From contig JAFPUN010000015.1 in the NCBI GenBank assembly GCA_017395365.1, positions 22,074 through 86,073 on the forward strand: DNA of 64,000 nucleotides, given 5' to 3'. Positions 1 to 64,000 of this stretch are shown here, one piece after another. Origin of the DNA: Bacteroidales bacterium (GTDB taxonomy: Bacteria; Bacteroidota; Bacteroidia; Bacteroidales; F082). Position numbers and translations under genes: made by a program. Positions within the stretch are counted from its first letter, which is position 1, and each line of letters opens with the position of its first letter. Below the pieces are notes generated by a model. That model was not told the origin of the DNA, made no database searches, and saw only the letters and a program-made list of their open reading frames with translations.

Positions 1-1
1 T

Positions 2-634
2 AAAGGGCATAATCATATACGGGACAACGAATTGGCCTACTACATAAATCTTATACGCAATAGTGTAGGTGAAAACGGCATGGTTATAGTAACGCTTGAC
101 GCATGTCACAGCGATGATATGCATAAAGATGATGGAAACCCTAAAAGCATGGATTCTACCATTTATCGTGGAACATCAGATATTTTTGGCGATCCAAACA
201 GAATAACCGATTCTGTCATAAAAAAAAGGTATGCCAGGGACACTAGTATTATTGCTGTAAATAGTAATTCTGATGTATTTTATTTAAGCGCATGTCAGGC
301 ACATTCTCAAAACGCAGAAATAGTTTCGCCAAATGGTATCGGCTATGGCTCTCTATCTTATGCTATTGCCAAAACCATGAAAAACGGAGCGTTTAATAAC
401 ATTCCTGCTTTTCTTGACCAAGTTATCATTGAGATGGATTCATTGGTGCCATACCAAACACCTGGCATCCGCGCTTCGTTCAACTACACAATGCCCGTCA
501 TTCAAACGAAGAGTGTTATTGAAAAAACAACAGAAAAGGAGGGTGCCGAAAAGCCTCATTCAAATACGTTCCTTTACGTCATTGCTTCTATTGCATTACT
601 AACACTTATAATATGGAGAATAGCAAAGAAATGA
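2..634 (+). CDS. Caspase-like (C14 family) protease with C-terminal membrane anchor, 5' partial
   Basis: The frame is open to the left edge, so the N-terminus is missing; the TTG at 32 is probably internal. The visible part starts just at a GH pair that fits the catalytic His region of bacterial caspases. It then shows the hydrophobic strand VIVTLDACHSDD, where the Cys of DACHS is the expected nucleophile, followed by an RGTSDIFG segment and a second strand FYLSACQAHS, as in prokaryotic caspase-family proteins. After a Glu/Lys-rich linker, one transmembrane helix (TFLYVIASIALLTLIIW) lies close to the C-terminus, so the protease is probably tail-anchored facing the cytoplasm. The stop overlaps the start of the next membrane protein, and a CHAT protease follows, suggesting one operon. 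A role in regulated proteolysis or programmed death is inferred from the family. The substrate is unknown. Confidence 0.8.
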   Translation, partial: KGHNHIRDNELAYYINLIRNSVGENGMVIVTLDACHSDDMHKDDGNPKSMDSTIYRGTSDIFGDPNRITDSVIKKRYARDTSIIAVNSNSDVFYLSACQAHSQNAEIVSPNGIGYGSLSYAIAKTMKNGAFNNIPAFLDQVIIEMDSLVPYQTPGIRASFNYTMPVIQTKSVIEKTTEKEGAEKPHSNTFLYVIASIALLTLIIWRIAKK

Positions 635-1692
635 ATAATAACGACACATTTCAGGATGCAACAAAACCAAGCCTAACCTTTACAGTGTTTTTGGGCATTT
701 TCTTTTGTTATTTGTTTCGCATCACATTAGGTGCTATATCACAGTTCTCAAATTGGATTATTCCCGAAATACACCAATCAAACTCTGCTATTGTTTATTC
801 TATATACTACACAGTTTACTTTCTTTGGATTGTTTTTGGTTTTTGGTCAATCATCCTTGCGCTAAAAGGTGCCAAAAATGCAATTAGCTGTCTCAAACTA
901 TGCTTACCTTTCCACTTTGTTTCATTCTTATTTTCAAGCTTGCCTAAACTATCAGGTGTAAATATTATATCTTTAATAATTCTGCTATTCCCATTAGTTT
1001 TTTTCCTTTTTCTCTGTTTTTCAAAAGATATTAAAGAAAGGTATCCTAAAAACGAAAGGAAACTTGGCGCCCTTGGTTATATTGGTATCATATTGTATTT
1101 GATATTGGCCTTCCTCTTTGTTCGTAGGGTGGTTGCAGATGTTTCAAAAAGACATTATAGCAAAAAGGTTGACCCAGATAAAATAGAGCTATTTTCTGGA
1201 GAATTGACAGATGGTAGGGTTATATTCAAACCATTGCAGGAATGGTATCTGGATTCTAAATCAGAATTAAACACTGTTCAAGATGCATTTTATTTCCACG
1301 ACACAATAAGTCAGTCTTCAATAAGTGTTGTATGCGCCACAGAAGAGTATGAGCCTTTGCGATATAACTACATCTACTCAATTTCTGAGAATCAGCCCTT
1401 AGAAACACGTTATTTCATAGAAGAAGCTGGTTATAAAGAGATAGACACCGCTGACTATATAATATTTATTGACCAATATGTCTATCAAATAGATTCTTCT
1501 CTTTTTTATTGGACATACGCCTCGAAACTTTGGAAAGACGTTGAGAAAGGGATACGTTTATCTATTTTAGATAAAGATAGTTTAAAAACCTCAATAGATG
1601 AAGCTGTTGAGTTTCTTGAAAACACTTCAATTGACATAAAAGGAAGATCTATTCAAAGAAAAGCGAATAGACCAAAAACACAAGAGCGATAA
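613..1692 (+). CDS. Five-helix membrane protein of unknown function in caspase/CHAT operon
   Basis: No family was recognised. The N-terminal 190 residues carry about five hydrophobic helices, beginning at LTFTVFLGIFFCYLF and ending at GYIGIILYLILAFLFV. The C-terminal 170 residues are soluble and mixed in charge, with no catalytic motif I can name. Translation may start at 613, overlapping the caspase gene by 22 bases, or at the internal ATG at 631, which forms an ATGA overlap with the caspase stop; the second looks more like translational coupling. Tight coupling to a caspase-like protease and position before a CHAT protease suggest it is a sensor, scaffold or effector of the same membrane system, but that is inference only. 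Base composition is AT-rich, like its neighbours and unlike the core genes further right. Confidence 0.75.
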   Translation: MENSKEMNNNDTFQDATKPSLTFTVFLGIFFCYLFRITLGAISQFSNWIIPEIHQSNSAIVYSIYYTVYFLWIVFGFWSIILALKGAKNAISCLKLCLPFHFVSFLFSSLPKLSGVNIISLIILLFPLVFFLFLCFSKDIKERYPKNERKLGALGYIGIILYLILAFLFVRRVVADVSKRHYSKKVDPDKIELFSGELTDGRVIFKPLQEWYLDSKSELNTVQDAFYFHDTISQSSISVVCATEEYEPLRYNYIYSISENQPLETRYFIEEAGYKEIDTADYIIFIDQYVYQIDSSLFYWTYASKLWKDVEKGIRLSILDKDSLKTSIDEAVEFLENTSIDIKGRSIQRKANRPKTQER

Positions 1693-1873
1693 AGCCTATG
1701 AGACGAACAATCCATCCAAGCCCTCCTGGCAATAAAAAGAAAAAGAACCTTTCGGCTAAAGCCTCTTTGAGTTTTTTCTTCATGACCAAGCAATCATAAA
1801 GGACAAGAAAGATATAAACCGCAAGTAAAAGCAGTAAAATCTCCCTAATTATCGGCATCCAAGCATTTTTCAT
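1649..1873 (-). CDS. Possible small two-helix membrane protein
   Basis: This 74-codon minus-strand frame sits in the 200-base gap between two plus-strand genes. It encodes two strongly hydrophobic helices separated by a charged loop (VMKKKLKEALAERF) with a PGGLGW turn, an arrangement typical of small membrane proteins rather than random antisense. A TATTTTTG box lies just upstream on the minus strand. Against it, the 3' end overlaps the preceding gene by 44 bases, the gene would be divergent to and only 20 bases from the CHAT gene, and AT-rich DNA gives hydrophobic frames by chance. It is listed as possible only. Confidence 0.35.
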   Translation of the reverse strand: MKNAWMPIIREILLLLLAVYIFLVLYDCLVMKKKLKEALAERFFFFLLPGGLGWIVRLIGFIALVFLVYSLFFE

Positions 1874-1893
1874 AGCGCAAAAATATCAAAACT

Positions 1894-4482
1894 ATGGCAA
1901 GTAACAACAAAGAAAGCAAAAAAAAGAACCAACAAGTCAAAGAAGGTATTATAGGAACATTAGGGTGTTGCATAAAACTACTTCTGAGTTTAGTCTGCCT
2001 TGTTATCAGCATTTGCTTCCTTTTGTTTATTGCTAGATTACTTTTTCCAAAAAAAGTCAACCTATTCAATTATCATCTTTCAACTCGAACATTCGTTGAA
2101 TTGAAAGCAGCTCATAAGTATAAAGCAGCAGCCGATTTTTATGAACAAAAGAGAGAGATTTTCACGCAACAGGGTGATAAATATATCAACATGACAGAAG
2201 TGTTTGATTGCTACAAAAGAATAGGGGAGTACGAAAAAGCTGAAGCAATTCTAAGAGACATGGATAGCTTAAAATACTTATCAGACAAAGAATTAAAGAT
2301 GCTTGATAAAGAACCATGGTATTTAGGCTTCTTTCGATTCAATATAGCAAAAGAATACTTCAATCTATATGAAGAAATGGGCGATGTTGAAGGGCAAAAA
2401 CACTATTTTGAAATAATGAAAGAGTGTCTTTCGCCTGATATTAAAAAGAATATTACCGAAAAATTAGGAGAGAAAAGCGTTTGGGCAGTAGATAACACGT
2501 TACGTTTATGCGAACTTAAGATGTTGTATTTGTCTTCTCCCATGAAAGCAATTGTTGGAATGAATGACTATCTTGACGAAATAACAGATAGTGAGAATCA
2601 CGGGCCATCCTACATATTAAAATGCGCAAATCTTTTGAACAATTGGATAATTGAACAAAGGGGTTCTTTGCCTGCATACGAATCAATATGTATTGCAGTG
2701 GATTATGCGTTAAATACTGATGTATACAATGAAGATAAATCCGAATACGGAACATTGTCTGATATTTGCTATAAAGTTCACGATATCAAGAATAGCAAAT
2801 GGTTCTATTCAAAATACACCACATTTCTGGAGGAGAGCACTTCTAAAGACGACCCCTTATATATTGAAAACCAAATAAGAGGATTCCGATACTTGGAAGA
2901 TGAGCGAAACTGGGCCGAATTAGAGACACAAGTTATCGAATGTTGTACTGGTCTAAGGACTTTGTTGTCTAAAAACATATATACAATGAGCGAATCCCAA
3001 AGAGAGCATTTTGTCAATCTTCTTAATGGCCCATTCGATTACGCTGCTAATCTATTATATGACCATCCTTCAGAAAAATTGGCATCACTCTGCTTTAAGA
3101 ATTCCATTTTTATGAAAGGACTTCTTCTTAGATCAAGTCGTGAAATAGCTAACAAAATAAAGCATAGTGGTGACACCTCTTTGGTCTCAATGTATAACCA
3201 ATTGCAAGAATATCGTAAAGAGTTGTCTTATAGAGAAGGATTAGGAGAAATCGGAAATGCAATAAGAATCCATCAACTGCGCAAAGATATTGATGCTTTG
3301 GATAAACAACTTGCCGTTTCTTCCAAAGACTATCGTATTGACCAAGAAAACAATTCTGCTTCAATACGATCTATAAGCAAAAGCTTAACTTCAGTTGATG
3401 CCGTCATTGATTATCTTCAGACAGATTCCGGCAAACTCATCGCACTTATTCTTACTAATTCTGGAAAAGTTGTATCTGTGAATTTAGGTTCAGAAGAGAT
3501 GGTGCCGATCCATCCAAGCGCAAGGAAAACTTATTCCAACAAGGCCCTAACAGACTTTATATGGTCACCAATAGAGCCACACCTTAACGGTGTCAAGAAT
3601 ATATACTACTCGACTACTGGTCTCTTCAATAGTATTTCTTTCCAAGCTCTTGCATTAAGCACAGGCGAACATCTGATTGATAGGTACAATTTTCATCTTC
3701 TTTCAAGTATTTCGTGTCTTCTTTCATCGCAAAACGATATGTTGGCTCAAAACAGAACAAACATGGCCATTTGGGGTGATGTGGATTATGGAAACAAGGA
3801 AACAGCGGCACCAGAAGACACAATCAAAAGAGATGTTGAAAGAGGCTCGCACCTTAGGCACCTTGTTTATTCCAAAGATGAAATTGATTCAATACGGCAA
3901 ATTGTAAATGCTTGCAACGCTAACATCTCCTTTTTTGCTGGAACGGCTGCCACGGAACATTCTTTCCGTTTAAGGTCTGGTATGGGAGATAATATCCTTC
4001 ATATATCAACTCACGGTTTCTTCGATGAAGACGATGCACACAGAAAGGACTATAATCCTATGTACAATTCAGGCCTTTTCTTCGCAGGTGCTGATTCAAC
4101 ATGGAATAAAGTTGAAACAGTTTTTGTTTCTGAATCAATGGAAGATGATGGGATTTTGAGAGCTAATGAAATCCAATATTTGGATTTCTCAGATTGTTCT
4201 CTTGTTGTATTGTCTGCATGCAAAACCGGTCTCGGGAAAAACAAGTCTTCTGAAGGCGTATTTGGTTTACAGCGTGCATTTAAGCTTTCAGGTGTTGAAA
4301 AGGTATTGATGAGTCTTTGGAATGTTAATGACTATTGGACATCACGATTAATGCAAGAATTCTATCGACAATATTTTATAGAAGGCCTATCAGAAGAAGA
4401 AGCTCTTCATGCTGCCCAGGCCGCCCTCAGGCGAGAGCATCCTTCACCTGAGTATTGGGGTGCATTTGTGCTTCTTAACTAA
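1894..4482 (+). CDS. Membrane-anchored TPR-CHAT protease
   Basis: The 862-residue protein has a Lys-rich N-terminus, one transmembrane helix at about residues 25-50, a long helical TPR-like region (about 60-450, with repeated Tyr/Ala/Leu helix pairs) and a C-terminal CHAT domain (about 530-862). CHAT is a caspase-related clan CD peptidase fold. The predicted dyad is His707 in HISTHGFF and Cys776 in VLSACKTGLG, followed by the usual GLQRAF, MSLWNV and YWGAFVLL motifs, so the domain looks complete. It follows a caspase-like protease and a membrane protein on the same strand. CHAT proteins with TPRs act in bacterial death and antiviral modules, for example Craspase with its partner Csx30; the target here is unknown. 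It ends six bases from the convergent DuOB-like gene. Confidence 0.88.
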   Translation: MASNNKESKKKNQQVKEGIIGTLGCCIKLLLSLVCLVISICFLLFIARLLFPKKVNLFNYHLSTRTFVELKAAHKYKAAADFYEQKREIFTQQGDKYINMTEVFDCYKRIGEYEKAEAILRDMDSLKYLSDKELKMLDKEPWYLGFFRFNIAKEYFNLYEEMGDVEGQKHYFEIMKECLSPDIKKNITEKLGEKSVWAVDNTLRLCELKMLYLSSPMKAIVGMNDYLDEITDSENHGPSYILKCANLLNNWIIEQRGSLPAYESICIAVDYALNTDVYNEDKSEYGTLSDICYKVHDIKNSKWFYSKYTTFLEESTSKDDPLYIENQIRGFRYLEDERNWAELETQVIECCTGLRTLLSKNIYTMSESQREHFVNLLNGPFDYAANLLYDHPSEKLASLCFKNSIFMKGLLLRSSREIANKIKHSGDTSLVSMYNQLQEYRKELSYREGLGEIGNAIRIHQLRKDIDALDKQLAVSSKDYRIDQENNSASIRSISKSLTSVDAVIDYLQTDSGKLIALILTNSGKVVSVNLGSEEMVPIHPSARKTYSNKALTDFIWSPIEPHLNGVKNIYYSTTGLFNSISFQALALSTGEHLIDRYNFHLLSSISCLLSSQNDMLAQNRTNMAIWGDVDYGNKETAAPEDTIKRDVERGSHLRHLVYSKDEIDSIRQIVNACNANISFFAGTAATEHSFRLRSGMGDNILHISTHGFFDEDDAHRKDYNPMYNSGLFFAGADSTWNKVETVFVSESMEDDGILRANEIQYLDFSDCSLVVLSACKTGLGKNKSSEGVFGLQRAFKLSGVEKVLMSLWNVNDYWTSRLMQEFYRQYFIEGLSEEEALHAAQAALRREHPSPEYWGAFVLLN

Positions 4483-4487
4483 AAGCC

Positions 4488-5156
4488 TTAGTTCATCGGA
4501 ATCACATTAGCTACAAGTTTGGAGTGCCATCCTTGGTGTTCAACACCAAGTGATATGGTCATATAGTATGCATCGCTCCCATTAAGGCTTTCAACATCGT
4601 AATCTGCCTTCTCGGAAAAATCAGGATCCGTAACAGGCAGGTCGTATTCAACACCATTGTACATGAAGTTCACCCTCAAGCGCTTGTAATCGGTACCGTA
4701 ACGGTTTTCCATGAAAAAAATGACATCAGTCGCTTTAATAAGCATCAGCGAATATCCCATTGTCTTATAACTATCTGGATGCACGGCCTTTCCTCTATTA
4801 CCGAAAAGCAGATTATGGCGCGTATCACAGAGCATGTTAAGTGTTTTAATATTCGTATTTAGATGGCCAACCTTTTCTATACCTTCAAAATAATAATTCT
4901 CGCTTTGCGCACAATCAGGACATGCTTCCACACCTGTAAGTTTTACAATATCCATCACTTTACAAGTGCTTGAAAGATGCATCGGTATTTCACCATGCTC
5001 TGTTCCTCTTGTTACTGGGCGAACCCATTTCGGTGTTCCATTTTCCCTAACAATCATATAAAAACTTTCTTTTGGGTCGGTAGTGACTTCTACGCCACCT
5101 ATGCAACGTCCTCCGTACTTGTAGGAGACTGCCATGCAAACAAAGTATTTATCCAT
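4488..5156 (-). CDS. Dual-OB (DuOB)-like protein linked to DUF488 genes
   Basis: The N-terminal half resembles the dual OB-containing domain family: a short strand MDKYFVCMAVS, then GGRCIGGVEV (residues 15-24), a KWVRPVTR strand, a MDIVKLTG strand and an AQSENYYFEG motif. In family members I recall the same order CIAG, W(I/V)RPVS, LDIV and QSEN. The C-terminal half shows no known motif. OB folds usually bind nucleic acid, so nucleic-acid or nucleotide binding is inferred. Two DUF488 genes lie upstream on the same strand, separated by a membrane-protein gene and a perfect hairpin, so this gene probably has its own transcript. The family assignment is from memory of motifs and is moderately secure. 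Confidence 0.6.
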   Translation of the reverse strand: MDKYFVCMAVSYKYGGRCIGGVEVTTDPKESFYMIVRENGTPKWVRPVTRGTEHGEIPMHLSSTCKVMDIVKLTGVEACPDCAQSENYYFEGIEKVGHLNTNIKTLNMLCDTRHNLLFGNRGKAVHPDSYKTMGYSLMLIKATDVIFFMENRYGTDYKRLRVNFMYNGVEYDLPVTDPDFSEKADYDVESLNGSDAYYMTISLGVEHQGWHSKLVANVIPMN

Positions 5157-5272
5157 TTTTCATTACTTTTTTGTTCGACTTATTGGACGCTTCTTTTTTT
5201 TTGTCCTTCGTCTCTTTATGACAGTCAAAACAAAAAGGTAATCATTGGGATAATTTTTTTGGTATTAAAATA

Positions 5273-5306
5273 GTACAAGGGAGACACAAAAGAGTCTCCC
5301 TTGTAC
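5273..5306 (-). terminator. Perfect 13-bp hairpin between membrane-protein gene and DuOB-like gene
   Basis: Arms 5273-5285 and 5294-5306 (GTACAAGGGAGAC and its complement) flank an 8-base loop. On the minus strand the stem is followed by an AU-rich stretch. It lies 21 bases past the stop of the 122-residue membrane protein, so it most likely ends the DUF488 transcript. Confidence 0.65.
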
Positions 5307-5327
5307 ATTATGCCAACAAAAAGAATC

Positions 5328-5696
5328 TTATATTAAATTTGCTATGATTGCAAGTACAATGGCAAGGAAAAGCTTTGACCAAACGGAAAACCCCGTACCT
5401 CCAGAAACATAATTGTAATTTGCTTGAGTAATTGCCTCAAATAAAAGAGTGAAAAGGGAAAATAGAATGAAAAACGAAGGTATTGCAATCAAAATACACC
5501 AATACCAATCAAGGCAAAACAATGCAATGAAATCTGACGCAATAGTTCCAAATGAAAGAACCGTAAAAATAATCATCAACAATCTATTTCTCATATATTG
5601 AGGAATGTTGATTTCTGCATATAAACGAATCGAATTATGATGAGCATTCGCCCATAGGCAAACAATAATAGAAATAATGGCCAAAGCTACTTTCAT
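5328..5696 (-). CDS. Small four-helix membrane protein of unknown function
   Basis: This 122-residue protein is nearly all membrane: MKVALAIISIIVCLWANA at the N-terminus, two helices near residues 40-85 and a last helix LFLAIVLAIIANLI at the C-terminus, with short polar loops. No family was recognised. It starts 9 bases after the stop of the second DUF488 gene and is followed by a strong hairpin, so it is probably the last gene of a DUF488-DUF488-membrane protein transcript. By position it could anchor or transmit the output of the cassette, but nothing in its sequence proves this. Confidence 0.65.
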   Translation of the reverse strand: MKVALAIISIIVCLWANAHHNSIRLYAEINIPQYMRNRLLMIIFTVLSFGTIASDFIALFCLDWYWCILIAIPSFFILFSLFTLLFEAITQANYNYVSGGTGFSVWSKLFLAIVLAIIANLI

Positions 5697-5705
5697 AATG
5701 CTATG

Positions 5706-6164
5706 CTATTTAAGATGAATAATATTAATATTCTTTTCGGGATTTGATGATTTCAAATACTCTACAACCAATCTGCGGTGGCACATTTCTGGAGTATCTT
5801 CGGTGCAAAGAAAACAGCATTTGTCAAATTCCTCAATAGGAAATCTCTCTGCAATATGGCGCTGCTTTAGAAGGTTGTTAAACACAACAGTATAGCCATT
5901 CCAATCAATGACTTTGTCTTGATAATCTTTAAGCAATTCTTTGGTAGGTGCCAAATCTGTAATGTGAACATATTCTGCGTTACAAATCTCTTTCATGAAA
6001 AACTCTAAGTCAATGCCTTTTGCAAAGCCAGCAAGTTGACTTGAATTATTGATGCGAATATCTACAAGTTTCTTGACTCCAGCGTTCTTTAATAGTCCAA
6101 AGAATTTCCTTGCGTTCTTCTTTGTAAACCCTATAGTATAAAGTGTAATCATATCAAAATTCAT
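5706..6164 (-). CDS. DUF488 family protein (second copy)
   Basis: It carries the DUF488 features in order: TLYTIGFTKKNARKFFGLLK at the N-terminus, a VDIR strand, and the C-terminal CFLCTEDTPEMCHRRLVVEYL with the Cys-x-Glu...CHR signature thought to form the active or metal site. I chose the start at 6164 (MNFDMITLY), which overlaps the stop of the upstream DUF488 gene by 11 bases; an ATG at 6152 two bases past that stop is also possible. The longer frame from 6194 would lie deep in the upstream gene. The VDIR strand lacks the SxP that usually follows in this family, so this copy has diverged. Biochemical activity of DUF488 is unknown. The paired arrangement suggests two subunits of one complex. 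Confidence 0.85.
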   Translation of the reverse strand: MNFDMITLYTIGFTKKNARKFFGLLKNAGVKKLVDIRINNSSQLAGFAKGIDLEFFMKEICNAEYVHITDLAPTKELLKDYQDKVIDWNGYTVVFNNLLKQRHIAERFPIEEFDKCCFLCTEDTPEMCHRRLVVEYLKSSNPEKNINIIHLK

Positions 6165-6777
6165 TTTCGTTTTCTTCACCTGGTTTAAATCCAATAGCTT
6201 TGTTCTTCAATCGATAGGCGTCTCTGCGTTGGTCTTCAGCGGTATAGGTGCCAAACAAAGCATCCACTTCTGGAAGTTTGCTGTTGCGTTTGCGTAGCAT
6301 ACCTTCTATCATTTCATCCTCTAACTCTTTATGGGTTTTGATTTCCGAAGTATGCAATATATGAAACACATCATATCCGTTGTCATAAAAATAACGAGAT
6401 ACCATAGAAAAACGATGGCAAGCCAATGGATCTGCTTCTGAACACATCAAAGCAATATTGTGCCCTTGTTCTACACCGTTTTTTACTCGTTCTACTCCTT
6501 TAAGAAACGCCGGTGTCGTTACCGCCTTTTCAAAATTAACCTGGCCATCAATTATAGCATCGTATCTTCTGGCTCCAAATTCTTCTCCAAAATGCAAGTA
6601 ATAGATTCCTTTGCTTGACAGGTAGCGTTTCAAGTTATCTTTGTTGAATTGTGGCGTATATGCACTTGCAGGAACGCTGCGAACATCCACCACACAATCA
6701 ATCCTTGCTAATGTCAACAATGACAAAAGCTCTTCTGTAGTGCCATTTGAATGGCCAATTGTGTAAATCTTGTTCAT
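6154..6777 (-). CDS. DUF488 family protein (first copy)
   Basis: This is a canonical DUF488 member of 207 residues: KIYTIGHSNGTTEELLSLL at the N-terminus, VVDVRSVPASAYTPQFN, a YYLHFGEEFGARR segment, and ALMCSEADPLACHRFSMVSRYF carrying the Cys-x-Glu...CHR signature. The C-terminal tail (about residues 150-207) is charged and probably helical. It is first in a minus-strand set with a second, diverged DUF488 gene, a small membrane protein and a DuOB-like protein. DUF488 proteins often occur in accessory and defence-like loci. Their reaction is not established, so no function beyond the family is claimed. Confidence 0.88.
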   Translation of the reverse strand: MNKIYTIGHSNGTTEELLSLLTLARIDCVVDVRSVPASAYTPQFNKDNLKRYLSSKGIYYLHFGEEFGARRYDAIIDGQVNFEKAVTTPAFLKGVERVKNGVEQGHNIALMCSEADPLACHRFSMVSRYFYDNGYDVFHILHTSEIKTHKELEDEMIEGMLRKRNSKLPEVDALFGTYTAEDQRRDAYRLKNKAIGFKPGEENENEF

Positions 6778-6897
6778 TTTTCAAAATGCGTTTTCTACAG
6801 GTTTATGTCAACTTCAACTCAAAAGTAATCTTAAGTAATAGTTTTTTTGTATCCAATGTTCAAATTTCTCTCGATTATAATCGCCTACAAAAATACT

Positions 6898-6905
6898 ACT
6901 TTTCT
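6898..6905 (-). promoter_or_regulatory. -7 box TATTTTTG for the DUF488 operon
   Basis: TATTTTTG on the minus strand fits the Bacteroidetes TAnnTTTG box, about 120 bases upstream of the first DUF488 start. The 6778-7020 stretch shows no other feature. Confidence 0.4.
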
Positions 6906-7023
6906 CGGCTTAAAAGCCATACTTCAATTATCATCTTCTTTTTGGGAACGGCTGCTTTTACTTATTATCATGCTTCATCAAGCAAAAATCACCTCTTTGA
7001 AAATATGGCAAAGTCCCGATTGA

Positions 7024-7266
7024 GAGGTCCATTTCCTTGCGCACGGCAAGACGGCACATTATATCTATACCAAGCCCATACATGGCACACAAAAGGCCAA
7101 ATGGATAGACGACCACACCTTAGATGTTCGAATCAACGTCAAAATTAACACCGAACTGAAGCGCATCCTGCTTTCTTATGTCCCCTACATCACTATCCTT
7201 TCCCCGCAGTCGCTGGTCGATTCGCATAAGGAGAGTTTGCGGAAAGCTTTGGAGCAGTATAAATGA
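7024..7266 (+). pseudogene. 3' remnant of a WYL-domain transcriptional regulator
   Basis: From 7057 the frame reads the end of a WYL domain: PIHGTQKAKWIDD, then LDVRINVKINTELKRILLSY, then VPYITILSPQSLVDS and a final KALEQYK before the TGA at 7264. The order (HG-S/TQK, I-x-V-x-x-N-x-EL, I-LSPxxL) matches the C-terminus of WYL regulators of Bacteroidetes. A stop at 7021-7023 closes the frame upstream and no HTH or WYL core is present, so most of the gene has been lost. WYL proteins often regulate defence loci, and this remnant may mark what once controlled the neighbouring cassette. Confidence 0.6.
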
Positions 7267-7325
7267 ATGGACTTACAACAAGTATTCCCAAAGTATTCTT
7301 CCAAAAATATCAAGCAATTCCAATT

Positions 7326-7464
7326 GGTCAGCAGGTTGCTTGCTTTTTCCGTCAGCAAGTTGCTGACGAATTGCATCACCTAATCCGTCACCAACTTGGT
7401 GACGAATTTCGTCAACGACTCGTTGACGATTTGCTTTTGATAATTGGTCAACGGGTCGTTGGCC
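7326..7464. repeat. Ordered array of five co-varying 19-bp palindromes
   Basis: Palindromes of nine-base arms around one central base start at 7326, 7350, 7386, 7410 and 7446. The spacings are 24, 36, 24 and 36, so the array is a 60-bp unit holding two palindromes. The three central copies (7350-7368, 7386-7404, 7410-7428) are perfect: CGTCAGCAA/TTGCTGACG, CGTCACCAA/TTGGTGACG and CGTCAACGA/TCGTTGACG. Bases that differ between copies change in both arms. The outer copies keep pairing mainly through G-U pairs. All spacings are multiples of 12, and one frame reads through as alternating 8- and 12-residue repeats (RQQVADEL...RHQLGDEF...). Confidence 0.8.
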
Positions 7465-7530
7465 TATTATAATCCACTATAACCTCTATTTTCCCTTCCA
7501 AAAACCCACTCCACATCCACAAAAAACATG

Positions 7531-7538
7531 TATCTTTG
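7531..7538 (+). promoter_or_regulatory. -7 box TATCTTTG upstream of the 7784 gene
   Basis: A consensus TATCTTTG box lies 250 bases before the start of the 240-residue protein, upstream of the 11-bp repeat array, so the array would be in the transcribed leader if this promoter is used. Confidence 0.45.
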
Positions 7539-7594
7539 CCATCGGTTCGCCCCCTAGATAGCAGGGAGCAGCCTCCTATCAGGCAGGGAGCAAG

Positions 7595-7660
7595 TCCGAC
7601 ATTTCTTCGTTAGTTGTTCGATAGTTCTCCGATAGATGTTCGATATTTATTCGATAGAAA
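7595..7660 (+). repeat. Six tandem 11-bp repeats (TTCGATAGTTN)
   Basis: Units start at 7595, 7606, 7617, 7628, 7639 and 7650, each an 11-mer related to TTCGATAGTTC with no gaps. An inverted copy CTATCGAA lies at 7692-7699. Eleven bases is about one helical turn, so the same face would be presented six times. The 7473-7783 stretch otherwise shows a -7 box and a short direct repeat GCAGGGAGCA. Confidence 0.8.
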
Positions 7661-7783
7661 ATAGGACAAATAACAAGGATGTAGCGAAAGACTATCGAAG
7701 ATTTTCCGAACCTGCTACCTGCTTGGTACGAAGCAAATACGAGACAAAACAATAATAGCAAACACTTAAATGAGAATGAAACC

Positions 7784-8506
7784 ATGGTAAAAATGAAACC
7801 CATAGCTGGCATGCAGATCATAGGCAAGATCCCTACACTTGGCGTGACCAATTACATCAGAAACGGCTCGGTCGTCACGCGCAAGTCCAATTCAGATGGC
7901 AGGCGCAGCAACTCCCGCAAGCAGTTCATCCAGCGACAACGCATGCGTCACGCCATGGCGTTATGGAAGGAATTGGCACATTGTCAACCCATGTTCACCG
8001 AGGGAAAGACGCACTACCTCGGCTTTATCTCCTTAGCCAACCGGATGCCTGCTGTGTTCATACCCAAACGCGGCCCTCTGAGCGGCGCCACGCTGCTGAT
8101 GCCTAACATCCCTGTGAGCGGTGGCACTCTGCAGCCCATCCAACAACAGTTAGGAGAAGTGGATGGTACTCCGGCACTCATCACCAGCCTCAAAGCCAAC
8201 AACCAAAGGCCTTTTGAGCGGTTTTTGCTGTATACCGCCGAACAACAGCTCTATGTTGATAACGATTGCCCCGTGGTGGGCTTTCAGGTACGCGAAGTGA
8301 AGTACAACGAGTTTACCGAGATGGAAGGTTGCCTGGCTTTGGTGGACGATGTTTTCTCAGATGAGATGAAAGGTTGGGCTTTGGTACATATCATTGGGCA
8401 ACGCTGCTCAACGCAAGGCATCGTCACCCGTTGCACCTACTATGAGCAATTCACCACAGAAGAAGCCCTTCAAAATGCGGCCAAAAGTTATGGCGGGCTG
8501 AAATGA
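7784..8506 (+). CDS. Conserved Bacteroidales protein of unknown function
   Basis: The 240-residue protein has no signal peptide or membrane helix. The N-terminus (IGKIPTLGVTNYIRNG, then RRSNSRKQFIQRQRMRHAMALWK) resembles the DUF6266-like layout in which a 'GKI..G..NYxRNG' segment is followed by a basic 'SRKQxxQRxR' helix. The rest is rich in short strands (FIPKRGPLSGATLLMP, GFQVREVKYNEF), suggesting a beta-rich fold. I recognise the overall pattern from Bacteroidales genomes but know no function. It follows a consensus promoter and the 11-bp repeat array and is followed by a small rpe fragment and a strong hairpin, so it sits in a rearranged stretch. Confidence 0.75.
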   Translation: MVKMKPIAGMQIIGKIPTLGVTNYIRNGSVVTRKSNSDGRRSNSRKQFIQRQRMRHAMALWKELAHCQPMFTEGKTHYLGFISLANRMPAVFIPKRGPLSGATLLMPNIPVSGGTLQPIQQQLGEVDGTPALITSLKANNQRPFERFLLYTAEQQLYVDNDCPVVGFQVREVKYNEFTEMEGCLALVDDVFSDEMKGWALVHIIGQRCSTQGIVTRCTYYEQFTTEEALQNAAKSYGGLK

Positions 8507-8522
8507 TCGTTGGCTCATCTTT

Positions 8523-8579
8523 TTCCTCAACCTAGAAGCCGACATCGAATTGGTCAACCGCAGTGAGGACGACAAGTAA
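8523..8579 (+). pseudogene. Displaced fragment of an rpe 5' region
   Basis: Nineteen codons including the stop read FLNLEADIELVNRSEDDK. They closely match residues 13-30 of the intact rpe at 10061-10115 (FLNLQADIEMINRSEADW); by eye about 46 of 55 bases agree. No other rpe sequence surrounds it. It looks like a scar of a duplication or recombination between this site and rpe 1.5 kb away. Confidence 0.6.
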
Positions 8580-8614
8580 TAGAATGAGGGTTAGTCGTTC
8601 TTCTATCCAAACAT

Positions 8615-8663
8615 CAATAGTAGTCGGAATCTCAGAAAAAAATCGCGATTCCGACTACTATTG
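8615..8663 (+). terminator. Perfect 17-bp hairpin
   Basis: Arms 8615-8631 and 8647-8663 (CAATAGTAGTCGGAATC and its complement) flank a 15-base loop and are followed by TTTATTTCTTCG. It is a likely terminator for the transcript carrying the 240-residue protein, although the long stem and loop would also suit a mobile-element end or a structured RNA. Confidence 0.55.
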
Positions 8664-8687
8664 TTTATTTCTTCGCAAAAAAAACAT

Positions 8688-8695
8688 TATCTTTG
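8688..8695 (+). promoter_or_regulatory. -7 box TATCTTTG for the rhuM pseudogene
   Basis: A consensus box sits 19 bases before the ATG at 8714, so the truncated rhuM is probably still transcribed. Confidence 0.55.
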
Positions 8696-8713
8696 CAAAG
8701 AAAACAACATGTA

Positions 8714-9119
8714 ATGAGCAAACAACTCGAAATAAGAAACAGCACTGCGGAGTTCCTTATTTTCCAAGCGGAAGGAAAAGAAGACGGCATCCAAGTGGTT
8801 TACAAGGACGAAACCATTTGGTGCACACAAAAAGCGATGGCAGCATTGTTTGATGTAGATAGAAGCGTCATCACAAAGCACTTAAAAAACATCTTTGAAC
8901 TCAACGAACTCAACCAAGATTCAGTATGTGCAATTTTTGCACATACTGCAGAAGATGGTAAAACATACAACACCCAATTCTATAATCTCGACGCCATCAT
9001 CTCCGTTGGTTATCGGGTCAATTCATTGAGAGCTATTCCAATCCGACTTTGACCGCTTTGCAGAAAACGACATTTTACCGCTTGACTTCAAGGAAATCGA
9101 AAGTGGGCAAAACGACTGA
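8714..9119 (+). pseudogene. rhuM family pseudogene with internal deletion
   Basis: Codons 1-107 encode a normal RhuM N-terminus: TIWCTQKAMAALFDVDRSVITKHLKNIFE, then YNLDAIISVGYRVNS. The frame then ends at 9052 after LRAIPIRL. In the next frame, 9030-9119 reads ELFQSDFDRFAENDILPL and so on, resembling the end of RhuM proteins (compare QNYVSDFDKE in the intact copy at 48504-49496). About 200 residues of the middle are missing and the joint is out of frame. The N-terminal piece retains the likely DNA-binding helix-turn-helix and could still be made. Confidence 0.7.
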
Positions 9120-9173
9120 CAATAAATGCAAAGCCATAAAGGTTTATATTCACATTACAACAAATAGCTTATC

Positions 9174-9533
9174 TCACCAATCTCCATCAATAATGTTAGC
9201 AATGATTTTATCGATCACTTGGTCAAAATAGGGTTGGCGCAAGAAACAATTGTGCCTTGAAACCACATCAGCGACGTTGAACGAATTAACAATGTGAGTG
9301 ACAAAATAAGATGCTTTAGGCATGGGAGATGACAGCCATTCGGATTGGATGGGAATTGTCAATTCAGGAATGATGTTCTTTGAAGAAACAAGCACAGCAT
9401 AAAAAAGGCCAGGCTCCATTATTTGCAAATCATCGCATGAAATAACCAAAGCCGGATGTGGTAACACTTTGCCATCGGGAAGCACAAAAGGCACTTCCAC
9501 TATTTCACGTTGATATACATTGTTTAAAGCCAT
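9174..9533 (-). CDS. PemK/MazF-like toxin
   Basis: This 119-residue protein begins YQREIVEVPFVLPDG and continues with HPALVISCDD, the layout of PemK/MazF endoribonucleases (strand 1, then a loop and the PAL-VIS strand). Later strands AVLVSSK and PKASYFVTH agree with the family; the long C-terminal helix (FDQVIDKIIANII) is also usual. MazF proteins cut mRNA at short sequences when the antitoxin is degraded. The gene overlaps the end of the upstream gene by 10 bases, the usual antitoxin-toxin coupling. The usual Arg of the KxRPa(L/V)V segment is not seen (LPHPALVI), so activity could be altered. Confidence 0.7.
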   Translation of the reverse strand: MALNNVYQREIVEVPFVLPDGKVLPHPALVISCDDLQIMEPGLFYAVLVSSKNIIPELTIPIQSEWLSSPMPKASYFVTHIVNSFNVADVVSRHNCFLRQPYFDQVIDKIIANIIDGDW

Positions 9534-9829
9534 TGCTCCAATCCTTTAGTAAGTTGACCACTGCGAGATTTTAGATATGTGCTATAGTCCTCGGCAGCTA
9601 AACTTGGAAAATCGCTTTCCTCAAGCAGCGGATAATCTTTTAGTCTTTCTGCCAACATTTCATTGGTAAGTTTGCTGTGAGAATGAAACCGTTTCTTTTC
9701 GTTTACCTGCGACAACAGCCACTTCTCGACCTGTTGCTGAAGCCATGTCTGAAACGACTCGTCAATCTGCAAGACCTTTTCAGCCTGCATAACCAAATTC
9801 TCGTCTAACGAAATGGGATAGGTGCACAT
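9524..9829 (-). CDS. Antitoxin of MazEF-like pair
   Basis: The start at 9829 (MCTYPISLDENLVMQAEKVL) is chosen because a TATTTTTG promoter box lies 21 bases upstream; the longer open frame to 9922 would begin upstream of that promoter. The ~101-residue product has an N-terminal strand-helix segment (YPISLDENLVMQAEKVL) like ribbon-helix-helix or RelB/DinJ-type antitoxins and an acidic C-terminal tail (LKDYPLLEESDFPSLAAEDYSTYL is typical of the toxin-binding part). It overlaps the toxin start by 10 bases. It should bind the toxin and repress its own promoter. Confidence 0.65.
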   Translation of the reverse strand: MCTYPISLDENLVMQAEKVLQIDESFQTWLQQQVEKWLLSQVNEKKRFHSHSKLTNEMLAERLKDYPLLEESDFPSLAAEDYSTYLKSRSGQLTKGLEQWL

Positions 9830-9850
9830 TGTTTTCTTTTTTTGTGATTG

Positions 9851-9858
9851 CAAAAATA
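9851..9858 (-). promoter_or_regulatory. -7 box TATTTTTG for the toxin-antitoxin operon
   Basis: The box is 21 bases from the antitoxin ATG at 9829, and a TTG sequence lies about 22 bases further upstream as a possible -33 element. It fixes the antitoxin start. Confidence 0.6.
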
Positions 9859-9934
9859 CACAAATTCGGAAATATTGCAACAATAAAGAAAAAACATGGA
9901 CAAGAATGTCATCTTTTTTCATAATTTTGCCCCA

Positions 9935-10024
9935 ACAACTGAATAACCAACGACGACATCACTAGACTGCTTCGTTCCTCGCAGTGACGCGAAGCGACAA
10001 CTGAACAACTGACAACTGATAACT
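9935..10024. repeat. Word-repeat region with hairpin ahead of rpe
   Basis: Copies of an ACAACTGA-like word occur at both ends (AACAACTGAATAACCAAC, then GACAACTGAACAACTGACAACTGATAACT). Between them is a hairpin CTGCTTCGTTCCTCGCAGTGACGCGAAGC (9967-9995), a relative of the dispersed 'ATTGCTTCG...CGCAATGAC' element. It fills the gap between the antitoxin gene and rpe. Confidence 0.55.
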
Positions 10025-10675
10025 ATGAACTTGATAGCCCCTTCCCTACTCTCCGCCAACTTCCTCAACCTGCAAGCCGACATCGAGATGATCAACCGCA
10101 GCGAGGCCGACTGGTTCCACTGCGACGTGATGGACGGCCGATTCGTGCCTAATATCTCCTTCGGCATTCCTGTCATCCAAGCCATCAAGAAGAAGGCCCA
10201 GAAACCCCTCGATGTCCACCTGATGATCGTGGAGCCGGAGAAGTACTTCGAGGCCTTCGCCAAGGCGGGCGCCGACATCATCACCTTCCACTATGAGGCC
10301 TGCACCCATATCCACCGCGCCGTGCAACAGATCAAGGCCCTCGGCATCCACGCAGGCGTGGTGCTCAACCCGCACACCCCCGTCAGCGTGCTGGAGGATA
10401 TCCTCGGCGACTTGGACGTGGTGCTCCTCATGTCGGTCAACCCGGGCTTCGGCGGGCAACAATTCATTGAGCGCACATACGAAAAAATCAAGAAGTTGCG
10501 TTTGATGATCGAAGAACAACACGCTACCGCACTCATCGAAGTGGACGGCGGCGTCAACACGAAGAACGCCAAGGCTTTGTTCGAGGCTGGTGCCGACGTA
10601 CTCGTCGCGGGCAATGCGGTGTTCAAGTCGGAGAATCCGATGGAAACCATCAAGGAACTGAAATTTTTCAAGTAA
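10025..10675 (+). CDS. rpe: Ribulose-phosphate 3-epimerase
   Basis: The 216-residue protein matches Rpe along its length: IAPSLLSANF at the N-terminus, the metal-binding HCDVMDG with His32 and Asp34, DVHLMI, the VNPGFGGQ loop, the catalytic EVDGGVN and the phosphate-binding AGNAVF near the end. It interconverts D-ribulose 5-phosphate and D-xylulose 5-phosphate in the cytoplasmic pentose phosphate pathway. Length and motifs are normal. The start at 10025 is the first ATG and directly abuts the word-repeat region. It is followed by an unrelated ATPase gene with its own operator-like repeats. Codon use is GC-rich and typical of the core genome here. Confidence 0.97.
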   Translation: MNLIAPSLLSANFLNLQADIEMINRSEADWFHCDVMDGRFVPNISFGIPVIQAIKKKAQKPLDVHLMIVEPEKYFEAFAKAGADIITFHYEACTHIHRAVQQIKALGIHAGVVLNPHTPVSVLEDILGDLDVVLLMSVNPGFGGQQFIERTYEKIKKLRLMIEEQHATALIEVDGGVNTKNAKALFEAGADVLVAGNAVFKSENPMETIKELKFFK

Positions 10676-10719
10676 TACTTGCAGGTCTCAAAAAAAAGGC
10701 TTTTCTTTGCGGTAAAATA

Positions 10720-10748
10720 GTATTTGAAAATACGGTATTTGAAAATAC
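10720..10748 (+). promoter_or_regulatory. Tandem 14-bp operator-like repeats ahead of ATPase gene
   Basis: GTATTTGAAAATAC occurs at 10720-10733 and again at 10735-10748, a 15-base period. Each copy is a partial palindrome (GTATT...AATAC). The second copy is followed by TATAATTGG and ends 15 bases before the ATPase start. It probably serves as operator and promoter together. Confidence 0.6.
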
Positions 10749-10763
10749 TATAATTGGACGAAG

Positions 10764-12080
10764 ATGATTTTCTACGACAGAATCAACGAGTTAGACCTTA
10801 TAAACAAGGTTTTAGAGCGTAGTCGAAGCGAAGCCCAAATGACGGTATTGATGGGTAGGAGGCGCATCGGAAAGACCGAATTGGCACGACGATGCAACGA
10901 CAAAACGTTGCTGTATTTCTTCGTTGCACGGAAAACCGAAAGCCTTCTCTGCCAAGATTTTGCCCAAGAAGCTGAAGAACGCTTAGGCATTCCCATCGGC
11001 TGGCCCACATCATTTTCGGAGCTATTCCGATATTTGCTTGTGTATGCCGAAACGCATCCCCTCACCTTGGTCATTGACGAGTTCCAAGAGTTCCAAAGGG
11101 TGAATCCGTCGATATTCAGCGAGATGCAACGTGATTGGGACTTGCACAAACAGAAAAGCCACATCAACCTGATTATCAGCGGTTCTGTTTTCTCATTGAT
11201 GAAACGGATTTTTGAGGATGCCAAAGAACCGCTTTTCGGTCGCGCCAACCAAATGTTGCATCTCAAGCCCTTTACGACCGAGGTGTTGAAACAAATCCTT
11301 GCCGATCACAACCCTAATCACACTCCTGATGACATGCTCACTCTTTTTGCAGTTACAGGAGGTGTGCCGTGGTATGTCTCGTTGCTTATGGATAACGGCA
11401 AAACAAACAAAGACAGCATTTTGTCATACATGACTGAGGAGAACTCTCCGTTCATCAACGAAGGGAAGAACATCCTCATCGAAGAATTTGGCAACGATTA
11501 TGCGATGCACTTTTCCATTCTCACCTGCCTCTCTGGCGGGCAACTGACACGAGGTGAAATTGAAGCCAAGTTGGGAACGACAAACATCGGGAGTTATCTC
11601 GCCAGACTGGAGAATTACTACAATCTGATTGAAAAACGGTTGCCCATATTTGCCAAAGAAAACGAAAAGAAAGTGCGTTATGCACTGAACGACAGGTTCT
11701 TGGATTTTTGGTTCCGCTTTTTCTACAAATACCAGAGCTATGTGGCCAACAATGCGCTCAGCCAATTGGCTCGCATCATCGAGCGAGACTTCGACACCTA
11801 TTCTGGGTTCGCACTTGAGCGTTATTTTGAACAAAAACTGCGCGAAAAAGGCTATTACACACGCATCGGCAAGTTTTGGGACCGCAAAGGCACGAACGAG
11901 ATTGACCTCATCGCCATCAACGAAATCGACGGAATTGCCGAGATTTATGAAATAAAACGAGACCGCCAGCGTTACGATGAAAAGGCTTTGAAAGAAAAAA
12001 CAGAAGTGCTCCTACAAAACTGCAAAGAGCTGCGTGGAATAGACATCCGGTTGGGAGTGCTTTCAATGGAGGACCTTTGA
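10764..12080 (+). CDS. Archaeal-type P-loop ATPase with DUF234 nuclease-like domain
   Basis: The N-terminal ATPase (PF01637-type) has a Walker A GRRRIGKT at residues 31-38, a Walker B LVIDEF with Asp105 and Glu106, and an ISGS sensor segment (LIISGSVF). A winged-helix-like middle (LTRGEIEAKLGTTNIGSYLARLE) precedes the C-terminal DUF234 region, which has a PD-(D/E)XK-like set: NEIDLIA with Asp381 and YEIK with Glu396 and Lys398. Such proteins are common in Bacteroidetes and archaea, occur as stand-alone genes and have no settled role; DNA handling or a selfish or defence function is inferred. At 438 residues it is normal in length. It is preceded by tandem 14-bp repeats and has no operon partner. 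Confidence 0.9.
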   Translation: MIFYDRINELDLINKVLERSRSEAQMTVLMGRRRIGKTELARRCNDKTLLYFFVARKTESLLCQDFAQEAEERLGIPIGWPTSFSELFRYLLVYAETHPLTLVIDEFQEFQRVNPSIFSEMQRDWDLHKQKSHINLIISGSVFSLMKRIFEDAKEPLFGRANQMLHLKPFTTEVLKQILADHNPNHTPDDMLTLFAVTGGVPWYVSLLMDNGKTNKDSILSYMTEENSPFINEGKNILIEEFGNDYAMHFSILTCLSGGQLTRGEIEAKLGTTNIGSYLARLENYYNLIEKRLPIFAKENEKKVRYALNDRFLDFWFRFFYKYQSYVANNALSQLARIIERDFDTYSGFALERYFEQKLREKGYYTRIGKFWDRKGTNEIDLIAINEIDGIAEIYEIKRDRQRYDEKALKEKTEVLLQNCKELRGIDIRLGVLSMEDL

Positions 12081-12152
12081 TTAGTTGGGAGTTAAGAGTT
12101 GAAAATTTTAAATTTTAAATCTTTGAATATTAAATCTTTAAATCAACAAACT

Positions 12153-13916
12153 ATGAGTAATGACATCCTGAAACTCAAGCCGGAAGGCATTTGGAAAGAG
12201 TTCAACGGCATCCTCGGTGTGCCGCGTCCGTCGAAGAAGGAAGCCAAAATGGTGGCTTACCTCGAGCAATGGGCGAAAGACCATAAAATCAGCTACGTCA
12301 AGGAAGAGTGCGGCAACATCATCATGACTGTACCCGCCACCAAGGGCATGGAAGACCGCCAGACCGTCATCCTGCAAGCTCACATGGACATGGTGTGCGA
12401 GAAAAACAGTGACAAGAAGCACGACTTCGAGAAAGACCCCATCGAGCCGGTCATCAAGGGCGAGTGGCTGCATGCCAACGGCACGACCCTCGGCGCTGAC
12501 GACGGCATCGGCGTGGCTGCTGCCTTGGCCGTCATCGCCGACCCGAAGGTGGAACACGGTCCGCTCGAGTGCATCTTCACCGTCGACGAAGAGACGGGCC
12601 TCACTGGTGCCATGAAACTCGACCCGGAAGACTTCACCGGCCGTATCCTTCTCAACCTCGACAGCGAGGACGAAGGCGAGATCTTCATCGGCTGCGCCGG
12701 TGGCATGGACACCATCGTCAAGGTGTGGTACGAGCTGGAGCCTGCTCCTGAGGACAGCACCGCCTACCGCATCACCGTGAGCGGCCTGAAAGGCGGCCAC
12801 AGCGGCGACGACATCAACAAGAACCTGGCCAACGCCAACAAACTGCTGACCCGCATCCTGTGGCAAGGCACCAACTGGTTCGACCTCCAACTCTATGACT
12901 TCCAAGGCGGCAACCTGCGCAACGCCATTGCCCGCGAAGCCACGGCAGTGGCCTTCGTGCCGAACGACAGCATCGAGCACTTCCTGCACTATGTGAACGA
13001 CATGGAGAAGCACTTCAAACAAGAATACCAGGTGACCGAACCCGGACTGAAAGTCACGGCCGAAGTCGCCGAGGTGCAACCCGACGTGGTCATCGACGAG
13101 ATGGCCCAGTACAACCTGCTCAACGGCCTCTATGCCTGCCCGCACGGCGTCATCGCCATGTCGCAGACCATCCCGAACTTCGTGGAGACCTCGACCAACC
13201 TCGCTTCCTGCAAGAAGAAGGAAGGCTATTTCTTCATCCAGACCTCACAGCGTAGCTCCATCGAGTCGTCGAAGCAAGACATCGCCGACATGGTGGAAGC
13301 CGTGTGGAGCCTCGCCGATGCCGACGTGGAGCACACCGACGGCTACCCTGGCTGGGCCCCCAACCCCAACAGCGCCATCTTGGACGTCGCAGTGAACTGC
13401 TACAAGAAACGCTTCAAGAAAGATCCTAAAGTCAGAGCCATCCACGCCGGACTGGAATGTGGCCTCATCGGCGACAAGATTCCGGGCATGGACATGATCA
13501 GCTTCGGTCCCACCCTGCGCGGCGTGCACTCACCCGACGAGCGCTGCGAAATCGCCACCGTCCAAATGTTCTGGGACTTCATGTGCGACATCCTGAAGAA
13601 CGTGCCTACGACTGCTGAAATGCCTAAGCCAAAGAAACAGTCTACCGCTAATAAGGCTGTAGCCAAGAAAGCCCAAAAAGCAGCCAAGAAGGAGACCAAG
13701 AAAGCGACAACTAAGAAAGCTGCCGAAGAAAAGGTTGCTGACGCGAAGGAAGCCCCTGCCAAGAAGAGCGCGCGCACAAAAGCACCCGCCCAAAAGTCCC
13801 AAGCCAAGAAAGCCGTTGGCAGCAAGAAGACCGCGTCAGTCCAGAAAGCCGCTGTCAGCAAGGCCACGGCGAAGCAGGCTGCAGCCAAGAGAAACCCCAT
13901 GAAGAAAGGCAAATAA
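12153..13916 (+). CDS. pepD: Aminoacyl-histidine dipeptidase (M20) with histone-H1-like tail
   Basis: Residues 1 to about 485 match PepD of the M20 metallopeptidases: GIWKEFNGILGVPRPSKKE, metal-site motifs LQAHMDMV, LGADDGIG and DEETG, then GLKGGHSGDDIN and a late AIHAGLECGL. The enzyme releases N-terminal residues from dipeptides such as Xaa-His with two metal ions in the cytoplasm. After ILKNVPTTAEMPK an extra tail of about 100 residues follows, almost entirely Lys, Ala, Thr and Ser (AKKAQKAAKKETKKATTKK and similar), like histone H1 or bacterial H1 homologues. The reading frame continues without a frameshift to 13916. The start at 12153 (MSNDILKLKPEG) fits homologues; the earlier ATG at 12099 lies in low-complexity AT-rich DNA. 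A terminator follows. Confidence 0.93.
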   Translation: MSNDILKLKPEGIWKEFNGILGVPRPSKKEAKMVAYLEQWAKDHKISYVKEECGNIIMTVPATKGMEDRQTVILQAHMDMVCEKNSDKKHDFEKDPIEPVIKGEWLHANGTTLGADDGIGVAAALAVIADPKVEHGPLECIFTVDEETGLTGAMKLDPEDFTGRILLNLDSEDEGEIFIGCAGGMDTIVKVWYELEPAPEDSTAYRITVSGLKGGHSGDDINKNLANANKLLTRILWQGTNWFDLQLYDFQGGNLRNAIAREATAVAFVPNDSIEHFLHYVNDMEKHFKQEYQVTEPGLKVTAEVAEVQPDVVIDEMAQYNLLNGLYACPHGVIAMSQTIPNFVETSTNLASCKKKEGYFFIQTSQRSSIESSKQDIADMVEAVWSLADADVEHTDGYPGWAPNPNSAILDVAVNCYKKRFKKDPKVRAIHAGLECGLIGDKIPGMDMISFGPTLRGVHSPDERCEIATVQMFWDFMCDILKNVPTTAEMPKPKKQSTANKAVAKKAQKAAKKETKKATTKKAAEEKVADAKEAPAKKSARTKAPAQKSQAKKAVGSKKTASVQKAAVSKATAKQAAAKRNPMKKGK

Positions 13917-13940
13917 TAGAGGTTTAACCTGATTCGAAAG

Positions 13941-13970
13941 AGTCCGTTGGAACTATCCGACGGACTTTTT
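13941..13970 (+). terminator. Rho-independent terminator of pepD
   Basis: AGTCCGT...GGA-acta-TCC...ACGGACT forms the stem (13941-13966), followed directly by TTTTTC, 24 bases after the pepD stop. Confidence 0.85.
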
Positions 13971-13984
13971 CTTTGCAATGCCTC

Positions 13985-14358
13985 CCGCAATGACTAACCC
14001 TAAACCAACGGCGTCATTGCGGACGGCTGGTGAACCCGTCGAACCTCAACCTTAACCGTCATGGCGGAGGAGCATCCGCCATCTCCCAAGCGCGAAGACC
14101 TATTCCGTATGCTTAGGAGATTGCGGGTCTGCCGCCCGCAATGACTGTTAAGAGTGGGTTTATTGCCCGATTAATACAACCTTCCACCCGCCATGACTTC
14201 CAAGAGAAGGTTATGGAAGAGTGCCTCTCGCAATGTCTAACCCTAAACCGACAGAGTCATTGCGGACTTGATCCGCAATCTCCTAATACATGGGACGAAC
14301 CATCCGTATAATCAGCGTATCGTTTAGAGTCGGAGATTGCGAGTCTGCCGCCCTCAAT
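13985..14358. repeat. Cluster of four dispersed 'GCAATGAC' hairpin elements
   Basis: Four related elements lie in the gene-free stretch 13971-14441. They are CCGCAATGAC...GTCATTGCGG at 13985-14022; ATTGCGGG-tctgccg-CCCGCAAT at 14120-14142; a copy at 14228-14279 with ATTGCGGA-cttga-TCCGCAAT; and a decayed copy at 14332-14358. The first and third share the outer text CTAACCCTAAACC. Related elements occur at 37316-37356 and 55111-55160. They look like small non-autonomous palindromic repeats. No gene, tRNA or ORF with family resemblance is visible in this stretch. Confidence 0.75.
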
Positions 14359-14441
14359 GATTATTTCTCGTATTCAAATCAATTTTTGATGTGAATATTG
14401 TAATTTTTCACCTCAATTTATGCTTATTTGTAGAATTTTAG

Positions 14442-14449
14442 TATCTTTG
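14442..14449 (+). promoter_or_regulatory. -7 box TATCTTTG for the Fic gene
   Basis: A consensus box 42 bases before the ATG at 14492, in an AT-rich stretch right of the hairpin cluster. Confidence 0.65.
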
Positions 14450-14491
14450 CGGCGAAAAACAAGATTATTTGTTTCAAAATTTGAATAATTC

Positions 14492-15601
14492 ATGAAGACA
14501 CCGCTTTGGATATGGCAATATGCCGAATGGCCTCATTTCTGTTGGAGCAACGACAGTGTCATTGGTCCATTGGCACGGGTACGCGAAAAGCAAGGTAGGC
14601 TACTTGGACTGATGGACAGCCTCGGTCTTGACACGCAAAACACCTCATCGCTTGAGGTGATGACCGAAGATGTGTTACGCAATAGTGAAATCGAAGGCTT
14701 GCTCCTTAACCCCAATCATGTGCGTTCATCGGTGGCTCGTCATCTTGGTCTTGACACTGCCGGCTTGCCCATGCCCGACCATTACACCGAGGGCGTGGTA
14801 CAGGTGATGTTGGATGCCGTACAACACGCCAACGCACCTTTGAACGAGCAACGCCTATTCAACTGGCATGCTGCCCTGTTTCCCTTGGGACGAAGTGGCA
14901 TCGTTCCCATCACCGTAGCAGCATGGCGACAAGGCACCGAACCGATGCAGGTGGTAAGCGGTGCCATGGGAAAGGAGACGGTACATTACGAGGCGCCACC
15001 TTCAGCGGACGTGCCTCATCAGATGCAGCTGTTCTTGGACTGGTTCAACAGCGAACCCACCACCGACCCCGTGCTGAAAGCCGCCGTAGCCCATCTTTGG
15101 TTTGTCAACATTCACCCGTTTGATGATGGCAACGGACGCTTGACACGCACGCTCACCGATATGCTCTTGGCGCGTGCCGATGGCACACCCCAACGCTTCT
15201 ACAGCATGTCGGCAGCCATCTTGCGCGATAAGAAGAACTACTACGATGTGTTGGAATACATGGGCAAGCACGGCTTAGACATCACACAGTGGCTTTTGTG
15301 GTTCTTACAGACTATGGAAAGCGCCATCGACACCGCCGTTGAAAAGACACATCGAGTGGTGCGCAAATCCTTGTTTTGGCATGAGCATTGTAACATCGCC
15401 CTCAACGAGAGACAAATCAAAGTCATCAACCGCCTTTGGGACGGTTTTGAGGGCAAACTCAACACCAGCAAATGGTCCAAGATGACCAAAACCTCTACTG
15501 CAACAGCCTTGCGCGACATACAAGACCTGGTCGAGAAAGGCATACTTCGCTGCTCTAACGAAGGCGGACGGAGCACGAATTATGAACTAATAGAGGAATA
15601 A
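14492..15601 (+). CDS. Fic family AMP-transferase-like protein
   Basis: The 369-residue protein has an N-terminal DUF4172-like region (WIWQYAEWPHFCW), a central Fic domain and a C-terminal winged helix (NERQIKVINRLWDGF, TSTATALRDIQDLVEKGIL). The Fic signature HPFDDGNGR spans His208-Arg216 and is complete, so transfer of AMP or another nucleotide moiety to a hydroxyl is expected. The helix containing EDVLRNSEIEGLLL at about residues 60-72 matches the inhibitory (S/T)xxxE(G/N) element, with Asn where Ser/Thr is usual; its Glu probably blocks ATP binding until released. The target is unknown. The gene stands alone between its own promoter and a clear terminator. Confidence 0.93.
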   Translation: MKTPLWIWQYAEWPHFCWSNDSVIGPLARVREKQGRLLGLMDSLGLDTQNTSSLEVMTEDVLRNSEIEGLLLNPNHVRSSVARHLGLDTAGLPMPDHYTEGVVQVMLDAVQHANAPLNEQRLFNWHAALFPLGRSGIVPITVAAWRQGTEPMQVVSGAMGKETVHYEAPPSADVPHQMQLFLDWFNSEPTTDPVLKAAVAHLWFVNIHPFDDGNGRLTRTLTDMLLARADGTPQRFYSMSAAILRDKKNYYDVLEYMGKHGLDITQWLLWFLQTMESAIDTAVEKTHRVVRKSLFWHEHCNIALNERQIKVINRLWDGFEGKLNTSKWSKMTKTSTATALRDIQDLVEKGILRCSNEGGRSTNYELIEE

Positions 15602-15624
15602 ACACGTCATCTATTATTCGCAAG

Positions 15625-15656
15625 AAAGGCTGTCCCCGATTGAGAGACAGCCTTTT
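15625..15656 (+). terminator. Rho-independent terminator of the Fic gene
   Basis: AAAGGCTGTC (15625-15634) pairs with GACAGCCTTT (15646-15655) around an 11-base loop, with a T run at the 3' side, 23 bases after the stop. Confidence 0.85.
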
Positions 15657-15700
15657 CAGCTTTTATGCAAGCATTTTTGTTGATATAAAAGGCAGAAGAA

Positions 15701-15776
15701 TTTGGCCTTCAGCAGTCAGCCATCAGCAGTCAGCCTTAGTGCTACAAAGCTGAGAGCTGACGGCTGATTGCTTACA
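15701..15776. repeat. Inverted word array (CAGTCAGC type)
   Basis: The left arm holds repeated CAGCAGTCAGCC/ATCAGC words. The right arm (15746-15776) holds GAGAGCTGACGGCTGATTGC, the reverse complement of the same words. It lies between the Fic terminator and the convergent tricorn gene. Confidence 0.65.
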
Positions 15777-15824
15777 GCTAAAGAAGCTTAATTCAGTTTC
15801 ATTTCGAACAGCCACTTTCTATAT

Positions 15825-18800
15825 TTACTTCGTCTTGTCCGGCCAAGCAGGAATTTCTGGAATGTCAGGATAATTCTTCATCTGCTCCAGGATGACTTCG
15901 ATGGCCTTGTTGAGTTGATCGTCAACACCCTCAAACTCGCGGGCAGGATCGTTGTCGATGACGATGTCGGGATCCACGCCATAGCCTTCGATGACCCAGT
16001 TGCCTTTCTCGTCGAAAGGAGCAAACTCGGGACGGGTAAGCGAGCCTCCGTCGATGAAAGGCAGACTTCCACGGATGCCAACCACACCGCCCCAAGAGCG
16101 CATTCCGATGGTCGTGCCGATTTTGTGCTTCTTGAACTGATAGGGGAACAAGTCTCCATCTGAAGCAGAGTACTTGTTGAACAGCAGCACCTTGGGACCC
16201 AGCATCATCTTGGTGGGCTTGGTCTCAGGCTCGCCGTTACGCATTACGTCGTACATCGACAATTCGCGACGCAGGCGCTCCACAATCATCGGGCTGACAT
16301 TGCCGCCACCGTTGCCACGGTCATCGATGATGAGGGCCTTCTTGTCGAGTTGGGGATAGAAATACTTGGCGAACTCGTTCAAGCCTTCCACGCCCATGTC
16401 GGGAATGTGGATGTAACCCACCTGTCCGTTGGTGGCCTTGCTCACCTTCTCCACATTACCTTGCACCCAGTTGTAGTAGTAAAGGCCGGTTTCGTCGGCA
16501 ATGGGTTTCACCACCACATCGCTGGCGCCACTCTCCGAAGCTTTGCTATTCAAGGTCAGCAGCACCGCCTTGTCGGCCTTGCCGATGAGAGCGGCATACA
16601 TGTCCTTCAAGTCCTTGGTGCTCTGTCCATCGATGGCGATGATGAAGTCGCCTTCCTTGGCATTCACACCCACCTCAGTCAGTGGCGAGCGGGTCTTCTC
16701 GTTCCAGTTCTCGCCCTTTAATATCTTGTCAATCTGATAGTAGCCCGACTTGTCGCGGTGGATGCGGCAGCCCAGCATACCCATGGGGATGCGTTCAGGC
16801 TTCACACGGTCGCCTTCACCCACATAAGCGTGACCGATGTTGATCTCACCAATCAGTTCACCGATAAGGTAGTTCACATCGTTGCGGTCGGCGCAATAAG
16901 GCAACAGCTTGCCGTATTTCTCCTTCATGGCAGGCCAATCCACGCCATGCATATTGGGCGCATAGAAGAAGTCGCGCATCTGGCGCCAGGCCTCGTTGTA
17001 GATCTGCGTCCACTCGGTGCGCAAGTCGACCCATTTCTTCATGTTCGAGAGGTCGATGACGTCATCGCCTTTGCCGCCTTCACCCGGCTTGCCGCCGCCA
17101 GGCGTGGGACCTTTGGGCGCATTGACGACCTTATAGCCACGGCCTTCGCGCATAAGCATCTTGCTGCCGTCGGGCGTTAGCTGATAGCCAAAGCCACCGA
17201 TGGAGGTGCATTTCTTCGACTTGGCATCGAAATAGCCGAGGCCACCGCCATTGCGTCCGGCCGCCACATAATACAAGCCGTTTTCCACACCCGTCAGGTT
17301 CCAGTATCTACCTGCGTTGACAGGCAGCACCACTACCCTATTACTGATGCCGTCGAAGTCAATTTTCACTTCTTTTACATCTTTCTTGCCTTCGGGTTTG
17401 TCCTCAGGCTTACCCTCTGGTTTTCCCTTTGGGCTGTCCTTTGGTTCATCTTTCTCTCCCTCCACTTTCACCTCATCATTTTCCGTCAAGAACGGCGACG
17501 GTGTGTCTTTCTGCAAGGTAATCAGATAGATCTTCGACATGTCGGTATAGACATGGTTCCACTCCAGCCAGCCGTATGTCGGGCGGAAGTCGCGCTCGGA
17601 GGTGAAATAGAGGTACTTGCCACTCTTGTCGAAGGCAGGCGACGAGGAGTTGTACCAACTGTCGGTGACCGTCTCATCCTTCCCTGAATCGACATTGTAG
17701 ATGTGGATTTGGCTCACGCTGAAGGTGCTCGGCATGGCATAGGCAATCCAACGGCTGTCGGGCGACCAGCAGAAGTCGTCCATCTCGCCCGCCCTACTGC
17801 TGGCCACTTCAGTGACCTTCTTGGAAGCCACGTCCACCATATTGATGCGGTTCATCTTGTCGTCCCAAAGGATTTTCTTGCTGTCAGGCGACCAAAGCAG
17901 GTTATACTTGTATGTATCTGAATTCTTGGTCAGCTGGATGGCTTCTTCCTTGCCGTCTTGGGCCTGGATGTAAATTTCATCCTCACCCGTGCGGTCGCTG
18001 ATGTAGGCGATGTATTTGCCGTCGGGCGACCAAGCCACATTGCGGTCATGGGCATTGTCGCTCTGGGTCAGGTTACGCGTGATACCCGACTTGACCGGCA
18101 CCGTCCACACGTCACCGCGGGCGCCGAAGGCCACACGCTTGGCATCAGGTGAGATGCTGCTCGTGTTGATGAAATTGGAGGCGTCCACATACTTGGTGCG
18201 CGTCGACTTGTTGTCGTTGGCCATCTGCACAGGGATGGGATAGACCTTGCCGTCGGCGAGGTTGTAACGGAACAGTTGACCACCATTTTCATAGACGATA
18301 TCCTTATCACCGAGCGAGGGCCATTTGATGTCATAATAGGTGTAGTCGGTCACCTTGGTGGTCTGCTTTGTGCCCCGGTCGTAGCAAAACAGGTTCATCG
18401 TGCGGTCGCGGTCGGAACAGAAATAGACCTTGTTGCCGACCCACATCGGGAAGATGTCCTGCGCATTGTTGTTGGTGATGTTTTCGATCTTCTTCGACTT
18501 GAAGTCATAGGTCCACACATCGTCGGCCATGCCGCCACGGTAGTATTTCCATGTACGGAACTCACGCATCACGCGGTTGTAGGCAATCTGTTTGCCGTCG
18601 GGTGAATACGAGATCCAGCCGCCTTCAGGCAGGGGCAGTTGCTCGGCCAGGCCACCGTTGATGTTGGCGAGGAAGAGCTGACCCACGAAGTCGTCCCAAC
18701 TCTCCTTACGCGAGCGGAAGACGATGTTCTCGTTGTCCTTCCATGCCATGACGATGTTGTTCGGACCCATGCGGTCGCTGATGTCGTCGCGGCCCAAGGT

Positions 18801-19124
18801 AGGCGTATAGGTCAGGCGCGTGGGTGTGCCACACTCGGGATAAGGCATGACATAGACCTCCGTGTTGCCGTCATATTGAGCCGTAAAGGCCAGATGTTTG
18901 CCATCAGGCGAGAAACGCGCAAACATCTCATAGCCGTTGGCATCATTGGTGATTTTGTGGGCAATGCCGCCCTTGATGTCGACGGAATATAGGTCACCGC
19001 CATAGCTGAATACCACGTTGTTGCCGTGGATGGTCGGGAAGCGTAGCATTTTGGCTTCCTCTTGGGCAGTTAGACTATATGCGCCCAAAAGCAAAAAAGA
19101 CAGAATTAAATGTTTGATTTTCAT
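15825..19124 (-). CDS. Tricorn-type S41 peptidase, exported
   Basis: The 1099-residue protein has a signal peptide (MKIKHLILSFLLLGAYSLTAQ), a long beta-propeller region with repeated PDGK and WSPD blades (about residues 25-520), a Lys/Pro/Glu/Gly-rich linker (KGKPEGKPEDKPEGKK, about 555-585), a second core segment, a PDZ-like domain (KEGDFIIAIDGQSTKDL) and the C-terminal S41 catalytic domain. The nucleophile is probably Ser988 in SASDGDLF; the DDRGNGGGN loop upstream forms the oxyanion/substrate-side region. This is the layout of tricorn core proteases, here probably periplasmic, trimming peptides. The linker is an unusual low-complexity insertion. The gene has its own promoter and no operon partner. 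Confidence 0.93.
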   Translation of the reverse strand: MKIKHLILSFLLLGAYSLTAQEEAKMLRFPTIHGNNVVFSYGGDLYSVDIKGGIAHKITNDANGYEMFARFSPDGKHLAFTAQYDGNTEVYVMPYPECGTPTRLTYTPTLGRDDISDRMGPNNIVMAWKDNENIVFRSRKESWDDFVGQLFLANINGGLAEQLPLPEGGWISYSPDGKQIAYNRVMREFRTWKYYRGGMADDVWTYDFKSKKIENITNNNAQDIFPMWVGNKVYFCSDRDRTMNLFCYDRGTKQTTKVTDYTYYDIKWPSLGDKDIVYENGGQLFRYNLADGKVYPIPVQMANDNKSTRTKYVDASNFINTSSISPDAKRVAFGARGDVWTVPVKSGITRNLTQSDNAHDRNVAWSPDGKYIAYISDRTGEDEIYIQAQDGKEEAIQLTKNSDTYKYNLLWSPDSKKILWDDKMNRINMVDVASKKVTEVASSRAGEMDDFCWSPDSRWIAYAMPSTFSVSQIHIYNVDSGKDETVTDSWYNSSSPAFDKSGKYLYFTSERDFRPTYGWLEWNHVYTDMSKIYLITLQKDTPSPFLTENDEVKVEGEKDEPKDSPKGKPEGKPEDKPEGKKDVKEVKIDFDGISNRVVVLPVNAGRYWNLTGVENGLYYVAAGRNGGGLGYFDAKSKKCTSIGGFGYQLTPDGSKMLMREGRGYKVVNAPKGPTPGGGKPGEGGKGDDVIDLSNMKKWVDLRTEWTQIYNEAWRQMRDFFYAPNMHGVDWPAMKEKYGKLLPYCADRNDVNYLIGELIGEINIGHAYVGEGDRVKPERIPMGMLGCRIHRDKSGYYQIDKILKGENWNEKTRSPLTEVGVNAKEGDFIIAIDGQSTKDLKDMYAALIGKADKAVLLTLNSKASESGASDVVVKPIADETGLYYYNWVQGNVEKVSKATNGQVGYIHIPDMGVEGLNEFAKYFYPQLDKKALIIDDRGNGGGNVSPMIVERLRRELSMYDVMRNGEPETKPTKMMLGPKVLLFNKYSASDGDLFPYQFKKHKIGTTIGMRSWGGVVGIRGSLPFIDGGSLTRPEFAPFDEKGNWVIEGYGVDPDIVIDNDPAREFEGVDDQLNKAIEVILEQMKNYPDIPEIPAWPDKTK

Positions 19125-19165
19125 AAAAGGAAGTGTTTGAATTTGTCTATAGTTTCAATTTTTGG

Positions 19166-19173
19166 CAAAGATA
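19166..19173 (-). promoter_or_regulatory. -7 box TATCTTTG for tricorn gene
   Basis: A minus-strand consensus box 42 bases upstream of the tricorn ATG at 19124. Confidence 0.65.
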
Positions 19174-19317
19174 ATGAGATTTTTCATAGGGACAAAAATC
19201 GTTTTGATTTTTTTATAAAATAATAACATTCAATAAAATACAGAAATACAAGTCAGAAAAAGCATGGACAAAACGAGACGCCAACCTATCAACCACTTGA
19301 CATGTTCACAAATTGAT

Positions 19318-19325
19318 TAACTTTG
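19318..19325 (+). promoter_or_regulatory. -7 box TAACTTTG for first LRR lipoprotein
   Basis: The box lies 73 bases before the ATG at 19398 and overlaps the earlier in-frame start codon at 19323, which supports the later ATG. Confidence 0.55.
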
Positions 19326-19397
19326 CCATCAATTTATAGCAGATGTATATGGGAACATAGCAGCGAGACGCTAATACAAGAATTAAAACCTACTTTT

Positions 19398-20363
19398 ATG
19401 AAAAAGACGACAACCACAATTATCATGATGATTTGCATCCTGATGGTATCTATTTCTGGATGCCGGAAAACAGAAGCCGACATTCTGGGAATCGTTTCCA
19501 CCGAAAAGGTCGAAAACCTTTTTGGCACTACCGTCAAGGTGCACTATTCCAACAGCACGAAGATGTATTTCCATTTGCTTTCTGACACGACTGCCGAGGT
19601 GGTCAATTCGCGCTGGTTTTATACCGAAGAAGGCGAAACGGCACCTTGGGTTTATCGCGGTGATGTCGTTGTCCCAGACCGTTTTGTCCACGGTGGCAAG
19701 ATGTTCAAGGTGACTTGCATCGGGGAAGGCTGTTTTTGGGAAAGCACAGGTCCTGACGGAATCGTCAATCTGATTTCTTCTGTTGAATTGCCCAACACCA
19801 TCGACACGATTCGCAAAAACGCTTTCTATACTTGTAAAAACATGACTTCCATTACAATTCCCAATTCGGTGCGATATATCGGAGAGAATGCTTTCTGCGA
19901 GTCAGGCTTGACCTCCTTAACGCTTCCCGAGTCAGTAGAATATGTTGGTAAAGGCGCTTTTTGCAATACCGATTTGACCACATTTGAACTGCCCCAATCC
20001 TTCGAAAAGATTCCTGCTTCTATGTTTTGGGGATGTGTTGATATGACTTCGGTAAAACTGCACGACCGTCTTACTAATATCGGCGATTATGCCTTTAGTT
20101 GGACTGGGGTCAGTAGTTTCGAGATCCCTGCTTCTGTGAAAGAGTTAGGGATGGGGGTTTTGTATGATTCCCGTTCGCTGAAAACTTTGGTGTGCCTTCC
20201 TGTTGTGCCTCCCATGAAAGATCCCAATAGCAATTATCCAGAGGATTACCTCATCATTTGCGATTCGCTCGAAACCGTATATGTCCCAATGCAAAGCGTT
20301 GAAGCGTATAAGGAATCCCCGCAATGGCGGCTGTACAAGGACATTATTGTCGGAATGCAATAA
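19398..20363 (+). CDS. BspA-like leucine-rich-repeat lipoprotein
   Basis: The start at 19398 gives a good lipoprotein signal, MKKTTTTIIMMICILMVSISGC, with the acylated Cys in the SGC lipobox. The mature part holds LRR_5 (BspA-type) repeats: SSVELPNTIDTIRKNAFYTC, SITIPNSVRYIGENAFCES, SLTLPESVEYVGKGAFCN and two more, ending in VYVPMQSVEAYKESPQW, the usual cap of these proteins. BspA-like proteins sit on the surface and mediate adhesion in several Bacteroidales; a surface-binding role is inferred. A second protein of the same type follows 22 bases downstream, so the two are probably co-transcribed and paralogous. Confidence 0.88.
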   Translation: MKKTTTTIIMMICILMVSISGCRKTEADILGIVSTEKVENLFGTTVKVHYSNSTKMYFHLLSDTTAEVVNSRWFYTEEGETAPWVYRGDVVVPDRFVHGGKMFKVTCIGEGCFWESTGPDGIVNLISSVELPNTIDTIRKNAFYTCKNMTSITIPNSVRYIGENAFCESGLTSLTLPESVEYVGKGAFCNTDLTTFELPQSFEKIPASMFWGCVDMTSVKLHDRLTNIGDYAFSWTGVSSFEIPASVKELGMGVLYDSRSLKTLVCLPVVPPMKDPNSNYPEDYLIICDSLETVYVPMQSVEAYKESPQWRLYKDIIVGMQ

Positions 20364-20385
20364 ACTTGGTTGAACTTGAATTTTG

Positions 20386-21114
20386 ATGAATATGAAAACA
20401 AATAATATATGGAAAGGCTTATTGGCCATCGTTTTAGGTGTTGTCATGACTGCTTGCCAAAAAGATGACAACGAACCGATGAAAATCATTTCCACCCAAG
20501 AAGTGGTTCGCGAAGGCAAAGTGATTGTAGAAGCCAGTTATCAAAACGAACTGAAGAAGATGTATTTCATCCTCGTTTCGCCCAATACCGCTGTCGTTAC
20601 CCGAGCGACGGACTTCAATCCCGAGTTGGTCAATCGGCAGTATTACGGGAAAGAAGTCATTCCGTCCGAGTTCACCCATCTTGGACAGAGCTATACAGTG
20701 GTTGGAATCAACGATGGGGCTTTCAATGGATGCAACAAGTTGACTTCCGTAGTCATGCCCAATACGGTGACCACAATAGGCAGGTATGTATTCATGGAAT
20801 GCACGGCCTTGAAGAACATCACTTTTTCAAACACCTTGGAGTCGATTGGCTACGAATCGTTTGTGCAATGCAGTCAAATCACTTCAATGGATTTTCCTGC
20901 TTCCCTTCAAGAGTTTTGGACTGATGTCTTCAAGGATTGTTCTTCTATGACTTCGATGACTTGTCGGGCAACGACTCCTCCCCATATCATTGGGTCGACA
21001 TGGGAAATGAACAATCAGATTATCCAAGAAATCAAGGTGCCGCAAGCCAGTGTCGAGGCCTATAAGGCTGCACCAGTTTGGAGTATTTTTGCTGATAGAA
21101 TAGTGGGGTACTAA
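20386..21114 (+). CDS. BspA-like leucine-rich-repeat lipoprotein (second copy)
   Basis: ATG at 20386 gives a lipoprotein signal (NIWKGLLAIVLGVVMTAC) with Cys after the TA of the lipobox. The mature part is a shorter version of its upstream neighbour: both have a 'KxVEASYxNELKKMYFxLxSxxTAVVT' style N-terminal segment, then LRR_5 repeats (SVVMPNTVTTIGRYVFMEC, NITFSNTLESIGYESFVQC, SMDFPASLQEFWTDVFKDC) and the cap VPQASVEAYKAAPVWS. The pair looks like a tandem duplication followed by divergence. Surface display is inferred from the signal; the ligand is unknown. Confidence 0.87.
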   Translation: MNMKTNNIWKGLLAIVLGVVMTACQKDDNEPMKIISTQEVVREGKVIVEASYQNELKKMYFILVSPNTAVVTRATDFNPELVNRQYYGKEVIPSEFTHLGQSYTVVGINDGAFNGCNKLTSVVMPNTVTTIGRYVFMECTALKNITFSNTLESIGYESFVQCSQITSMDFPASLQEFWTDVFKDCSSMTSMTCRATTPPHIIGSTWEMNNQIIQEIKVPQASVEAYKAAPVWSIFADRIVGY

Positions 21115-21151
21115 TATACTGAAAAACAAAACACTACAAAAACGTTAAAAA

Positions 21152-21868
21152 ATGAAAAAGACCTCTCTCATCCTCCTTCTTGCTGCCTTTTTGCTCCTTG
21201 GCGGCAACGCCCAAGCACAGGGCAAGAAGAAAATCCGCATTACCTACCGCAGCGCCAAACGCCTGGTGGAGAAAATCAATGCCAATCCCAATGCCGAGAC
21301 ACTCTACCTCTTCCGCAATGGTCTCGACTCGCTGCCCGAGGAAATCGGCCAACTCAAGCACCTCAAGAAATTGGTGGTCAGTTCCAACCGCCTCACATAC
21401 ATTCCACCCGTCATCGGCGAACTCACCGAACTGGAATACATCTCCTTCAAGCACAACGACATCAAGACATTGCCACCAGAGATAGGCCAACTCAAAAACC
21501 TGGAGCACCTGGAATTGGACTACAACGACCTCGAGACATTGCCCGAAGCGTTGTGCGAATTGAAGAAACTGGAGCACCTCTCCGTCACGCACAACGCACT
21601 CCATCACCTACCCAATAACATCGGGCAACTGGAATCGTTGGAGTTCCTATATATAGGCACTAACCTATTGCAGGAACTGCCTGTCAGTTTGGCCCAACTC
21701 ACCGAGTTAGTGGAACTCAATGTGGCGGGCAGCGGTGGCATGCTGGTCATCCCTGACCTAAGCAATTGCCGTCGATTGGAGCGGCTTTATATCGATAGCA
21801 CCACATTGATTGATGCATCCTTTAACCCACGCACTATTCCACACTTGGAAGTGTATATGGTTAGATGA
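21152..21868 (+). CDS. Secreted leucine-rich-repeat protein (23-residue type)
   Basis: The 238-residue protein has a signal peptide (MKKTSLILLLAAFLLLGGNAQAQ) and then about seven canonical 23-residue LRRs with the pattern LPEEIGQLKHLKKLVVSSN, unlike the BspA type in the two genes upstream. No membrane anchor or sorting signal follows, so it is probably periplasmic or released. The repeats occupy nearly the whole mature protein. It is 37 bases after the second BspA-like gene and could share its transcript, giving a three-gene set of binding proteins. Its partner cannot be told from sequence. Confidence 0.87.
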   Translation: MKKTSLILLLAAFLLLGGNAQAQGKKKIRITYRSAKRLVEKINANPNAETLYLFRNGLDSLPEEIGQLKHLKKLVVSSNRLTYIPPVIGELTELEYISFKHNDIKTLPPEIGQLKNLEHLELDYNDLETLPEALCELKKLEHLSVTHNALHHLPNNIGQLESLEFLYIGTNLLQELPVSLAQLTELVELNVAGSGGMLVIPDLSNCRRLERLYIDSTTLIDASFNPRTIPHLEVYMVR

Positions 21869-21894
21869 AATGTAGGTAGTGTCAGGAAAAACAC

Positions 21895-21902
21895 TACCTT
21901 TG
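21895..21902 (+). promoter_or_regulatory. -7 box TACCTTTG inside a hairpin, for folP
   Basis: The box overlaps the right arm of the hairpin GGTAGTGT (21875-21882)/ACACTACC (21891-21898), 14 bases before the folP ATG. The hairpin may end the LRR transcript while the box starts folP. Confidence 0.5.
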
Positions 21903-21916
21903 CAGAAAAAACCAAG

Positions 21917-22765
21917 ATGTTTCAACTGAAAACCCAGAATAAAAGCATCGTCTTCGACCGTCCCGCCCTCATGGGCATCCTCAATGTAACCCCCGACTCG
22001 TTCTCCGATGGCGGACGTTACAACGAGATGGACCATGCCTTGCAACACTGCGAGCAGATGCTTTCAGAGGGTGCCGACATCATCGACATCGGAGGTTGCT
22101 CCACCCGACCTAACAATGCCATCGCCACCGAAAACGAGGAGATGGAACGCGTCATCCCCATTTTGAAAGCCGTCAGAAAACATTTCCCCGAGGCATTGGT
22201 GTCCATCGACACTTTCCGTAAAAACGTTGCCGAAGCCTGTGTCGCCGAAGGTGCCGACATCATCAACGACATCTCGGGCGGACTATTCGACACGGAGATG
22301 CTGCCTTACATCGGGCAGAACCACCTACCTTATATATTAATGCACTGCGTCGGCACGCCCGAGACCATGCACCAATATGCCTTGGATGGCGACATCCACC
22401 AAACCGTGCGTGACTTCTTTGCGCAGCAATGCCAAGTATTGGAGGCCTATGGCGAACAGCAAATCATCCTTGACCCTGGCATCGGATTCGGCAAGAGTCT
22501 TGAAGCCAATTACCAGTTGCTCAACGATTTGAATCGTTATCGCTACAACAGCCTTCCCATACTCATAGGCATTTCTAGAAAGTCTTTAATAAACAAGGTG
22601 TTGGGCACGACGCCACAGGACGCCGAAAACGGCACGACGGTCTTGAACACCATCGCCTTGCTCAAAGGCGCCGACCTCTTGCGTGTCCATAATGTGAAAA
22701 ATGCACGCGAGGCCATCGAATTGGCAGGGACTTTTTGTAATTTTGCAGCAAAATTAGAATCATGA
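21917..22765 (+). CDS. folP: Dihydropteroate synthase
   Basis: The 282-residue protein has the family motifs MGILNVTPDSFSDGG near the N-terminus, DIIDIGGCSTRP, SIDTFR, IINDISGG, IILDPGIGFGK and the final RVHNVKNAREA. It condenses p-aminobenzoate with 6-hydroxymethyl-7,8-dihydropterin diphosphate in folate synthesis and is the sulfonamide target. Its stop overlaps the start of cdaA by four bases (ATGA), so the two are translationally coupled. This folP-cdaA pairing is usual in Bacteroidales. Confidence 0.97.
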   Translation: MFQLKTQNKSIVFDRPALMGILNVTPDSFSDGGRYNEMDHALQHCEQMLSEGADIIDIGGCSTRPNNAIATENEEMERVIPILKAVRKHFPEALVSIDTFRKNVAEACVAEGADIINDISGGLFDTEMLPYIGQNHLPYILMHCVGTPETMHQYALDGDIHQTVRDFFAQQCQVLEAYGEQQIILDPGIGFGKSLEANYQLLNDLNRYRYNSLPILIGISRKSLINKVLGTTPQDAENGTTVLNTIALLKGADLLRVHNVKNAREAIELAGTFCNFAAKLES

Positions 22766-23535
22766 TTGACCTCTTCATACAAGTCCGCGTTTTCGACATC
22801 ATCGACATCATCCTTGTCGCTGCGTTGTTCTACGGCCTCTTCCGCCTGCTGAAAGGCACCTCGGCCATGAGCATCTTCATCGGTATTGTGGCTATCTTCG
22901 TCATCTGGCAGTTGGTGAAGGCCTTGCAGATGGAGATGTTGACCGCCATATTAGGCGCCTTCGTCAGCGTGGGCTTCATCGCGCTCATCATCATTTTCCA
23001 GCCCGAGATACGACGGTTTTTGTTCACTATTGGCGCGCAAGCCCAAGAGGGCAAACTAGCCCGAAAATTCAAGTTTTTGAAGGTAAGGAGCAACATCGAC
23101 TTGGACGTCGATTCGCTCACCAAGGCTTGCCTCAACATGTCGGGAATCAAGCAAGGCGCACTCATCCTGCTGACGCGCAAGAACAACTTGGACGACATCG
23201 TCTCGACTGGTGTTACCATCAATGCCGACATCAGCCACTCCTTGATCGAGAACATCTTCTTCAAGAACAGCCCATTGCACGACGGCGCCATGGTCATCCG
23301 CCACAACCGCATCACGGCCGCGCGTTGCATCCTGCCCGTCACGCAAAAGACCAACATCCCAGGACATTATGGCCTTCGTCACCGTGCCGCCATCGGCGTG
23401 ACAGAAGACAACGACTGCATCGCCTTGGTTGTCTCGGAAGAGACGGGCAACATCAGCATGGTGACCAACGGCGAGATTCAGACCATCAAGCCATCGGAAT
23501 TGAAAGAAATGATTGAGAAGGAACTGAAGGGGTAA
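22762..23535 (+). CDS. cdaA: Diadenylate cyclase CdaA
   Basis: Three N-terminal transmembrane helices (starting IIDIILVAALFYGLF, MSIFIGIVAIFVIW and ILGAFVSVGFIALII) precede a DAC domain. The catalytic motifs are complete: DGA at Asp174-Ala176 (SPLHDGAMVIR) and RHR at Arg206-Arg208 (GLRHRAAIGV). The enzyme makes cyclic di-AMP from two ATP at the inner face of the membrane; c-di-AMP controls potassium and osmotic balance. It overlaps folP by four bases. No CdaR partner gene follows. The next gene is convergent 18 bases away. Confidence 0.96.
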   Translation: MIDLFIQVRVFDIIDIILVAALFYGLFRLLKGTSAMSIFIGIVAIFVIWQLVKALQMEMLTAILGAFVSVGFIALIIIFQPEIRRFLFTIGAQAQEGKLARKFKFLKVRSNIDLDVDSLTKACLNMSGIKQGALILLTRKNNLDDIVSTGVTINADISHSLIENIFFKNSPLHDGAMVIRHNRITAARCILPVTQKTNIPGHYGLRHRAAIGVTEDNDCIALVVSEETGNISMVTNGEIQTIKPSELKEMIEKELKG

Positions 23536-23553
23536 CTAAGAAAGAAGGCTTAC

Positions 23554-24336
23554 TCACTCCTTGATTTCCACAAACCCATCCCCGTCCTCTGCATAGCGCA
23601 GCTGTTTCTTATACGGGTCGTAGCGCAGCGGGAAACGGTTCCAGTAATCCATGTTCTGCTTCTTCAATTCGGCGTCGACATAACCATTCATCATGTAGTC
23701 ATAGGTGTAGCCCGCATAAAGCTTACCCAGATACACGGCATAGTTATAGACGTCCTTAAGCTCAAGCGTGTCAATGGTGTAGTTGTAGTCGATCTTGTTC
23801 TCCCAGAAGGAATAATCGGTCGTCGAGTTGAAGCCGTCAATCAAGTTATGCTCACAGAACTGGACGGGATGCCAAGTCCCGTCGTTGATCTCGAACCACG
23901 AGGCCACATTGACGGTATTGAGCGGGTGCTTGTAGCTGTATTCGTCAGTATCGCTGAAGAGATAGTCTTCATACTCCGTGATGCGTCCCGACACCTCCAT
24001 CCGCGAAAGCATCACCAGCCAATGCACCGAGTCGACCGGCACATTGTCGATGTCTTCAGGGACATAGACGGTCACGCCATAGTCCTGCATGGCATCGGCA
24101 TAGGCGTTATAAGCGAGATCCAGGAATAAGTCCTGACTGAAGCCGTTCAACACCTCGGTTTGCCTGCCGTATTGGGTGTTAAATTCCACCTTCACCTCGG
24201 CCTGCTCCGGAAAATAGACGGCGGCTTGAATGCCTGTACGCTCCGCGACGTACGCCTTGGCCAATTTCAGGTCGGTACGACAACTTGACATGGCCAAAAT
24301 GCACAATAATCCTATGAAATATTTCAGTTTCTTCAT
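23554..24336 (-). CDS. Lipoprotein of unknown function, coupled to parC
   Basis: The 260-residue protein has a lipobox (MKKLKYFIGLLCILAMSSC). The mature part contains many Tyr and Asp residues and short strands (VTVYVPEDIDNVPVDSVHWLVM, YAVYLGKLYAGYTYDYMMNGY), without a motif I recognise. The start codon overlaps the stop of parC by four bases, so it is translated from the parC message although the products act in different compartments. Such lipoproteins of unknown function are common in Bacteroidales and probably face the periplasm or surface. Confidence 0.8.
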   Translation of the reverse strand: MKKLKYFIGLLCILAMSSCRTDLKLAKAYVAERTGIQAAVYFPEQAEVKVEFNTQYGRQTEVLNGFSQDLFLDLAYNAYADAMQDYGVTVYVPEDIDNVPVDSVHWLVMLSRMEVSGRITEYEDYLFSDTDEYSYKHPLNTVNVASWFEINDGTWHPVQFCEHNLIDGFNSTTDYSFWENKIDYNYTIDTLELKDVYNYAVYLGKLYAGYTYDYMMNGYVDAELKKQNMDYWNRFPLRYDPYKKQLRYAEDGDGFVEIKE

Positions 24337-27071
24337 TGCATATCATCTCCAAACAAATCCATTTGCACGCCGTCGCCCTTGGGTTCCACAATCTCCAGCG
24401 GCACGTCGGCTGGATTGACGGTTATCTTTTCCGTTACTTCTTCTTCTTCATTAGGTTCGCCCTTGTCATCAGGTTCCTCGGGCTCATCTTCAGACGGCTC
24501 GGGCTGATAAGGCTCCAAGAACTGCCATTCGTCAATCTCACGCGTCGACAGGCGTTTGCCCTTCGCCTTGTAACTCTTGATACCGATGAATTCCTCCACG
24601 TTGATTTCGTCGTCGGGGAAGCTGTTGCCTGCATCGCTCACCTTGTAGCTCAACCGCAAGCGAGGCAGTTCGTCGGAACTCATGCCCAAGTACTTGGCAT
24701 CAGGATGCTCGCCGATGAAGGAAGCGCGTGTGTTCAACTTGGTCTCGGCCTCGATGCTGAAACGTTTCAGGTAGTGCTTCTGCGTCTCGCCTTCGATGTA
24801 GATGACGGAGAAGACTTCATCGGGATCGAACTTGCGGATGTCCACCATGTCGTCATCGAAGTGGGTGTTGAGGTCGAAACCCGAAATCTTGAACTCGCCA
24901 TTGGAGAAGATTTGAAGAATTCGGTCCTCGCCCTCGAAGGCACCAAGGTACTGCCCTCGTTTGTCGGCGTTGAGGCGACGAACGGTGTCGTCGTACCAGA
25001 TGTCGCGGGCGTTGAGGGTCGACACGCCTTCCCCACTCTTCTTGATCTCCTTGACCTCGTATTTCGTGAGCAGGTTGCCGCGCACGCCACGACCTTTCAC
25101 GGCCAGACCAGCGAAGTCATAGTCGACGGTCTTCTGCTTCTTGTTGAACAACAAAAGCGTCACCTTGATGACTTCTGCCTCGCCGTTGGGATTCGACGAG
25201 AAATAGCGCACCTTCGAGCCAGGCTTGCCCTGCGTGACATCGTATTCCTTGTCGCGGGTGACGCCCATCACAGCGAAACGTTTCACATAGTGCGGTGCTC
25301 CGTTCTTGCCATCGCGATACACCACATTATAGGTCGTACGGTCGTCGTTCTTGTGGAACACATCGACATGGATGATCTTCTGCCCCACAAAGAGTTTCGG
25401 CTGGAGCTTCGTCACCATGTACTTGCCATCCTCATGGAAGACGATGATGTCGTCCATGTCGGAGCAGTCGCACACATAGGCATAAGCTTCCTTGTTCTTT
25501 TCGCGTTTCAGGCCTTCGCCTGTGCACACGAAACCTTCCTCCTTGTTGACATAGAGTTTCTCATTATTGGCAGCCACAGCCACGGCCGAGATGTTATCGA
25601 AGTTACGAATCTCCGTCTTGCGTTCGCGGCCTTCGCCATATTTCTCTTTAATATGCAAGAAATAGTCGATGGTAAAGTCGACGATATGGTCGAGGTTATA
25701 GCGGGCCTCCTCCATGCGTTGTTCGAGGTCGGCCAGTTGCTCGTCGGCTTTCTTGATGTCGAATCTCGAAATCTTGCGGACGGGTTTCTCACACAACTTC
25801 TCCACATCCTCTCGCGTCACTTCGCGCCTCAACAACTTGCGATACTTGTCGAAACGGCGTTCAATGCCCGTGTAGAGTTCGTCCCAATCGGCATATTCCT
25901 TGTTTTCCAATTCTTTATAGATACCCTTTTCGAAGAATATCTTCTCCAACGACACCCAGTGCCAACTGTTTTCCAACTCATCGATTAAGATCCGTAACTC
26001 AAGGCTGAGGAGCTCCATGGTGCGGTCAGTGCTGTGTTTGAGAATCTCGCTGACGCCCATGAAGGCCGGATGCTTGTTGACGATGACGCAGGCATTGGGA
26101 GAAATCGACACCTCGCAATCGGTGAAGGCATAGAGGGCGTCGATGGTTTGGTCGGGCGACACACCGGGATTGAGGTAGATGACAATCTCGCACTGCTCGG
26201 CGGTGTTGTCGTCGATCTTCTTGATCTTGATCTTACCCTTGTCGTTGCACTTCACGATGCTCTCGATGACGCTGCCCGTGGTGGTGCCGTAGGGTATCTC
26301 GCTGATGACAAGCGTTTTCTTATCCTGTTGACTGATTCTCGCACGAATGCGCACCTTGCCGCCACGCAGACCGTCGTTGTAGTTGGTCACATCCATCAGG
26401 CCTCCCGTCGGAAAGTCGGGATAGAGGGTGAAAGGCTCATCGCGCAGATAGGCGATGGAGGCGTCAATCAGTTCGTTAAAGTTATGGGGCAGGAACTTGG
26501 ACGCCAAGCCTACGGCGATGCCTTCGGTGCCTTGTGCCAGCAACAATGGGAACTTGACCGGCAACGACACGGGCTCAGCGTTACGGTTGTCGTAGGAACG
26601 GGTCCAATCGGTGGTCTTATGGTTGAAGACGACCTCCTTGGCAAACTTCGAGAGGCGCGCCTCGATATAACGAGGTGCTGCGGCATCGTCACCCGTGAGG
26701 ATGTTGCCGAAGTTACCCTGTGTGTCCATCAGCAGGTCCTTCTGTGCCAGTTGCACAAGGGCGTCGCCGATGGACGCATCGCCATGAGGGTGGTATTTCA
26801 TCGTGTTACCCACGATGTTGGCCACCTTGTTGAAACGGCCGTCATCCAATTCGTCCATCGAATGCAGGATGCGGCGTTGCACAGGCTTCAGACCGTCCTC
26901 GATAGCGGGCACGGCGCGTTCCAAGATGACATAAGAGGCATAGTCGAGAAACCAGTTCTCGAACATGCCCTTAAGGGGTATCACATGATAATCGTCTTCG
27001 TGAGCCTGGGCGTCTTCCACGCCTTCCAAAGTCTCATCAAGCGGTTGTTCCTCTTCCCTTTCGTTATCCAT
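24333..27071 (-). CDS. parC: DNA topoisomerase IV subunit A
   Basis: The 912-residue protein has the GyrA/ParC layout: DYASYVILERAVPAIEDGLKPVQRR, MKYHPHGD, the catalytic Tyr135 in AAPRYIEARL, and a long central coiled coil (about residues 400-450). The C-terminal domain shows poorly conserved blades rather than the GyrA-box QRRGGKG, which favours ParC. A Glu/Pro-rich acidic tail (EPSEDEPEEPDDKGEPNEEEE) precedes a short conserved-looking end (VQMDLFGDDMQ). It cuts and passes DNA duplexes to unlink daughter chromosomes, with ParE, whose gene is not in this window. It lies 33 bases downstream of dnaN. Confidence 0.93.
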   Translation of the reverse strand: MDNEREEEQPLDETLEGVEDAQAHEDDYHVIPLKGMFENWFLDYASYVILERAVPAIEDGLKPVQRRILHSMDELDDGRFNKVANIVGNTMKYHPHGDASIGDALVQLAQKDLLMDTQGNFGNILTGDDAAAPRYIEARLSKFAKEVVFNHKTTDWTRSYDNRNAEPVSLPVKFPLLLAQGTEGIAVGLASKFLPHNFNELIDASIAYLRDEPFTLYPDFPTGGLMDVTNYNDGLRGGKVRIRARISQQDKKTLVISEIPYGTTTGSVIESIVKCNDKGKIKIKKIDDNTAEQCEIVIYLNPGVSPDQTIDALYAFTDCEVSISPNACVIVNKHPAFMGVSEILKHSTDRTMELLSLELRILIDELENSWHWVSLEKIFFEKGIYKELENKEYADWDELYTGIERRFDKYRKLLRREVTREDVEKLCEKPVRKISRFDIKKADEQLADLEQRMEEARYNLDHIVDFTIDYFLHIKEKYGEGRERKTEIRNFDNISAVAVAANNEKLYVNKEEGFVCTGEGLKREKNKEAYAYVCDCSDMDDIIVFHEDGKYMVTKLQPKLFVGQKIIHVDVFHKNDDRTTYNVVYRDGKNGAPHYVKRFAVMGVTRDKEYDVTQGKPGSKVRYFSSNPNGEAEVIKVTLLLFNKKQKTVDYDFAGLAVKGRGVRGNLLTKYEVKEIKKSGEGVSTLNARDIWYDDTVRRLNADKRGQYLGAFEGEDRILQIFSNGEFKISGFDLNTHFDDDMVDIRKFDPDEVFSVIYIEGETQKHYLKRFSIEAETKLNTRASFIGEHPDAKYLGMSSDELPRLRLSYKVSDAGNSFPDDEINVEEFIGIKSYKAKGKRLSTREIDEWQFLEPYQPEPSEDEPEEPDDKGEPNEEEEVTEKITVNPADVPLEIVEPKGDGVQMDLFGDDMQ

Positions 27072-27104
27072 CAGTCTTCGCTATCTTCTCTCGTCAAATA
27101 AACT

Positions 27105-28232
27105 TTAGGCGTTGAGCATGACAGGCATGAGCAGCATAAGCAGGTCCTCGGCTTCATTCTCATTCTCGCTGGGGATGATGATACCGGCACGGTTGGGGGC
27201 CGACATCTCAATCTTCACCATCTCGGAGTCGAAGTTGGCAAGCATCTCTTGCAGGAAGCGCGAGTTGAAGCCAATCTCCATATCATCGCCCTGATAGCTG
27301 CAGGTGAGGCGCTCCTTGGCTTCGTTGTAGAAGTCGATATCTTCAGCGGTCAAGGTAAGCTCTTGGCCAGCGATGCGGAAACGCACCTGGTGCGTGGCCT
27401 TGCTGGAGAACACAGCCACACGACGGATGGCCGACAAGAAGGTCTGACGGTCGATGGTCAGCTGGTTGGGGTTGTTCTTCGGGATGACGGCGTCATAGTT
27501 GGGATAGCGGCCTTCGATGAGGCGGCAGATCAACACATAGTCGCCAAAGACGAACGAGGCGTTGGTCTTGTTGAACTCGATACGCACCGGCTCGTCGGCA
27601 AGGGTGGCCAGGATGTTCTTCAACTGGTTGATGGGTTTCTTGGGCATGATGAACGAAGCCACCATGTCAGACTTGACATCCATCCTTCTGTAACGCACCA
27701 GCTTGTGGGCATCGGTGGCGACGAAGGTGAGGAAATTCTCGTTCATCTCCATGAGCACGCCCGACATGATAGGACGAATCTCATCCACACCCGTGGCGAA
27801 GACGGTCTTCTCGAAGCCCTTGGCCAAGACATCGGCGGGAATCTCCCAAGTCGAGGTGTCGGTCATGGCGGGCAGTTGCGGGAACTCGTCGCTCTTGTGA
27901 CCTGCCAGTTTGTAGCGACCTTCACCAGCGATCAGCTCGACGGCAAGGGTGTTGTTGTCGATGGCAATGGTGATCGGCACATCGGGGAAGTTCTTCATGA
28001 TTTCGAGCAACAGGCGTGCGGGAATCGTCACCTCACCCGTGCCGTCCACCATGTCGGGCACCATGCTGACCGACATCGTCACATCGAGGTCGGAGGTCGT
28101 GATTTTCAGTTCGTTTTCAGTCAACTGGAACAGGAAGTCATCCAAAATCGGCAAGGTGTTCTTTGAACCGATAACGCCACTCAAGGCCTGGAGATTCTTC
28201 AAAAGCTTAAGGCTTGATACTATGAATTTCAT
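27105..28232 (-). CDS. dnaN: DNA polymerase III sliding clamp (beta subunit)
   Basis: At 375 residues it matches DnaN along its length: MKFIVSSLKLLKNLQALSGVIGSKNTLPILDDFL, TIPARLLLEIMKNFPD, RYKLAGHKSDEFP, FVATDAHKLVRY and the C-terminal LLMPVMLNA. The homodimeric ring holds polymerases and other DNA enzymes on the template. It is followed on the same strand by parC. The dnaA gene is not next to it, so this is not an obvious replication-origin region. Confidence 0.97.
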   Translation of the reverse strand: MKFIVSSLKLLKNLQALSGVIGSKNTLPILDDFLFQLTENELKITTSDLDVTMSVSMVPDMVDGTGEVTIPARLLLEIMKNFPDVPITIAIDNNTLAVELIAGEGRYKLAGHKSDEFPQLPAMTDTSTWEIPADVLAKGFEKTVFATGVDEIRPIMSGVLMEMNENFLTFVATDAHKLVRYRRMDVKSDMVASFIMPKKPINQLKNILATLADEPVRIEFNKTNASFVFGDYVLICRLIEGRYPNYDAVIPKNNPNQLTIDRQTFLSAIRRVAVFSSKATHQVRFRIAGQELTLTAEDIDFYNEAKERLTCSYQGDDMEIGFNSRFLQEMLANFDSEMVKIEMSAPNRAGIIIPSENENEAEDLLMLLMPVMLNA

Positions 28233-28327
28233 ATCGTTAGGTTTTTATTAATCTTTCTTTTTTGAATCGGTAAAAATACGAATAAAAATGGAATACGCAG
28301 GACTATTTTTCGAAAAAAACTGAATTT

Positions 28328-31300
28328 TTATAGGCCGCCCACGGTCAGTCCGGCATATTTCAGCCGGTTCAGGAAGTCGAGCATCGACTCGTAGGGCACC
28401 GCCACATATTGGAAGTGCTTGTCATCCTTGGTGCGCGTACGGACTTTCTCCTTGGTGTCGTACATCTTCTGGTTGATATCGCCATAGGTGGCATGCACCT
28501 GAAGCTGTCCATCGCCGCTGTTGTAGTTAATATAGGTCTGGAACATGTCGTTCTGGAAATAATAGGTGATATTACCCAAACGACGGTCGAAGACCACGCA
28601 GCCGTCCACATACTTGTTGACGATATGGTTGCCGAAGCTACCCAGACCGATCTTGCCCACCGAGACGAAGGCATGCATCTTGTCGTTCCACACCATCTTC
28701 AAGTCAGGGATAACGATGGTATTGCAGTAGAAGTCGGACGATTCCATGGGGGGATAGCCTGCCAGCTCTATATTCGTCTTCAGCTCTTGTGTCTTCTCCT
28801 CTGTGTTTTCGGAACGGAAATAGTCGAGATAACCCGTTTGGGTCAAATCGATGGAAGCTCCTTCCATATTGGCGTAGACATCAGCCATGGCCGCCATCAC
28901 GTCGTCGTCGAAGACGGGGGCATTGAACACATTGACGCCCTGCAAGACAAGGCTATCGTTCGGGTATTGCGTATAGTCGCCAAAGACGATGAATTTGGCC
29001 AAAGGCGTGTCGAAGCCCAAGTCGGTGGTGCAGTGGCCGTTGATGACGCCACGCGAATCGAGTTCGAGACGGGCATCATATTGCGTCGTATCGGTCACCA
29101 CGAAGCGCAGGCTGTCGGCATTGAACCAAAGTATGCCATTGCTCGGGGCGGCATCGTCGAGGTCTTTCCTACCCGCAAGCGGCGTGAGGAACGAGCCAAA
29201 GTAGCCGCCATCGATAGCCAACTCATAATAAAGGCCGTTGCACATGTTAGGTTCACTCTCGCGGATACGGTCGATGTCGATGGGGATGCGGATATCCGCC
29301 GGATTGACATGCGTCGCCGAAGCAAACCAATGGTTGAGCGAAGCAATGGTGTCTTGCTCAGTCTCCAAACCCCATCTTGGGTCGCCCGGACCGAAATCGT
29401 CAAGATTCAAAAACGTCGAGTCATTCTGATCCTCTTCTCCATCGATGAGTTCAGGCTCCTGGACCACAATGGTTATAGGTTTAGGTTCCTCAAAGGCGAG
29501 CATGGCATATTGGCCGTCGAAATAGCCCAACTTCTCGGTAGCTTCCAAAATGAGACGGCCTTGGAAACCGAATTGCGTGCTCAACTTAAATTCAGCAGTG
29601 TCCGCGATATGGGCATAGCCATGCGTGACGCCCCCGACAGGCACGATGGTGTCGACTTTGACAGGTGTGTTTACACCTCCGGCATCGGTGTAGTCCCATG
29701 TACCTTGCGCATCATAGTAGTTGCGGCTGTGGATGTTGACGACCGCATCTTTATAAAGGTGGAAACGGTTGAGCGTGTCGGCCAACAGGTCGCCGTTCAC
29801 AGGTTCCAGTTTCGACTCAGCGTTGATGTCAACATCATGCGTATAAGGGAACACTGCGGCATCGGCCACACGGATGATCTTCACGTCGTGAGCGTGGATG
29901 ATGTAGTTGGTCATGTCATACTCTGCATTCATGCTGTAGAACTGCAGCGAGTCCTGATCAGGCACCAACGAGATGAACTTGGACGCGTTGTTGTGGATGG
30001 CAAGCAGTTCCTCGTGGGTGGTGGCGGTGGCATAGTCGCCGAAGGTCTCCACGGGGTTGTAGAGATGCAGGTTGTTGGTGGCCATATCCCACTCGGCTTC
30101 TTTCAGCGAACAGATGTATTGGTTCATCGGGAAGTCGAGGCTACTGTTCTGGTCAAGATAGTCGTATTTCACTTTTTGTGCGTCGAAGTCGACATTGGCG
30201 CGGTAGTTTGTGGCGGCGAAGGCCACATTGGCCGTATCGGCCGAATAGAGCAGGAAGTTGGCAGAGTCGGCCACAAAGGTCCTGGAGTCCAAGGCGAAAT
30301 GGTCGGAGTCGAACTCCGTCAAGCCGAAGCGCAGCTTACCATCAGCGGAATAGCCGTCGGGAGCCAGCACTGTCTTACCCGTGAAGTAGGTGTCGCCATA
30401 CATGCAGATGGGGTTGTCGATGGTCTCGGTGGTCAACTCGGGCGCACGCACATCCCATTTCAGTCGTAAGGCATCGGCCGAGGCCATGGGGAAGCCTGTA
30501 CCGTCTTCTCTCGGCACCATCTTGAACTGGTTGGTGATGGCAGTCACCGAATCGAGGTAAAACATGAACTGATCCGACTTGAAGGCAGAGGTCTGGTAGT
30601 CGAGCTTACCCTCGCCAAAGAACCCGCTTCCTGAGAGGAACACCTTGTTATGGAAACGTCCCAAGTCGCCGTACAAGGGATACGACTGCGTCTCATCCTC
30701 ACCAATCTGGTGGATGAAGCCCAGCGAGAAGTCCTCCATGACGACAAGCGGCTGTACGATGTTGGGCATGATGCCGCCCGACACCAACTCGCCTTCAAAC
30801 TTCACCCGCTTCATCGAGAGGTCGTTCAGGCTATCCACCTCGAAAGGATACACCGTATAGAAGAACTTGCCTTCGAGGTCGTCAGCCGTCATCACCGAGT
30901 CGACAGCCCCGGGATGGAACACGCCGCCGTTGATTTTCCGGTAGAACTTGAAGCCCTCGGCATCGCTGTGGAAGATGGGATAGTCAGGCGTCTCATAACG
31001 GCTCGACTTGTTGTCGCCATGGTCGATGTCCAAACGTCCCTTCAGTCGTTCCAAGGTGCCATCGACGGGAATCACGTGGTTGTCGTAGCGGGCATAGAAA
31101 CGCAACGAGTCGATCTTCTTCATATCGATCGAAAAGTTCTCATAATTGAACTCACTGTCTTTGGTAAAGAACTCAAACATACCCGCCAAGATGCCGCCCG
31201 AGAACCTGAAGTTCTGGTCTTTGGTGAAGGTGATGCGAGCCAAGTCGGGCGCGATGACCACACGCTTGCGGTCGCTCAATGAAATGGCGGCACCCTCGTA

Positions 31301-33016
31301 GCCATCGATTTGGCTCGTGATGCCATAAACCAACAAGTCGTTGGTGTGGAGGTCAAGACGAAGGTTGGGCTGACGGTTGGTGGTGACGGTGTGTATCTTG
31401 ATGACATCGTAGTCGATGGTCTCACGGTACGAGTCGACCACATCGAAAAAACGCGGCAAAGCCGTGGCCCATTTGGTCTCGGAGTCATACTCCACATAAC
31501 CTTCTGCCTGCAGTCGGAGCAACAACGAGATAACCTGCTCGATGGGATAGTGGAGGTAGGAAGCCAAGTCGCCCACGGCGAACTTCACCTGCCGGTCCAC
31601 ATTGTCGAAACCTTGTAGGAATTTCTCGATACGAATCATCGGATGCGACGCGTCAAGTCCTTGCAACCGCTTGAAGTCGTCGTGACGGAAATAGTTGACC
31701 GACACCACGTCGCCCTCACTCGTCGGGTTGACGCCCTCCATCCTCCTAAAGTCCACCTGGTTGCCGTCAATGTCCCAATACATGGCCTCGACGAAGATGT
31801 CGACACCATGGAAATAGTCGTGGAACGGCCCGTCGCCGAAGTCCTTCTCGGAGCGGAAGATCATCATCTTACGGGTCTTATTGTCGTAGCGGAAGCCCAA
31901 GTCGTTGTGATAGATGGAGTCCCATTGCGCACCTGGCACCGTGTCTTGCAGATAGAGGCGCATGGCCGCATTGTCGGAGACCAAGAGTTCGTCCATCGAC
32001 ATAAGGAAGCGCGGGGCTTGCACCCTCACGACTTCCCTACCCTCTTGACGAAAATGGAAGACGGCCTTGTTGTTGACGCCACCAAACACATCGACCTGGT
32101 TGCCCATCATACCGATGCCGCCCTCAAAGTCGATGTTGCGCATCAGGTTCTTGATCTCATAGTCACTACGATACGACTTCACCCGAGGGAACATGGTCTT
32201 CTCGTTAGGCGCATTCACCAGCACCTTATCCTCATAGCGGCACAAGATGTCCTGATCGAAATGCTGGCGCTCGTGGAAGATGACCGAGTCGATGGCATAT
32301 TCCGAGCGGTTGAGATCGAGGCGATAAAAGTCGGGCAAGGTGACATAGACCTTGTCGGCCGGGATGTCGAAACGCGACCAATCGGCGCGACCGCCCATGC
32401 CCTCCCAATGGTTGTCGTCCAGATAATAGACACCTTTGGTATTCTTGAGTAGCGACTCGTCTTTTTGCGACATCAAGGCCAAGGTACCATCGATGCTCAA
32501 CTCGAAACGCTCCTTCGAAGGAAAACTCCACAAGGCATCGCGCACGGTCCACTTGGAGTTGCCTTTGGCCGACAGCACCTTGTCGACGAAGATGTTGCGA
32601 CATGAAGCCAGATACTTGTCCATGCCGTTCATCGACTTCTGCGCCTTCGCGTTGGTAAAGGTCAGCCAGTTGCTCACATCGGAATGCGTCAGTCCGCCCG
32701 TAGGAATCCTCTGCAACACCTCCACCAGGTTGAAGATGTTGGCATAACCCTTGCCTCCACTCTTGGCATGCAACAGGTTGCAAAGCCCGATGATGGTATT
32801 GGCCTCGCTATCGGAATAATAGCTATTCCATACCCCTCCAAAACCCTTCATGATGACAGCGGCTTCCTCTCGGTCCTGCTTCGAAGTAGAAGAGTTAAGA
32901 TAGGTGGACAACTCGCCGACAAAGGCACTCTTGTCCGTCGAGAAATGACCCTGCGCGAAGGCTGAAGTCAGCCCAAAAAACAGGGTCAAGGCAATGATAA
33001 GGATTCCTTTTTTCAT
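28328..33016 (-). CDS. Giant exported protein of unknown function (about 1560 residues)
   Basis: A signal peptide (MKKGILIIALTLFFGLTSAFAQ) is followed by about 1540 residues with no domain I can name. The first 500 residues look alpha-helical with a helical repeat-like region (TKQDREEAAVIMKG, GLCNLLHA). The remaining 1000 are dominated by short beta strands with Asp/Asn turns and recurring motifs such as DSLRFY, DSLQFY and DSLRFV, suggesting a long beta-solenoid or beta-sandwich stack. There is no lipobox after the signal and no type IX sorting domain at the C-terminus (FLNRLKYAGLTVGGL). It starts 20 bases after prmA in the tpiA-prmA transcript. I recall similar giant proteins in Bacteroidales with no assigned role. 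The next ATG, at 33016, is given as the start; 33019 is equally possible. Confidence 0.85.
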   Translation of the reverse strand: MKKGILIIALTLFFGLTSAFAQGHFSTDKSAFVGELSTYLNSSTSKQDREEAAVIMKGFGGVWNSYYSDSEANTIIGLCNLLHAKSGGKGYANIFNLVEVLQRIPTGGLTHSDVSNWLTFTNAKAQKSMNGMDKYLASCRNIFVDKVLSAKGNSKWTVRDALWSFPSKERFELSIDGTLALMSQKDESLLKNTKGVYYLDDNHWEGMGGRADWSRFDIPADKVYVTLPDFYRLDLNRSEYAIDSVIFHERQHFDQDILCRYEDKVLVNAPNEKTMFPRVKSYRSDYEIKNLMRNIDFEGGIGMMGNQVDVFGGVNNKAVFHFRQEGREVVRVQAPRFLMSMDELLVSDNAAMRLYLQDTVPGAQWDSIYHNDLGFRYDNKTRKMMIFRSEKDFGDGPFHDYFHGVDIFVEAMYWDIDGNQVDFRRMEGVNPTSEGDVVSVNYFRHDDFKRLQGLDASHPMIRIEKFLQGFDNVDRQVKFAVGDLASYLHYPIEQVISLLLRLQAEGYVEYDSETKWATALPRFFDVVDSYRETIDYDVIKIHTVTTNRQPNLRLDLHTNDLLVYGITSQIDGYEGAAISLSDRKRVVIAPDLARITFTKDQNFRFSGGILAGMFEFFTKDSEFNYENFSIDMKKIDSLRFYARYDNHVIPVDGTLERLKGRLDIDHGDNKSSRYETPDYPIFHSDAEGFKFYRKINGGVFHPGAVDSVMTADDLEGKFFYTVYPFEVDSLNDLSMKRVKFEGELVSGGIMPNIVQPLVVMEDFSLGFIHQIGEDETQSYPLYGDLGRFHNKVFLSGSGFFGEGKLDYQTSAFKSDQFMFYLDSVTAITNQFKMVPREDGTGFPMASADALRLKWDVRAPELTTETIDNPICMYGDTYFTGKTVLAPDGYSADGKLRFGLTEFDSDHFALDSRTFVADSANFLLYSADTANVAFAATNYRANVDFDAQKVKYDYLDQNSSLDFPMNQYICSLKEAEWDMATNNLHLYNPVETFGDYATATTHEELLAIHNNASKFISLVPDQDSLQFYSMNAEYDMTNYIIHAHDVKIIRVADAAVFPYTHDVDINAESKLEPVNGDLLADTLNRFHLYKDAVVNIHSRNYYDAQGTWDYTDAGGVNTPVKVDTIVPVGGVTHGYAHIADTAEFKLSTQFGFQGRLILEATEKLGYFDGQYAMLAFEEPKPITIVVQEPELIDGEEDQNDSTFLNLDDFGPGDPRWGLETEQDTIASLNHWFASATHVNPADIRIPIDIDRIRESEPNMCNGLYYELAIDGGYFGSFLTPLAGRKDLDDAAPSNGILWFNADSLRFVVTDTTQYDARLELDSRGVINGHCTTDLGFDTPLAKFIVFGDYTQYPNDSLVLQGVNVFNAPVFDDDVMAAMADVYANMEGASIDLTQTGYLDYFRSENTEEKTQELKTNIELAGYPPMESSDFYCNTIVIPDLKMVWNDKMHAFVSVGKIGLGSFGNHIVNKYVDGCVVFDRRLGNITYYFQNDMFQTYINYNSGDGQLQVHATYGDINQKMYDTKEKVRTRTKDDKHFQYVAVPYESMLDFLNRLKYAGLTVGGL

Positions 33017-33039
33017 CACTTCATAATATTACAAACCCA

Positions 33040-33867
33040 TTATTTAACAAATTCAGCAGCCACCCAATTGTTGCGACTCAAATGACGGCAATAACGCAGG
33101 CCCAAACGGGCTGCCTCGTCTTGAATCGACGGCAGGTCTTCGGTATAGAAGCCGCTGAAAAAGATGTGCGCGCCTAGGTTCATCGCATCATAATAATAAT
33201 GCATGTCGCGCAAGAGGATGTTGCGGTTGATATTGGCCAAAACGACATCGAATTTCCCGTTGATGGCCAAAGCATCACCGAGCACGATTTCGATGTCGGA
33301 GATGCCATTCAACTCGCAGTTGGTAAAGGCGTTACGATAGGCCCACTCGTCATTGTCGATGGCCACGGTATGGGCTGCGCCAAGTTTCTTGGCGAGGATG
33401 GCCAACACCGCCGTACCGCTACCCATATCAAGCACCGATTTCCCTTGGAAGTCGGTCTCCAGCATCAGCTGGATGATCTGGGCGGTCGTTTCGTGGTTGG
33501 CCGTGCCAAACGACATCTTGGGTTCGATGACCAGGTCGAACTCGAAGCTCGGGTCGGGCTCATGGAAGGGAGCACGCACACGGCAGCGCTCGTTGACCAC
33601 CACGGGTTGGTAGGAAGCCTCCCACAACTCATTCCAGTCCTTGTCGGGCATCTCCTCCACATTCAGCAGCTGGACGCCAACAAAAGCGGGGTCAGTGAGC
33701 AGGTCCTCCACCGTGATGTCATCACGATGCTCTACCGTGCAATAGGCTTTCATCACATGTGCCTCGTCCATGAACGAGTCGAAGCCTATCTCGGCCAGCA
33801 TGGTCACCAGCATGTCGTGCTGAATGTCGGATGACGGCGCCGTAAAACTGTATTCAAGTGTTTTCAT
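33040..33867 (-). CDS. prmA: Ribosomal protein L11 methyltransferase
   Basis: The 275-residue protein has an N-terminal substrate-binding domain and a C-terminal SAM methyltransferase with motif I VLDMGSGTAVLAILAKKLGA, motif II AIDNDEWAYRNAF and the ANINRNILL motif IV. FGTANHETTAQIIQLML precedes the SAM site as in PrmA. It trimethylates ribosomal protein L11 in the cytoplasm. The start overlaps the tpiA stop by four bases, so the genes are coupled; the giant exported protein follows after 20 bases. Confidence 0.95.
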   Translation of the reverse strand: MKTLEYSFTAPSSDIQHDMLVTMLAEIGFDSFMDEAHVMKAYCTVEHRDDITVEDLLTDPAFVGVQLLNVEEMPDKDWNELWEASYQPVVVNERCRVRAPFHEPDPSFEFDLVIEPKMSFGTANHETTAQIIQLMLETDFQGKSVLDMGSGTAVLAILAKKLGAAHTVAIDNDEWAYRNAFTNCELNGISDIEIVLGDALAINGKFDVVLANINRNILLRDMHYYYDAMNLGAHIFFSGFYTEDLPSIQDEAARLGLRYCRHLSRNNWVAAEFVK

Positions 33868-34643
33868 TCTTCGCCGATATGTGAGGCTTGGTTGCAGATG
33901 GAGACGAAGTCTTCAGCCTTCAAGGAGGCGCCACCAATCAGGCCGCCGTCGACATCAGGTTGCGAGAAGAGCTCGGTGGCGTTCTTGGCATTGCAGCTGC
34001 CACCATAGAGGATACGGATTTCGTCGGCAGTGGCCTCATCGTAATGCTCCTTGATGAGTGAGCGGATGTAGGCATGCATCTCCTGTGCCTGCTCGGGGGT
34101 AGCGGTCTTGCCTGTGCCGATGGCCCAGACGGGTTCGTAAGCGATGATGGCGTCGTAGATGGCGTCGCCGTCAAGGTGGAACAATCCTTTTTCCAGTTGT
34201 TCCTTGACCACTTCAAAATGGCGACCGGCCTCACGCTCCTCAAGCACCTCGCCGACGCAATAGATGGGCGACATATTATTCTCGATCACGCGGTTGATCT
34301 TCTCGGCCAGAATCTCGTTGGTCTCGCCAAAATATTTCCTGCGCTCGCTGTGTCCCACAATGCAATAGTCCACATCGATGGACTTCAACATCTTGGCCGA
34401 CACCTCGCCCGTGTAGGCGCCCTTGTCGAATGCGCTGCAGTTCTGTGCGCCCACATTGAAGCGCTGCTCGTCAAATTCAAAATCGGTAAGCAATTCAAGA
34501 TAAGGGAATGGCGGGCAGATGATGACTTCACAATTCAGTTCATCCTGTTCGTCAAGGCGGTCGAGGATATCGTCGACCAAGGTCTGGGCCTCATCAAATG
34601 TGAGGTTCATTTTCCAGTTTCCTGCTACAATCTTACTTCTCAT
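33864..34643 (-). CDS. tpiA: Triosephosphate isomerase
   Basis: The 259-residue protein has Lys11 in AGNWKMN, catalytic His98 in CIVGHSERR, catalytic Glu170 in AYEPVWAIGTGKT and the phosphate-binding ILYGGSCN, all intact. It interconverts dihydroxyacetone phosphate and glyceraldehyde 3-phosphate. It is first of the tpiA-prmA-giant protein transcript, with a promoter about 30 bases upstream. In many Bacteroidales tpiA follows the DUF1599/BT_3928 pair; here that pair is 5 kb away, so the order has been rearranged. Confidence 0.97.
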   Translation of the reverse strand: MRSKIVAGNWKMNLTFDEAQTLVDDILDRLDEQDELNCEVIICPPFPYLELLTDFEFDEQRFNVGAQNCSAFDKGAYTGEVSAKMLKSIDVDYCIVGHSERRKYFGETNEILAEKINRVIENNMSPIYCVGEVLEEREAGRHFEVVKEQLEKGLFHLDGDAIYDAIIAYEPVWAIGTGKTATPEQAQEMHAYIRSLIKEHYDEATADEIRILYGGSCNAKNATELFSQPDVDGGLIGGASLKAEDFVSICNQASHIGEE

Positions 34644-34673
34644 GGTGCTTTTTTTATGAATGTTTTAAAACTA

Positions 34674-34681
34674 CAAAGATA
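34674..34681 (-). promoter_or_regulatory. -7 box TATCTTTG for tpiA
   Basis: A minus-strand consensus box about 31 bases from the tpiA ATG; its divergent partner at 34712 serves the opposite gene. Confidence 0.7.
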
Positions 34682-34711
34682 CAATTTTTTCTATTACTCA
34701 ACGATTTTTTC

Positions 34712-34719
34712 TACCTTTG
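34712..34719 (+). promoter_or_regulatory. -7 box TACCTTTG for beta-barrel gene
   Basis: The box lies 25 bases before the ATG at 34745, back to back with the tpiA promoter. Confidence 0.65.
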
Positions 34720-34744
34720 CATTTCAAATCAAAAACACTTCGAA

Positions 34745-35500
34745 ATGAAAAATGCATTGGTTCTATTTGTCGCTGTTATGTTGGCCAATCTATGTCACGC
34801 CCAAGACGAGCTCCCCGCCCTCGTCCCCGACCGCCCAGGCATGAGTTGGGGCGCCGAAGTGACGCCTCACCATAAAGTCATCTGGGACAACGGCTTCGGC
34901 TATGAGAAGTCTACCGATGGGGCAAAAACTATCAAGCTCAGCAGCGCCATGTTCCGCTATGGCCTGTTCGAAAATATGGAGCTACGCGTCGGTTCCGAAT
35001 TCCTGTTGAATAAGGAAGACGGCACCCAAAAGCCGACCTTTGGCATTGCACCTCTGGCCATAGGCGCAAAAATCAAGCTCTACGAAGGCTCGGGCATCCT
35101 GCCATCAGTAGGCGTGCTGGCCGAATTCCGTTCTCCGCATGTCGGGACAAAAGACCAACTCCCCTCCTATCTTGCCCCGTCAGCCTATCTGCTCTTCGAG
35201 CACAGCATCGGCGAGCGTTTCTGGCTTTGCTACAACGCCGGACTAGAATGGGATGGCGAGACAGCCGAACCCACAACATTCCTTGCCTTGGCCATAGGAT
35301 GCAACATCACGGAAGGTCTCGGAACCTATATAGAAAGCTACAACTACCTCAATGCGGAAGGGAGCCAACACATGGCCGAAATAGGTTTCACTTGGCTGGT
35401 GTCGCGCCGTGTTCAGCTCGACATTGAAACCGACCTCGACCTGTTGAATCTGGGGAAATACTATAGCGTAGGCTGCGGTGTCTCTTGGCTCATCAACTAA
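34745..35500 (+). CDS. Outer-membrane beta-barrel protein (phenol MetA-like family)
   Basis: A signal peptide (MKNALVLFVAVMLANLCHAQ) is followed by LVPDRPGMSWGAEVTPHHKVIWDNGFGYE, the N-terminal pattern of the Phenol_MetA_deg/transporter barrel family (PF13557). The rest alternates polar and hydrophobic residues in about ten strands and ends with an aromatic-type terminal strand (YYSVGCGVSWLIN). It probably forms an outer-membrane channel of unknown specificity. It is convergent with the esterase gene three bases away and has its own promoter. Confidence 0.8.
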   Translation: MKNALVLFVAVMLANLCHAQDELPALVPDRPGMSWGAEVTPHHKVIWDNGFGYEKSTDGAKTIKLSSAMFRYGLFENMELRVGSEFLLNKEDGTQKPTFGIAPLAIGAKIKLYEGSGILPSVGVLAEFRSPHVGTKDQLPSYLAPSAYLLFEHSIGERFWLCYNAGLEWDGETAEPTTFLALAIGCNITEGLGTYIESYNYLNAEGSQHMAEIGFTWLVSRRVQLDIETDLDLLNLGKYYSVGCGVSWLIN

Positions 35501-35503
35501 ACC

Positions 35504-36463
35504 TCATTTCACCCGGATCTTCCTACCCTTCCACAACTTGGTGGTTTTCTTGAATTTGTTGAGTTTGCACAAGATGGATACCGTGGTGTAGTTCTCCACC
35601 GCGATGGAGGCTAATGTGTCCCCCTTCTTGACCACATAGTATTTCTTCCGCTCCCGAAGTGGAGGATAGACCGCCTCTACGATGTTCACGGTAAAATTGG
35701 GGTCAAAGCCTTCATAGGCCAACTCCAGCAACTCATTGGTCATGAAATATGACCTATTGACCCGCCGGTCTTTGTCTTTCAGTGAGTGGGAGAACAGCCA
35801 CTCGTAGGTCTGGTCGAGGTAAAACACCCGTGCCAAGCGCGAATGGTTCACGCCTTCGAGACGGTCGTAAATGAGACGGGTAGTGTCGCCGCACGCTCGT
35901 ATGGAGTCGACCACACGGTCGGAGCATTGCACCGGCACCAGATTATCGGCCGTGCCATGAATGATCCATAGCGGTAAAGTGGTCAAGCTACACAGTTCCT
36001 TGCCCGAAGCACCACCACACATCGCCATGACAGCAGCCACCCGTTCGGGATAAGCCGTCGCCACATCCAAGGCACCATAGCCACCCATACTCATGCCCAA
36101 CACATAGAAACGGTTGGTATCGACCTTGTAATGGTCGTCAACCCAGTCGTACAAGGCCATCACCCTATTGGGTTCCCAGGCTTGCTGGGCTTGAGGCGCC
36201 ACCACGATGGCATTGATGGGGCGACCCTTCATCAAGGCATGGATACTGCCATAGCGAAGTACCATCTCCAACGAGTCGCCACTCAAGCTCTTGCCGTGCA
36301 AGAACATCACCAAGGGCAACTCCTCCGCCTTGTTATAATTGTCGGGAAGATAAAGCCAGAAATCGTACCCTTCCTCAACGAAACCACGGCATGCCATCAA
36401 CTGGGCCATCGAAGTCAACGGCAGCATGAGCAGCATCAATATGAGGAAGAGCAGCTTTTTCAT
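35504..36463 (-). CDS. Exported alpha/beta-hydrolase esterase with C-terminal LysM domain
   Basis: After a signal peptide (MKKLLFLILMLLMLPLTSMAQ) comes a PHB-depolymerase/dienelactone-like hydrolase: LPLVMFLHGKSLSG for the oxyanion loop, nucleophile Ser in GMSMGGYGALD, an Asp in IHGTADNLVPV and a His in EGVNHSRLA. The last 50 residues (YYVVKKGDTLASIAVENYTTVSILCKLN) form a LysM domain that binds N-acetylglucosamine polymers such as peptidoglycan. The fusion suggests an esterase held at the cell wall, perhaps acting on acetyl or acyl groups of sugars. It follows the thioesterase gene by 8 bases on the same strand. Confidence 0.88.
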   Translation of the reverse strand: MKKLLFLILMLLMLPLTSMAQLMACRGFVEEGYDFWLYLPDNYNKAEELPLVMFLHGKSLSGDSLEMVLRYGSIHALMKGRPINAIVVAPQAQQAWEPNRVMALYDWVDDHYKVDTNRFYVLGMSMGGYGALDVATAYPERVAAVMAMCGGASGKELCSLTTLPLWIIHGTADNLVPVQCSDRVVDSIRACGDTTRLIYDRLEGVNHSRLARVFYLDQTYEWLFSHSLKDKDRRVNRSYFMTNELLELAYEGFDPNFTVNIVEAVYPPLRERKKYYVVKKGDTLASIAVENYTTVSILCKLNKFKKTTKLWKGRKIRVK

Positions 36464-36471
36464 AACTTACC

Positions 36472-37239
36472 CTATGATTTACCATCTACAAACAGCAACT
36501 TGCATCGACACACCTCGGCCTGGACGCCCGCCGCAGGATCACTCTTGACCAAACGCACACAAAACTCACCCTCGCCGGTCTGTTCCTGATAAAAATCCAG
36601 CAAGTCGCCCTGGTGTGCCTCGGCCACATAGGCAATCTCGAAGCGTTTCAGGTGATGTTCACGATACCAATCGATATCCCAGAGGTCGAGCACATGCTCG
36701 ATGTACTTCACCGAGTTGACATGGCCGTTGATGTCGATATCGTTGTAGTTGACGCCAATAGTGCACACCAAATCGTCGTTCCCCGACATCTTCACGCGCC
36801 CACCTTTCTCGATGGGGCACGGCTTGTCGTCCACAATCCACGCGTTGATGGCACCGTTGTCGATGCTGTAGATGTCGGTAGGTTGCCTCGTCTCGGTATC
36901 GATCATGGCCCAGATGGAACGACCGTAGCCGTACACCTTCCCATTGCCGTCCGACACGCAGAAGTTACGGCTGGTGAAGAACTTCATGGCACCCTCCACC
37001 CATGTCTCGATGGTGTAATGCTCGTGTTGCGACGGCATCTCCTCCATCTCGATGGCCAGCCGCGACAGCACCCACGAACGGTTGATCGTCATCAGGTATT
37101 TCATCCCAAAGCCACGGTCGGTGGAATGGAAGTCGGCGGCATTGAGCATCTGGTTGCCCAAATGCCCCAAGAACATCCTTCCCGAAAAATCGCAATGGAA
37201 GGGTTCTGCAACAAACTCGTATTTTCCTATTTTATTCAT
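36472..37239 (-). CDS. Acyl-ACP thioesterase
   Basis: The 255-residue protein matches the acyl-ACP thioesterase family (double hot-dog): GHLGNQMLNAADFHSTDRGFG, WVLSRLAIEMEEMP, YTIETWVEG, then VNYNDIDINGHVNSVKYIEHVLD. The D-x-N-x-H-x-N motif of the second hot-dog domain carries the expected catalytic residues. It releases fatty acids from acyl carrier protein in the cytoplasm. It is probably co-transcribed with the exported esterase downstream. A repeat-rich gap of about 215 bases separates it from the ABC permease upstream. Confidence 0.9.
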   Translation of the reverse strand: MNKIGKYEFVAEPFHCDFSGRMFLGHLGNQMLNAADFHSTDRGFGMKYLMTINRSWVLSRLAIEMEEMPSQHEHYTIETWVEGAMKFFTSRNFCVSDGNGKVYGYGRSIWAMIDTETRQPTDIYSIDNGAINAWIVDDKPCPIEKGGRVKMSGNDDLVCTIGVNYNDIDINGHVNSVKYIEHVLDLWDIDWYREHHLKRFEIAYVAEAHQGDLLDFYQEQTGEGEFCVRLVKSDPAAGVQAEVCRCKLLFVDGKS

Positions 37240-37282
37240 TCAACAATTCAGAATTTCAAGATTAAAAATTGGCCACCAAAAC

Positions 37283-37455
37283 AAGCAACTGGAAGCCTCT
37301 CCTCCGTTATAGGAGATTGCGGTTTCCACATTCCGCGAATGCGGAACCGCAATGACGCTTTAGGTAGAGTCTTCAGTTGCCAGAAGCCAGAGGCCAGAAG
37401 CCAGAAGCAATTCTACATTCTACATTCTACATTCCTCATTCCGCATTCCTCATTC
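37283..37455. repeat. Inverted word array around a dispersed hairpin
   Basis: CAACTGGAAGCCTCT (37286-37300) is complemented by AGAGTCTTCAGTTGC (37366-37380). Between them is a dispersed element ATTGCGGTTTCC...GGAACCGCAATGAC (37316-37356) with an inner TTCCGC-gaat-GCGGAA. To the right are repeats of GCCAGAAGCCAGAGG (37380-37410) and then ACATTCT and CATTCC words up to the permease stop. It fills the 37240-37455 gap. Confidence 0.65.
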
Positions 37456-38523
37456 CTAACTAATCCTCACCCTAGGATCAATAATCCCATAAATAATATC
37501 CACCACAATATTCACAATAATCAACATGACCGCGATGAGCAGCACCGCACCCATGATGACTGGGAAATCGTATTTGTCCAACGCATCGACCACCACCACG
37601 CCGATGCCCTTCCAGTCGAAGACATACTCGACGAAGACCGCACCTGCCAACAGTGAGGCGAACCAGCCCGACACCGCCGTCACCACGGGGTTCAAGGCAT
37701 TGCGCAGCGCATGGACGCAGATGACACGCCAAGGCTTCAAGCCTTTGGCACGCGCCGTGCGCACATAGTCCATCGACATGGCCTCGAGCAAAGAGGTGCG
37801 TGTCAACTCTGTCACCACGGCCAAAGGGCGCATACCCAGGGTCAAAGCGGGCAAGATAAGGTTGTGCAAACTCAAGAACTCTCCTCTGCCGTATTCGTCG
37901 ACGGTGTAAAGACTGCCCGTCATGCTCAAGCCCGTATAATGCTCAAGCAAGAAGCCGAAGATCCACGCCATCAAGATGGCCGCGAAGAACGAGGGCAGCG
38001 ACATGCCTATCGTCGTGATAAACAAGGTCAGCTTATTGAGGAACTTGGTATTGATGACAGCGGCCAAGATGCCAATCATCAAGCCCAACACCATGGCGAT
38101 GGAGATGGACACCGCCGCCAGCAACAAGGTATTGGGGAAGGCCTCGCCCAGGACATCAGACACCTTGCGTTTGCTTTGGTACGATATCCGAAGATAGGGC
38201 GGCTTCAGCACTACGGCCGTCGAACCCAGAGTGGCAATCTTGGCATAACGGCCTATCTTTTCAAGTTTTTGTGTGCCTTCCGAAACGTCATAGAACGAAA
38301 TCGGGACCAAGTCATTGAGGTAATCCACATATTGTTTCCCAAGACTTTGATTGAGCCCCAACTCTTCGCGGATGGCATTCACCGAGGCTTCGTCGGCCCG
38401 CTGGCCGAGCATCATCTGGGCAGGGTCGCCGGGCAGGATATTGAAAAGGAAAAAAACCAGCGTCGCGACGCCCCATAGCACCGCGATGCCGTAAAGCAAT
38501 TTCCTTATGATATAACTGCCCAT
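37456..38523 (-). CDS. Peptide/nickel-type ABC transporter permease
   Basis: The 355-residue protein has the DppB/OppB layout: MGSYIIRKLLYGIAVLWGVATLVFFLFNILPGDPAQMMLGQRA at the start, six hydrophobic helices, and the coupling-helix signature ARAKGLKPWRVICVHALRNALNPVV, which contacts the ATPase. An extra periplasmic stretch at about residues 70-125 (DVSEGTQKLEKIGRYAKI and onward) separates helices 1 and 2. It should import peptides across the inner membrane. No second permease or ATPase gene is adjacent; the only candidate binding protein is the OppA-like lipoprotein at 42864-44549. It is four bases from the upstream DoxX-like gene. Confidence 0.9.
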   Translation of the reverse strand: MGSYIIRKLLYGIAVLWGVATLVFFLFNILPGDPAQMMLGQRADEASVNAIREELGLNQSLGKQYVDYLNDLVPISFYDVSEGTQKLEKIGRYAKIATLGSTAVVLKPPYLRISYQSKRKVSDVLGEAFPNTLLLAAVSISIAMVLGLMIGILAAVINTKFLNKLTLFITTIGMSLPSFFAAILMAWIFGFLLEHYTGLSMTGSLYTVDEYGRGEFLSLHNLILPALTLGMRPLAVVTELTRTSLLEAMSMDYVRTARAKGLKPWRVICVHALRNALNPVVTAVSGWFASLLAGAVFVEYVFDWKGIGVVVVDALDKYDFPVIMGAVLLIAVMLIIVNIVVDIIYGIIDPRVRIS

Positions 38524-38527
38524 GGCT

Positions 38528-39763
38528 TCAGAAGGCCTTCAAGGCTTTTGAGAAGTCGAACACGCTCCACTTATCTTTCACCAAGCCGTTGTCGAGCCAA
38601 ATCAGTCCAGGGTTGGAGCGCACTATCGTCTTGATTTCCAGTTCATCAGCAAGATAGACATCGTAAACGAAGTCATATTTCGCACGCAGCGAGTCCACCA
38701 CCTCAGGTTCGGCAGCAACAGTCCATAGCACCACGAAGTCCTTCTTTGCTGCCGCTTCCGTGATCTCGCGCATTTTCTCCCATTCCTCCTCGGTCACCTT
38801 GCTCAAGTCGTGCGAAGTGAACATCAACAGATTCTCCGTATTGAGCACCAGGTCGGTCACATCGTTACCGTCTTCGTCCAAGGCAGTGAAGCCGAGATAG
38901 TCGGCACCACCTTCCATACGCTGGTCGACGAACTCCCATTCCGACATCCACACCGAGTCGTTCCACGGATAGTCGGGCGACAGGTATTCTTGTGTCTTAC
39001 CGGTGACTTTGTTCCTATAGGTGACATACACTTTGCTGGCCGCCGCAGGTTCAGCATTCAGTTGCTTACCCACCTTCCAGTTCATGAAGTCGATGACGGG
39101 CAGATGACGGTAGTTGTAGATCTCAAAGCCCAAAAATGCCGCGGCGAAGGCGAATCCGATGACAAACTGAAGTCCCTTACCAAAATGGTTTTCAAGATGC
39201 TTGTTGTTCATAATCAAAGGAATGAGCACAGCATCGATGACAAGATTCTTATAGAAGGTCTGCCAATTGGTCATCTTGATGGCCGAGCCGAAACAACCAC
39301 AGTCGGGGACGAGGTTGTAGAGGGCATCGAAAAGCGTCGTGCCCGTAAAGAATAGCATGAGCAGCGTGGCTCCCAACACGGCCAACCGAGGGAATATCTT
39401 CGTTATCAGACAGATGCCGACAAGGAACTCGGCCAAAATCATCAACATGGCCAGCACCATGGCGGCACCATTAAGCCAGGTCATGCCATAGGCCGAGAGA
39501 TAGTCGAGCACTTTATATTTCGTGCCCAACGGGTCGACACCTTTCGTGAAGCTGCTGAAGATGAACAGCGCGCCCACCAACAGGCGGCAGATGGTCAAAG
39601 CCGACTTGCTGTAGCGTTTGCTGAAAACCAACGAAACCAGAAGGTTGAGCAGCAAAACAGCCAGAAACCACAGATGATAATCCGGCAGAAAATATATGCC
39701 CACGGCCGAGGCCAGTGCAACGAGGATGCTAATCCAGGGCAAGGTTGAGGTTTTCTTTTTCAT
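38528..39763 (-). CDS. BT_3928-like membrane protein, DoxX/MauE type with thioredoxin-like end
   Basis: The N-terminal half has about eight helices of DoxX/MauE type, with LLVGALFIFSSFTKGVDPLG and the VPDCGCFGSAI motif that marks MauE-like proteins. The C-terminal 170 residues resemble the thioredoxin-like part of BT_3928-family proteins (VLNTENLLMFTSHDLSKV, VVLWTVAAEPEVVDSL, IKTIVRSNPGLIWLDNGLV) but without a CxxC pair. The family usually sits beside DUF1599 in Bacteroidales, as here (21-base gap). A role in redox or electron transfer in the membrane is inferred. The ABC permease follows immediately on the same strand. Confidence 0.85.
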   Translation of the reverse strand: MKKKTSTLPWISILVALASAVGIYFLPDYHLWFLAVLLLNLLVSLVFSKRYSKSALTICRLLVGALFIFSSFTKGVDPLGTKYKVLDYLSAYGMTWLNGAAMVLAMLMILAEFLVGICLITKIFPRLAVLGATLLMLFFTGTTLFDALYNLVPDCGCFGSAIKMTNWQTFYKNLVIDAVLIPLIMNNKHLENHFGKGLQFVIGFAFAAAFLGFEIYNYRHLPVIDFMNWKVGKQLNAEPAAASKVYVTYRNKVTGKTQEYLSPDYPWNDSVWMSEWEFVDQRMEGGADYLGFTALDEDGNDVTDLVLNTENLLMFTSHDLSKVTEEEWEKMREITEAAAKKDFVVLWTVAAEPEVVDSLRAKYDFVYDVYLADELEIKTIVRSNPGLIWLDNGLVKDKWSVFDFSKALKAF

Positions 39764-39784
39764 GGCGAATCGTTTTGCGCAGCA

Positions 39785-40330
39785 TCATTCGCCCAACAGG
39801 ATGAGGGCAAACACCGCGTAGTTGATCATATCGTAATAATTGGCATCAAGGCCCTCCGACACCAGTGTCTTGCCGCCGTGGTCCTCAATCGACTTGGTGC
39901 GAAGCACCTTGCTCATAATCAGGTCGGTGATGGAGCTGACGCGCATGTCGCGCCAAGCCTCGTCATAGTCGTGGTTCTTGCGGTTCATGAGTTCGTAGGC
40001 CTCGTTGGTCACCTTGTCGAACAAGGCCGTGGCCTCCTCCGAAGTCAGGTCCGGTTGGTCGACAACACCTAGCTGCAATTGGATAACGCCCATCGTGGCA
40101 TAGTTGACAATGCCAATGAACTCTGGCTCAATGCCTTCATCTACAAGTCGTTCATTGGTCGTTTGTATCGTCCTAATCCTCTTTACCTTAATAAAAATCT
40201 GGTCGGTGATGGAAGGCGTGCGAAGGATGCGCCATGCCGGGCCATAGTCCTTCATCTTGTCGACGAACAACTTGCGGCATTGAGCCAAAACCGACTGAAA
40301 CTGGGCTTTCGTATCTTTTTTTTCTTGCAT
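39785..40330 (-). CDS. DUF1599 protein
   Basis: Two tandem copies of the DUF1599 unit are visible: FVDKMKDYGPAWRILRTPSITDQIFIKVKRIRTI and LMNRKNHDYDEAWRDMRVSSITDLIMSKVLRTKSI, each with a K/N-x-x-D-Y-x-x-AW-R-x-(M/L)R core. The fold is predicted to be nucleotide-related (Nmad1 type), but no reaction is established. The start at 40330 (MQEKKDTKAQF) is chosen because a TATTTTTG promoter lies 20 bases upstream; the longer frame to 40372 begins upstream of it. It leads the transcript with the BT_3928-like gene and the ABC permease. Confidence 0.85.
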   Translation of the reverse strand: MQEKKDTKAQFQSVLAQCRKLFVDKMKDYGPAWRILRTPSITDQIFIKVKRIRTIQTTNERLVDEGIEPEFIGIVNYATMGVIQLQLGVVDQPDLTSEEATALFDKVTNEAYELMNRKNHDYDEAWRDMRVSSITDLIMSKVLRTKSIEDHGGKTLVSEGLDANYYDMINYAVFALILLGE

Positions 40331-40350
40331 TGTGCTAGGTTTTGATTCTG

Positions 40351-40358
40351 CAAAAATA
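40351..40358 (-). promoter_or_regulatory. -7 box TATTTTTG for the DUF1599 transcript
   Basis: A minus-strand box 20 bases from the ATG at 40330. It decides the start of DUF1599. Confidence 0.6.
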
Positions 40359-40396
40359 AAACAATTTGGCAAACCGAAGAAAAATAATTGACTTGA

Positions 40397-42772
40397 TCAC
40401 CTAGCTAACACCAACCGCTTCGCCGTTCTTCCGCGATTCGTGGTTATCTCAAGCACATAAACGCCTTTTCGCATACGGCTGATATCCAGTCGGACAGCAT
40501 CCGTCGGCACATAATCCTTCTTCAGGGCCACCTGACCCATGATGTCGATGATGCGCAGACACACGATTCCTTCCGACTGCACCGTCACTTCATTTTGGGC
40601 GGGATTGGGGAAAACCACGACAGGAACACCCTCATTCTCATCCAAATCAAACCATGTCGCATTGATTTCGACACTGTACACCGTATCGCAATCGTGGTCG
40701 GTTCGGGCTATCAGCGTGCCTTGACCGATGTTGGTTACCAACAGATGACAATGGTATCGGTTCTCGCTTGGGCTAACCATCCAGTCAGGGTGCGTGCAAC
40801 TCCAGTTGAGCGTATTGGGAGCAATGGACAAGGAGTCGGGAACATAATAGTCATAATCGGCAAAAATCAAGTTAGTCGCAGCGGCCACCTGCGTCGGTCC
40901 TTGAAGGGCTCGTTGCAAGGACTCTTGATTGACTGTAAGGTGTAGGGTAACAAGACTATCACAGCCCAAAGCGGTTTGGAACAATTGTTCGTAGTCGCCC
41001 GATGAATCATAAGTACGTCCATGCCAAGTAAATCCGCCACATGAGCTAGCCGTAGTGTCGGAGCTCATCACAGGTTCTATGTTGAGATGGAGCCTGATAA
41101 TGCTGTCGCATCCCATCGCCGTTCTTAAGACATGTTCATATTGCCCCGATTCATGATAGGTCTGTCCGTACCATGTAAACGCCCTGCAAGTGGAGACCAT
41201 GGTATCCGTTTCCACAGGTGTGCTGATGGTCAGATGAAGCCTTACGATGCTATCACAGCCCATCGTCGTCTGAAGCGTGTGCTCGTATTGTCCCGATTCA
41301 TGATAGGTCTGTCCGTACCATTTAAACGAGTTGCAAACAGTAGCCAAGGTATCCGTCTCCACGGCATGACCAATGGTCAAATGAAGCCTAACGATACTAT
41401 CACATCCCATAGTGCTCTGCATGACATGATCAAACTGACCAGAGTCCTGATAGGTCTGGCCATACCAAGTAAATGTCTCACAAGCCTCGGCCACGGTATC
41501 GGTCAAAATATAATCGCCAAACGTAAGATGCAGCGTCACAATGCTATCGCAACCCATATACGACTCCAAGGTATCAGTGTATATGCCAGGTTCGGTGAGT
41601 TGCTGCCCATGCCAGAGATAAGGCACACCATAGCAGGTGAAGGCCTCTTCGCTACCATATTTTGACCTGACTTCAATGACTTTAGAAAGATAAATCGAAT
41701 CCATTGCCCGATGCGGATTGTACAACACATTCGTCACCTCATAGAAACCGTCCTCGGCATAGGCATGCTGCACATGTAGCCCCTGTGCCGAAGTGCCATC
41801 ACCAAAATACCATTTCACATTATCATAGCTCCATGTCGTCTCCGTCTCGAAGTCGATGAGGCGATTGGTGCAAAATTGGTATCCTTCAGGGATTTCCAAA
41901 TAATACATTCCATCCAATAACATGGCAAACGACATGGGGGACTGGAAACTATTGGCTTCGAGAAACACACCAGAATCCGCAAAAAAGTCTCCAACATCAC
42001 AAATACCCATCTTGATATGGTATTGCGTCATAGGGACTACCTTGAAACTGACAGTCATCACCACCGTAAAGCCATCAAACTGGATTGTCCTCCCCCCTGC
42101 ATTGTCAACATAATACTGCTGATTGTGATGGTCGTTCACCGTATTAATGGAAACAACCTCGGTGGTTCCTGGTATCAAGGCCATATTGGTGTTAGCGTAC
42201 ATGCCACCATCGGGATTAAGACCACTCACAAAAAAGCCAAACACATCGTTATAAAGGCCGTCGACATATTCCGGATATTCCTCTGAACCGAACACATAGG
42301 AAAACGAGATAATGCTATCCCAAGGGACAAAATCAAATTCCAATACGGCCGCATCATAGATGGAATCTGTAGCCAACCGGGCCAAACTGCTATCATAATA
42401 GCCAGAACATGTAGTCGAGTCGTTTTTTTCAGTTAAATCATTAGGCCCTTCCGCGACTCTGACATTTCCCGTAGCGATGACCAAACCACTTTCAATGCCC
42501 AGATTGGTGGGCGTTGAGCCCGTCTCGAATATGCCAATGTTATCACAAATCAAATCATCATCATATCCATTAAAACGCACGTTTGATATCGAAACGCCCC
42601 CGCTCATCAAGATGTTTCTGACCAACGAATCAGCCGTCCAACCTTGAATCTCATTTCCAGGCGTAATCACAAGTTGGGCCTCTGCTTTCTGTAGCCCGAT
42701 GCCGATCACGATAACGAATGCCATCAGGCATTTGACAATGGCACCTTTTACTTCCATAGCAATTGTTTTCAT
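40397..42772 (-). CDS. Type IX-secreted surface protein with anchor-L, PKD and five internal repeats
   Basis: The start at 42772 (MKTIAMEVKGAIVKCLMAFVIVIGIGLQKAEAQ) gives a signal peptide and lies 36 bases after a TAGTTTTG box. Domains in order are a choice-of-anchor-L-type segment (FVFGSEEYPEYVDGLYND precursor region with VFGFFVSGLNPDGG), a PKD-like domain (WYFGDGTSAQGLHVQHAY) and then five units of about 49 residues built on GCDSIVRLHLTI...WYGQTYxESGQYEH. A type A sorting domain ends the protein (VFPNPAQNEVTV...GVYVLEI...KRLVLAR). It is exported by T9SS and attached or released at the surface. The nearly identical repeats suggest recent expansion. An adhesive role is inferred. Confidence 0.9.
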   Translation of the reverse strand: MKTIAMEVKGAIVKCLMAFVIVIGIGLQKAEAQLVITPGNEIQGWTADSLVRNILMSGGVSISNVRFNGYDDDLICDNIGIFETGSTPTNLGIESGLVIATGNVRVAEGPNDLTEKNDSTTCSGYYDSSLARLATDSIYDAAVLEFDFVPWDSIISFSYVFGSEEYPEYVDGLYNDVFGFFVSGLNPDGGMYANTNMALIPGTTEVVSINTVNDHHNQQYYVDNAGGRTIQFDGFTVVMTVSFKVVPMTQYHIKMGICDVGDFFADSGVFLEANSFQSPMSFAMLLDGMYYLEIPEGYQFCTNRLIDFETETTWSYDNVKWYFGDGTSAQGLHVQHAYAEDGFYEVTNVLYNPHRAMDSIYLSKVIEVRSKYGSEEAFTCYGVPYLWHGQQLTEPGIYTDTLESYMGCDSIVTLHLTFGDYILTDTVAEACETFTWYGQTYQDSGQFDHVMQSTMGCDSIVRLHLTIGHAVETDTLATVCNSFKWYGQTYHESGQYEHTLQTTMGCDSIVRLHLTISTPVETDTMVSTCRAFTWYGQTYHESGQYEHVLRTAMGCDSIIRLHLNIEPVMSSDTTASSCGGFTWHGRTYDSSGDYEQLFQTALGCDSLVTLHLTVNQESLQRALQGPTQVAAATNLIFADYDYYVPDSLSIAPNTLNWSCTHPDWMVSPSENRYHCHLLVTNIGQGTLIARTDHDCDTVYSVEINATWFDLDENEGVPVVVFPNPAQNEVTVQSEGIVCLRIIDIMGQVALKKDYVPTDAVRLDISRMRKGVYVLEITTNRGRTAKRLVLAR

Positions 42773-42807
42773 AGTTATGCTCCTTGTTATTAACTTGTTA
42801 ACGCGTG

Positions 42808-42815
42808 CAAAACTA
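42808..42815 (-). promoter_or_regulatory. -7 box TAGTTTTG for the T9SS surface protein
   Basis: The box lies 36 bases from the ATG at 42772 and supports that start over the upstream ones. Confidence 0.55.
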
Positions 42816-42863
42816 TAAAAACAATGGAATAAAACGACAAAAAATGAAATCTTTTTTTGATTT

Positions 42864-44549
42864 TTAATCAATTATCTTCACCCTTCTCAAATCCAACAGG
42901 TTGGTCGGGTTGCTCCCCATGTCCTTCACGCGCTTGTTGACAAAGCGCAGCACCTCGTCGTAGAACAGCACCACCACAGGGGCATCCAGCATCATCAGGC
43001 TGTCCATCTCGGTGTAATAGCGGGCACGCTGTTCCATGTCGTTGCAATGCAACGCCTTGTCGAACAGCTGGTCGTATTTGGGATTGGTGTAATGCGTGTA
43101 GTTGGGTCCGGCAGGACAGTGATTCGATGTCGTGAACAGTGAGAGGTAGTTCTCTCCGTCAGGATAGTCGGCCACCCACGAGGAGCGGAAAAAGGGCAAA
43201 CTGCAGTTGGAGCGCATGCTGCGCATCGTGGCAGGTGGCATCACCTCCATCTTGCATTGCAGGCCGATCTGCTCCACCTGACTCTGCACGAACTTACCGA
43301 TGTCGGCATAGTCGGCCACAGTGGAGAGTTGCAGCAGGTAGCCTTCGAGATGGTTCTCCGCCACGAGGCGTTGCGCCCGTTTCAAGTCGTAGCCATAGCC
43401 GATGGTGCTGCTGTGCCCAGGCAAACCCACAGGGATCATGCCACCCGTGCCCGGCTCGCCAATGCCGTTGCGCAAATAACGCAACATCTTCTCGCGGTCG
43501 ATACAGAGACTCACCGCCTGACGCAGCGCCCGTGCCCGGTCAGGACCCAATGGGTCGTTGGGATCGATGAAGAAGGAGAAATACTCGGTATTCAAATAGG
43601 GTTCTGTGATCAGCTCGATTTTGTCCTCGTATTTCTTGCGCAGATTGCCGTCGTAGGTCAGCAGTTCGTCCTTGTAGCGGGCGTCAATGCCCGACATAAA
43701 GTCGAACTTGCCCTTGATGAACTCCAAAAACGCCACCTGCTTGTCGATGAGGAAGCTGACAGAGACGGCATCGATATAAGGTAGCTTCTCCCCTGCTTCG
43801 TCACGCTCGAAATAATCGGGGTTCTTGCGGAAGACCAGCTTTACACCTTCTTTCCAATACTGGAACTTGAACGGGCCCGTACCGACAGGATGGCTGCGGA
43901 AGTCATCGCCATAATATTCGACGGCTTCGTGTGGTACCACCGAGGCATAGGTCATCGAGAGGATGCCCAAAAACGGCGGGAAAGGCTTGGCCAACTCAAT
44001 CTGGAAGGTGGTGTCATCCAAGGCAGTGAAGGCATAGTGGTCATCATCGTGCTTGACCGACGAGAAGATCCACAAGCCAGGAGAGTTCAAGGTTTTATCA
44101 ACCACGCGGTTGAAGGAATAGACAAAGTCTTGTGCAGTGACAAAACGAGACTTATTGGTCGGCGTTTCGACAAGCTCAACGACCTTAGTTTCTTCGTGTT
44201 GTGAAGGTCCCTGAGCCTGTCGAAGGGCCGACTGATAAAAGCAAGTGTCCTCATGAAACTGCACATCATCCCGCAAATGGAAGGTATAGGTCTTGCCATC
44301 CTCGCTGATGTCCCACGACTTGGCCACCATGGGAACGAGGTTCATCTGGTCGTCGAAGGCCACGAGGCTGTTGAACACCTGGTTGCAAGCCCAGATATGC
44401 GGCAGGTCCTTGGCATAAATTGGGTCGAGGGTGAGGATGCCCGCACTTTCGTTGTATTTAAATATAGCCAATCCATCCTCGGGATCTTGAGGTTTGCCAC
44501 AAGAAACCAACAGCACCGCAGATAATATGCCAATTAACAACTTTCGCAT
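42864..44549 (-). CDS. OppA-type peptide-binding lipoprotein with in-frame repeat insertion
   Basis: A lipobox (MRKLLIGILSAVLLVSC) precedes a family 5 solute-binding protein: LDPIYAKDLPHIWACNQVFNSLVAFD, LVPMVAKSWDISEDGKTYTFHLRDDVQFHED, a GTGPFKFQYWKEG segment and SWVADYPDGENYL. It should deliver peptides to an ABC importer at the inner membrane. Residues of about 108-129 (ALRQAQGPSQHEETKVVELVE) are not part of the family: the DNA there (44165-44226) is an inverted repeat of the 'CTTCGACAGGCTCAGGGACC' type, inserted in frame. The only other transporter gene nearby is the permease at 37456-38523. Confidence 0.9.
   Translation of the reverse strand: MRKLLIGILSAVLLVSCGKPQDPEDGLAIFKYNESAGILTLDPIYAKDLPHIWACNQVFNSLVAFDDQMNLVPMVAKSWDISEDGKTYTFHLRDDVQFHEDTCFYQSALRQAQGPSQHEETKVVELVETPTNKSRFVTAQDFVYSFNRVVDKTLNSPGLWIFSSVKHDDDHYAFTALDDTTFQIELAKPFPPFLGILSMTYASVVPHEAVEYYGDDFRSHPVGTGPFKFQYWKEGVKLVFRKNPDYFERDEAGEKLPYIDAVSVSFLIDKQVAFLEFIKGKFDFMSGIDARYKDELLTYDGNLRKKYEDKIELITEPYLNTEYFSFFIDPNDPLGPDRARALRQAVSLCIDREKMLRYLRNGIGEPGTGGMIPVGLPGHSSTIGYGYDLKRAQRLVAENHLEGYLLQLSTVADYADIGKFVQSQVEQIGLQCKMEVMPPATMRSMRSNCSLPFFRSSWVADYPDGENYLSLFTTSNHCPAGPNYTHYTNPKYDQLFDKALHCNDMEQRARYYTEMDSLMMLDAPVVVLFYDEVLRFVNKRVKDMGSNPTNLLDLRRVKIID
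44165..44226. repeat. REP-like palindrome inserted in frame in the OppA-type gene
   Basis: TTTCGACAAGCTCAACGACC (44165-44184) is the imperfect complement of GGTCCCTGAGCCTGTCGAAGG (44206-44226), separated by 21 bases. The coding frame is kept through it. Confidence 0.8.
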
Positions 44550-44560
44550 CGCAAGCTCTA

Positions 44561-44730
44561 TTAACTACAGATTATACAGATTTTACCGATTGTTCCCCGA
44601 CATTGTTTGGCTGCAAGCAGCCGATTGGTACAGATGAGCTGTCGCAGTCTGGGATCTGTAAAAATGGGCGCTTGCACCATCAAATTCATCGTCGGGAATC
44701 TGTCTCATCTGTTCAATCTGTAGTTTTTAA
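44561..44730. repeat. Inverted word array (ACAGATT type) between OppA-type gene and lon
   Basis: Left arm 44561-44601 is TTAACTACAGATTATACAG..., with CAGATT-like words, ending CCCCGAC. Right arm 44691-44730 is GTCGGGAATCTGTCTCATC..., ending ATCTGTAGTTTTTAA. They are complementary over some 40 bases with several bulges. The centre includes a smaller hairpin GGCTGCaagcaGCC. The right arm abuts the lon stop. Confidence 0.7.
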
Positions 44731-47226
44731 TTATTTCACCTTAAAACCAATCACCTCGGGATGCAGATTGCGAAGGTACTTGTTGTAATCCAAGTCGTTC
44801 GCATCCTGTTCCTTCTCCAAGGCCAGGTCGAGCACCTCCATCATGTTCTGCACATAGTGGAAGTTCAGACCTTCGATGTAGTCTTCCTTGATGTCCTTGA
44901 TATCGTGCTCGTTGTCGATGGAAAGGATGATGTCGGTCACGCCATTGCGTTTGGCCGCCAGCATCTTCTCCTTCACGCCACCCACAGGCAGCACACGTCC
45001 GCGCAACGTGATCTCGCCCGTCATGGCCAGCTGGCTCTTCACCTTGCGTTGGGTGAAGGCTGAAGTCAACGCGGCAAGCATGGTGATGCCCGCCGATGGA
45101 CCGTCCTTGGGCGTGGCGCCTTCGGGGATGTGGACATGGACATTCCAAGCCTCAAACACATCGGGGTTGATGTCGAGCTGCGAGGCGTGGGCCTTGATGA
45201 ACTCGTAAGCGATGGTAGCGGATTCCTTCATCACCTCACCGAGGTTGCCCGTCAGCGAGAGGTGGCCGCCGCCACGGCTCAAGCTGACCTCGATGGACAG
45301 GATCTCACCGCCCACCTGGGTCCAAGCCAAGCCTGTGGCCACACCCGGCATGCTGTGCTTCACCTCGTCCTCGTCGTGGTGCATCGGTACGCCGAGCACC
45401 TTACGGATGTCGTCCATCGTGAGCTTCTTGTCGAACTCTTCCTCGGTGACGATCTGCTTGGCACGGAAGCGCATCATGTCGCCAATACGGCGTTCCAGGT
45501 TACGCACGCCCGCCTCACGGGTGTAGTCATCGATGATGTGCATGACGATGTCCTTCGGGAAGGTGATTTGCTTGGCATCGAGGCCGTGTTCCTTCATCTG
45601 CTTGGGAATAAGGTGACGCTTGGCGATCTCATATTTCTCCTCGCGCAGATAGCCGCTCAAGTCTATGATCTCCATACGGTCGCGCAAGGCGGGATGGATG
45701 GTTGCGAGATTATTGGCCGTAGCGATGAAGAGAATCTTCGAGAGGTCATAGTCCAACTCGATGAAGTTGTCGTAGAAGGTGTTGTTCTGCTCGGGGTCAA
45801 GGATCTCAAGCAAGGCAGCCTGCGGGTCGCCTTGTACGTTGTTGCCGCTCACCTTGTCAATCTCGTCGAGGACGAAGACGGGGTTGCCCGACTTCACCTT
45901 GCGCAGGTTCTGGATGATACGGCCTGGCATGGCGCCGATATAAGTCTTTCGGTGACCGCGCAATTCTGACTCGTCGCGCACGCCACCCAATGACATTCTG
46001 ACATATTTGCGGTTCAAGGCTCTTGCTATGGACTTACCCAACGAGGTCTTACCCACACCGGGAGGTCCGACGAGGCACAAGATGGGCGACTTCATGTCGT
46101 TGCGCAGCTTCAACACGGCAAGGTGTTCGATGATACGATCCTTCACCTTGTCCAAACCATAGTGGTCGGCATCGAGGATACGTTGGGCGCGTTTCAGGTC
46201 GAAGTTGTCCTTGGTAAACTCCTCCCACGGCAGGTCGACGAGGTATTGCAGGTAGTTGAGCTGTATGCCATATTCCGCAGCCTGCGGGTTGGTGCGTTCC
46301 AGTTTCTTCAGTTCGCGTTCAAAGACCTCGGCCACCTCTTTCGACCATTTCTTTTTCGCCGCCTTTTCCGTCAGTTCCTTGACATCCTGCTCGTTGGGCG
46401 TGCCTCCCAGTTCCTCCTGGATGGTACGCAACTGCTGGTTGAGGTAATACTCACGCTGTTGCTTGTCCATGTCGACGCGCACCTTGCTCTGGATTTGCTG
46501 TTTCAGCTCCATCATCTGCTGCTCCTCGGTCAGCACGCTCAACAGGTCGGTAGCCATTTGGTTCAGCGTGCGGGCCTCAAGCAGCATCTGTTTGGTAGGC
46601 ATGTCGGCTTCCACGTTGCTGGCCACGAAGTTCATCAAAAACACAGGGTCTTCGATGCTCTTGATGGCGAAGCCAGCCTCTTGGGGCAGGTTGCGCGAAC
46701 GGCCTACGATCTGGATGGCCAAGTCCTTGACCGACTGCACCAAGGCATTGAACTTCTTGGTATGGGGAACCTCTTCAGCCACGACATAGGGAACCACAGT
46801 GGCCTTCAGATAAGGCTCGGTCTGGGTCTCCTCCACCACCTCGAAGCGGCGTTTGCCCTGGATGATGACGGTCGTGTTGCCATCGGGCATCTGCAAGGTC
46901 TTGATGATTTGAGCCGTCGTGCCCACCTTATACAGGTCTTCCATGGTGGGGTCTTCCACGTCGGCATTGGTCTGCGCAATGACGCCAATGGCCTTGCGTT
47001 TCTTATAGTATTCCTTCACAAGCTTGATGGACTTGTCGCGTCCCACAGTGATGGGGATGATAACGCCAGGATAGAGCACCGAGTTGCGCAAAGGCAAAAT
47101 AGGCAATTCCTCCGGCACCTCTTCGTCTTGGCCAAGACGCTCATCCTCGATGGTCAGCACGGGGATGAAGTCGCCATTGGGGTCCATCATATCGGAAAAC
47201 AATTCTGTATCTAACTTAAAACTCAT
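44731..47226 (-). CDS. lon: ATP-dependent protease La
   Basis: The Lon layout is complete: an N-terminal substrate domain ([22 protein letters not shown]), a coiled-coil region, an AAA+ module with Walker [14 protein letters not shown] and Walker B FVLDEIDK, and the protease domain with the catalytic Ser in [11 protein letters not shown] and the Lys in [14 protein letters not shown]. It degrades misfolded and regulatory proteins in the cytoplasm. Starting at 47226 ([14 protein letters not shown]) gives 831 residues; an ATG nine codons upstream is also open. A TATCTTTG promoter lies about 72 bases upstream. The downstream gap holds the ACAGATT word array. Confidence 0.96.
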
Positions 47227-47297
47227 AGATTCGATTTGAAATGCAGCCGACATTTTGTCAGTCTGCCGTCGTTTTACACCTTATATTATATATGGCG

Positions 47298-47305
47298 CAA
47301 AGATA
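47298..47305 (-). promoter_or_regulatory. -7 box TATCTTTG for lon
   Basis: A minus-strand consensus box within TCGTATCTTTGCGCC, followed by AT-rich leader, upstream of lon and downstream of the rpmE2 terminator. Confidence 0.7.
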
Positions 47306-47325
47306 CGACAATAATAATGCCAAGG

Positions 47326-47366
47326 CAAAAAAAAAGCCCTCGCTTGGCGCAAGAGCTTCCTTTTTT
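47326..47366 (-). terminator. Terminator of rpmE2
   Basis: AAGCCCTCGC (47334-47343) pairs with GCAAGAGCTT (47349-47358) at 8 of 10 positions, with A and T runs on both sides. On the minus strand it ends in a long U run after rpmE2. Confidence 0.7.
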
Positions 47367-47379
47367 GAGGTTGTACAAT

Positions 47380-47649
47380 TTATTTGCCTTCCTTCTTCTC
47401 GAAGAACTTCTTGTACTTGCTGTTGAACTTGTCAACGCGACCGGCGCTGTCGACGAGCTTCATCTTACCCGTGTAGAAGGGGTGCGAAGCGCTGGAGATT
47501 TCAAGCTTCACCAGAGGATATTCGTTGCCGTCTTCCCACTTGATGGTCTCCTTTGTGTTGATGGTCGAGCGCGACAGGAAGGTCACGTCATTCGACATAT
47601 CTTTGAAAACAACCAGTCTGTAATTCTTGGGGTGAATGTCTTTTTTCAT
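47380..47649 (-). CDS. rpmE2: 50S ribosomal protein L31 type B
   Basis: At 89 residues it matches L31 type [51 protein letters not shown]. It has no Cys residues, as in the zinc-free form. It belongs to the large ribosomal subunit. It stands alone with its own promoter (30 bases upstream) and terminator. Confidence 0.96.
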
Positions 47650-47678
47650 CGCTTTCTTTCCTTTTGATTTTGAGTGTG

Positions 47679-47686
47679 CAAAAGTA
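47679..47686 (-). promoter_or_regulatory. -7 box TACTTTTG for rpmE2
   Basis: A minus-strand box 30 bases from the rpmE2 ATG. Confidence 0.6.
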
Positions 47687-47775
47687 CGACATTTTCTTGA
47701 ACTGGCAATCGTTTTGGAGAAAAATTTTTACCAAGCACACTAATTCTTTATTTTTCAACAATTTAAACCCGTCCC

Positions 47776-48501
47776 CTACTTCGACGGATGTACAGGTCGA
47801 ACGGACAGGCCAAACTCCCTGCTATAGTCGTAAATGTCGTGATCTACCCAATCTCCGCCATTCCAGCTGAAGCTAAAACCTTTCGCCATATCTGGCAAGG
47901 ACTTGCCGAGCGAACTTGACCAGTAATAGCCTCCACTGCCCACATGGCTCAAATCAGCATCCGAACGGTTGCCTGCAGCGGGCAGGAAAATGCTGTTGCC
48001 ATTGCGTGCGATGAACAGGAAACCGCTCACACCGTTTTGTGTGGTCCAAGTGTAATCACAACGTGTCAGCAGCTCCACCCATTCGCTATAGGTCGGAGTT
48101 CGCCAGCCCTCGCCCCAGTTAGCCGTAGCGGCATCGTCGCCCGGCTCCAAGGTCTTTAGTTTGTCGGTGAAACCCTCGAAGCCGAAGTCTGATTCCGAAC
48201 AATACTTGGTGAGTTGGTTGTAGTCACCGTTGCTATATACATAGGTACTCCAGTTATAGGAGGCCTTCGGCGCGGTCTCGCCCCAAGCGAAATACTCGCC
48301 ATATTCTGAAGGAGTGTCAGCACCCACATTACACGTCGCCCACATCGTGCCGCTCGGCAAGCCGAGGTCCACGTAATCGTGGCCCTTGTATGAGCCGTTA
48401 CCTCCATTGTCTTTTGTGCAACTGACGGCAAAACACGAGAACATAGTGAACAATAAAAACACTATTGTCTTTGCATTTTTTTGCATAACTCTTGATTTCA
48501 T
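47776..48501 (-). CDS. FISUMP-like lipoprotein
   Basis: The 241-residue protein has a lipobox (FLLFTMFSCFAVSC) and a single domain of the FISUMP/DUF1566 type: YKGHDYVDLGLPSGTMWATCNVGA, YGEYFAWGETAPK, ATANWGEGWRTPTYSEWVELL, SIFLPAAGNRS, GYYWSSS and a terminal FGLSVRPVHPS. These beta-rich domains occur on surface proteins of Bacteroidales and Fibrobacter and may bind other proteins or glycans. It begins two bases after the rhuM stop, so it lies on the same transcript as a cytoplasmic protein, an unexplained pairing. Confidence 0.85.
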   Translation of the reverse strand: MKSRVMQKNAKTIVFLLFTMFSCFAVSCTKDNGGNGSYKGHDYVDLGLPSGTMWATCNVGADTPSEYGEYFAWGETAPKASYNWSTYVYSNGDYNQLTKYCSESDFGFEGFTDKLKTLEPGDDAATANWGEGWRTPTYSEWVELLTRCDYTWTTQNGVSGFLFIARNGNSIFLPAAGNRSDADLSHVGSGGYYWSSSLGKSLPDMAKGFSFSWNGGDWVDHDIYDYSREFGLSVRPVHPSK

Positions 48502-48503
48502 TT

Positions 48504-49496
48504 TTATTCTCCTTTCAACCGTTTGATTTCTTTATCAAAATCTGAAACATAGTTTTGATCTTGAATTATTCGGAAAACCTCATATTCTTTTTCCGCCTTA
48601 ATCTTTGCTTCCAATGCCGTAACACTACCAGCATCTTCCAACACGGGGCGTTGAGCAAGGTTCAAAAAGTCATCAAGAATAGTACACCAATCATTCATCG
48701 TAGTGGGTATCTCCCGCTCTGCCCGATCTTCCGCCAAATCAATATAAGCAGTCACCAACCGATTCAACGCATTGATGTTTTTCTCATTCAAATAGTTTTT
48801 GGCGATGGTCACATCCGACTTCAACACTTTCCCGTCGGGTGAGTTTTTCCAAGTGGTCAACCCCATGTGTGGTTTAGAAGCATCTGCTGATTCATAGATG
48901 ATTTCTGCAGCAGTCTTGCCCGTAATAGCCCAATGCAATTTATTCTGCACCGTCGCAAAAAACATACGGGTCATGGGAGAATCCTTGTCATAATCGATGG
49001 CGAGTGCATACAAGTCGGTGATTTTCTGGTAGAAACGGCGTTCGCTAGCTCGAATTTCTCGTATTTCGACCAGCAATTCCTTAAAATAGTCATGTCCGAA
49101 GGAAGACCCTTTAATCAACCTTTCCTTGTCAAGCACATAGCCCTTAACAATAAACTCATTCAAGGTTTTTGTAGCCCAGATGCGGAATTGCGTGGCTTGT
49201 TTGCTGTTCACACGATAACCCACTGCAATAATAGCGTCAAGATGGTAGAAATCAAGCTCACGCTCAACACTTCGTTTCCCCTCTTGTTGAACTATTCGAA
49301 TTTTTCGAATAGTTCTATCTACCTGTAATTCACCACTTTGAAATATCTCTTTCAAGTGATAGTTCACAGTATGAACCTCCACACCAAACAATTCAGACAT
49401 TCGCTTCTGTGTCAGCCAAAATGTGCCGTCCTCATACTGAACTTGTACGCTTACATTTCCAGTGTCTGTTGTGTATAATATGATGTTGCTTTCCAA
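48504..49496 (-). CDS. rhuM: RhuM family protein, intact
   Basis: The 330-residue protein is complete: N-terminal FWLTQKRMSELFGVEVHTVNYHLKEIF (helix-turn-helix-like), YHLDAIIAVGYRVNSKQATQFRIWATKTLNEFIVKGYVLDKERL, then RFYQKITDLYALAIDYDKD and MFFATVQNKLHWAITGKTAAEII. The C-terminal part is helical. RhuM proteins are named after a Salmonella island gene, have no known activity and often travel with restriction or mobile genes. A TACTTTTG promoter lies 28 bases upstream. A truncated paralogue is present at 8714-9119. The FISUMP-like lipoprotein follows after two bases. Confidence 0.9.
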   Translation of the reverse strand: MESNIILYTTDTGNVSVQVQYEDGTFWLTQKRMSELFGVEVHTVNYHLKEIFQSGELQVDRTIRKIRIVQQEGKRSVERELDFYHLDAIIAVGYRVNSKQATQFRIWATKTLNEFIVKGYVLDKERLIKGSSFGHDYFKELLVEIREIRASERRFYQKITDLYALAIDYDKDSPMTRMFFATVQNKLHWAITGKTAAEIIYESADASKPHMGLTTWKNSPDGKVLKSDVTIAKNYLNEKNINALNRLVTAYIDLAEDRAEREIPTTMNDWCTILDDFLNLAQRPVLEDAGSVTALEAKIKAEKEYEVFRIIQDQNYVSDFDKEIKRLKGE

Positions 49497-49524
49497 TGAT
49501 TAAGTCTTTGAAGATTTCATGTTG

Positions 49525-49532
49525 CAAAAGTA
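49525..49532 (-). promoter_or_regulatory. -7 box TACTTTTG for rhuM
   Basis: A minus-strand box 28 bases from the rhuM ATG. Confidence 0.6.
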
Positions 49533-49614
49533 GCGTTTTTCGGGGAAAAACATGCGTTATTGCATAGAAAAACCTAAATATTTCAAAAAAGGCTTGGCAG
49601 ATGGTTTTATTTCT

Positions 49615-49622
49615 TATCTTTG
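49615..49622 (+). promoter_or_regulatory. -7 box TATCTTTG for serC
   Basis: The box is 66 bases before the serC ATG at 49689 and divergent from the rhuM promoter. Confidence 0.7.
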
Positions 49623-49688
49623 CAGCAAAATACGAGCAACAAACTTAATCAACAAATTATAAACCAATACATTAAACATCAAATTGTA

Positions 49689-50792
49689 ATGAAACAGGCT
49701 TTTAATTTCAATGCAGGCCCTTGCGTCCTGCCCAAGCAAGCTATCGAAAGCACCGTCAAGGCGCTCTATGATTTCGACAACACCGGTATCGGTATCGCCG
49801 AGATTTCTCACCGCACCCCCGGTTGGGAGCGCATCATGGCTGAGACCCGCCAACTGTGGCGCGACCTCCTCAACATCCCTGAGGAGTACGAAGTTCTCTT
49901 CCTCGGTGGTGGTGCCAGCACACAGTTCTTCACTGTGCCCGCCAACCTTATGAAGACCAAGGCCGCCTACCTCCAGACCGGCGTCTGGGCCAAGAAGGCC
50001 GCCAAGGAAGCCAAGCTGTTCGGTAAGGTCGACATCGTCGCCTCTTCCGAAGACAAGACCTACACCTACATCCCGAAGGGCTACGAAATCCCGATGGATG
50101 CCGACTACTTCCACATCACAACCAACAACACCATCTACGGCACTGAGATCAAGTACGACATGGACTGCCCCATCATGCTCGTCGCTGACATGAGCTCCGA
50201 CATCATGAGCCGTCCCGTCGACGTGAAGAAATACGGCCTCATCTACGGTGGCGCCCAGAAGAACGTCGGCCCCGCTGGCGTGACCTTCGTCATCGTGAAG
50301 AAGGACATCCTCGGCAACATCGGCGACCGCGCCTATATGAACCCGCTGCCGACGATGGTCGACTACCGCACCCACGCTGCTGAAGAAGCCAAGAACATCA
50401 GCATGTTCAACACCCCGCCCGTACTGCCTATCTTCATGATGCACGAGACCCTCGTGTGGCTGAAGGACACCATCGGTGGCGTCGAGGCTATGAACAAGAT
50501 CAACACCAAGAAGTCCAACATGCTCTACGAAGAGATCGACCGCAACAGCATGTTCGTCGGCACAGCCGAGAAGGAAGACCGTTCCATCATGAACCACTGC
50601 TGGGTCATGGCCCCCGGTTACGAGGACAAGCAAGACGCCTTCATGGCCTTCGCCAAGGAGCGCGGCATGGTCGGCATCAAGGGTCACCGCAGCGTCGGCG
50701 GCTTCCGCGCCAGCCTCTACAACGCCTGCCCGATTGAGGCCGTCGAAGCCCTCGTCCAGTGCATGCAGGACTTTGAGAAAGCGAACAAGTAA
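49689..50792 (+). CDS. serC: Phosphoserine aminotransferase
   Basis: The 367-residue protein matches Ser[59 protein letters not shown]-like core ([14 protein letters not shown]) and the PLP-Lys region [17 protein letters not shown], where the Lys forms the Schiff base. It transfers an amino group from glutamate to 3-phosphohydroxypyruvate in serine synthesis. The start at 49689 fits homologues and excludes an AT-rich leader. A phosphoglycerate dehydrogenase and a DUF1015 gene follow on the same strand, the common Bacteroidetes serine cluster, here separated by inverted word arrays. Confidence 0.97.
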
Positions 50793-50796
50793 TATC

Positions 50797-50898
50797 GGCT
50801 ACTGGCCACTGGCTCCTGGCTCCTGGCAGCTTCAACGAAGAGAAAAAGCATCCCATTTGGGTGAAGCTGCCAAAAGCCAGAGGCCAAAAGCCAGAAGC
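50797..50898. repeat. Inverted word array (TGGC/GCCA type) between serC and serA
   Basis: Left arm 50797-50834 has five TGGC words ending TGGCAGCTTCA. Right arm 50861-50898 begins GTGAAGCTGCC and has the complementary GCCAAAA, GCCAGAG and GCCAGAA words. The arms pair over about 38 bases around a 26-base centre. It fills the intergenic gap and may form a strong RNA stem between the two coding regions. Confidence 0.75.
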
Positions 50899-50932
50899 AA
50901 TAAAAAACAACACATATAACAAACAAAACGAA

Positions 50933-51850
50933 ATGAAAGTATTAGTTGCAACTGAAAAACCTTTTGCAAAGGTTGCTGTTGATGGAATTAGAAAAGTCGT
51001 CGAAGAGAACGGTTACGAGCTGGCTCTTCTCGAGAAATATACCGATGTCAATGACCTCTACAAGGCCGTTGCCGACGCCGATGCCCTCATCGTGCGTTCC
51101 GATAAGGTGACGAAGGAAGTCATCGACCACGCCAAAAACCTGAAGATCGTCGTCCGCGCTGGTGCCGGTTACGACAACCTCGACCTCGAGGCTTGCACCG
51201 CCCGTGGCATCGTGGCCATGAACACCCCTGGTCAAAACAGCAACGCCGTTGCCGAACTCGTCATGGGTATGCTGGTCTACGCCGTCCGTAACTTCTACAA
51301 CGGCAAGAGCGGCAGCGAACTGATGGGCAAGAAGCTCGGTCTGCTGGCCTTCGGTAACGTGGGTCGCAACGTCGCCCGCATCGCCAAGGGCTTCGGCATG
51401 GATGTCTACGCTTTCGACGAATTCGTCCCCGCCGACAAGATCGAAGAGGCTGGCGTTCACGCCGTCGCCAATCGCGACGCCCTCTTTGAGACCTGCGATG
51501 TGGTCAGCCTGCACATCCCGGCCACTGCCGAGACCAAGCAGAGCATCAACTACGCTGTGGTGAACAAGATGCACAAAGGTGGCATCCTCGTCAACACCGC
51601 CCGTAAGGAAGTCATCAACGAGCCCGAACTGCTCAAGCTGATGGCCGATCGTACCGACCTCAAGTACATCACCGACATCATGCCCGATGCCGACGCCGAG
51701 TTCAAAGCCTTCGAAGGCCGCTACTTCGCCACGCCCAAGAAGATGGGTGCCCAGACCGAAGAAGCCAACATCAACGCTGGCCTGGCCGCTGCCCACCAGA
51801 TCGCTGATTTCTTCAAGACTGGCAACAAGCGCTTCCAAGTCAATAAGTAA
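50933..51850 (+). CDS. serA: D-3-phosphoglycerate dehydrogenase, short form
   Basis: The 305-residue protein has the D-isomer 2-hydroxyacid dehydrogenase fold: VRAGAGYDNLDLEACTARGI, the NAD-binding GLLAFGNVGRNVARI, and GGILVNTARKEVINEPELL carrying the expected Arg and Glu region. Where most members have TPHIGAST with the catalytic His, this protein reads TPKKMGAQTEEAN, so the usual His is absent. No ACT domain follows. It should oxidise 3-phosphoglycerate for serine synthesis, in line with its place between serC and DUF1015. The start at 50933 lies after the word array. Confidence 0.92.
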   Translation: MKVLVATEKPFAKVAVDGIRKVVEENGYELALLEKYTDVNDLYKAVADADALIVRSDKVTKEVIDHAKNLKIVVRAGAGYDNLDLEACTARGIVAMNTPGQNSNAVAELVMGMLVYAVRNFYNGKSGSELMGKKLGLLAFGNVGRNVARIAKGFGMDVYAFDEFVPADKIEEAGVHAVANRDALFETCDVVSLHIPATAETKQSINYAVVNKMHKGGILVNTARKEVINEPELLKLMADRTDLKYITDIMPDADAEFKAFEGRYFATPKKMGAQTEEANINAGLAAAHQIADFFKTGNKRFQVNK

Positions 51851-51865
51851 CAAAAAAAGACATAA

Positions 51866-51967
51866 GGCTTTTTGACCATGACCCTTGACCATGACCATGA
51901 CCGTTTTCACCCCAGTGAAGCTGTCATAGTCAGGGTCAGGGTCAAAGGTCAAGGTAATATAAGAGCC
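51866..51967. repeat. Inverted word array (TGACC/GGTCA type) between serA and DUF1015 gene
   Basis: Left arm 51866-51910 has four TGACC-containing words and ends GTTTTCAC. After CCCA the right arm 51915-51967 begins GTGAAGCTG and holds complementary GTCAGGG, GTCAAAG and GTCAAGG words, ending in AAGAGCC that pairs with GGCTTTT. The inner GTGAAGCTG is shared with the array at 50861. Confidence 0.75.
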
Positions 51968-52003
51968 GAAGTCAAAAAACAAACACCTCAAAACCCAATA
52001 GAG

Positions 52004-53326
52004 ATGTCAGTAATCAAACCGTTCAAGGGATGGCGTCCCGGCGTGGACATCGTCCAAAAACTGGCCTCCCGCCCCTACGACGTGCTGAACACCGAAGAGG
52101 CACGCAAGGAATGCGAAGGCAACCCCTATAGCCTGCTCCACGTGACCAAGGCCGAAATCGACCTGCCTGAAGGCCACAAGGACAGCGACCTCGAGACCTA
52201 TCTGAAAGTCGTCGAGAACTTCAACTCGTTCAAAGACTTCGGATGGATCAAACAAGACCAAGAGGAGAAGCTCTACATCTACGCCCAGAGCATGAACCCC
52301 ACCGACGCCAACGCCCACTGGCAATATGGCATCGTGGCCTGCGCCTACAGCGAAGACTATGTCAACAAGGTCATCAAGAAGCACGAGCTGACCCGTAAGG
52401 ACAAGGAAGAGGACCGCATGAAGCACGTCCGCCTCACCAACGCCAACGTCGAGCCTGTGTTCTTCGCCTACCCTGCCGTCGCCGAAATCGACGCCATCGT
52501 GAGCAAGATCACCGCTGAGAAGCCCATCTATGACTTCATCGCCAAGGAAGACGGCTTTGGCCATCGCTTCTGGATCATCGACGACAAGGCCACCATCGCC
52601 CGCCTCGTTGAACTCTTCGACAAGAAGGTCCCGGCCATGTACATTGCCGACGGTCACCACCGTAGCGCTGCTGCCGCCCTCGTCGGACAAGAGAAGAAGG
52701 AAAAGAACCCTGCCCACACCGGCAAGGAGGAGTACAACTACTTCATGACCGTCATCTTCCCCGACAACCAGCTGAACGTCATCGACTACAACCGCGTCGT
52801 GAAAGACCTCAACGGCCTCAGCACCAAGGACTTCTTCAAAGCTCTGCAAGAGAACTTCGACATCGAGTGCAAGTGCAACTGCACCAAGGACGGCGGCAAG
52901 TGCAACTGCGAGTTCCCCTGCCACTGCGAGTGCGACACCGAGTACAAACCCAACAAACTTCACAACTTCTCGATGTACATCGAGGGCGTGTGGTACAGCC
53001 TGACGGCCAAGCCCGGCACTTACGACGACAACGATCCCATCGGTGTGTTGGATGTCACCATCCTCAGCAACCTTGTCCTCGACAAGATTCTGGGCATCAA
53101 GGACCTCCGCACCGACAAGCGCATCGACTTCGTTGGTGGTATCCGTGGCCTCGGCGAGCTGAAGCGTCGTGTGGACAGCGGTGAGATGAAGGTCGCCTTC
53201 GCTCTCTATCCTGTGAGCATGAAGCAGATCATCGACATCGCCGACACCGGCAACATCATGCCTCCCAAGACCACTTGGTTTGAGCCGAAACTGCGCTCTG
53301 GCCTTGTCATCCACACGCTGGATTGA
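52004..53326 (+). CDS. DUF1015 protein with cysteine-rich insertion
   Basis: The 440-residue protein matches DUF1015: VIKPFKGWRPGVDIVQKLASRPYDVLN at the start, ADGHHRSAAAAL in the middle, FMTVIFPDNQLNVIDYNRVV and DFVGGIRGLGELKRRV near the end. Function is unknown; the family sits next to serC/serA in Bacteroidetes. Residues 289-310 form an insertion with eight Cys (CKCNCTKDGGKCNCEFPC, then HCEC), metallothionein-like and flanked by ordinary family sequence. The start at 52004 (MSVIKPFKGW) is chosen because upstream codons run through the word array. A strong terminator follows. Confidence 0.92.
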   Translation: MSVIKPFKGWRPGVDIVQKLASRPYDVLNTEEARKECEGNPYSLLHVTKAEIDLPEGHKDSDLETYLKVVENFNSFKDFGWIKQDQEEKLYIYAQSMNPTDANAHWQYGIVACAYSEDYVNKVIKKHELTRKDKEEDRMKHVRLTNANVEPVFFAYPAVAEIDAIVSKITAEKPIYDFIAKEDGFGHRFWIIDDKATIARLVELFDKKVPAMYIADGHHRSAAAALVGQEKKEKNPAHTGKEEYNYFMTVIFPDNQLNVIDYNRVVKDLNGLSTKDFFKALQENFDIECKCNCTKDGGKCNCEFPCHCECDTEYKPNKLHNFSMYIEGVWYSLTAKPGTYDDNDPIGVLDVTILSNLVLDKILGIKDLRTDKRIDFVGGIRGLGELKRRVDSGEMKVAFALYPVSMKQIIDIADTGNIMPPKTTWFEPKLRSGLVIHTLD

Positions 53327-53349
53327 TAGGGACGCGAGACATTATGACA

Positions 53350-53390
53350 CGGGACGCGAGACATTGAGCCTCGCGTCCCGTTTTGTTTTT
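53350..53390 (+). terminator. Terminator of the serine cluster
   Basis: CGGGACGCGAG (53350-53360) pairs perfectly with CTCGCGTCCCG (53370-53380), followed by TTTTGTTTTT. The left arm text GGGACGCGAGACATT is also present 22 bases earlier (53329-53343). Confidence 0.9.
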
Positions 53391-53407
53391 ATACGTTAAA
53401 CGAAGAA

Positions 53408-54052
53408 TCAGAAAAATTGCACCACCTCATCCAACGGACGATGTTCAGGCTGGCGAGGCTCACCCGACCTGTAACCCAACGAGATGACCGCCATAATCGC
53501 TTCGTTTTCAGGAATATTGAACAGTTCGCGAAGGGCATCGGAGTCACGCATACCCATAATGAGTGTGTCGAAGCCTTTGGCACGGGCCTTCAGGATGAAA
53601 TAGGCATTGCTGAGGCCGTTGTCGTAGGCGCCCCAGCCGTCACCCACCTCGTTGGTCTGCTCGCCACGGAAGAAGCCCGACTTGCCCTTCTCGTAAGTGG
53701 AGACAATCAGCACGGGCGCGCCAGCGATGTTCTGCTTGTTACGCTCACCCACGAGATTCGCCACCGCCTCGACTTTCTCCGGACTCATGGCCACATAGTA
53801 TTTCGAAGGTTGTTGATTAGCCCATGAAGGCGCTTCCTGCGTTGCAATCAGCAACTCACGGACTTCTGCCTCGCTGATGGTCTTCGTGGCATCGTAGCTG
53901 CGGACGCTTCTGCGTGTGGTCAACACTTCGTCGAAGGAAACCACATCGGAAGTGACTGCCGGATTGCTGTTTTCTTTGTTATTCGTGCAGCCAACGAGCA
54001 TGATGCATGCCACAACAGCCGCAAATAGTAGATTTGTTTTCGTGTTTTTCAT
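53408..54052 (-). CDS. Exported nitroreductase lipoprotein
   Basis: The start at 54052 gives a lipobox signal (TNLLFAAVVACIMLVGC). The mature part is a nitroreductase domain: TTRRSVRSYDATKTISEAEVRELL with the FMN-binding RRSVR, APSWANQQPSKYYV, GAPVLIVST and LGYRSGEPRQPEHRPLDEVVQF. FMN-dependent nitroreductases are normally cytoplasmic; this one appears to be lipid-anchored in the periplasm, which would need exported FMN or flavinylation. The substrate is unknown. A TACTTTTG box 25 bases upstream supports the start. It is convergent with the serine cluster and divergent from xerD. Confidence 0.87.
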   Translation of the reverse strand: MKNTKTNLLFAAVVACIMLVGCTNNKENSNPAVTSDVVSFDEVLTTRRSVRSYDATKTISEAEVRELLIATQEAPSWANQQPSKYYVAMSPEKVEAVANLVGERNKQNIAGAPVLIVSTYEKGKSGFFRGEQTNEVGDGWGAYDNGLSNAYFILKARAKGFDTLIMGMRDSDALRELFNIPENEAIMAVISLGYRSGEPRQPEHRPLDEVVQFF

Positions 54053-54076
54053 GTTTTGATACAATTAGTTTGGGGA

Positions 54077-54084
54077 CAAAAGTA
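54077..54084 (-). promoter_or_regulatory. -7 box TACTTTTG for nitroreductase gene
   Basis: A minus-strand box back to back with the xerD promoter 33 bases to the right. Confidence 0.6.
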
Positions 54085-54116
54085 GGAAAAAACAACACGA
54101 TAGCAAGAAAAAAACG

Positions 54117-54124
54117 TACTTTTG
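54117..54124 (+). promoter_or_regulatory. -7 box TACTTTTG for xerD
   Basis: The box is 13 bases from the ATG at 54138, giving a very short leader. Confidence 0.65.
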
Positions 54125-54137
54125 CAAAAACAAAACG

Positions 54138-55058
54138 ATGGAACAGGTCACCCTCAGCCCTAACCTCATCAAGCACTTCGCCGACTACCTTCGGCTGGAG
54201 CTTTCGCTGTCCGACAACAGCGTGGAGGCCTATCACCATGATGTCCATTTGTTTCTGCAATACCTTGAAGCCGAAAAGGCCTCAACTGACATCAACAACA
54301 TCACCCAAGAAACCATCGAGAACTTCTTCGCCTACCTCTTCGACCTCAACATCGGCGCCACCTCGCAAGCCCGCATCCTGTCGGGACTGAAGTCGTTCTG
54401 GCGCTACCTGATACAAGAGGAACTCGCCGACAAAGACCCTACCCTGCTCATCTCCTCACCCACCCTAGGACGACATCTTCCTGAGGTGCTGAGCTACGAG
54501 GAAATCCAAAAGATGATCGACAGCATCGACCTCAGCCAGCCTACTGGCCACCGCAACAAAGCCATGATTGAGGTGATGTACGGCTGCGGACTCCGTGTCT
54601 CCGAACTCATAGGACTGCAAATCAGCGACATCTACCGCAATGACGGCTTCCTCCGCATCCTCGGCAAGGGCAGCAAGGAACGACTCGTGCCCATCGGCGA
54701 CAGCAGCCTGAAGATCCTCTACCAATACATCGAAGGCGCAAGGCTACATATTTCACCTCAACCCAAATTCACCGACACCGTGTTCCTGAACAGCCGTGGC
54801 ACAGGCCTCACCCGCCAGATGGTCTTCCTCATCGTGAAAGACCTCGCCGAGAAGAACGGCATCAACAAAACCATCAGCCCTCACACCTTCCGACACAGTT
54901 TTGCCACCCACCTCTTGGAAGGCGGCGCCAACCTGCTTGCTGTGCAGCAGATGCTAGGACACGCTAGCGTGAGCACGACGGAAATCTACACGCATATCTC
55001 TGACGAGTTGCTGCGTGACACACTAACCACGTATCATCCGAGGTTTAAGAAACAATAG
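54138..55058 (+). CDS. xerD: Tyrosine recombinase XerD
   Basis: The 306-residue protein has an N-terminal SAM-like core-binding domain and a C-terminal catalytic domain with Arg153 (GCGLRVSEL), Lys178 (LGKGSKERLVP), His249 and Arg252 (HTFRHSFATHLL), His275 (LGHAS) and nucleophile Tyr284 (EIYTHIS). All catalytic residues are intact. With XerC it resolves chromosome dimers at dif. It lacks integrase-specific extensions and is flanked by core genes, so a housekeeping role is likelier than a mobile-element integrase. The word array at 55057 begins at its stop codon. Confidence 0.94.
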   Translation: MEQVTLSPNLIKHFADYLRLELSLSDNSVEAYHHDVHLFLQYLEAEKASTDINNITQETIENFFAYLFDLNIGATSQARILSGLKSFWRYLIQEELADKDPTLLISSPTLGRHLPEVLSYEEIQKMIDSIDLSQPTGHRNKAMIEVMYGCGLRVSELIGLQISDIYRNDGFLRILGKGSKERLVPIGDSSLKILYQYIEGARLHISPQPKFTDTVFLNSRGTGLTRQMVFLIVKDLAEKNGINKTISPHTFRHSFATHLLEGGANLLAVQQMLGHASVSTTEIYTHISDELLRDTLTTYHPRFKKQ

Positions 55059-55190
55059 GCCATTGGCTCTTGGCCTCTGGCTACTGGCTTTTGGCTCCTG
55101 ACAGTCCACAGCCTCATTGCGGTTCCGCCTCCGCGGAATGAGGCGACCCGCAATCTCCTTAATATGGTAGGGCTGTCAGAAGCCAAAGGC
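55057..55190. repeat. Inverted word array around a dispersed hairpin, between xerD and kdsA
   Basis: Left arm 55057-55107 holds six TGGC words and ends GGCTCCTGACAG. Right arm 55170-55190 is GGGCTGTCAGAAGCCAAAGGC, its complement. The centre 55111-55160 is a dispersed element ATTGCGG...CCGCAAT with an inner GCCTC/GAGGC hairpin. AAACAATTAAACGATTAAAC words follow up to the kdsA promoter. Confidence 0.75.
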
Positions 55191-55237
55191 AAACAAACAA
55201 TTAAACGATTAAACAATTAAACAACCAACAAAACCGT

Positions 55238-55245
55238 TATCTTTG
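55238..55245 (+). promoter_or_regulatory. -7 box TATCTTTG for kdsA
   Basis: The box is 16 bases from the kdsA ATG at 55262. Confidence 0.7.
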
Positions 55246-55261
55246 CAAAAAAATCTCCACC

Positions 55262-56074
55262 ATGGACACCTCAAAATACGACTTCCTGAAAGTTATGCGC
55301 CCCGACCGCTTCTTCCTCTTGGCCGGCCCTTGTGTTATCGAGGACGAGACCTCGCCTCTCTTCATCGCCGAGACCTTGAAGAACATCTGCCAAAGACTTG
55401 ACATTCCCTTGGTTTTCAAAGGCTCCTACCGCAAGGCCAACCGTTCACGTTTGGATTCTTTCACTGGAATTGGCGATGAAAAAGCATTGAAAGTGCTGCA
55501 AAGAATCGGGAAGGAATTCGAGCTCCCCGTGGTGACCGACATCCACTCCGCCGAGGAAGCCGCCATGGCTGCCGAATATGTTGACGTGCTACAGATTCCA
55601 GCCTTTCTCTGCCGCCAAACCGACCTCCTGGTAGCTGCTGCCAAAACCGGCAAGACCGTCAACATCAAAAAGGGCCAATTTCTTTCGGGCGAGGCCATGG
55701 GCTTTGCCGTCGAAAAGGTGCACCAGTCAGGCAACGACAAGGTAATGCTCACCGAGCGCGGTTCCATGTTCGGCTATCAAGATTTGGTGGTGGATTACCG
55801 CAACATCGCTATCATGCAGAAGTTCGATGTGCCCGTCATCCTTGATGTCACGCACTCCTTGCAACAGCCCAACCAAAGCAGTGGCGTCACGGGCGGACAA
55901 CCCGAAATGATAGGCCTCATCGCCAAAGCGGGAATCGCAGCAGGTGCCAACGGCATCTTCATGGAGGTGCATCCCGAACCTAAAAAAGCCAAGTCCGACG
56001 GCGCCAATATGCTCCGCCTCGACCTCGCGGAAGAACTCCTAACAAAGCTCGTTAGAATCAAGGAGTCTCTATAA
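55262..56074 (+). CDS. kdsA: 3-deoxy-8-phosphooctulonate synthase
   Basis: The 270-residue protein matches KdsA: FFLLAGPCVIEDE, VFKGSYRKANRSRLDSFTG, TDIHSAEEAA, QIPAFLCRQTDLL, NIKKGQFLSGEAM, LTERGSMFGYQDLVVDYR, and the FMEVHPEP segment near the end. It condenses phosphoenolpyruvate with arabinose 5-phosphate to give KDO 8-phosphate for lipopolysaccharide in the cytoplasm. It has its own promoter and no adjacent LPS genes. Downstream is the array at 56079. Confidence 0.97.
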   Translation: MDTSKYDFLKVMRPDRFFLLAGPCVIEDETSPLFIAETLKNICQRLDIPLVFKGSYRKANRSRLDSFTGIGDEKALKVLQRIGKEFELPVVTDIHSAEEAAMAAEYVDVLQIPAFLCRQTDLLVAAAKTGKTVNIKKGQFLSGEAMGFAVEKVHQSGNDKVMLTERGSMFGYQDLVVDYRNIAIMQKFDVPVILDVTHSLQQPNQSSGVTGGQPEMIGLIAKAGIAAGANGIFMEVHPEPKKAKSDGANMLRLDLAEELLTKLVRIKESL

Positions 56075-56078
56075 AATT

Positions 56079-56172
56079 GCACGCAGAAATCGCAGAATTA
56101 TATGAAAAGACACGAAACCAGGTCTCGTGTCGTATAGATATTCAAATTCTGCGATTTCTGCGGATTCTGCGT
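56079..56172. repeat. Inverted word array (CGCAGAAT type) between convergent genes
   Basis: Left arm CACGCAGAAATCGCAGAATT and GACACGA (to 56115) pair with TCGTGTC and AATTCTGCGATTTCTGCGGATTCTGCGTG (56125-56172). The right arm has one extra word. It probably terminates both kdsA and the convergent DUF4831 gene. Confidence 0.75.
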
Positions 56173-56185
56173 GAAACCAATGCTA

Positions 56186-57274
56186 TTACTGCATTCTCAT
56201 ATTCACGATTTGACCCGTCTCCGTGTCAAACACCAGCTTCGTATTCGTCAGCGGAGCCGTCAACAAGGCACCCAGTTGGTTGACCACCATCCGGTCCTCA
56301 AACAAGGTCTTATTGCCACACATCACCTTCACATTGGCGGTTTCGGGTAGACGGTAGAACACCTTGTTTTCATATGACATCGACTCCACGGCCGACTGGC
56401 TGGGGGCGTTGATGGTCTCGGTAGTGTTCATGGGCAGGGTCTGGACGGTAATGAGTGCGCCCGAACCCGCCGTGCCGATGGTCAGGCCATCGTTTTCGGA
56501 GAACTTCGCCACGGTCTGCGTAGGCACTTCCTTGTTGGGCACCACATAGACAGTCTTCACCACCGTTCTCTTCACGCGGTTGCCCAAGAGCAGGTTGGTG
56601 TATTGTTCTTCCATGGCGTCAAGCTTCTCATACATCATCTTGAAGGTCTCAGGGTTGGTGGCCATCTCCACATCGCCCGAAATCAGGTAGAACTTCGCTT
56701 TGCGGATTTCCTCGATCTTGTCGGCGGCCTCCTTGGCCATCTGGGCGTTCGACTTGCCCGTCGTGATCAAGTTCATCAGCTTGTGGTCGGAATAGTCGAC
56801 GGGCTGTTGCTCGCAGCACGGCTTCTTGGCAGGCGCTTCACACACCTCTTCCGTGCCGTTCGACATATCGAGACCAACACTGCGGATGATGCCATTGGGC
56901 GTGATGTCGAACTGCATCTTGCTGCCTCCCCTGACGCTACCCAAGGTCACGAAGAACATGGCATTCGGGTCGGGACTGGCCACCGTGCTCATCTTCATGT
57001 CCAACAGACGATATTCCGTGGTTTCATATTCCACATAATCCGCCATCTCCATGTAGTTGGAGGCATAGTCGCTCAACGGGCTTTTCTCCAATGTGGTCTC
57101 CTCGATGATGAAATCGAGCTTCAACATGGTCTGGGGCAAGGCATAATACAAACCGCTATGCTGCCCAGGCGTGACGTTCTTGGCGAAGGTGGTGGTGTAC
57201 TGCGCATGAAGCTGACCGCCCATCAGGACCATGGCCAACAGCGCAAATGCAAACTTTGTAAATGATTTATTCAT
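56186..57274 (-). CDS. DUF4831 protein, exported
   Basis: With the start at 57274 a signal peptide (FTKFAFALLAMVLMGGQLHAQ) is followed by a DUF4831 domain: SGLYYALPQTMLKLDFIIEET, YAGNYM-like PLSDYASNYMEMADYVEYE, then FVTLGSVRGGSKMQFDITPNGIIRSVG. An acidic/Cys segment (EVCEAPAKKPCCEQQP) lies in the middle. The family is confined to Bacteroidetes and has no known function; envelope location is inferred. A TATTTTTG box 26 bases upstream supports the start. Confidence 0.85.
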   Translation of the reverse strand: MNKSFTKFAFALLAMVLMGGQLHAQYTTTFAKNVTPGQHSGLYYALPQTMLKLDFIIEETTLEKSPLSDYASNYMEMADYVEYETTEYRLLDMKMSTVASPDPNAMFFVTLGSVRGGSKMQFDITPNGIIRSVGLDMSNGTEEVCEAPAKKPCCEQQPVDYSDHKLMNLITTGKSNAQMAKEAADKIEEIRKAKFYLISGDVEMATNPETFKMMYEKLDAMEEQYTNLLLGNRVKRTVVKTVYVVPNKEVPTQTVAKFSENDGLTIGTAGSGALITVQTLPMNTTETINAPSQSAVESMSYENKVFYRLPETANVKVMCGNKTLFEDRMVVNQLGALLTAPLTNTKLVFDTETGQIVNMRMQ

Positions 57275-57299
57275 AGTAGTTTCAATTAGTTTCAAACTT

Positions 57300-57307
57300 C
57301 AAAAATA
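57300..57307 (-). promoter_or_regulatory. -7 box TATTTTTG for DUF4831 gene
   Basis: A minus-strand box 26 bases from the ATG at 57274. Confidence 0.55.
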
Positions 57308-57327
57308 CATATTTTCCGTCAAATCCT

Positions 57328-58806
57328 TCAATTTTCGGTTGTTTTTTCCTTCTTGCTGAAAGCCAACAAGGCCAAAAATGTCAGCAATCCATTGATTATC
57401 AAGATTTCAAAACCAATCTTGTAACCTCCAAACAATTGCGGTGAATACTGCTTGAGGAAATAACTGATGACGGGGGAAGCCACCGCAATGAACGGTACGG
57501 CCTTGTCGATGACTCTCCTGTTTTTGACGAACAAGCCGAAGGTGTACAAGCCCAACAACGGCCCATAGGTATACCCCGCGATGTCGAACACCTTGTCGAT
57601 GAGCGACTCGTTGTGGAATGGCCTAAACGCGATGATCACCAGCAGGTAAAGCAATGCGAAAGCCACATGGATCCATTTGCGGTATTTCGTGATTTGCTGC
57701 TCGGTCATCTGCTTCTTGTCGAAGTGCATGAAGTCGAAGCAGAAGGTGGTCGTTAAAGCTGTCAGGGTGCCATCGGCGCTCGAATAGCCGGCCGCCACAA
57801 GTCCGATGACGAAGACGATGGCCGTGAACTTACTCAACGAGAAGGCCACCGAAGGGAAGATCTTGTCGTTGATCACCACACCTGCCTCGTTCACAGGCAA
57901 GGCAAAGCCTGTCGTCTGCGCATAATAGATCAAAGCGGCACCCAAACAGAGGAAGAGTGCATTGACCACCACAAACAGAAGGCTCGAAGTCATCACATTC
58001 TTCTGGGCATCACGCAAGTTCTTGCAGGTCAAGTTCTTTTGCATCATATCCTGGTCCAAGCCCGTCATGGTGATGGTGATGAACATGCCACTCAACACCT
58101 GCTTGACCCAGAACTTGTTGTGCGTCCAATCCGTCTCAAACACCTTGGTATAGCCTTTCTCCGTGGCAGATTTCAAGAGGTCGCCCAAAGAGATATGCAG
58201 GTTGCGCAAGATGAAGAAGGCTGTCAGGAAGGCCGCCAGCAACAGGAAGGTCGTCTGCAGGGTGTCGGTCCAAACCACGGTCTTGATGCCGCCCTTGAAG
58301 GTGTAAAGCAGAATGATGGCGATGAAGATGACCGCCGGCACCCAGAAGGGAATGCCCCAGTCCTTGAAGACGAACTCGTAGAGCACAAACACGACGAGAT
58401 ACATCCGCAACGCCGAGCCCAACAAGCGCGACAGAATGAAAAACGCCGCTCCCGTCTTTTCCGACCTGGGGCCGAAACGCATATTCAAATAGGAATAGAT
58501 CGAAGTCAGGTTAAGACGGTAATACAAGGGCAGCAGCACCAACGCAATCACCGCATAACCCAGCACATAGCCAAACACCAAGGGCATGTAGGTGAACTGC
58601 CCCGTGTATACACCGCCCGGCACCGACATGAAGGTCACGCCTGACAGAGAGGCGCCAATCATGCCATAGGCCACCACGAACCACGGCGAGTTCTTGTTGC
58701 CACGGAAAAACGCGTTATTGTCGGACTTGCGCGCCGTAAAGTGCGAAATCACAAACAAAAGGACGGTATACAAAACAAAAACGGCAAGTATGATGGTCGC
58801 ATTCAT
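57328..58806 (-). CDS. Sodium:solute symporter
   Basis: About 13 hydrophobic helices span the 492 residues, with SSS-family features: SPWFVVAYGMIGASLSGVTFMSVPGGVY near helix 2, GPRSEKTGAAFFILSRLLGSALRM, the GLVAAGYSSADGTLTALTT segment near the sodium site, and DIAGYTYGPLLGLYTFGLF. It couples sodium entry to uptake of a small solute (sugar, proline-like or sialic-acid-like) at the inner membrane; the substrate cannot be told. A TATTTTTG box at 58827 favours the ATG at 58806 over 58815. Confidence 0.92.
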   Translation of the reverse strand: MNATIILAVFVLYTVLLFVISHFTARKSDNNAFFRGNKNSPWFVVAYGMIGASLSGVTFMSVPGGVYTGQFTYMPLVFGYVLGYAVIALVLLPLYYRLNLTSIYSYLNMRFGPRSEKTGAAFFILSRLLGSALRMYLVVFVLYEFVFKDWGIPFWVPAVIFIAIILLYTFKGGIKTVVWTDTLQTTFLLLAAFLTAFFILRNLHISLGDLLKSATEKGYTKVFETDWTHNKFWVKQVLSGMFITITMTGLDQDMMQKNLTCKNLRDAQKNVMTSSLLFVVVNALFLCLGAALIYYAQTTGFALPVNEAGVVINDKIFPSVAFSLSKFTAIVFVIGLVAAGYSSADGTLTALTTTFCFDFMHFDKKQMTEQQITKYRKWIHVAFALLYLLVIIAFRPFHNESLIDKVFDIAGYTYGPLLGLYTFGLFVKNRRVIDKAVPFIAVASPVISYFLKQYSPQLFGGYKIGFEILIINGLLTFLALLAFSKKEKTTEN

Positions 58807-58826
58807 GAGGTACATATTTGGTTGTG

Positions 58827-58834
58827 CAAAAATA
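58827..58834 (-). promoter_or_regulatory. -7 box TATTTTTG for symporter gene
   Basis: A minus-strand box 21 bases from the ATG at 58806, back to back with the DUF486 promoter. Confidence 0.6.
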
Positions 58835-58866
58835 GGAATAAAAGTCGGACATGAAAGAAATTCCCT

Positions 58867-58874
58867 TACTTTTG
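58867..58874 (+). promoter_or_regulatory. -7 box TACTTTTG for DUF486 gene
   Basis: The box is 25 bases from the ATG at 58899 and downstream of the earlier in-frame ATG at 58851, so it fixes the start. Confidence 0.65.
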
Positions 58875-58898
58875 CACGCTGTTAAAAAACGCCATATA

Positions 58899-59270
58899 AT
58901 GAAAGGACTATACACCATTCTTTTACTCATTGTCTCCAATGTCTTCATGACCTTTGCCTGGTACGGACAGTTGAAACTGCTTGAGATCGTGCCCAGTTCC
59001 AAGGACTGGCCGCTCTTTCTCGTCATCCTGATGTCGTGGGGTGTCGCCTTGTTCGAATATTCCTTCATGATCCCCGCCAACCGCATCGGTGCCATGCAAA
59101 ATGGAGGACCTTTCAACCTTATCCAACTGAAAGTCATACAGGAAGCCGTCTCGTTGACCGTCTTTTCCATCATCGTGATCACGGTCTTCAAGACCGAGAC
59201 CTTCCGATGGAACCATATCATCGCTTTCCTCTTCATCATCCTCGCGGTGTTTTTTGCCTTCAAAAAGTAG
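58899..59270 (+). CDS. DMT-like membrane protein (DUF486)
   Basis: The 123-residue protein has four helices (starting LYTILLLIVSNVFMTFAWYG, WPLFLVILMSWGVALFEYSF, LKVIQEAVSLTVFSIIVIT and IIAFLFIILAVFFAF), with the DUF486 motif FEYSFMIPANRIG between helices 2 and 3. The family belongs to the drug/metabolite transporter group and probably acts as a dimer in the inner membrane; the substrate is unknown. It is followed by an 84-base gap and an acidic protein on the same strand. Confidence 0.9.
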   Translation: MKGLYTILLLIVSNVFMTFAWYGQLKLLEIVPSSKDWPLFLVILMSWGVALFEYSFMIPANRIGAMQNGGPFNLIQLKVIQEAVSLTVFSIIVITVFKTETFRWNHIIAFLFIILAVFFAFKK

Positions 59271-59354
59271 TTTTTTGTTGCATCTAAAGGAAAAATGCAT
59301 GATATTTGCGGAGTGAAAAAGACACCATAAACTGACAAAAAGAAAGGACATCAT

Positions 59355-59786
59355 ATGAAATTCTATGACATTGATTCAGTCTTCACCTTTGGCAAATACG
59401 AAGGCATGACCATCGCAGAGGTGTATGAAAAAGACCCCAAGTACTTGAAATACTGCGAAGAAAATATCGACGAGTTCTATGTGTCACCTTCGGTGATGCG
59501 TGAGCTGAAATCGATGAGCCGCTCCATCAATGACTCCGCCCTACTCGATGTGAATTTCGACAAGATGAGCGACGACGAGATCGACAGCTTCATCAGCGGA
59601 CACGACGAAGAAGAGGCCTTTGACGAAGAGCGTCTGGAGCGCGATTTCGACTGGGAGAGCAACGACTTTGCCGATGACTCGCCGTTTGACGAGTTTGAGG
59701 ACGAGTTCGACGAAGACGAGTTTGCCGACGAGTTCGGCGACAGCTTCGATGAGAGCCTGGATGGAAATTTAGATGATTTGTATTGA
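59355..59786 (+). CDS. Small ExoX-C-like protein with very acidic tail
   Basis: Residues 8-36 (SVFTFGKYEGMTIAEVYEKDPKYLKYC) match the small domain found at the C-terminus of exodeoxyribonuclease X and in stand-alone Bacteroidetes proteins: FGKYxGxTIxEVxxxDPxYLxxC. The last 70 residues are almost all Asp, Glu, Phe and Ser (DEFEDEFDEDEFADEFGDSFDE), an extremely acidic disordered tail. No nuclease domain is present. A DNA-mimic or partner-binding role is possible, but only inferred. A strong bidirectional terminator follows. Confidence 0.8.
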   Translation: MKFYDIDSVFTFGKYEGMTIAEVYEKDPKYLKYCEENIDEFYVSPSVMRELKSMSRSINDSALLDVNFDKMSDDEIDSFISGHDEEEAFDEERLERDFDWESNDFADDSPFDEFEDEFDEDEFADEFGDSFDESLDGNLDDLY

Positions 59787-59845
59787 TATTGAAAAGAATA
59801 GATCTTTTTCTTGGAAACAAATCTACCACAAATCTAAAGTAAATA

Positions 59846-59896
59846 AAAATGACCCTCTATGTCATTCCCAAGGGAATCTTAGAGGGTCATTTTTTT
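59846..59896. terminator. Bidirectional terminator between convergent genes
   Basis: ATGACCCTCTA (59849-59859) pairs with TAGAGGGTCAT (59880-59890), enclosing an inner ATTCCC-aa-GGGAAT stem. A and T runs flank both sides, so it serves the acidic-protein gene and the glycosyltransferase gene. Confidence 0.9.
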
Positions 59897-59921
59897 AGTT
59901 CGGTCGGATTAGTAATCCCCG

Positions 59922-60866
59922 TCAATCCACATTCACCTTTTCCGAAATGGAATACACCCGCTTGTCGCGCTGTGTCGATGTGATCATCTCGGCCAGGAAG
60001 CCCGTCGAGAAGAGCTGCACACCGATGATGATGGCCAGAAGGGCGAAATAGAACAGCGGACGGCGCGTCATGCCATACACATGCATGAAGAGTCTCGTGC
60101 AAGCCAGATATACGGCGATGCCGAAACCGGCCAAGAAGGTGATCGAGCCCAGCAAGCCGAAGAAGTGCATCGGCCGGTTGCTGAACTTCGAGATGAAGTT
60201 GATGGTGATCAGGTCGAGATAGCCACGGATAAAACGGCTCAAGCCGAACTTGCTGCTACCGTATTTGCGTTTCTGATGGTGTACCACCTTCTCCCCTATG
60301 TGGCCGAAGCCGTTCATCTTGGCGATGACGGGGATGTAACGGTGCATCTCGCCGTACACCTGGATGTTCTTCACCACCTCGTTGCGATAGGCCTTGAGGC
60401 CGCAGTTGAAATCGTGCAGCTTGATGCCCGACATCCTGCGCGTGGTCCAATTGAAGAATTTGGAAGGGATGTTTTTCATCAGCTTGGAGTCGTAACGCAC
60501 CTTCTTCCAGCCCGAAACGAGGTCATAGCCGTCCTCTTTGATCATCTTGTAGAGTTCGGGGATCTCATCGGGGCTGTCCTGGAGGTCGGCATCCATGGTG
60601 ATGACCACATCGCCTTCGACAACCTTGAAGCCTTCGTTCAGCGCGGGCGACTTGCCGTAGTTCCTCCTGAAGCGCAAGGCTTTCACATTGGGATTGGCTT
60701 CCGCAAGGCCTTGGATGATGGCCCAAGAGTTGTCGGTAGAGCCATCGTCGACGAAGACGATTTCATAGGAAAAGCCATGCTCGTCCATCACGCGACGGAT
60801 CCATGCCTCCAACTCGGGCAGCGACTCGGCTTCATTCAGCAAGGGGACAACAACTGATATATCCAT
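59922..60866 (-). CDS. GT2 glycosyltransferase, membrane-anchored
   Basis: The 314-residue protein has a GT-A fold with MDISVVVPLLNEAESLPEL, FVDDGSTDNSW, the metal-binding ITMDADLQDSP and an acceptor-side QKRKYGSSKFG. Two C-terminal helices (FFGLLGSITFLAGFGIAVYLA and LFYFALLAIIIGVQLFSTGFLAEM) anchor it in the inner membrane. The layout is that of dolichol/undecaprenyl-phosphate mannosyl- or glucosyltransferases (DPM1/GtrB/ArnC type), which make lipid-linked sugars for envelope glycans. No glycan cluster is adjacent. Confidence 0.9.
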   Translation of the reverse strand: MDISVVVPLLNEAESLPELEAWIRRVMDEHGFSYEIVFVDDGSTDNSWAIIQGLAEANPNVKALRFRRNYGKSPALNEGFKVVEGDVVITMDADLQDSPDEIPELYKMIKEDGYDLVSGWKKVRYDSKLMKNIPSKFFNWTTRRMSGIKLHDFNCGLKAYRNEVVKNIQVYGEMHRYIPVIAKMNGFGHIGEKVVHHQKRKYGSSKFGLSRFIRGYLDLITINFISKFSNRPMHFFGLLGSITFLAGFGIAVYLACTRLFMHVYGMTRRPLFYFALLAIIIGVQLFSTGFLAEMITSTQRDKRVYSISEKVNVD

Positions 60867-60872
60867 ATTCTT

Positions 60873-60951
60873 TTGACTTCGGGACTTCGAGACTTCGAGA
60901 CTTCGGGGCTTTGCTGTCTCGCAGTCCCGTAGTCTCGCAGTCTCGTGTCAA
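60873..60951. repeat. Inverted word array (GAGACTTC type) between GT2 gene and serS
   Basis: Left arm 60873-60909 (TTGACTTCGGGACTTCGAGA and onward) and right arm 60916-60951 (GTCTCGCAGTCCCGTAGTCTC and onward, ending GTGTCAA) are complementary around a 6-base centre. Each arm has four words of 8-9 bases. It ends three bases before the serS stop codon. Confidence 0.75.
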
Positions 60952-60953
60952 TA

Positions 60954-62231
60954 CTATCTAATTTCGGTTTTTCCGCCCATGTAGGGTTGCAGGGCTTTCG
61001 GGATGGCGACGCTGCCGTCGGCCCGGAGGTTGTTCTCCAAGAAGGCGATCAACATGCGCGGCGGGGCGACCACCGTATTGTTCAAGGTGTGGGCGAAGTA
61101 GTTGCCGTTCTTGCCCTTGATCCTGATCTTCAGGCGGCGTGCCTGGGCATCGCCAAGATAGGAGCAGCTGCCCACCTCGAAGTATTTCTTCTGGCGCGGC
61201 GACCATGCCTCCACATCGAGCGATTTCACCTTCAGGTCGGCCAAGTCGCCCGAGCAGCACTCCAGCGTACGGACGGGGATGTCCATCGAGCGGAACAGGT
61301 CAACGGTGTTCTTCCACATCTGCTCGTACCAGTAGTCGGCGTCCTCTTGTTTGCAAAGCACCACCATCTCCTGTTTCTCGAACTGGTGGATACGGTACAC
61401 GCCGCGCTCCTCGATGCCGTGGGCGCCTTTCTCCTTGCGGAAGCAGGGCGAATAGCTCGTCAGCGTGAGCGGCAGGCTCTCTTCGGGCACGATCTGGTCG
61501 ATGAACTTACCGATCATCGAGTGCTCGCTGGTGCCGATGAGATAGAGGTCCTCGCCTTCGATCTTGTACATCATGGCGTCCATCTCGGCGAAACTCATCA
61601 CACCGGAGACGATCTCGCTGCGCACCATGAAAGGCGGGATGCAGTAGGTGAAGCCACGGTCGATCATGAAGTCGCGGGCATAGGTGATGACGGCGGAATG
61701 CAGGCGCGCGATGTCGCCCATGAGGTAATAGAAGCCGTTACCAGCCACGCGGTGGGCCGAATCCAGATCCAAGCCGTTGAACTTGGCCATGATGTCGGCA
61801 TGGTAAGGCACCTCGAAATCGGGCACCACGGGTTCGCCGAAGCGTTCCTTCTCCACATTGAAGGTGTCGTCCTTCCCTACCGGCACCTCGGGGGCGATGA
61901 TGTTGGGGATGGCGTACATCACCTTGGTGAGCTGTTCCATGAGCGAGGTCTGCTGCTTACCGAGTTGTTCCAACTCTTGGGCGTTGGCTTCGACGAGTTT
62001 CTTCATCTCGTTGGCTTTTTCGACTTCCTTGTTCTTGAACAGGATGCCGATTTCCTTCGAGATGGAGTTGCGTTGCGAGCGCAGGTCGTCGGCGCGTTGT
62101 TGGCATTCGCAATATTGGGTGTACAGGTTGATGGCCTCGTCGACGAGAGGCAGCTTGCTGTCCTGGAATTTCTTCTTGATGTTCTCCCTGACCACGTCGG
62201 GGTTCTTGACTAAAAACTTAATGTCTATCAT
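60954..62231 (-). CDS. serS: Serine-tRNA ligase
   Basis: The 425-residue protein matches bacterial SerRS: MIDIKFLVKNPDVVRENIKKK and the antiparallel coiled-coil arm (about residues 30-100), then class II motifs including FTYCIPPFMVRSEIV, SEHSMIGKF, YSPCFRKEKGAHG for motif 2, and NNTVVAPPRMLIAFLENN for motif 3. It charges tRNA-Ser with serine. The TATCTTTG promoter lies about 30 bases upstream. The gene is followed by the GAGACTTC word array. Confidence 0.97.
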   Translation of the reverse strand: MIDIKFLVKNPDVVRENIKKKFQDSKLPLVDEAINLYTQYCECQQRADDLRSQRNSISKEIGILFKNKEVEKANEMKKLVEANAQELEQLGKQQTSLMEQLTKVMYAIPNIIAPEVPVGKDDTFNVEKERFGEPVVPDFEVPYHADIMAKFNGLDLDSAHRVAGNGFYYLMGDIARLHSAVITYARDFMIDRGFTYCIPPFMVRSEIVSGVMSFAEMDAMMYKIEGEDLYLIGTSEHSMIGKFIDQIVPEESLPLTLTSYSPCFRKEKGAHGIEERGVYRIHQFEKQEMVVLCKQEDADYWYEQMWKNTVDLFRSMDIPVRTLECCSGDLADLKVKSLDVEAWSPRQKKYFEVGSCSYLGDAQARRLKIRIKGKNGNYFAHTLNNTVVAPPRMLIAFLENNLRADGSVAIPKALQPYMGGKTEIR

Positions 62232-62261
62232 AGGAGTAGTCTATTTCTTCGTAAAAACGGG

Positions 62262-62269
62262 CAAAGATA
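62262..62269 (-). promoter_or_regulatory. -7 box TATCTTTG for serS
   Basis: A minus-strand consensus box 31 bases from the serS ATG. Confidence 0.7.
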
Positions 62270-62337
62270 GTAAAAAACACAATACAGAAAAACCAAGAAC
62301 TCTTTTAGGGTCAAACCATTATCCACCAATTGCATAG

Positions 62338-62421
62338 TATTTTTGCCGAAAAACGGACATTTTTATATGATTTTATTGCCGAAAAACGGACATTTTTATT
62401 TATTTTTGTTGCCGAAAAACG
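62338..62421 (+). promoter_or_regulatory. Three 33-bp iterons forming promoter/operator of the ATPase gene
   Basis: TTGCCGAAAAACGGACATTTTTAT occurs at 62343 and 62376, and its first 13 bases at 62409, exactly 33 bases apart. Each core TTGCCGAAAAACGG is part-palindromic (CCGaaaaaCGG). TATTTTTG -7 boxes lie at 62338-62345 and 62401-62408. The ATPase ATG is at 62443. Confidence 0.75.
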
Positions 62422-62442
62422 AATAATAAAGCAACTATTAGT

Positions 62443-63789
62443 ATGATTTACAGAAAAATAGATAGTTTTCTAAAGAATTGGACTAATTCTTCCCCAAAAA
62501 AAGCGCTTCTGATTACTGGTGCACGACAAGTCGGAAAGACCTATTCTATCAGGAAAGCCTTGAAGGAAAATGCCTCTTCTTTTGTCGAAATCAACTTCTT
62601 GGAGGATGAAACTGCAATACAGCTTTTCCAGCGATCCACCAATGCCAAAGACCTTTTGCGCGGCCTTTCGGTACTTGTCGGGAAGCCTTTGATGAAAGGG
62701 GAAACCGTCATTTTCTTCGATGAAGTGCAATGCTGCAAGGAAATCGTCAGCGCAATAAAATTCCTTGTCGACGAAGGCAGTTACAAATACATCATGAGTG
62801 GCTCGCTTCTTGGCGTGGAACTGAAAGACATTCGCTCGTTCCCTGTAGGTTATTTAGACATTGTGACCATGTATCCACTTGATTTTGAAGAGTTCATGAA
62901 GGCCAACAGTTTTTCCGACGAAGTCATTGAGCATTTGAGAAGCGGATATACAAGCCTCTCCCCTGTCGATGATTTCATCCACCAGCAGACCATGAAACTT
63001 TTCCATCTATACCTCATCGTTGGCGGGATGCCTGCCGCAGTTGACATCTACTTGAAAACCAACAATATTGCCAAAGTCATAGAGGTCCAAAAATCAATCA
63101 TTGAGCTATACAAGAAGGACATTGCCCAATACGATCCCAAGGAAAAACTCTATTTAAACGAGATTCTAACACTAATCCCATCTGAAATCAACAACAAGAA
63201 CAAACGTTTTGTGTTGAAAAACCTGAATGAGAACCAGAAATTCAGCCGATACGAAAACCGTTTTCTTTGGCTGAGGGATGCAGGTGTCGCCTTGCCTACT
63301 TATTGCGCCAACGAACCCGCGCTGCCATTGATGCTTTCCAAGTCGCGCAACCTCTTCAAACTGTTCTTGAACGACATAGGGTTGCTTTGCGCCATGTATG
63401 CCAACGGACTGCAACTGAAGATTTTGCAAGGCGAAATCAACATCAATTACGGAGCAATTTATGAGAACTTTGTCGCCCAAGAACTAACCGCCCACCAATT
63501 CGACCTATATTATTTCAACAGCAAGAAAAACGGCGAGATTGATTTCATGATTGAATACAACGGAGCTTTGCTGCCCATCGAAGTCAAGTCAGGAAAAAAC
63601 TACATCCGCCATGTCTCCATGACACATCTCCTCACCAATGAAGACTACGGCATAGCAAGGGGCATCATCCTACAAAACGAAAACATTTCCGTTAAGGGCA
63701 AAGCCGTGTATTTGCCCGTTTACATGACCATGTTCATCGAAAACCAACAAATTCCTGAAGATTTGGTATATCGGATTGAGGCTATTTGA
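62443..63789 (+). CDS. AAA_14/DUF4143 ATPase
   Basis: The N-terminal ATPase has Walker A GARQVGKT at residues 26-33 and Walker B VIFFDEVQ with Asp93 and Glu94, then an IMSGSLLG sensor. The C-terminal DUF4143 region ends in a PD-(D/E)XK-like core: NGEIDFMIEY, then LLPIEVKSGKN with the Glu-x-Lys. The length of 448 is usual. These stand-alone proteins are widespread and of unknown role; a nuclease-linked or selfish function has been suggested for related families, but nothing here proves it. The gene is lower in GC than serS beside it and sits between the iterons and the rRNA operon end. Confidence 0.9.
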   Translation: MIYRKIDSFLKNWTNSSPKKALLITGARQVGKTYSIRKALKENASSFVEINFLEDETAIQLFQRSTNAKDLLRGLSVLVGKPLMKGETVIFFDEVQCCKEIVSAIKFLVDEGSYKYIMSGSLLGVELKDIRSFPVGYLDIVTMYPLDFEEFMKANSFSDEVIEHLRSGYTSLSPVDDFIHQQTMKLFHLYLIVGGMPAAVDIYLKTNNIAKVIEVQKSIIELYKKDIAQYDPKEKLYLNEILTLIPSEINNKNKRFVLKNLNENQKFSRYENRFLWLRDAGVALPTYCANEPALPLMLSKSRNLFKLFLNDIGLLCAMYANGLQLKILQGEININYGAIYENFVAQELTAHQFDLYYFNSKKNGEIDFMIEYNGALLPIEVKSGKNYIRHVSMTHLLTNEDYGIARGIILQNENISVKGKAVYLPVYMTMFIENQQIPEDLVYRIEAI

Positions 63790-63848
63790 ACAAATACACC
63801 CATAATAATGCCTCAACCCATAATCGAACATACCCTTAAAAACAGATA

Positions 63849-63874
63849 AGCCCGCCAGCAGATGCTGACGGGCT
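63849..63874 (-). terminator. Terminator of the rRNA operon
   Basis: Arms 63849-63860 (AGCCCGCCAGCA) and 63863-63874 form a 12-bp stem with one G-U pair in the minus-strand RNA, followed by TTATCTGTTTTTAAGG on the minus strand, just past the 5S gene. Confidence 0.8.
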
Positions 63875-63885
63875 CTCCGTTGTGG

Positions 63886-63996
<111 letters not shown>

Positions 63997-64000
63997 TCAA

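Follow-up and report, generated by a model that had tools for sequence, protein, structure and literature searches.

The intergenic hairpins described here, from a genus of gut Bacteroidales, look like competing repeat families that replace one another, not one self-rewriting sequence. On balance, they are probably several MITE- or REP-like families of dispersed palindromic repeats located directly behind stop codons, in which one hairpin gives way to another through insertion or when gap alleles are exchanged. A distinct core word of 4–6 bases characterises each family and is present in about 2–5 copies per arm at a pitch of 6–9 bases. The core words are TCAGC, TTAGC, TGGC, GAATG, GACT, TGACC, CAAAAC, CGCAGA, and ACAGAT. 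No G3 tract is present in the cores of these nine words, and hence none is a quadruplex-type G-tract word.

Hairpins in the window and across the genome

The window is the whole 64,000-nucleotide stretch that was analysed. It contains the following sites, none of which is assigned to a strand:

9935..10022, no strand: direct CAACTGA-type array without an inverted partner, a class relative and not a hairpin
15690..15790, no strand: TCAGCnn hairpin of 4 words, a GTGCTAC-containing loop, and 3 words, found by the detector
37379..37457, no strand: one-sided GCCAnnn array (TGGC-family right arm), followed by a direct CATTCnn array
44567..44721, no strand: ACAGAT inverted array, pitch 9, found by the detector
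50797..50898, no strand: TGGCnnn hairpin between serC and a serA-like gene
51866..51954, no strand: TGACC hairpin, pitch 6–7
55057..55190, no strand: TGGCnnn hairpin between xerD and kdsA
56079..56175, no strand: CGCAGA hairpin, pitch 9, after kdsA
60867..60953, no strand: GACT hairpin, pitch 8, flanked by serS and a gene for a family-2 glycosyltransferase

The detector required at least two words at a pitch of 6–9 bases, followed within 220 bases by at least two complementary words. A genome scan for foldbacks with internal repeats, as proposed in the initial annotation, was run on 864 kb (41% of the genome, 335 gaps). A word array followed by its own inverted array was found in 35 of the 335 gaps. 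The same pattern appeared in 1 of 3,350 dinucleotide shuffles and in 9 of 1,005 length-matched coding windows. Chance or composition, as well as a coding origin, were rejected as sources of the arrays on the basis of these counts. The first array test used an approximate shuffle (one per gap), and later tests used an exact doublet shuffle. Among 44 gaps with a 7-periodic array, a same-core inverted partner was present in 23, against an expectation of 1.9 on average (maximum 7) from random gaps and 8.7 (maximum 15) from other array gaps. Three of the 35 detector matches (AGCAG, ACCAA, and ATTA) look like other structures and were excluded, which left 32 for the tests of nesting, folding, and stop distance. 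At Rfam gathering scores, 5S rRNA was the sole match in the window, with no hairpin family.

The inverted arrays claimed for the window are largely real by this measure, including those at 15701, 44561, 50797, 56079, and 60873. Of the other claimed sites, 9935 is direct only, 37283 is one-sided, and 55057 is lopsided. At site 37283 (37379..37457), the GCCA array occupies the right arm only and is followed by a direct CTACATTC array, and the left arm has no word array. The 55057 hairpin fails the requirement of two words in each arm because, by eye, its left arm has six words and its right arm two partial ones; its loop (55099-55178) contains a CATTGCGG palindrome. The 51866 array was missed by the first detector pass, most likely because a TTG-start ORF of the ORF caller covered the gap, and was recovered when the genome of the window (G000) was compared with its near relative G079. 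The arms of the 44561 array are about 100 bases apart, and the long loop between them is much shorter in G079.

At the far loci (L071-L110), the detector matched 15 of 263 gaps and 3 of 1,315 shuffles, and at the near loci (L031-L070) 9 of 265 gaps and 3 of 1,325 shuffles, several of these matches being unlike the present kind of hairpin. Outside the genus, exact TCAGC 3+3 cores occurred in 3 of 295 other Bacteroidota genomes and exact TGGC 3+3 cores in none of the 295.

Word families and conserved cores

Most words recur within the 864 kb. TGGC was found nine times (including the CTGGC and TTGGC variants), TCAGC seven times, GAATG and TGACC four times each, GACT three times, and CGCAGA twice, while TTAGC, CAAAAC, and ACAGAT had one match each. 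The earlier statement that the word differs at each site is correct in that several words exist, and has to be narrowed in that 37283, 50797, and 55057 all carry TGGCnnn and six of the nine words recur in the sample. Polarity is likewise fixed within families. In TGGC, an inverted pair lies within 170 bases after 49 word pairs and before 1, and the corresponding ratios are 15:0 for TCAGC, 7:0 for GAATG, and 7:0 for CAAAAC.

The cores are conserved, and the letters between them and the loop are variable. Off-consensus letters amounted to 20/840 in the cores and 40/240 between the cores of TCAGC, 3/318 and 25/105 in CAAAAC, and 0/160 and 7/48 in TTAGC. Conserved cores beside free letters point to a putative sequence-specific reader. 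When the six largest word sets are pooled, their copies being partly related, the letters between cores follow a rule of no G first and no C last. Exceptions to this rule are TGGC (C last in 39/82), AACTC (C last in 4/19), CAGTT (G first in 4/10), and GTCTC (G first in 10/10, C last in 5/10).

Different words at orthologous gaps

Of 30 species of the same genus, 25 have a word hairpin in the 60867 gap (four words and one GAGAC variant) and 5 have none. The words, labelled by eye, are GACT, ATGACC, CAAAAC, and TTAGC. On the 30-species gene tree, the six labels require 15 changes, the least possible number being 5, and shuffled labels gave a mean of 18.0 changes with 15 or fewer in 3 of 200 shuffles, all counted on a single-gene tree that can itself be recombined. 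By eye, the loop and outer arms switch along with the word, and alleles with different words share neither. The proposal that the foldback is kept while its word changes is supported in orthologous gaps, at 60867 in the 30 species and at 51866 and 55057 in the comparison with G079.

Among the 72 pairs with the same word at 60867, 19 differ by 0.7–12.4% in the gap even though divergence at 4-fold sites in the following gene is 29–47%, and 48 differ by 13–35%. In five of nine profiled same-word pairs, the similarity clearly extends no further than the gap and, at most, some 100 bases beside it; in the TTAGC pair, the GACT pair, and one CAAAAC pair, the gap exceeds its flanks in similarity by a modest margin only. 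Two of the three profiled different-word pairs have near-identical flanks. The ATGACC allele in G041, G020, G089, and G064 matches the query at 94–100%, and no other scored copy in these genomes exceeds 84% over at least 60 bases, the candidates in G064 and G089 being partly scored. With 48 of the 72 pairs differing by 13–35% and a modest contrast in three profiled pairs, exchange is clear for only part of the 60867 alleles. For the remaining same-word alleles, conservation rather than exchange may be the explanation.

G079, which has a mean identity of 88% to G000 over aligned pieces, carries different words at 51866 and 55057. Its 51866 gap holds a GACT hairpin (C86:52515-52584), and by eye the G000 flank contains GACT-like remnants outside the TGACC arms. 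An ACGAATT array in G079 is absent from G000, and words were gained or lost between the two at C16:204321 and G079 C76:37834. In the 55057 gap, whose words were read by eye, a GAATG hairpin is present in G079 and L158 and decayed in L170. The loop of this gap is inverted in L157, with 49 of 51 bases matching as the reverse complement and 23 of 27 in the forward direction. An arm can also drift by itself, as in L157, where by eye the left arm has decayed cores and the right arm has not followed. G079 and L158 share the CGCAGA word of 56079 but not its loop. Among the matches listed, the orthologous 50797 gap by eye has TAAGC in L035, TTAGC in L037, and no array in L031, L032, and L038.

A MITE-like unit and possible mobility

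The TCAGC hairpin is the centre of a 148–164 bp unit with inverted ends that begin TAAGTA. These ends are present in 12 copies at 10 different flanks, with TCAGC inside 11 of them and GACT inside 1; 11 of the 12 begin with TA and 11 of the 12 end with TA. The inverted ends, the TA at both ends of most copies, and the many copies resemble MITEs of the Tc1/IS630 kind. Terminal inverted repeats common to many copies are confined to the TCAGC/GACT unit, and conserved ends outside the arms were not seen by eye for TGGC, GAATG, TGACC, or CAAAAC. Within this frame, only TCAGC and one GACT copy were seen. The 15690..15790 hairpin, located 3' of a Fic/DUF4172 gene, looks like part of a decayed unit of this type (about 164 bp). 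The stretch was matched in 33 of 99 genomes, its own included, and a second copy in the same genome (C20:193946) is 91% identical. In 13 of the 33 genomes there are 10–13 matches among those listed, partly both strands of one palindrome.

Hairpins nested in older ones were seen by eye as single cases in L171, at 51866, at C16:268737, and at C21:125729. A rule that new hairpins always arise at the centre of old ones was rejected, since outer-flank complementarity was 6.09 compared with 6.39 in permuted data and 1 of 32 hairpins reached the 99% level of the null. Loops were more palindromic than 95% of shuffles in 9 of 24 cases.

The TCAGC family may be carried into a gap within an inserted Tc1/IS630-like MITE, and other families may arrive by insertion too. 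Short-tract recombination that imports the allele of another species would be an alternative route. A new hairpin would sometimes insert inside an older one. The same word would stand in both arms because its core is needed there by a sequence-specific partner or a mobilising enzyme, rather than through copying between arms. In the transcript, the hairpin would probably serve as a 3'-end structure, either tolerated or of slight benefit.

Comparison with known repeat systems

Among the open-licence PMC papers listed in literature searches, none was seen to describe inverted arrays with several words in Bacteroidales. The STRR heptanucleotide repeats of Calothrix are tandem 7-base words, described as tandem and not as inverted arrays; tandem 7-base words are common to both systems. 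Whole intergenic alleles are reportedly replaced between lineages while the genes remain unchanged, as in the allele switching associated with Piggy. Unlike in such switching, the alternative alleles here are word hairpins of different families.

Heptamer arrays have been reported for the words GGGANTN in Xanthomonas and GGGGAYT in Nostoc, many of the pairs being inverted, with 70 and 75 cases (Rehm et al. 2015, PMC4692102). The Xanthomonas heptamers likewise combine fixed with variable positions in a 7-base word and are mostly intergenic, dispersed, and often near gene ends. Inverted pairs of words at a 7-base pitch occur in both, and pitches of 6, 8, and 9 occur here too. Xanthomonas and Nostoc each have a single type of G-rich word in the genome, for which quadruplex formation was proposed, whereas here there are many words and no G-tracts, and, unlike in the Xanthomonas arrays as described there, different species can have different words at one gap. 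Direct repeats of TAACTGA occur in Beggiatoaceae, Cyanobacteria, and five Bacteroidetes (MacGregor 2015, PMC4679880). They too are intergenic arrays of a 7-base word, patchy across phyla with strain-specific positions. A single word makes up these arrays, which are direct apart from one indirect repeat in BOGUAY, where most lie immediately upstream of start codons. REP/REPIN sequences and GTAG/CGTC palindromes are similarly short, dispersed, adjacent to stop codons, and present as several families in some genomes (PMC3733652). In contrast to REP/REPIN as described there, the present hairpins are longer, have arms made of word arrays, and were found without a flanking Y1 gene.

Weighing the alternative explanations

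The initial annotation had suggested that a copying or slippage process renews both arms. Such in-place renewal would add words within an arm by slippage and copy one arm onto the other by template switching (quasipalindrome correction), so that concerted change occurs at a fixed site. Three observations are in line with it, namely the inverted 55057 loop of L157, which is the trace expected from arm-to-arm exchange, the gain or loss of words at C16:204321 and G079 C76:37834, and, by eye, the GTGCTAC-like loop shared by TCAGC and TTAGC hairpins whose core words all differ by the same letter. Matched letters between cores would be expected, because arm copying would render them complementary. 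The match was 0.29 in TGGC compared with 0.435 for arms of different hairpins (0 of 1,000 permutations as low), 0.143 compared with 0.322 in CAAAAC (8 of 1,000), and 0.29 compared with 0.393 in TCAGC (7 of 1,000), with the qualification that this permutation mixes left and right arms of related copies and can raise the expected match, certainly in TCAGC. Five smaller sets, several with few letters (4 to 39), showed no significant excess or deficit; the match was lower than permuted, not significantly, in TTAGC (0.412 vs 0.491) and GACT (0.618 vs 0.677), and slightly above permuted in GAATG, AATG, and TGACC. The claim that the arms match each other is true of the cores and does not extend to the letters between them. 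The unmatched letters in the three best-tested families speak against arm-to-arm copying. Two-sided (compensatory) change was absent from 29 TCAGC rows. In CAAAAC, 7 cells changed on both sides (a level reached in 1 of 300 shuffles, or in 44 of 300 by number of pairs), mostly outside the cores because only 3 core letters change, and ATGACC had 3 such cells (level reached in 55 of 300 shuffles), so that a weak pairing signal is present. Different-word alleles at 60867 without a common loop or outer arms, and the recurrence of words as multi-copy families, one of them in a unit of mobile type, also count against renewal of both arms. Arm-to-arm copying is weakened by these results, and in-place renewal is quite unlikely as the general explanation.

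In a second proposal, long hairpins of any kind arise behind stop codons separately in every gap, where they terminate transcription or stabilise the messenger, and the word is incidental. In 23 co-directional gaps, the stop-side distance was 15.4 bases compared with 34.6 under uniform placement, a distance as short as this arising in 2 of 5,000 simulations. Divergent gaps were under-used (4/83 vs 31/249, p 0.06, all 35 matches), and both features are REP-like. All 32 tested hairpins fold better than shuffles (RNA z < -2), and 25 of the 30 species retain a foldback at 60867. Stems near the ends of genes may be under selection, since the hairpins directly follow stop codons. Intrinsic terminators were rejected for wrong polarity, as a T5 run lies within 22 bases on the right of 1 of 32 hairpins and an A5 run on the left of none (the opposite polarity gave 4 and 4). 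Independent evolution would not yield the same words at many loci, nor would it be expected to leave conserved cores beside free letters, and this proposal is unlikely. Movement of REP/REPIN elements by host RAYT (Y1) transposases agrees with the stop-adjacent position, which is the published REP pattern in the sections cited (PMC3733652), and with five matches to PF01797 in G000. None of these five loci had a word foldback (score of at least 20) in the roughly 3.3 kb around each, or a word hairpin within about 1.5 kb; other palindromes flank the Y1 genes. The hairpins, of roughly 40–150 bases with repeated words, are unlike REPs of 20–40 bases. The RAYT/REP assignment was rejected because the five Y1 loci lacked these hairpins, and this origin is very improbable.

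A word-coded hairpin system is an unlikely further reading. Each core would be read in both arms by a putative trans-acting factor, and the sites after stop codons would be sockets with swappable hairpins, so that a site keeps a hairpin and its partner changes between species. In the larger families, the letters between cores would be kept mismatched, giving an interrupted stem, under the letter rule of no G first and no C last.

Significance

Hairpins between genes are commonly interpreted as terminators or as members of a single repeat. In the present case, several word families share the same gaps, and related species have unrelated words at one site close to a stop codon. If confirmed in more data, the letter rule and the under-matched arms would be regularities that any mechanism has to explain. 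Swappable hairpins of this kind offer a directly testable model of small repeats that invade and replace each other.

Prevalence and word families of the inverted arrays

The Bacteroidales genome that holds the window (G000) comprises 2.11 Mb in 25 contigs, of which 864 kb, the window plus 800 kb, was sampled; all claimed sites were read directly. Gaps in this sample contained 68 tandem arrays with a score of at least 11, compared with 0 in shuffled gaps (one shuffle per gap), and the pitch was 7 in 39 of them and 8 in 15. Inverted word arrays, detected as at least two words at a pitch of 6-9 bases followed within 220 bases by at least two complementary words, were found in 35 of the 335 gaps; the same detector passed 1 of 3,350 shuffles and 9 of 1,005 coding windows. 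An inverted partner with the same core was present in 23 of the 44 gaps having a 7-periodic array, where means of 1.9 (random gaps) and 8.7 (other array gaps) were expected. The sole Rfam match in the window was a 5S rRNA gene (63885-63996, minus strand).

The words fall into families. Among the 35 matches, TGGC with its variants recurs 9 times, TCAGC 7, GAATG 4, TGACC 4, GACT 3 and CGCAGA 2, while TTAGC, CAAAAC and ACAGAT each occur once, and 3 are other-looking structures. The initial annotation had described a different word at each site, which is right only in part: 37283, 50797 and 55057 are all of the TGGC family. TGGC-type words gave 67 overlapping matches genome-wide at up to two mismatches, and the stretch at site 15701 was matched in 33 of 99 genomes, its own included.

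One family lies in a MITE-like frame. Aligned copies of the TCAGC unit start with TAAGTAGATGAGCAGAATTAGTTTACA, end with AATGCAGTTTAATTTTGAACAGTTACTTA, measure 148-164 bases and carry the hairpin centrally. Among the fetched sequences, 12 copies have both ends and lie in ten different flanks; the hairpin inside is TCAGC in 11 and GACT in 1 (C16:8175 of G000). The ends of the window copy appear decayed.

Direct arrays also occur. A 96-base CATTCnn array (C20:108983-109078 of G000), with nearly uniform cores and mixed letters between them, was unreported by the inverted-array detector. Gap arrays of 11-base pitch lie at window 7603-7656 and C16:183985-184039 (TTCGATAGTT type; TACGCGAAAAT five times).

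Structure, position and constraint

In each array a core of 4-6 bases is repeated, the letters between successive cores being free, and an inner stem or loop is partly common to family members.

Array words and inner elements
Array words: TGGCnnn, TCAGCnn, TTAGCnn, GAATGnn, TGACC(n), GACTnCGr, CGCAGAnnn, CAAAACnnn, ACAGATnnn
Inner stem or loop, TGGC family: GGCAGCTT...AAGCTGCC
Inner stem or loop, TCAGC family: GTGCTACC

Arm order is fixed: inverted pairs followed the word pairs in 49 TGGC cases and preceded them in 1, with counts of 15:0 for TCAGC, 7:0 for GAATG and 7:0 for CAAAAC. The TCAGC consensus structure consists of three 5-bp helices with 2x2 internal loops between them, and all 32 hairpins tested folded with z below -2 relative to shuffles. 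The mean distance from the stop codon to the start of the hairpin was 15.4 bases in 23 co-directional gaps, compared with 34.6 under uniform placement; terminator polarity was absent in the hairpins tested.

A second dispersed palindrome, AGGAGATTGCGG...CCGCAATGA, lies inside several TGGC hairpins, in the loop, and also in one gap of its own.

Locations of the second palindrome
Window 13917-14491
Window 55099-55178
C21:84601
C20:33014
C20:52307

In orthologous and dispersed copies, core letters are nearly invariant, and between-core letters and loops vary. Off-consensus letters in cores and between cores, respectively, numbered 0/160 and 7/48 for TTAGC, 3/318 and 25/105 for CAAAAC, and 20/840 and 40/240 for TCAGC. 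Two-sided changes were absent in TCAGC and few in other families. In the larger word sets the first between-core letter was G in only 6 of 378 cases (six sets) and the last was C in 3 of 296 (five sets), a rule broken in one or both halves by TGGC, AACTC, CAGTT and GTCTC.

A copying process renewing both arms had been proposed. Between-core letters of TGGC, CAAAAC and TCAGC match from arm to arm less than in permuted arms, the opposite of what arm-to-arm copying predicts, although this test is soft because the copies are related; five smaller sets gave no significant departure from permuted arms. At locus L157 of the xerD-kdsA gap, the loop is inverted (49 of 51 bases match as reverse complement), so arm-to-arm exchange does occur at times.

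Replacement of words at orthologous gaps

Words in the xerD-kdsA gap, read by eye, differ between loci. A TGGC hairpin is present in the window, L156 and L157, TTAGC nested in TGGC in L171, and GAATG in L158 and, decayed, in L170. A GGCCCTTCGAC palindrome (GGCCCTTCGACAAGCTC...GAGCCTGTCGAAGGGCC type) lies upstream of kdsA in L154, L155, L165 and L167, and some loci have no array. The serC to serA-like gap holds TGGC, TAAGC (L035), TTAGC (L037), direct arrays or none. By eye, TTTTCAATTCTCAATT-type arrays were also seen in an apparent coding gene 3' of the serA-like gene in L052 and L104.

Site 60873, the gap between serS and the glycosyltransferase gene, was read in 30 species of the genus, the 30 best-matching loci among 99 genomes searched. 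GACT was found in 4, a GAGAC variant in 1, TATGGC/ATGACC in 6, CAAAAC in 10, TTAGC in 4 and none in 5. These labels change 15 times on the adjacent-gene tree (minimum possible 5), compared with a mean of 18.0 for shuffled labels, of which 3 of 200 were as low as 15. Adjacent species can carry unlike words, as in L207 (ATGACC) among L206, L208 and L209 (CAAAAC), and L189 (TTAGC) beside L195 and L198 (CAAAAC). Left and right halves with the same word pair at -46 kcal/mol within species and -48 between species; different words pair more weakly (-21 kcal/mol).

Gap divergence was 0.7-12.4% in 19 of 72 same-word pairs, versus 29-47% at the gene's 4-fold sites; 5 pairs were alike in both gap and gene, and 48 diverged by 13-35%. 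Locus profiles showed 5 of 9 same-word pairs to be clearly more similar in the gap (and up to about 100 bases around it) than beyond, the contrast being modest in 4, and in 2 of 3 different-word pairs the flanks were near-identical up to the gap. In four species, the ATGACC alleles resemble one another more closely than they do any long copy scored elsewhere in the same genomes. These alleles are most simply read as products of short-tract exchange at one locus.

The glycosyltransferase protein is identical in the near relative G079, whose flanks are 90-99% identical at common array sites and whose mean identity over aligned pieces is 88%. Orthologs of 9 of the 35 G000 sites lie in the part of G079 that was fetched, and all 9 keep the word, with a different loop at 56082 and extra G079 words at 204321. 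Conversely, 10 of 13 G079 sites could be matched to an orthologous site in the G000 sample, and the word differs in one, 51866, where G079 has GACT and G000 has TGACC with GACT-like remnants outside its arms. At another of these ten sites, C76:37834 of G079, G000 has lost words. G079 also carries an ACGAATT array, about 100 bases long, that is missing from G000 at window 33868. The 55057 gap holds TGGC in G000 and GAATG in G079; the GAATG allele of G079 is identical to that of genome G020 at 89 of 93 positions, and their kdsA genes at 686 of 811.

Relation to known repeats and interpretation

The nearest description found in the literature is that of Xanthomonas GGGANTN heptamer arrays, which include 70-75 inverted pairs (PMC4692102). 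TAACTGA direct arrays are described in three phyla by MacGregor (PMC4679880). REPs share the stop-codon position with the G000 hairpins (PMC3733652), but none of the five Y1 gene loci examined in G000 carries these hairpins. Two Y1 transposase genes (L246, C7:25691; L247, C20:167247) have short palindromes alongside (TCTGCGTCCCGCAGATTG and similar), which are probably REPs of their own. Outside the genus, in 295 other genomes of Bacteroidota, the TCAGC 3+3 pattern was found in 3 (control matches, 0) and the TGGC 3+3 pattern in 0. The inverted TCAGC arrays there (L308, L309, L310) have other loops, and each lies within a gap or at its edge.

The evidence favours several dispersed hairpin families that compete for gaps. 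Insertion would bring these families to gaps, and some gap alleles may have been exchanged from one species to another. The existence of families, the replacement of words, the conservation of cores, the position of the hairpins and one MITE-like frame are shown directly. Families other than the TCAGC/GACT unit would presumably also transpose, the core may be recognized by a sequence-specific reader, and the hairpins may affect the messengers that carry them.
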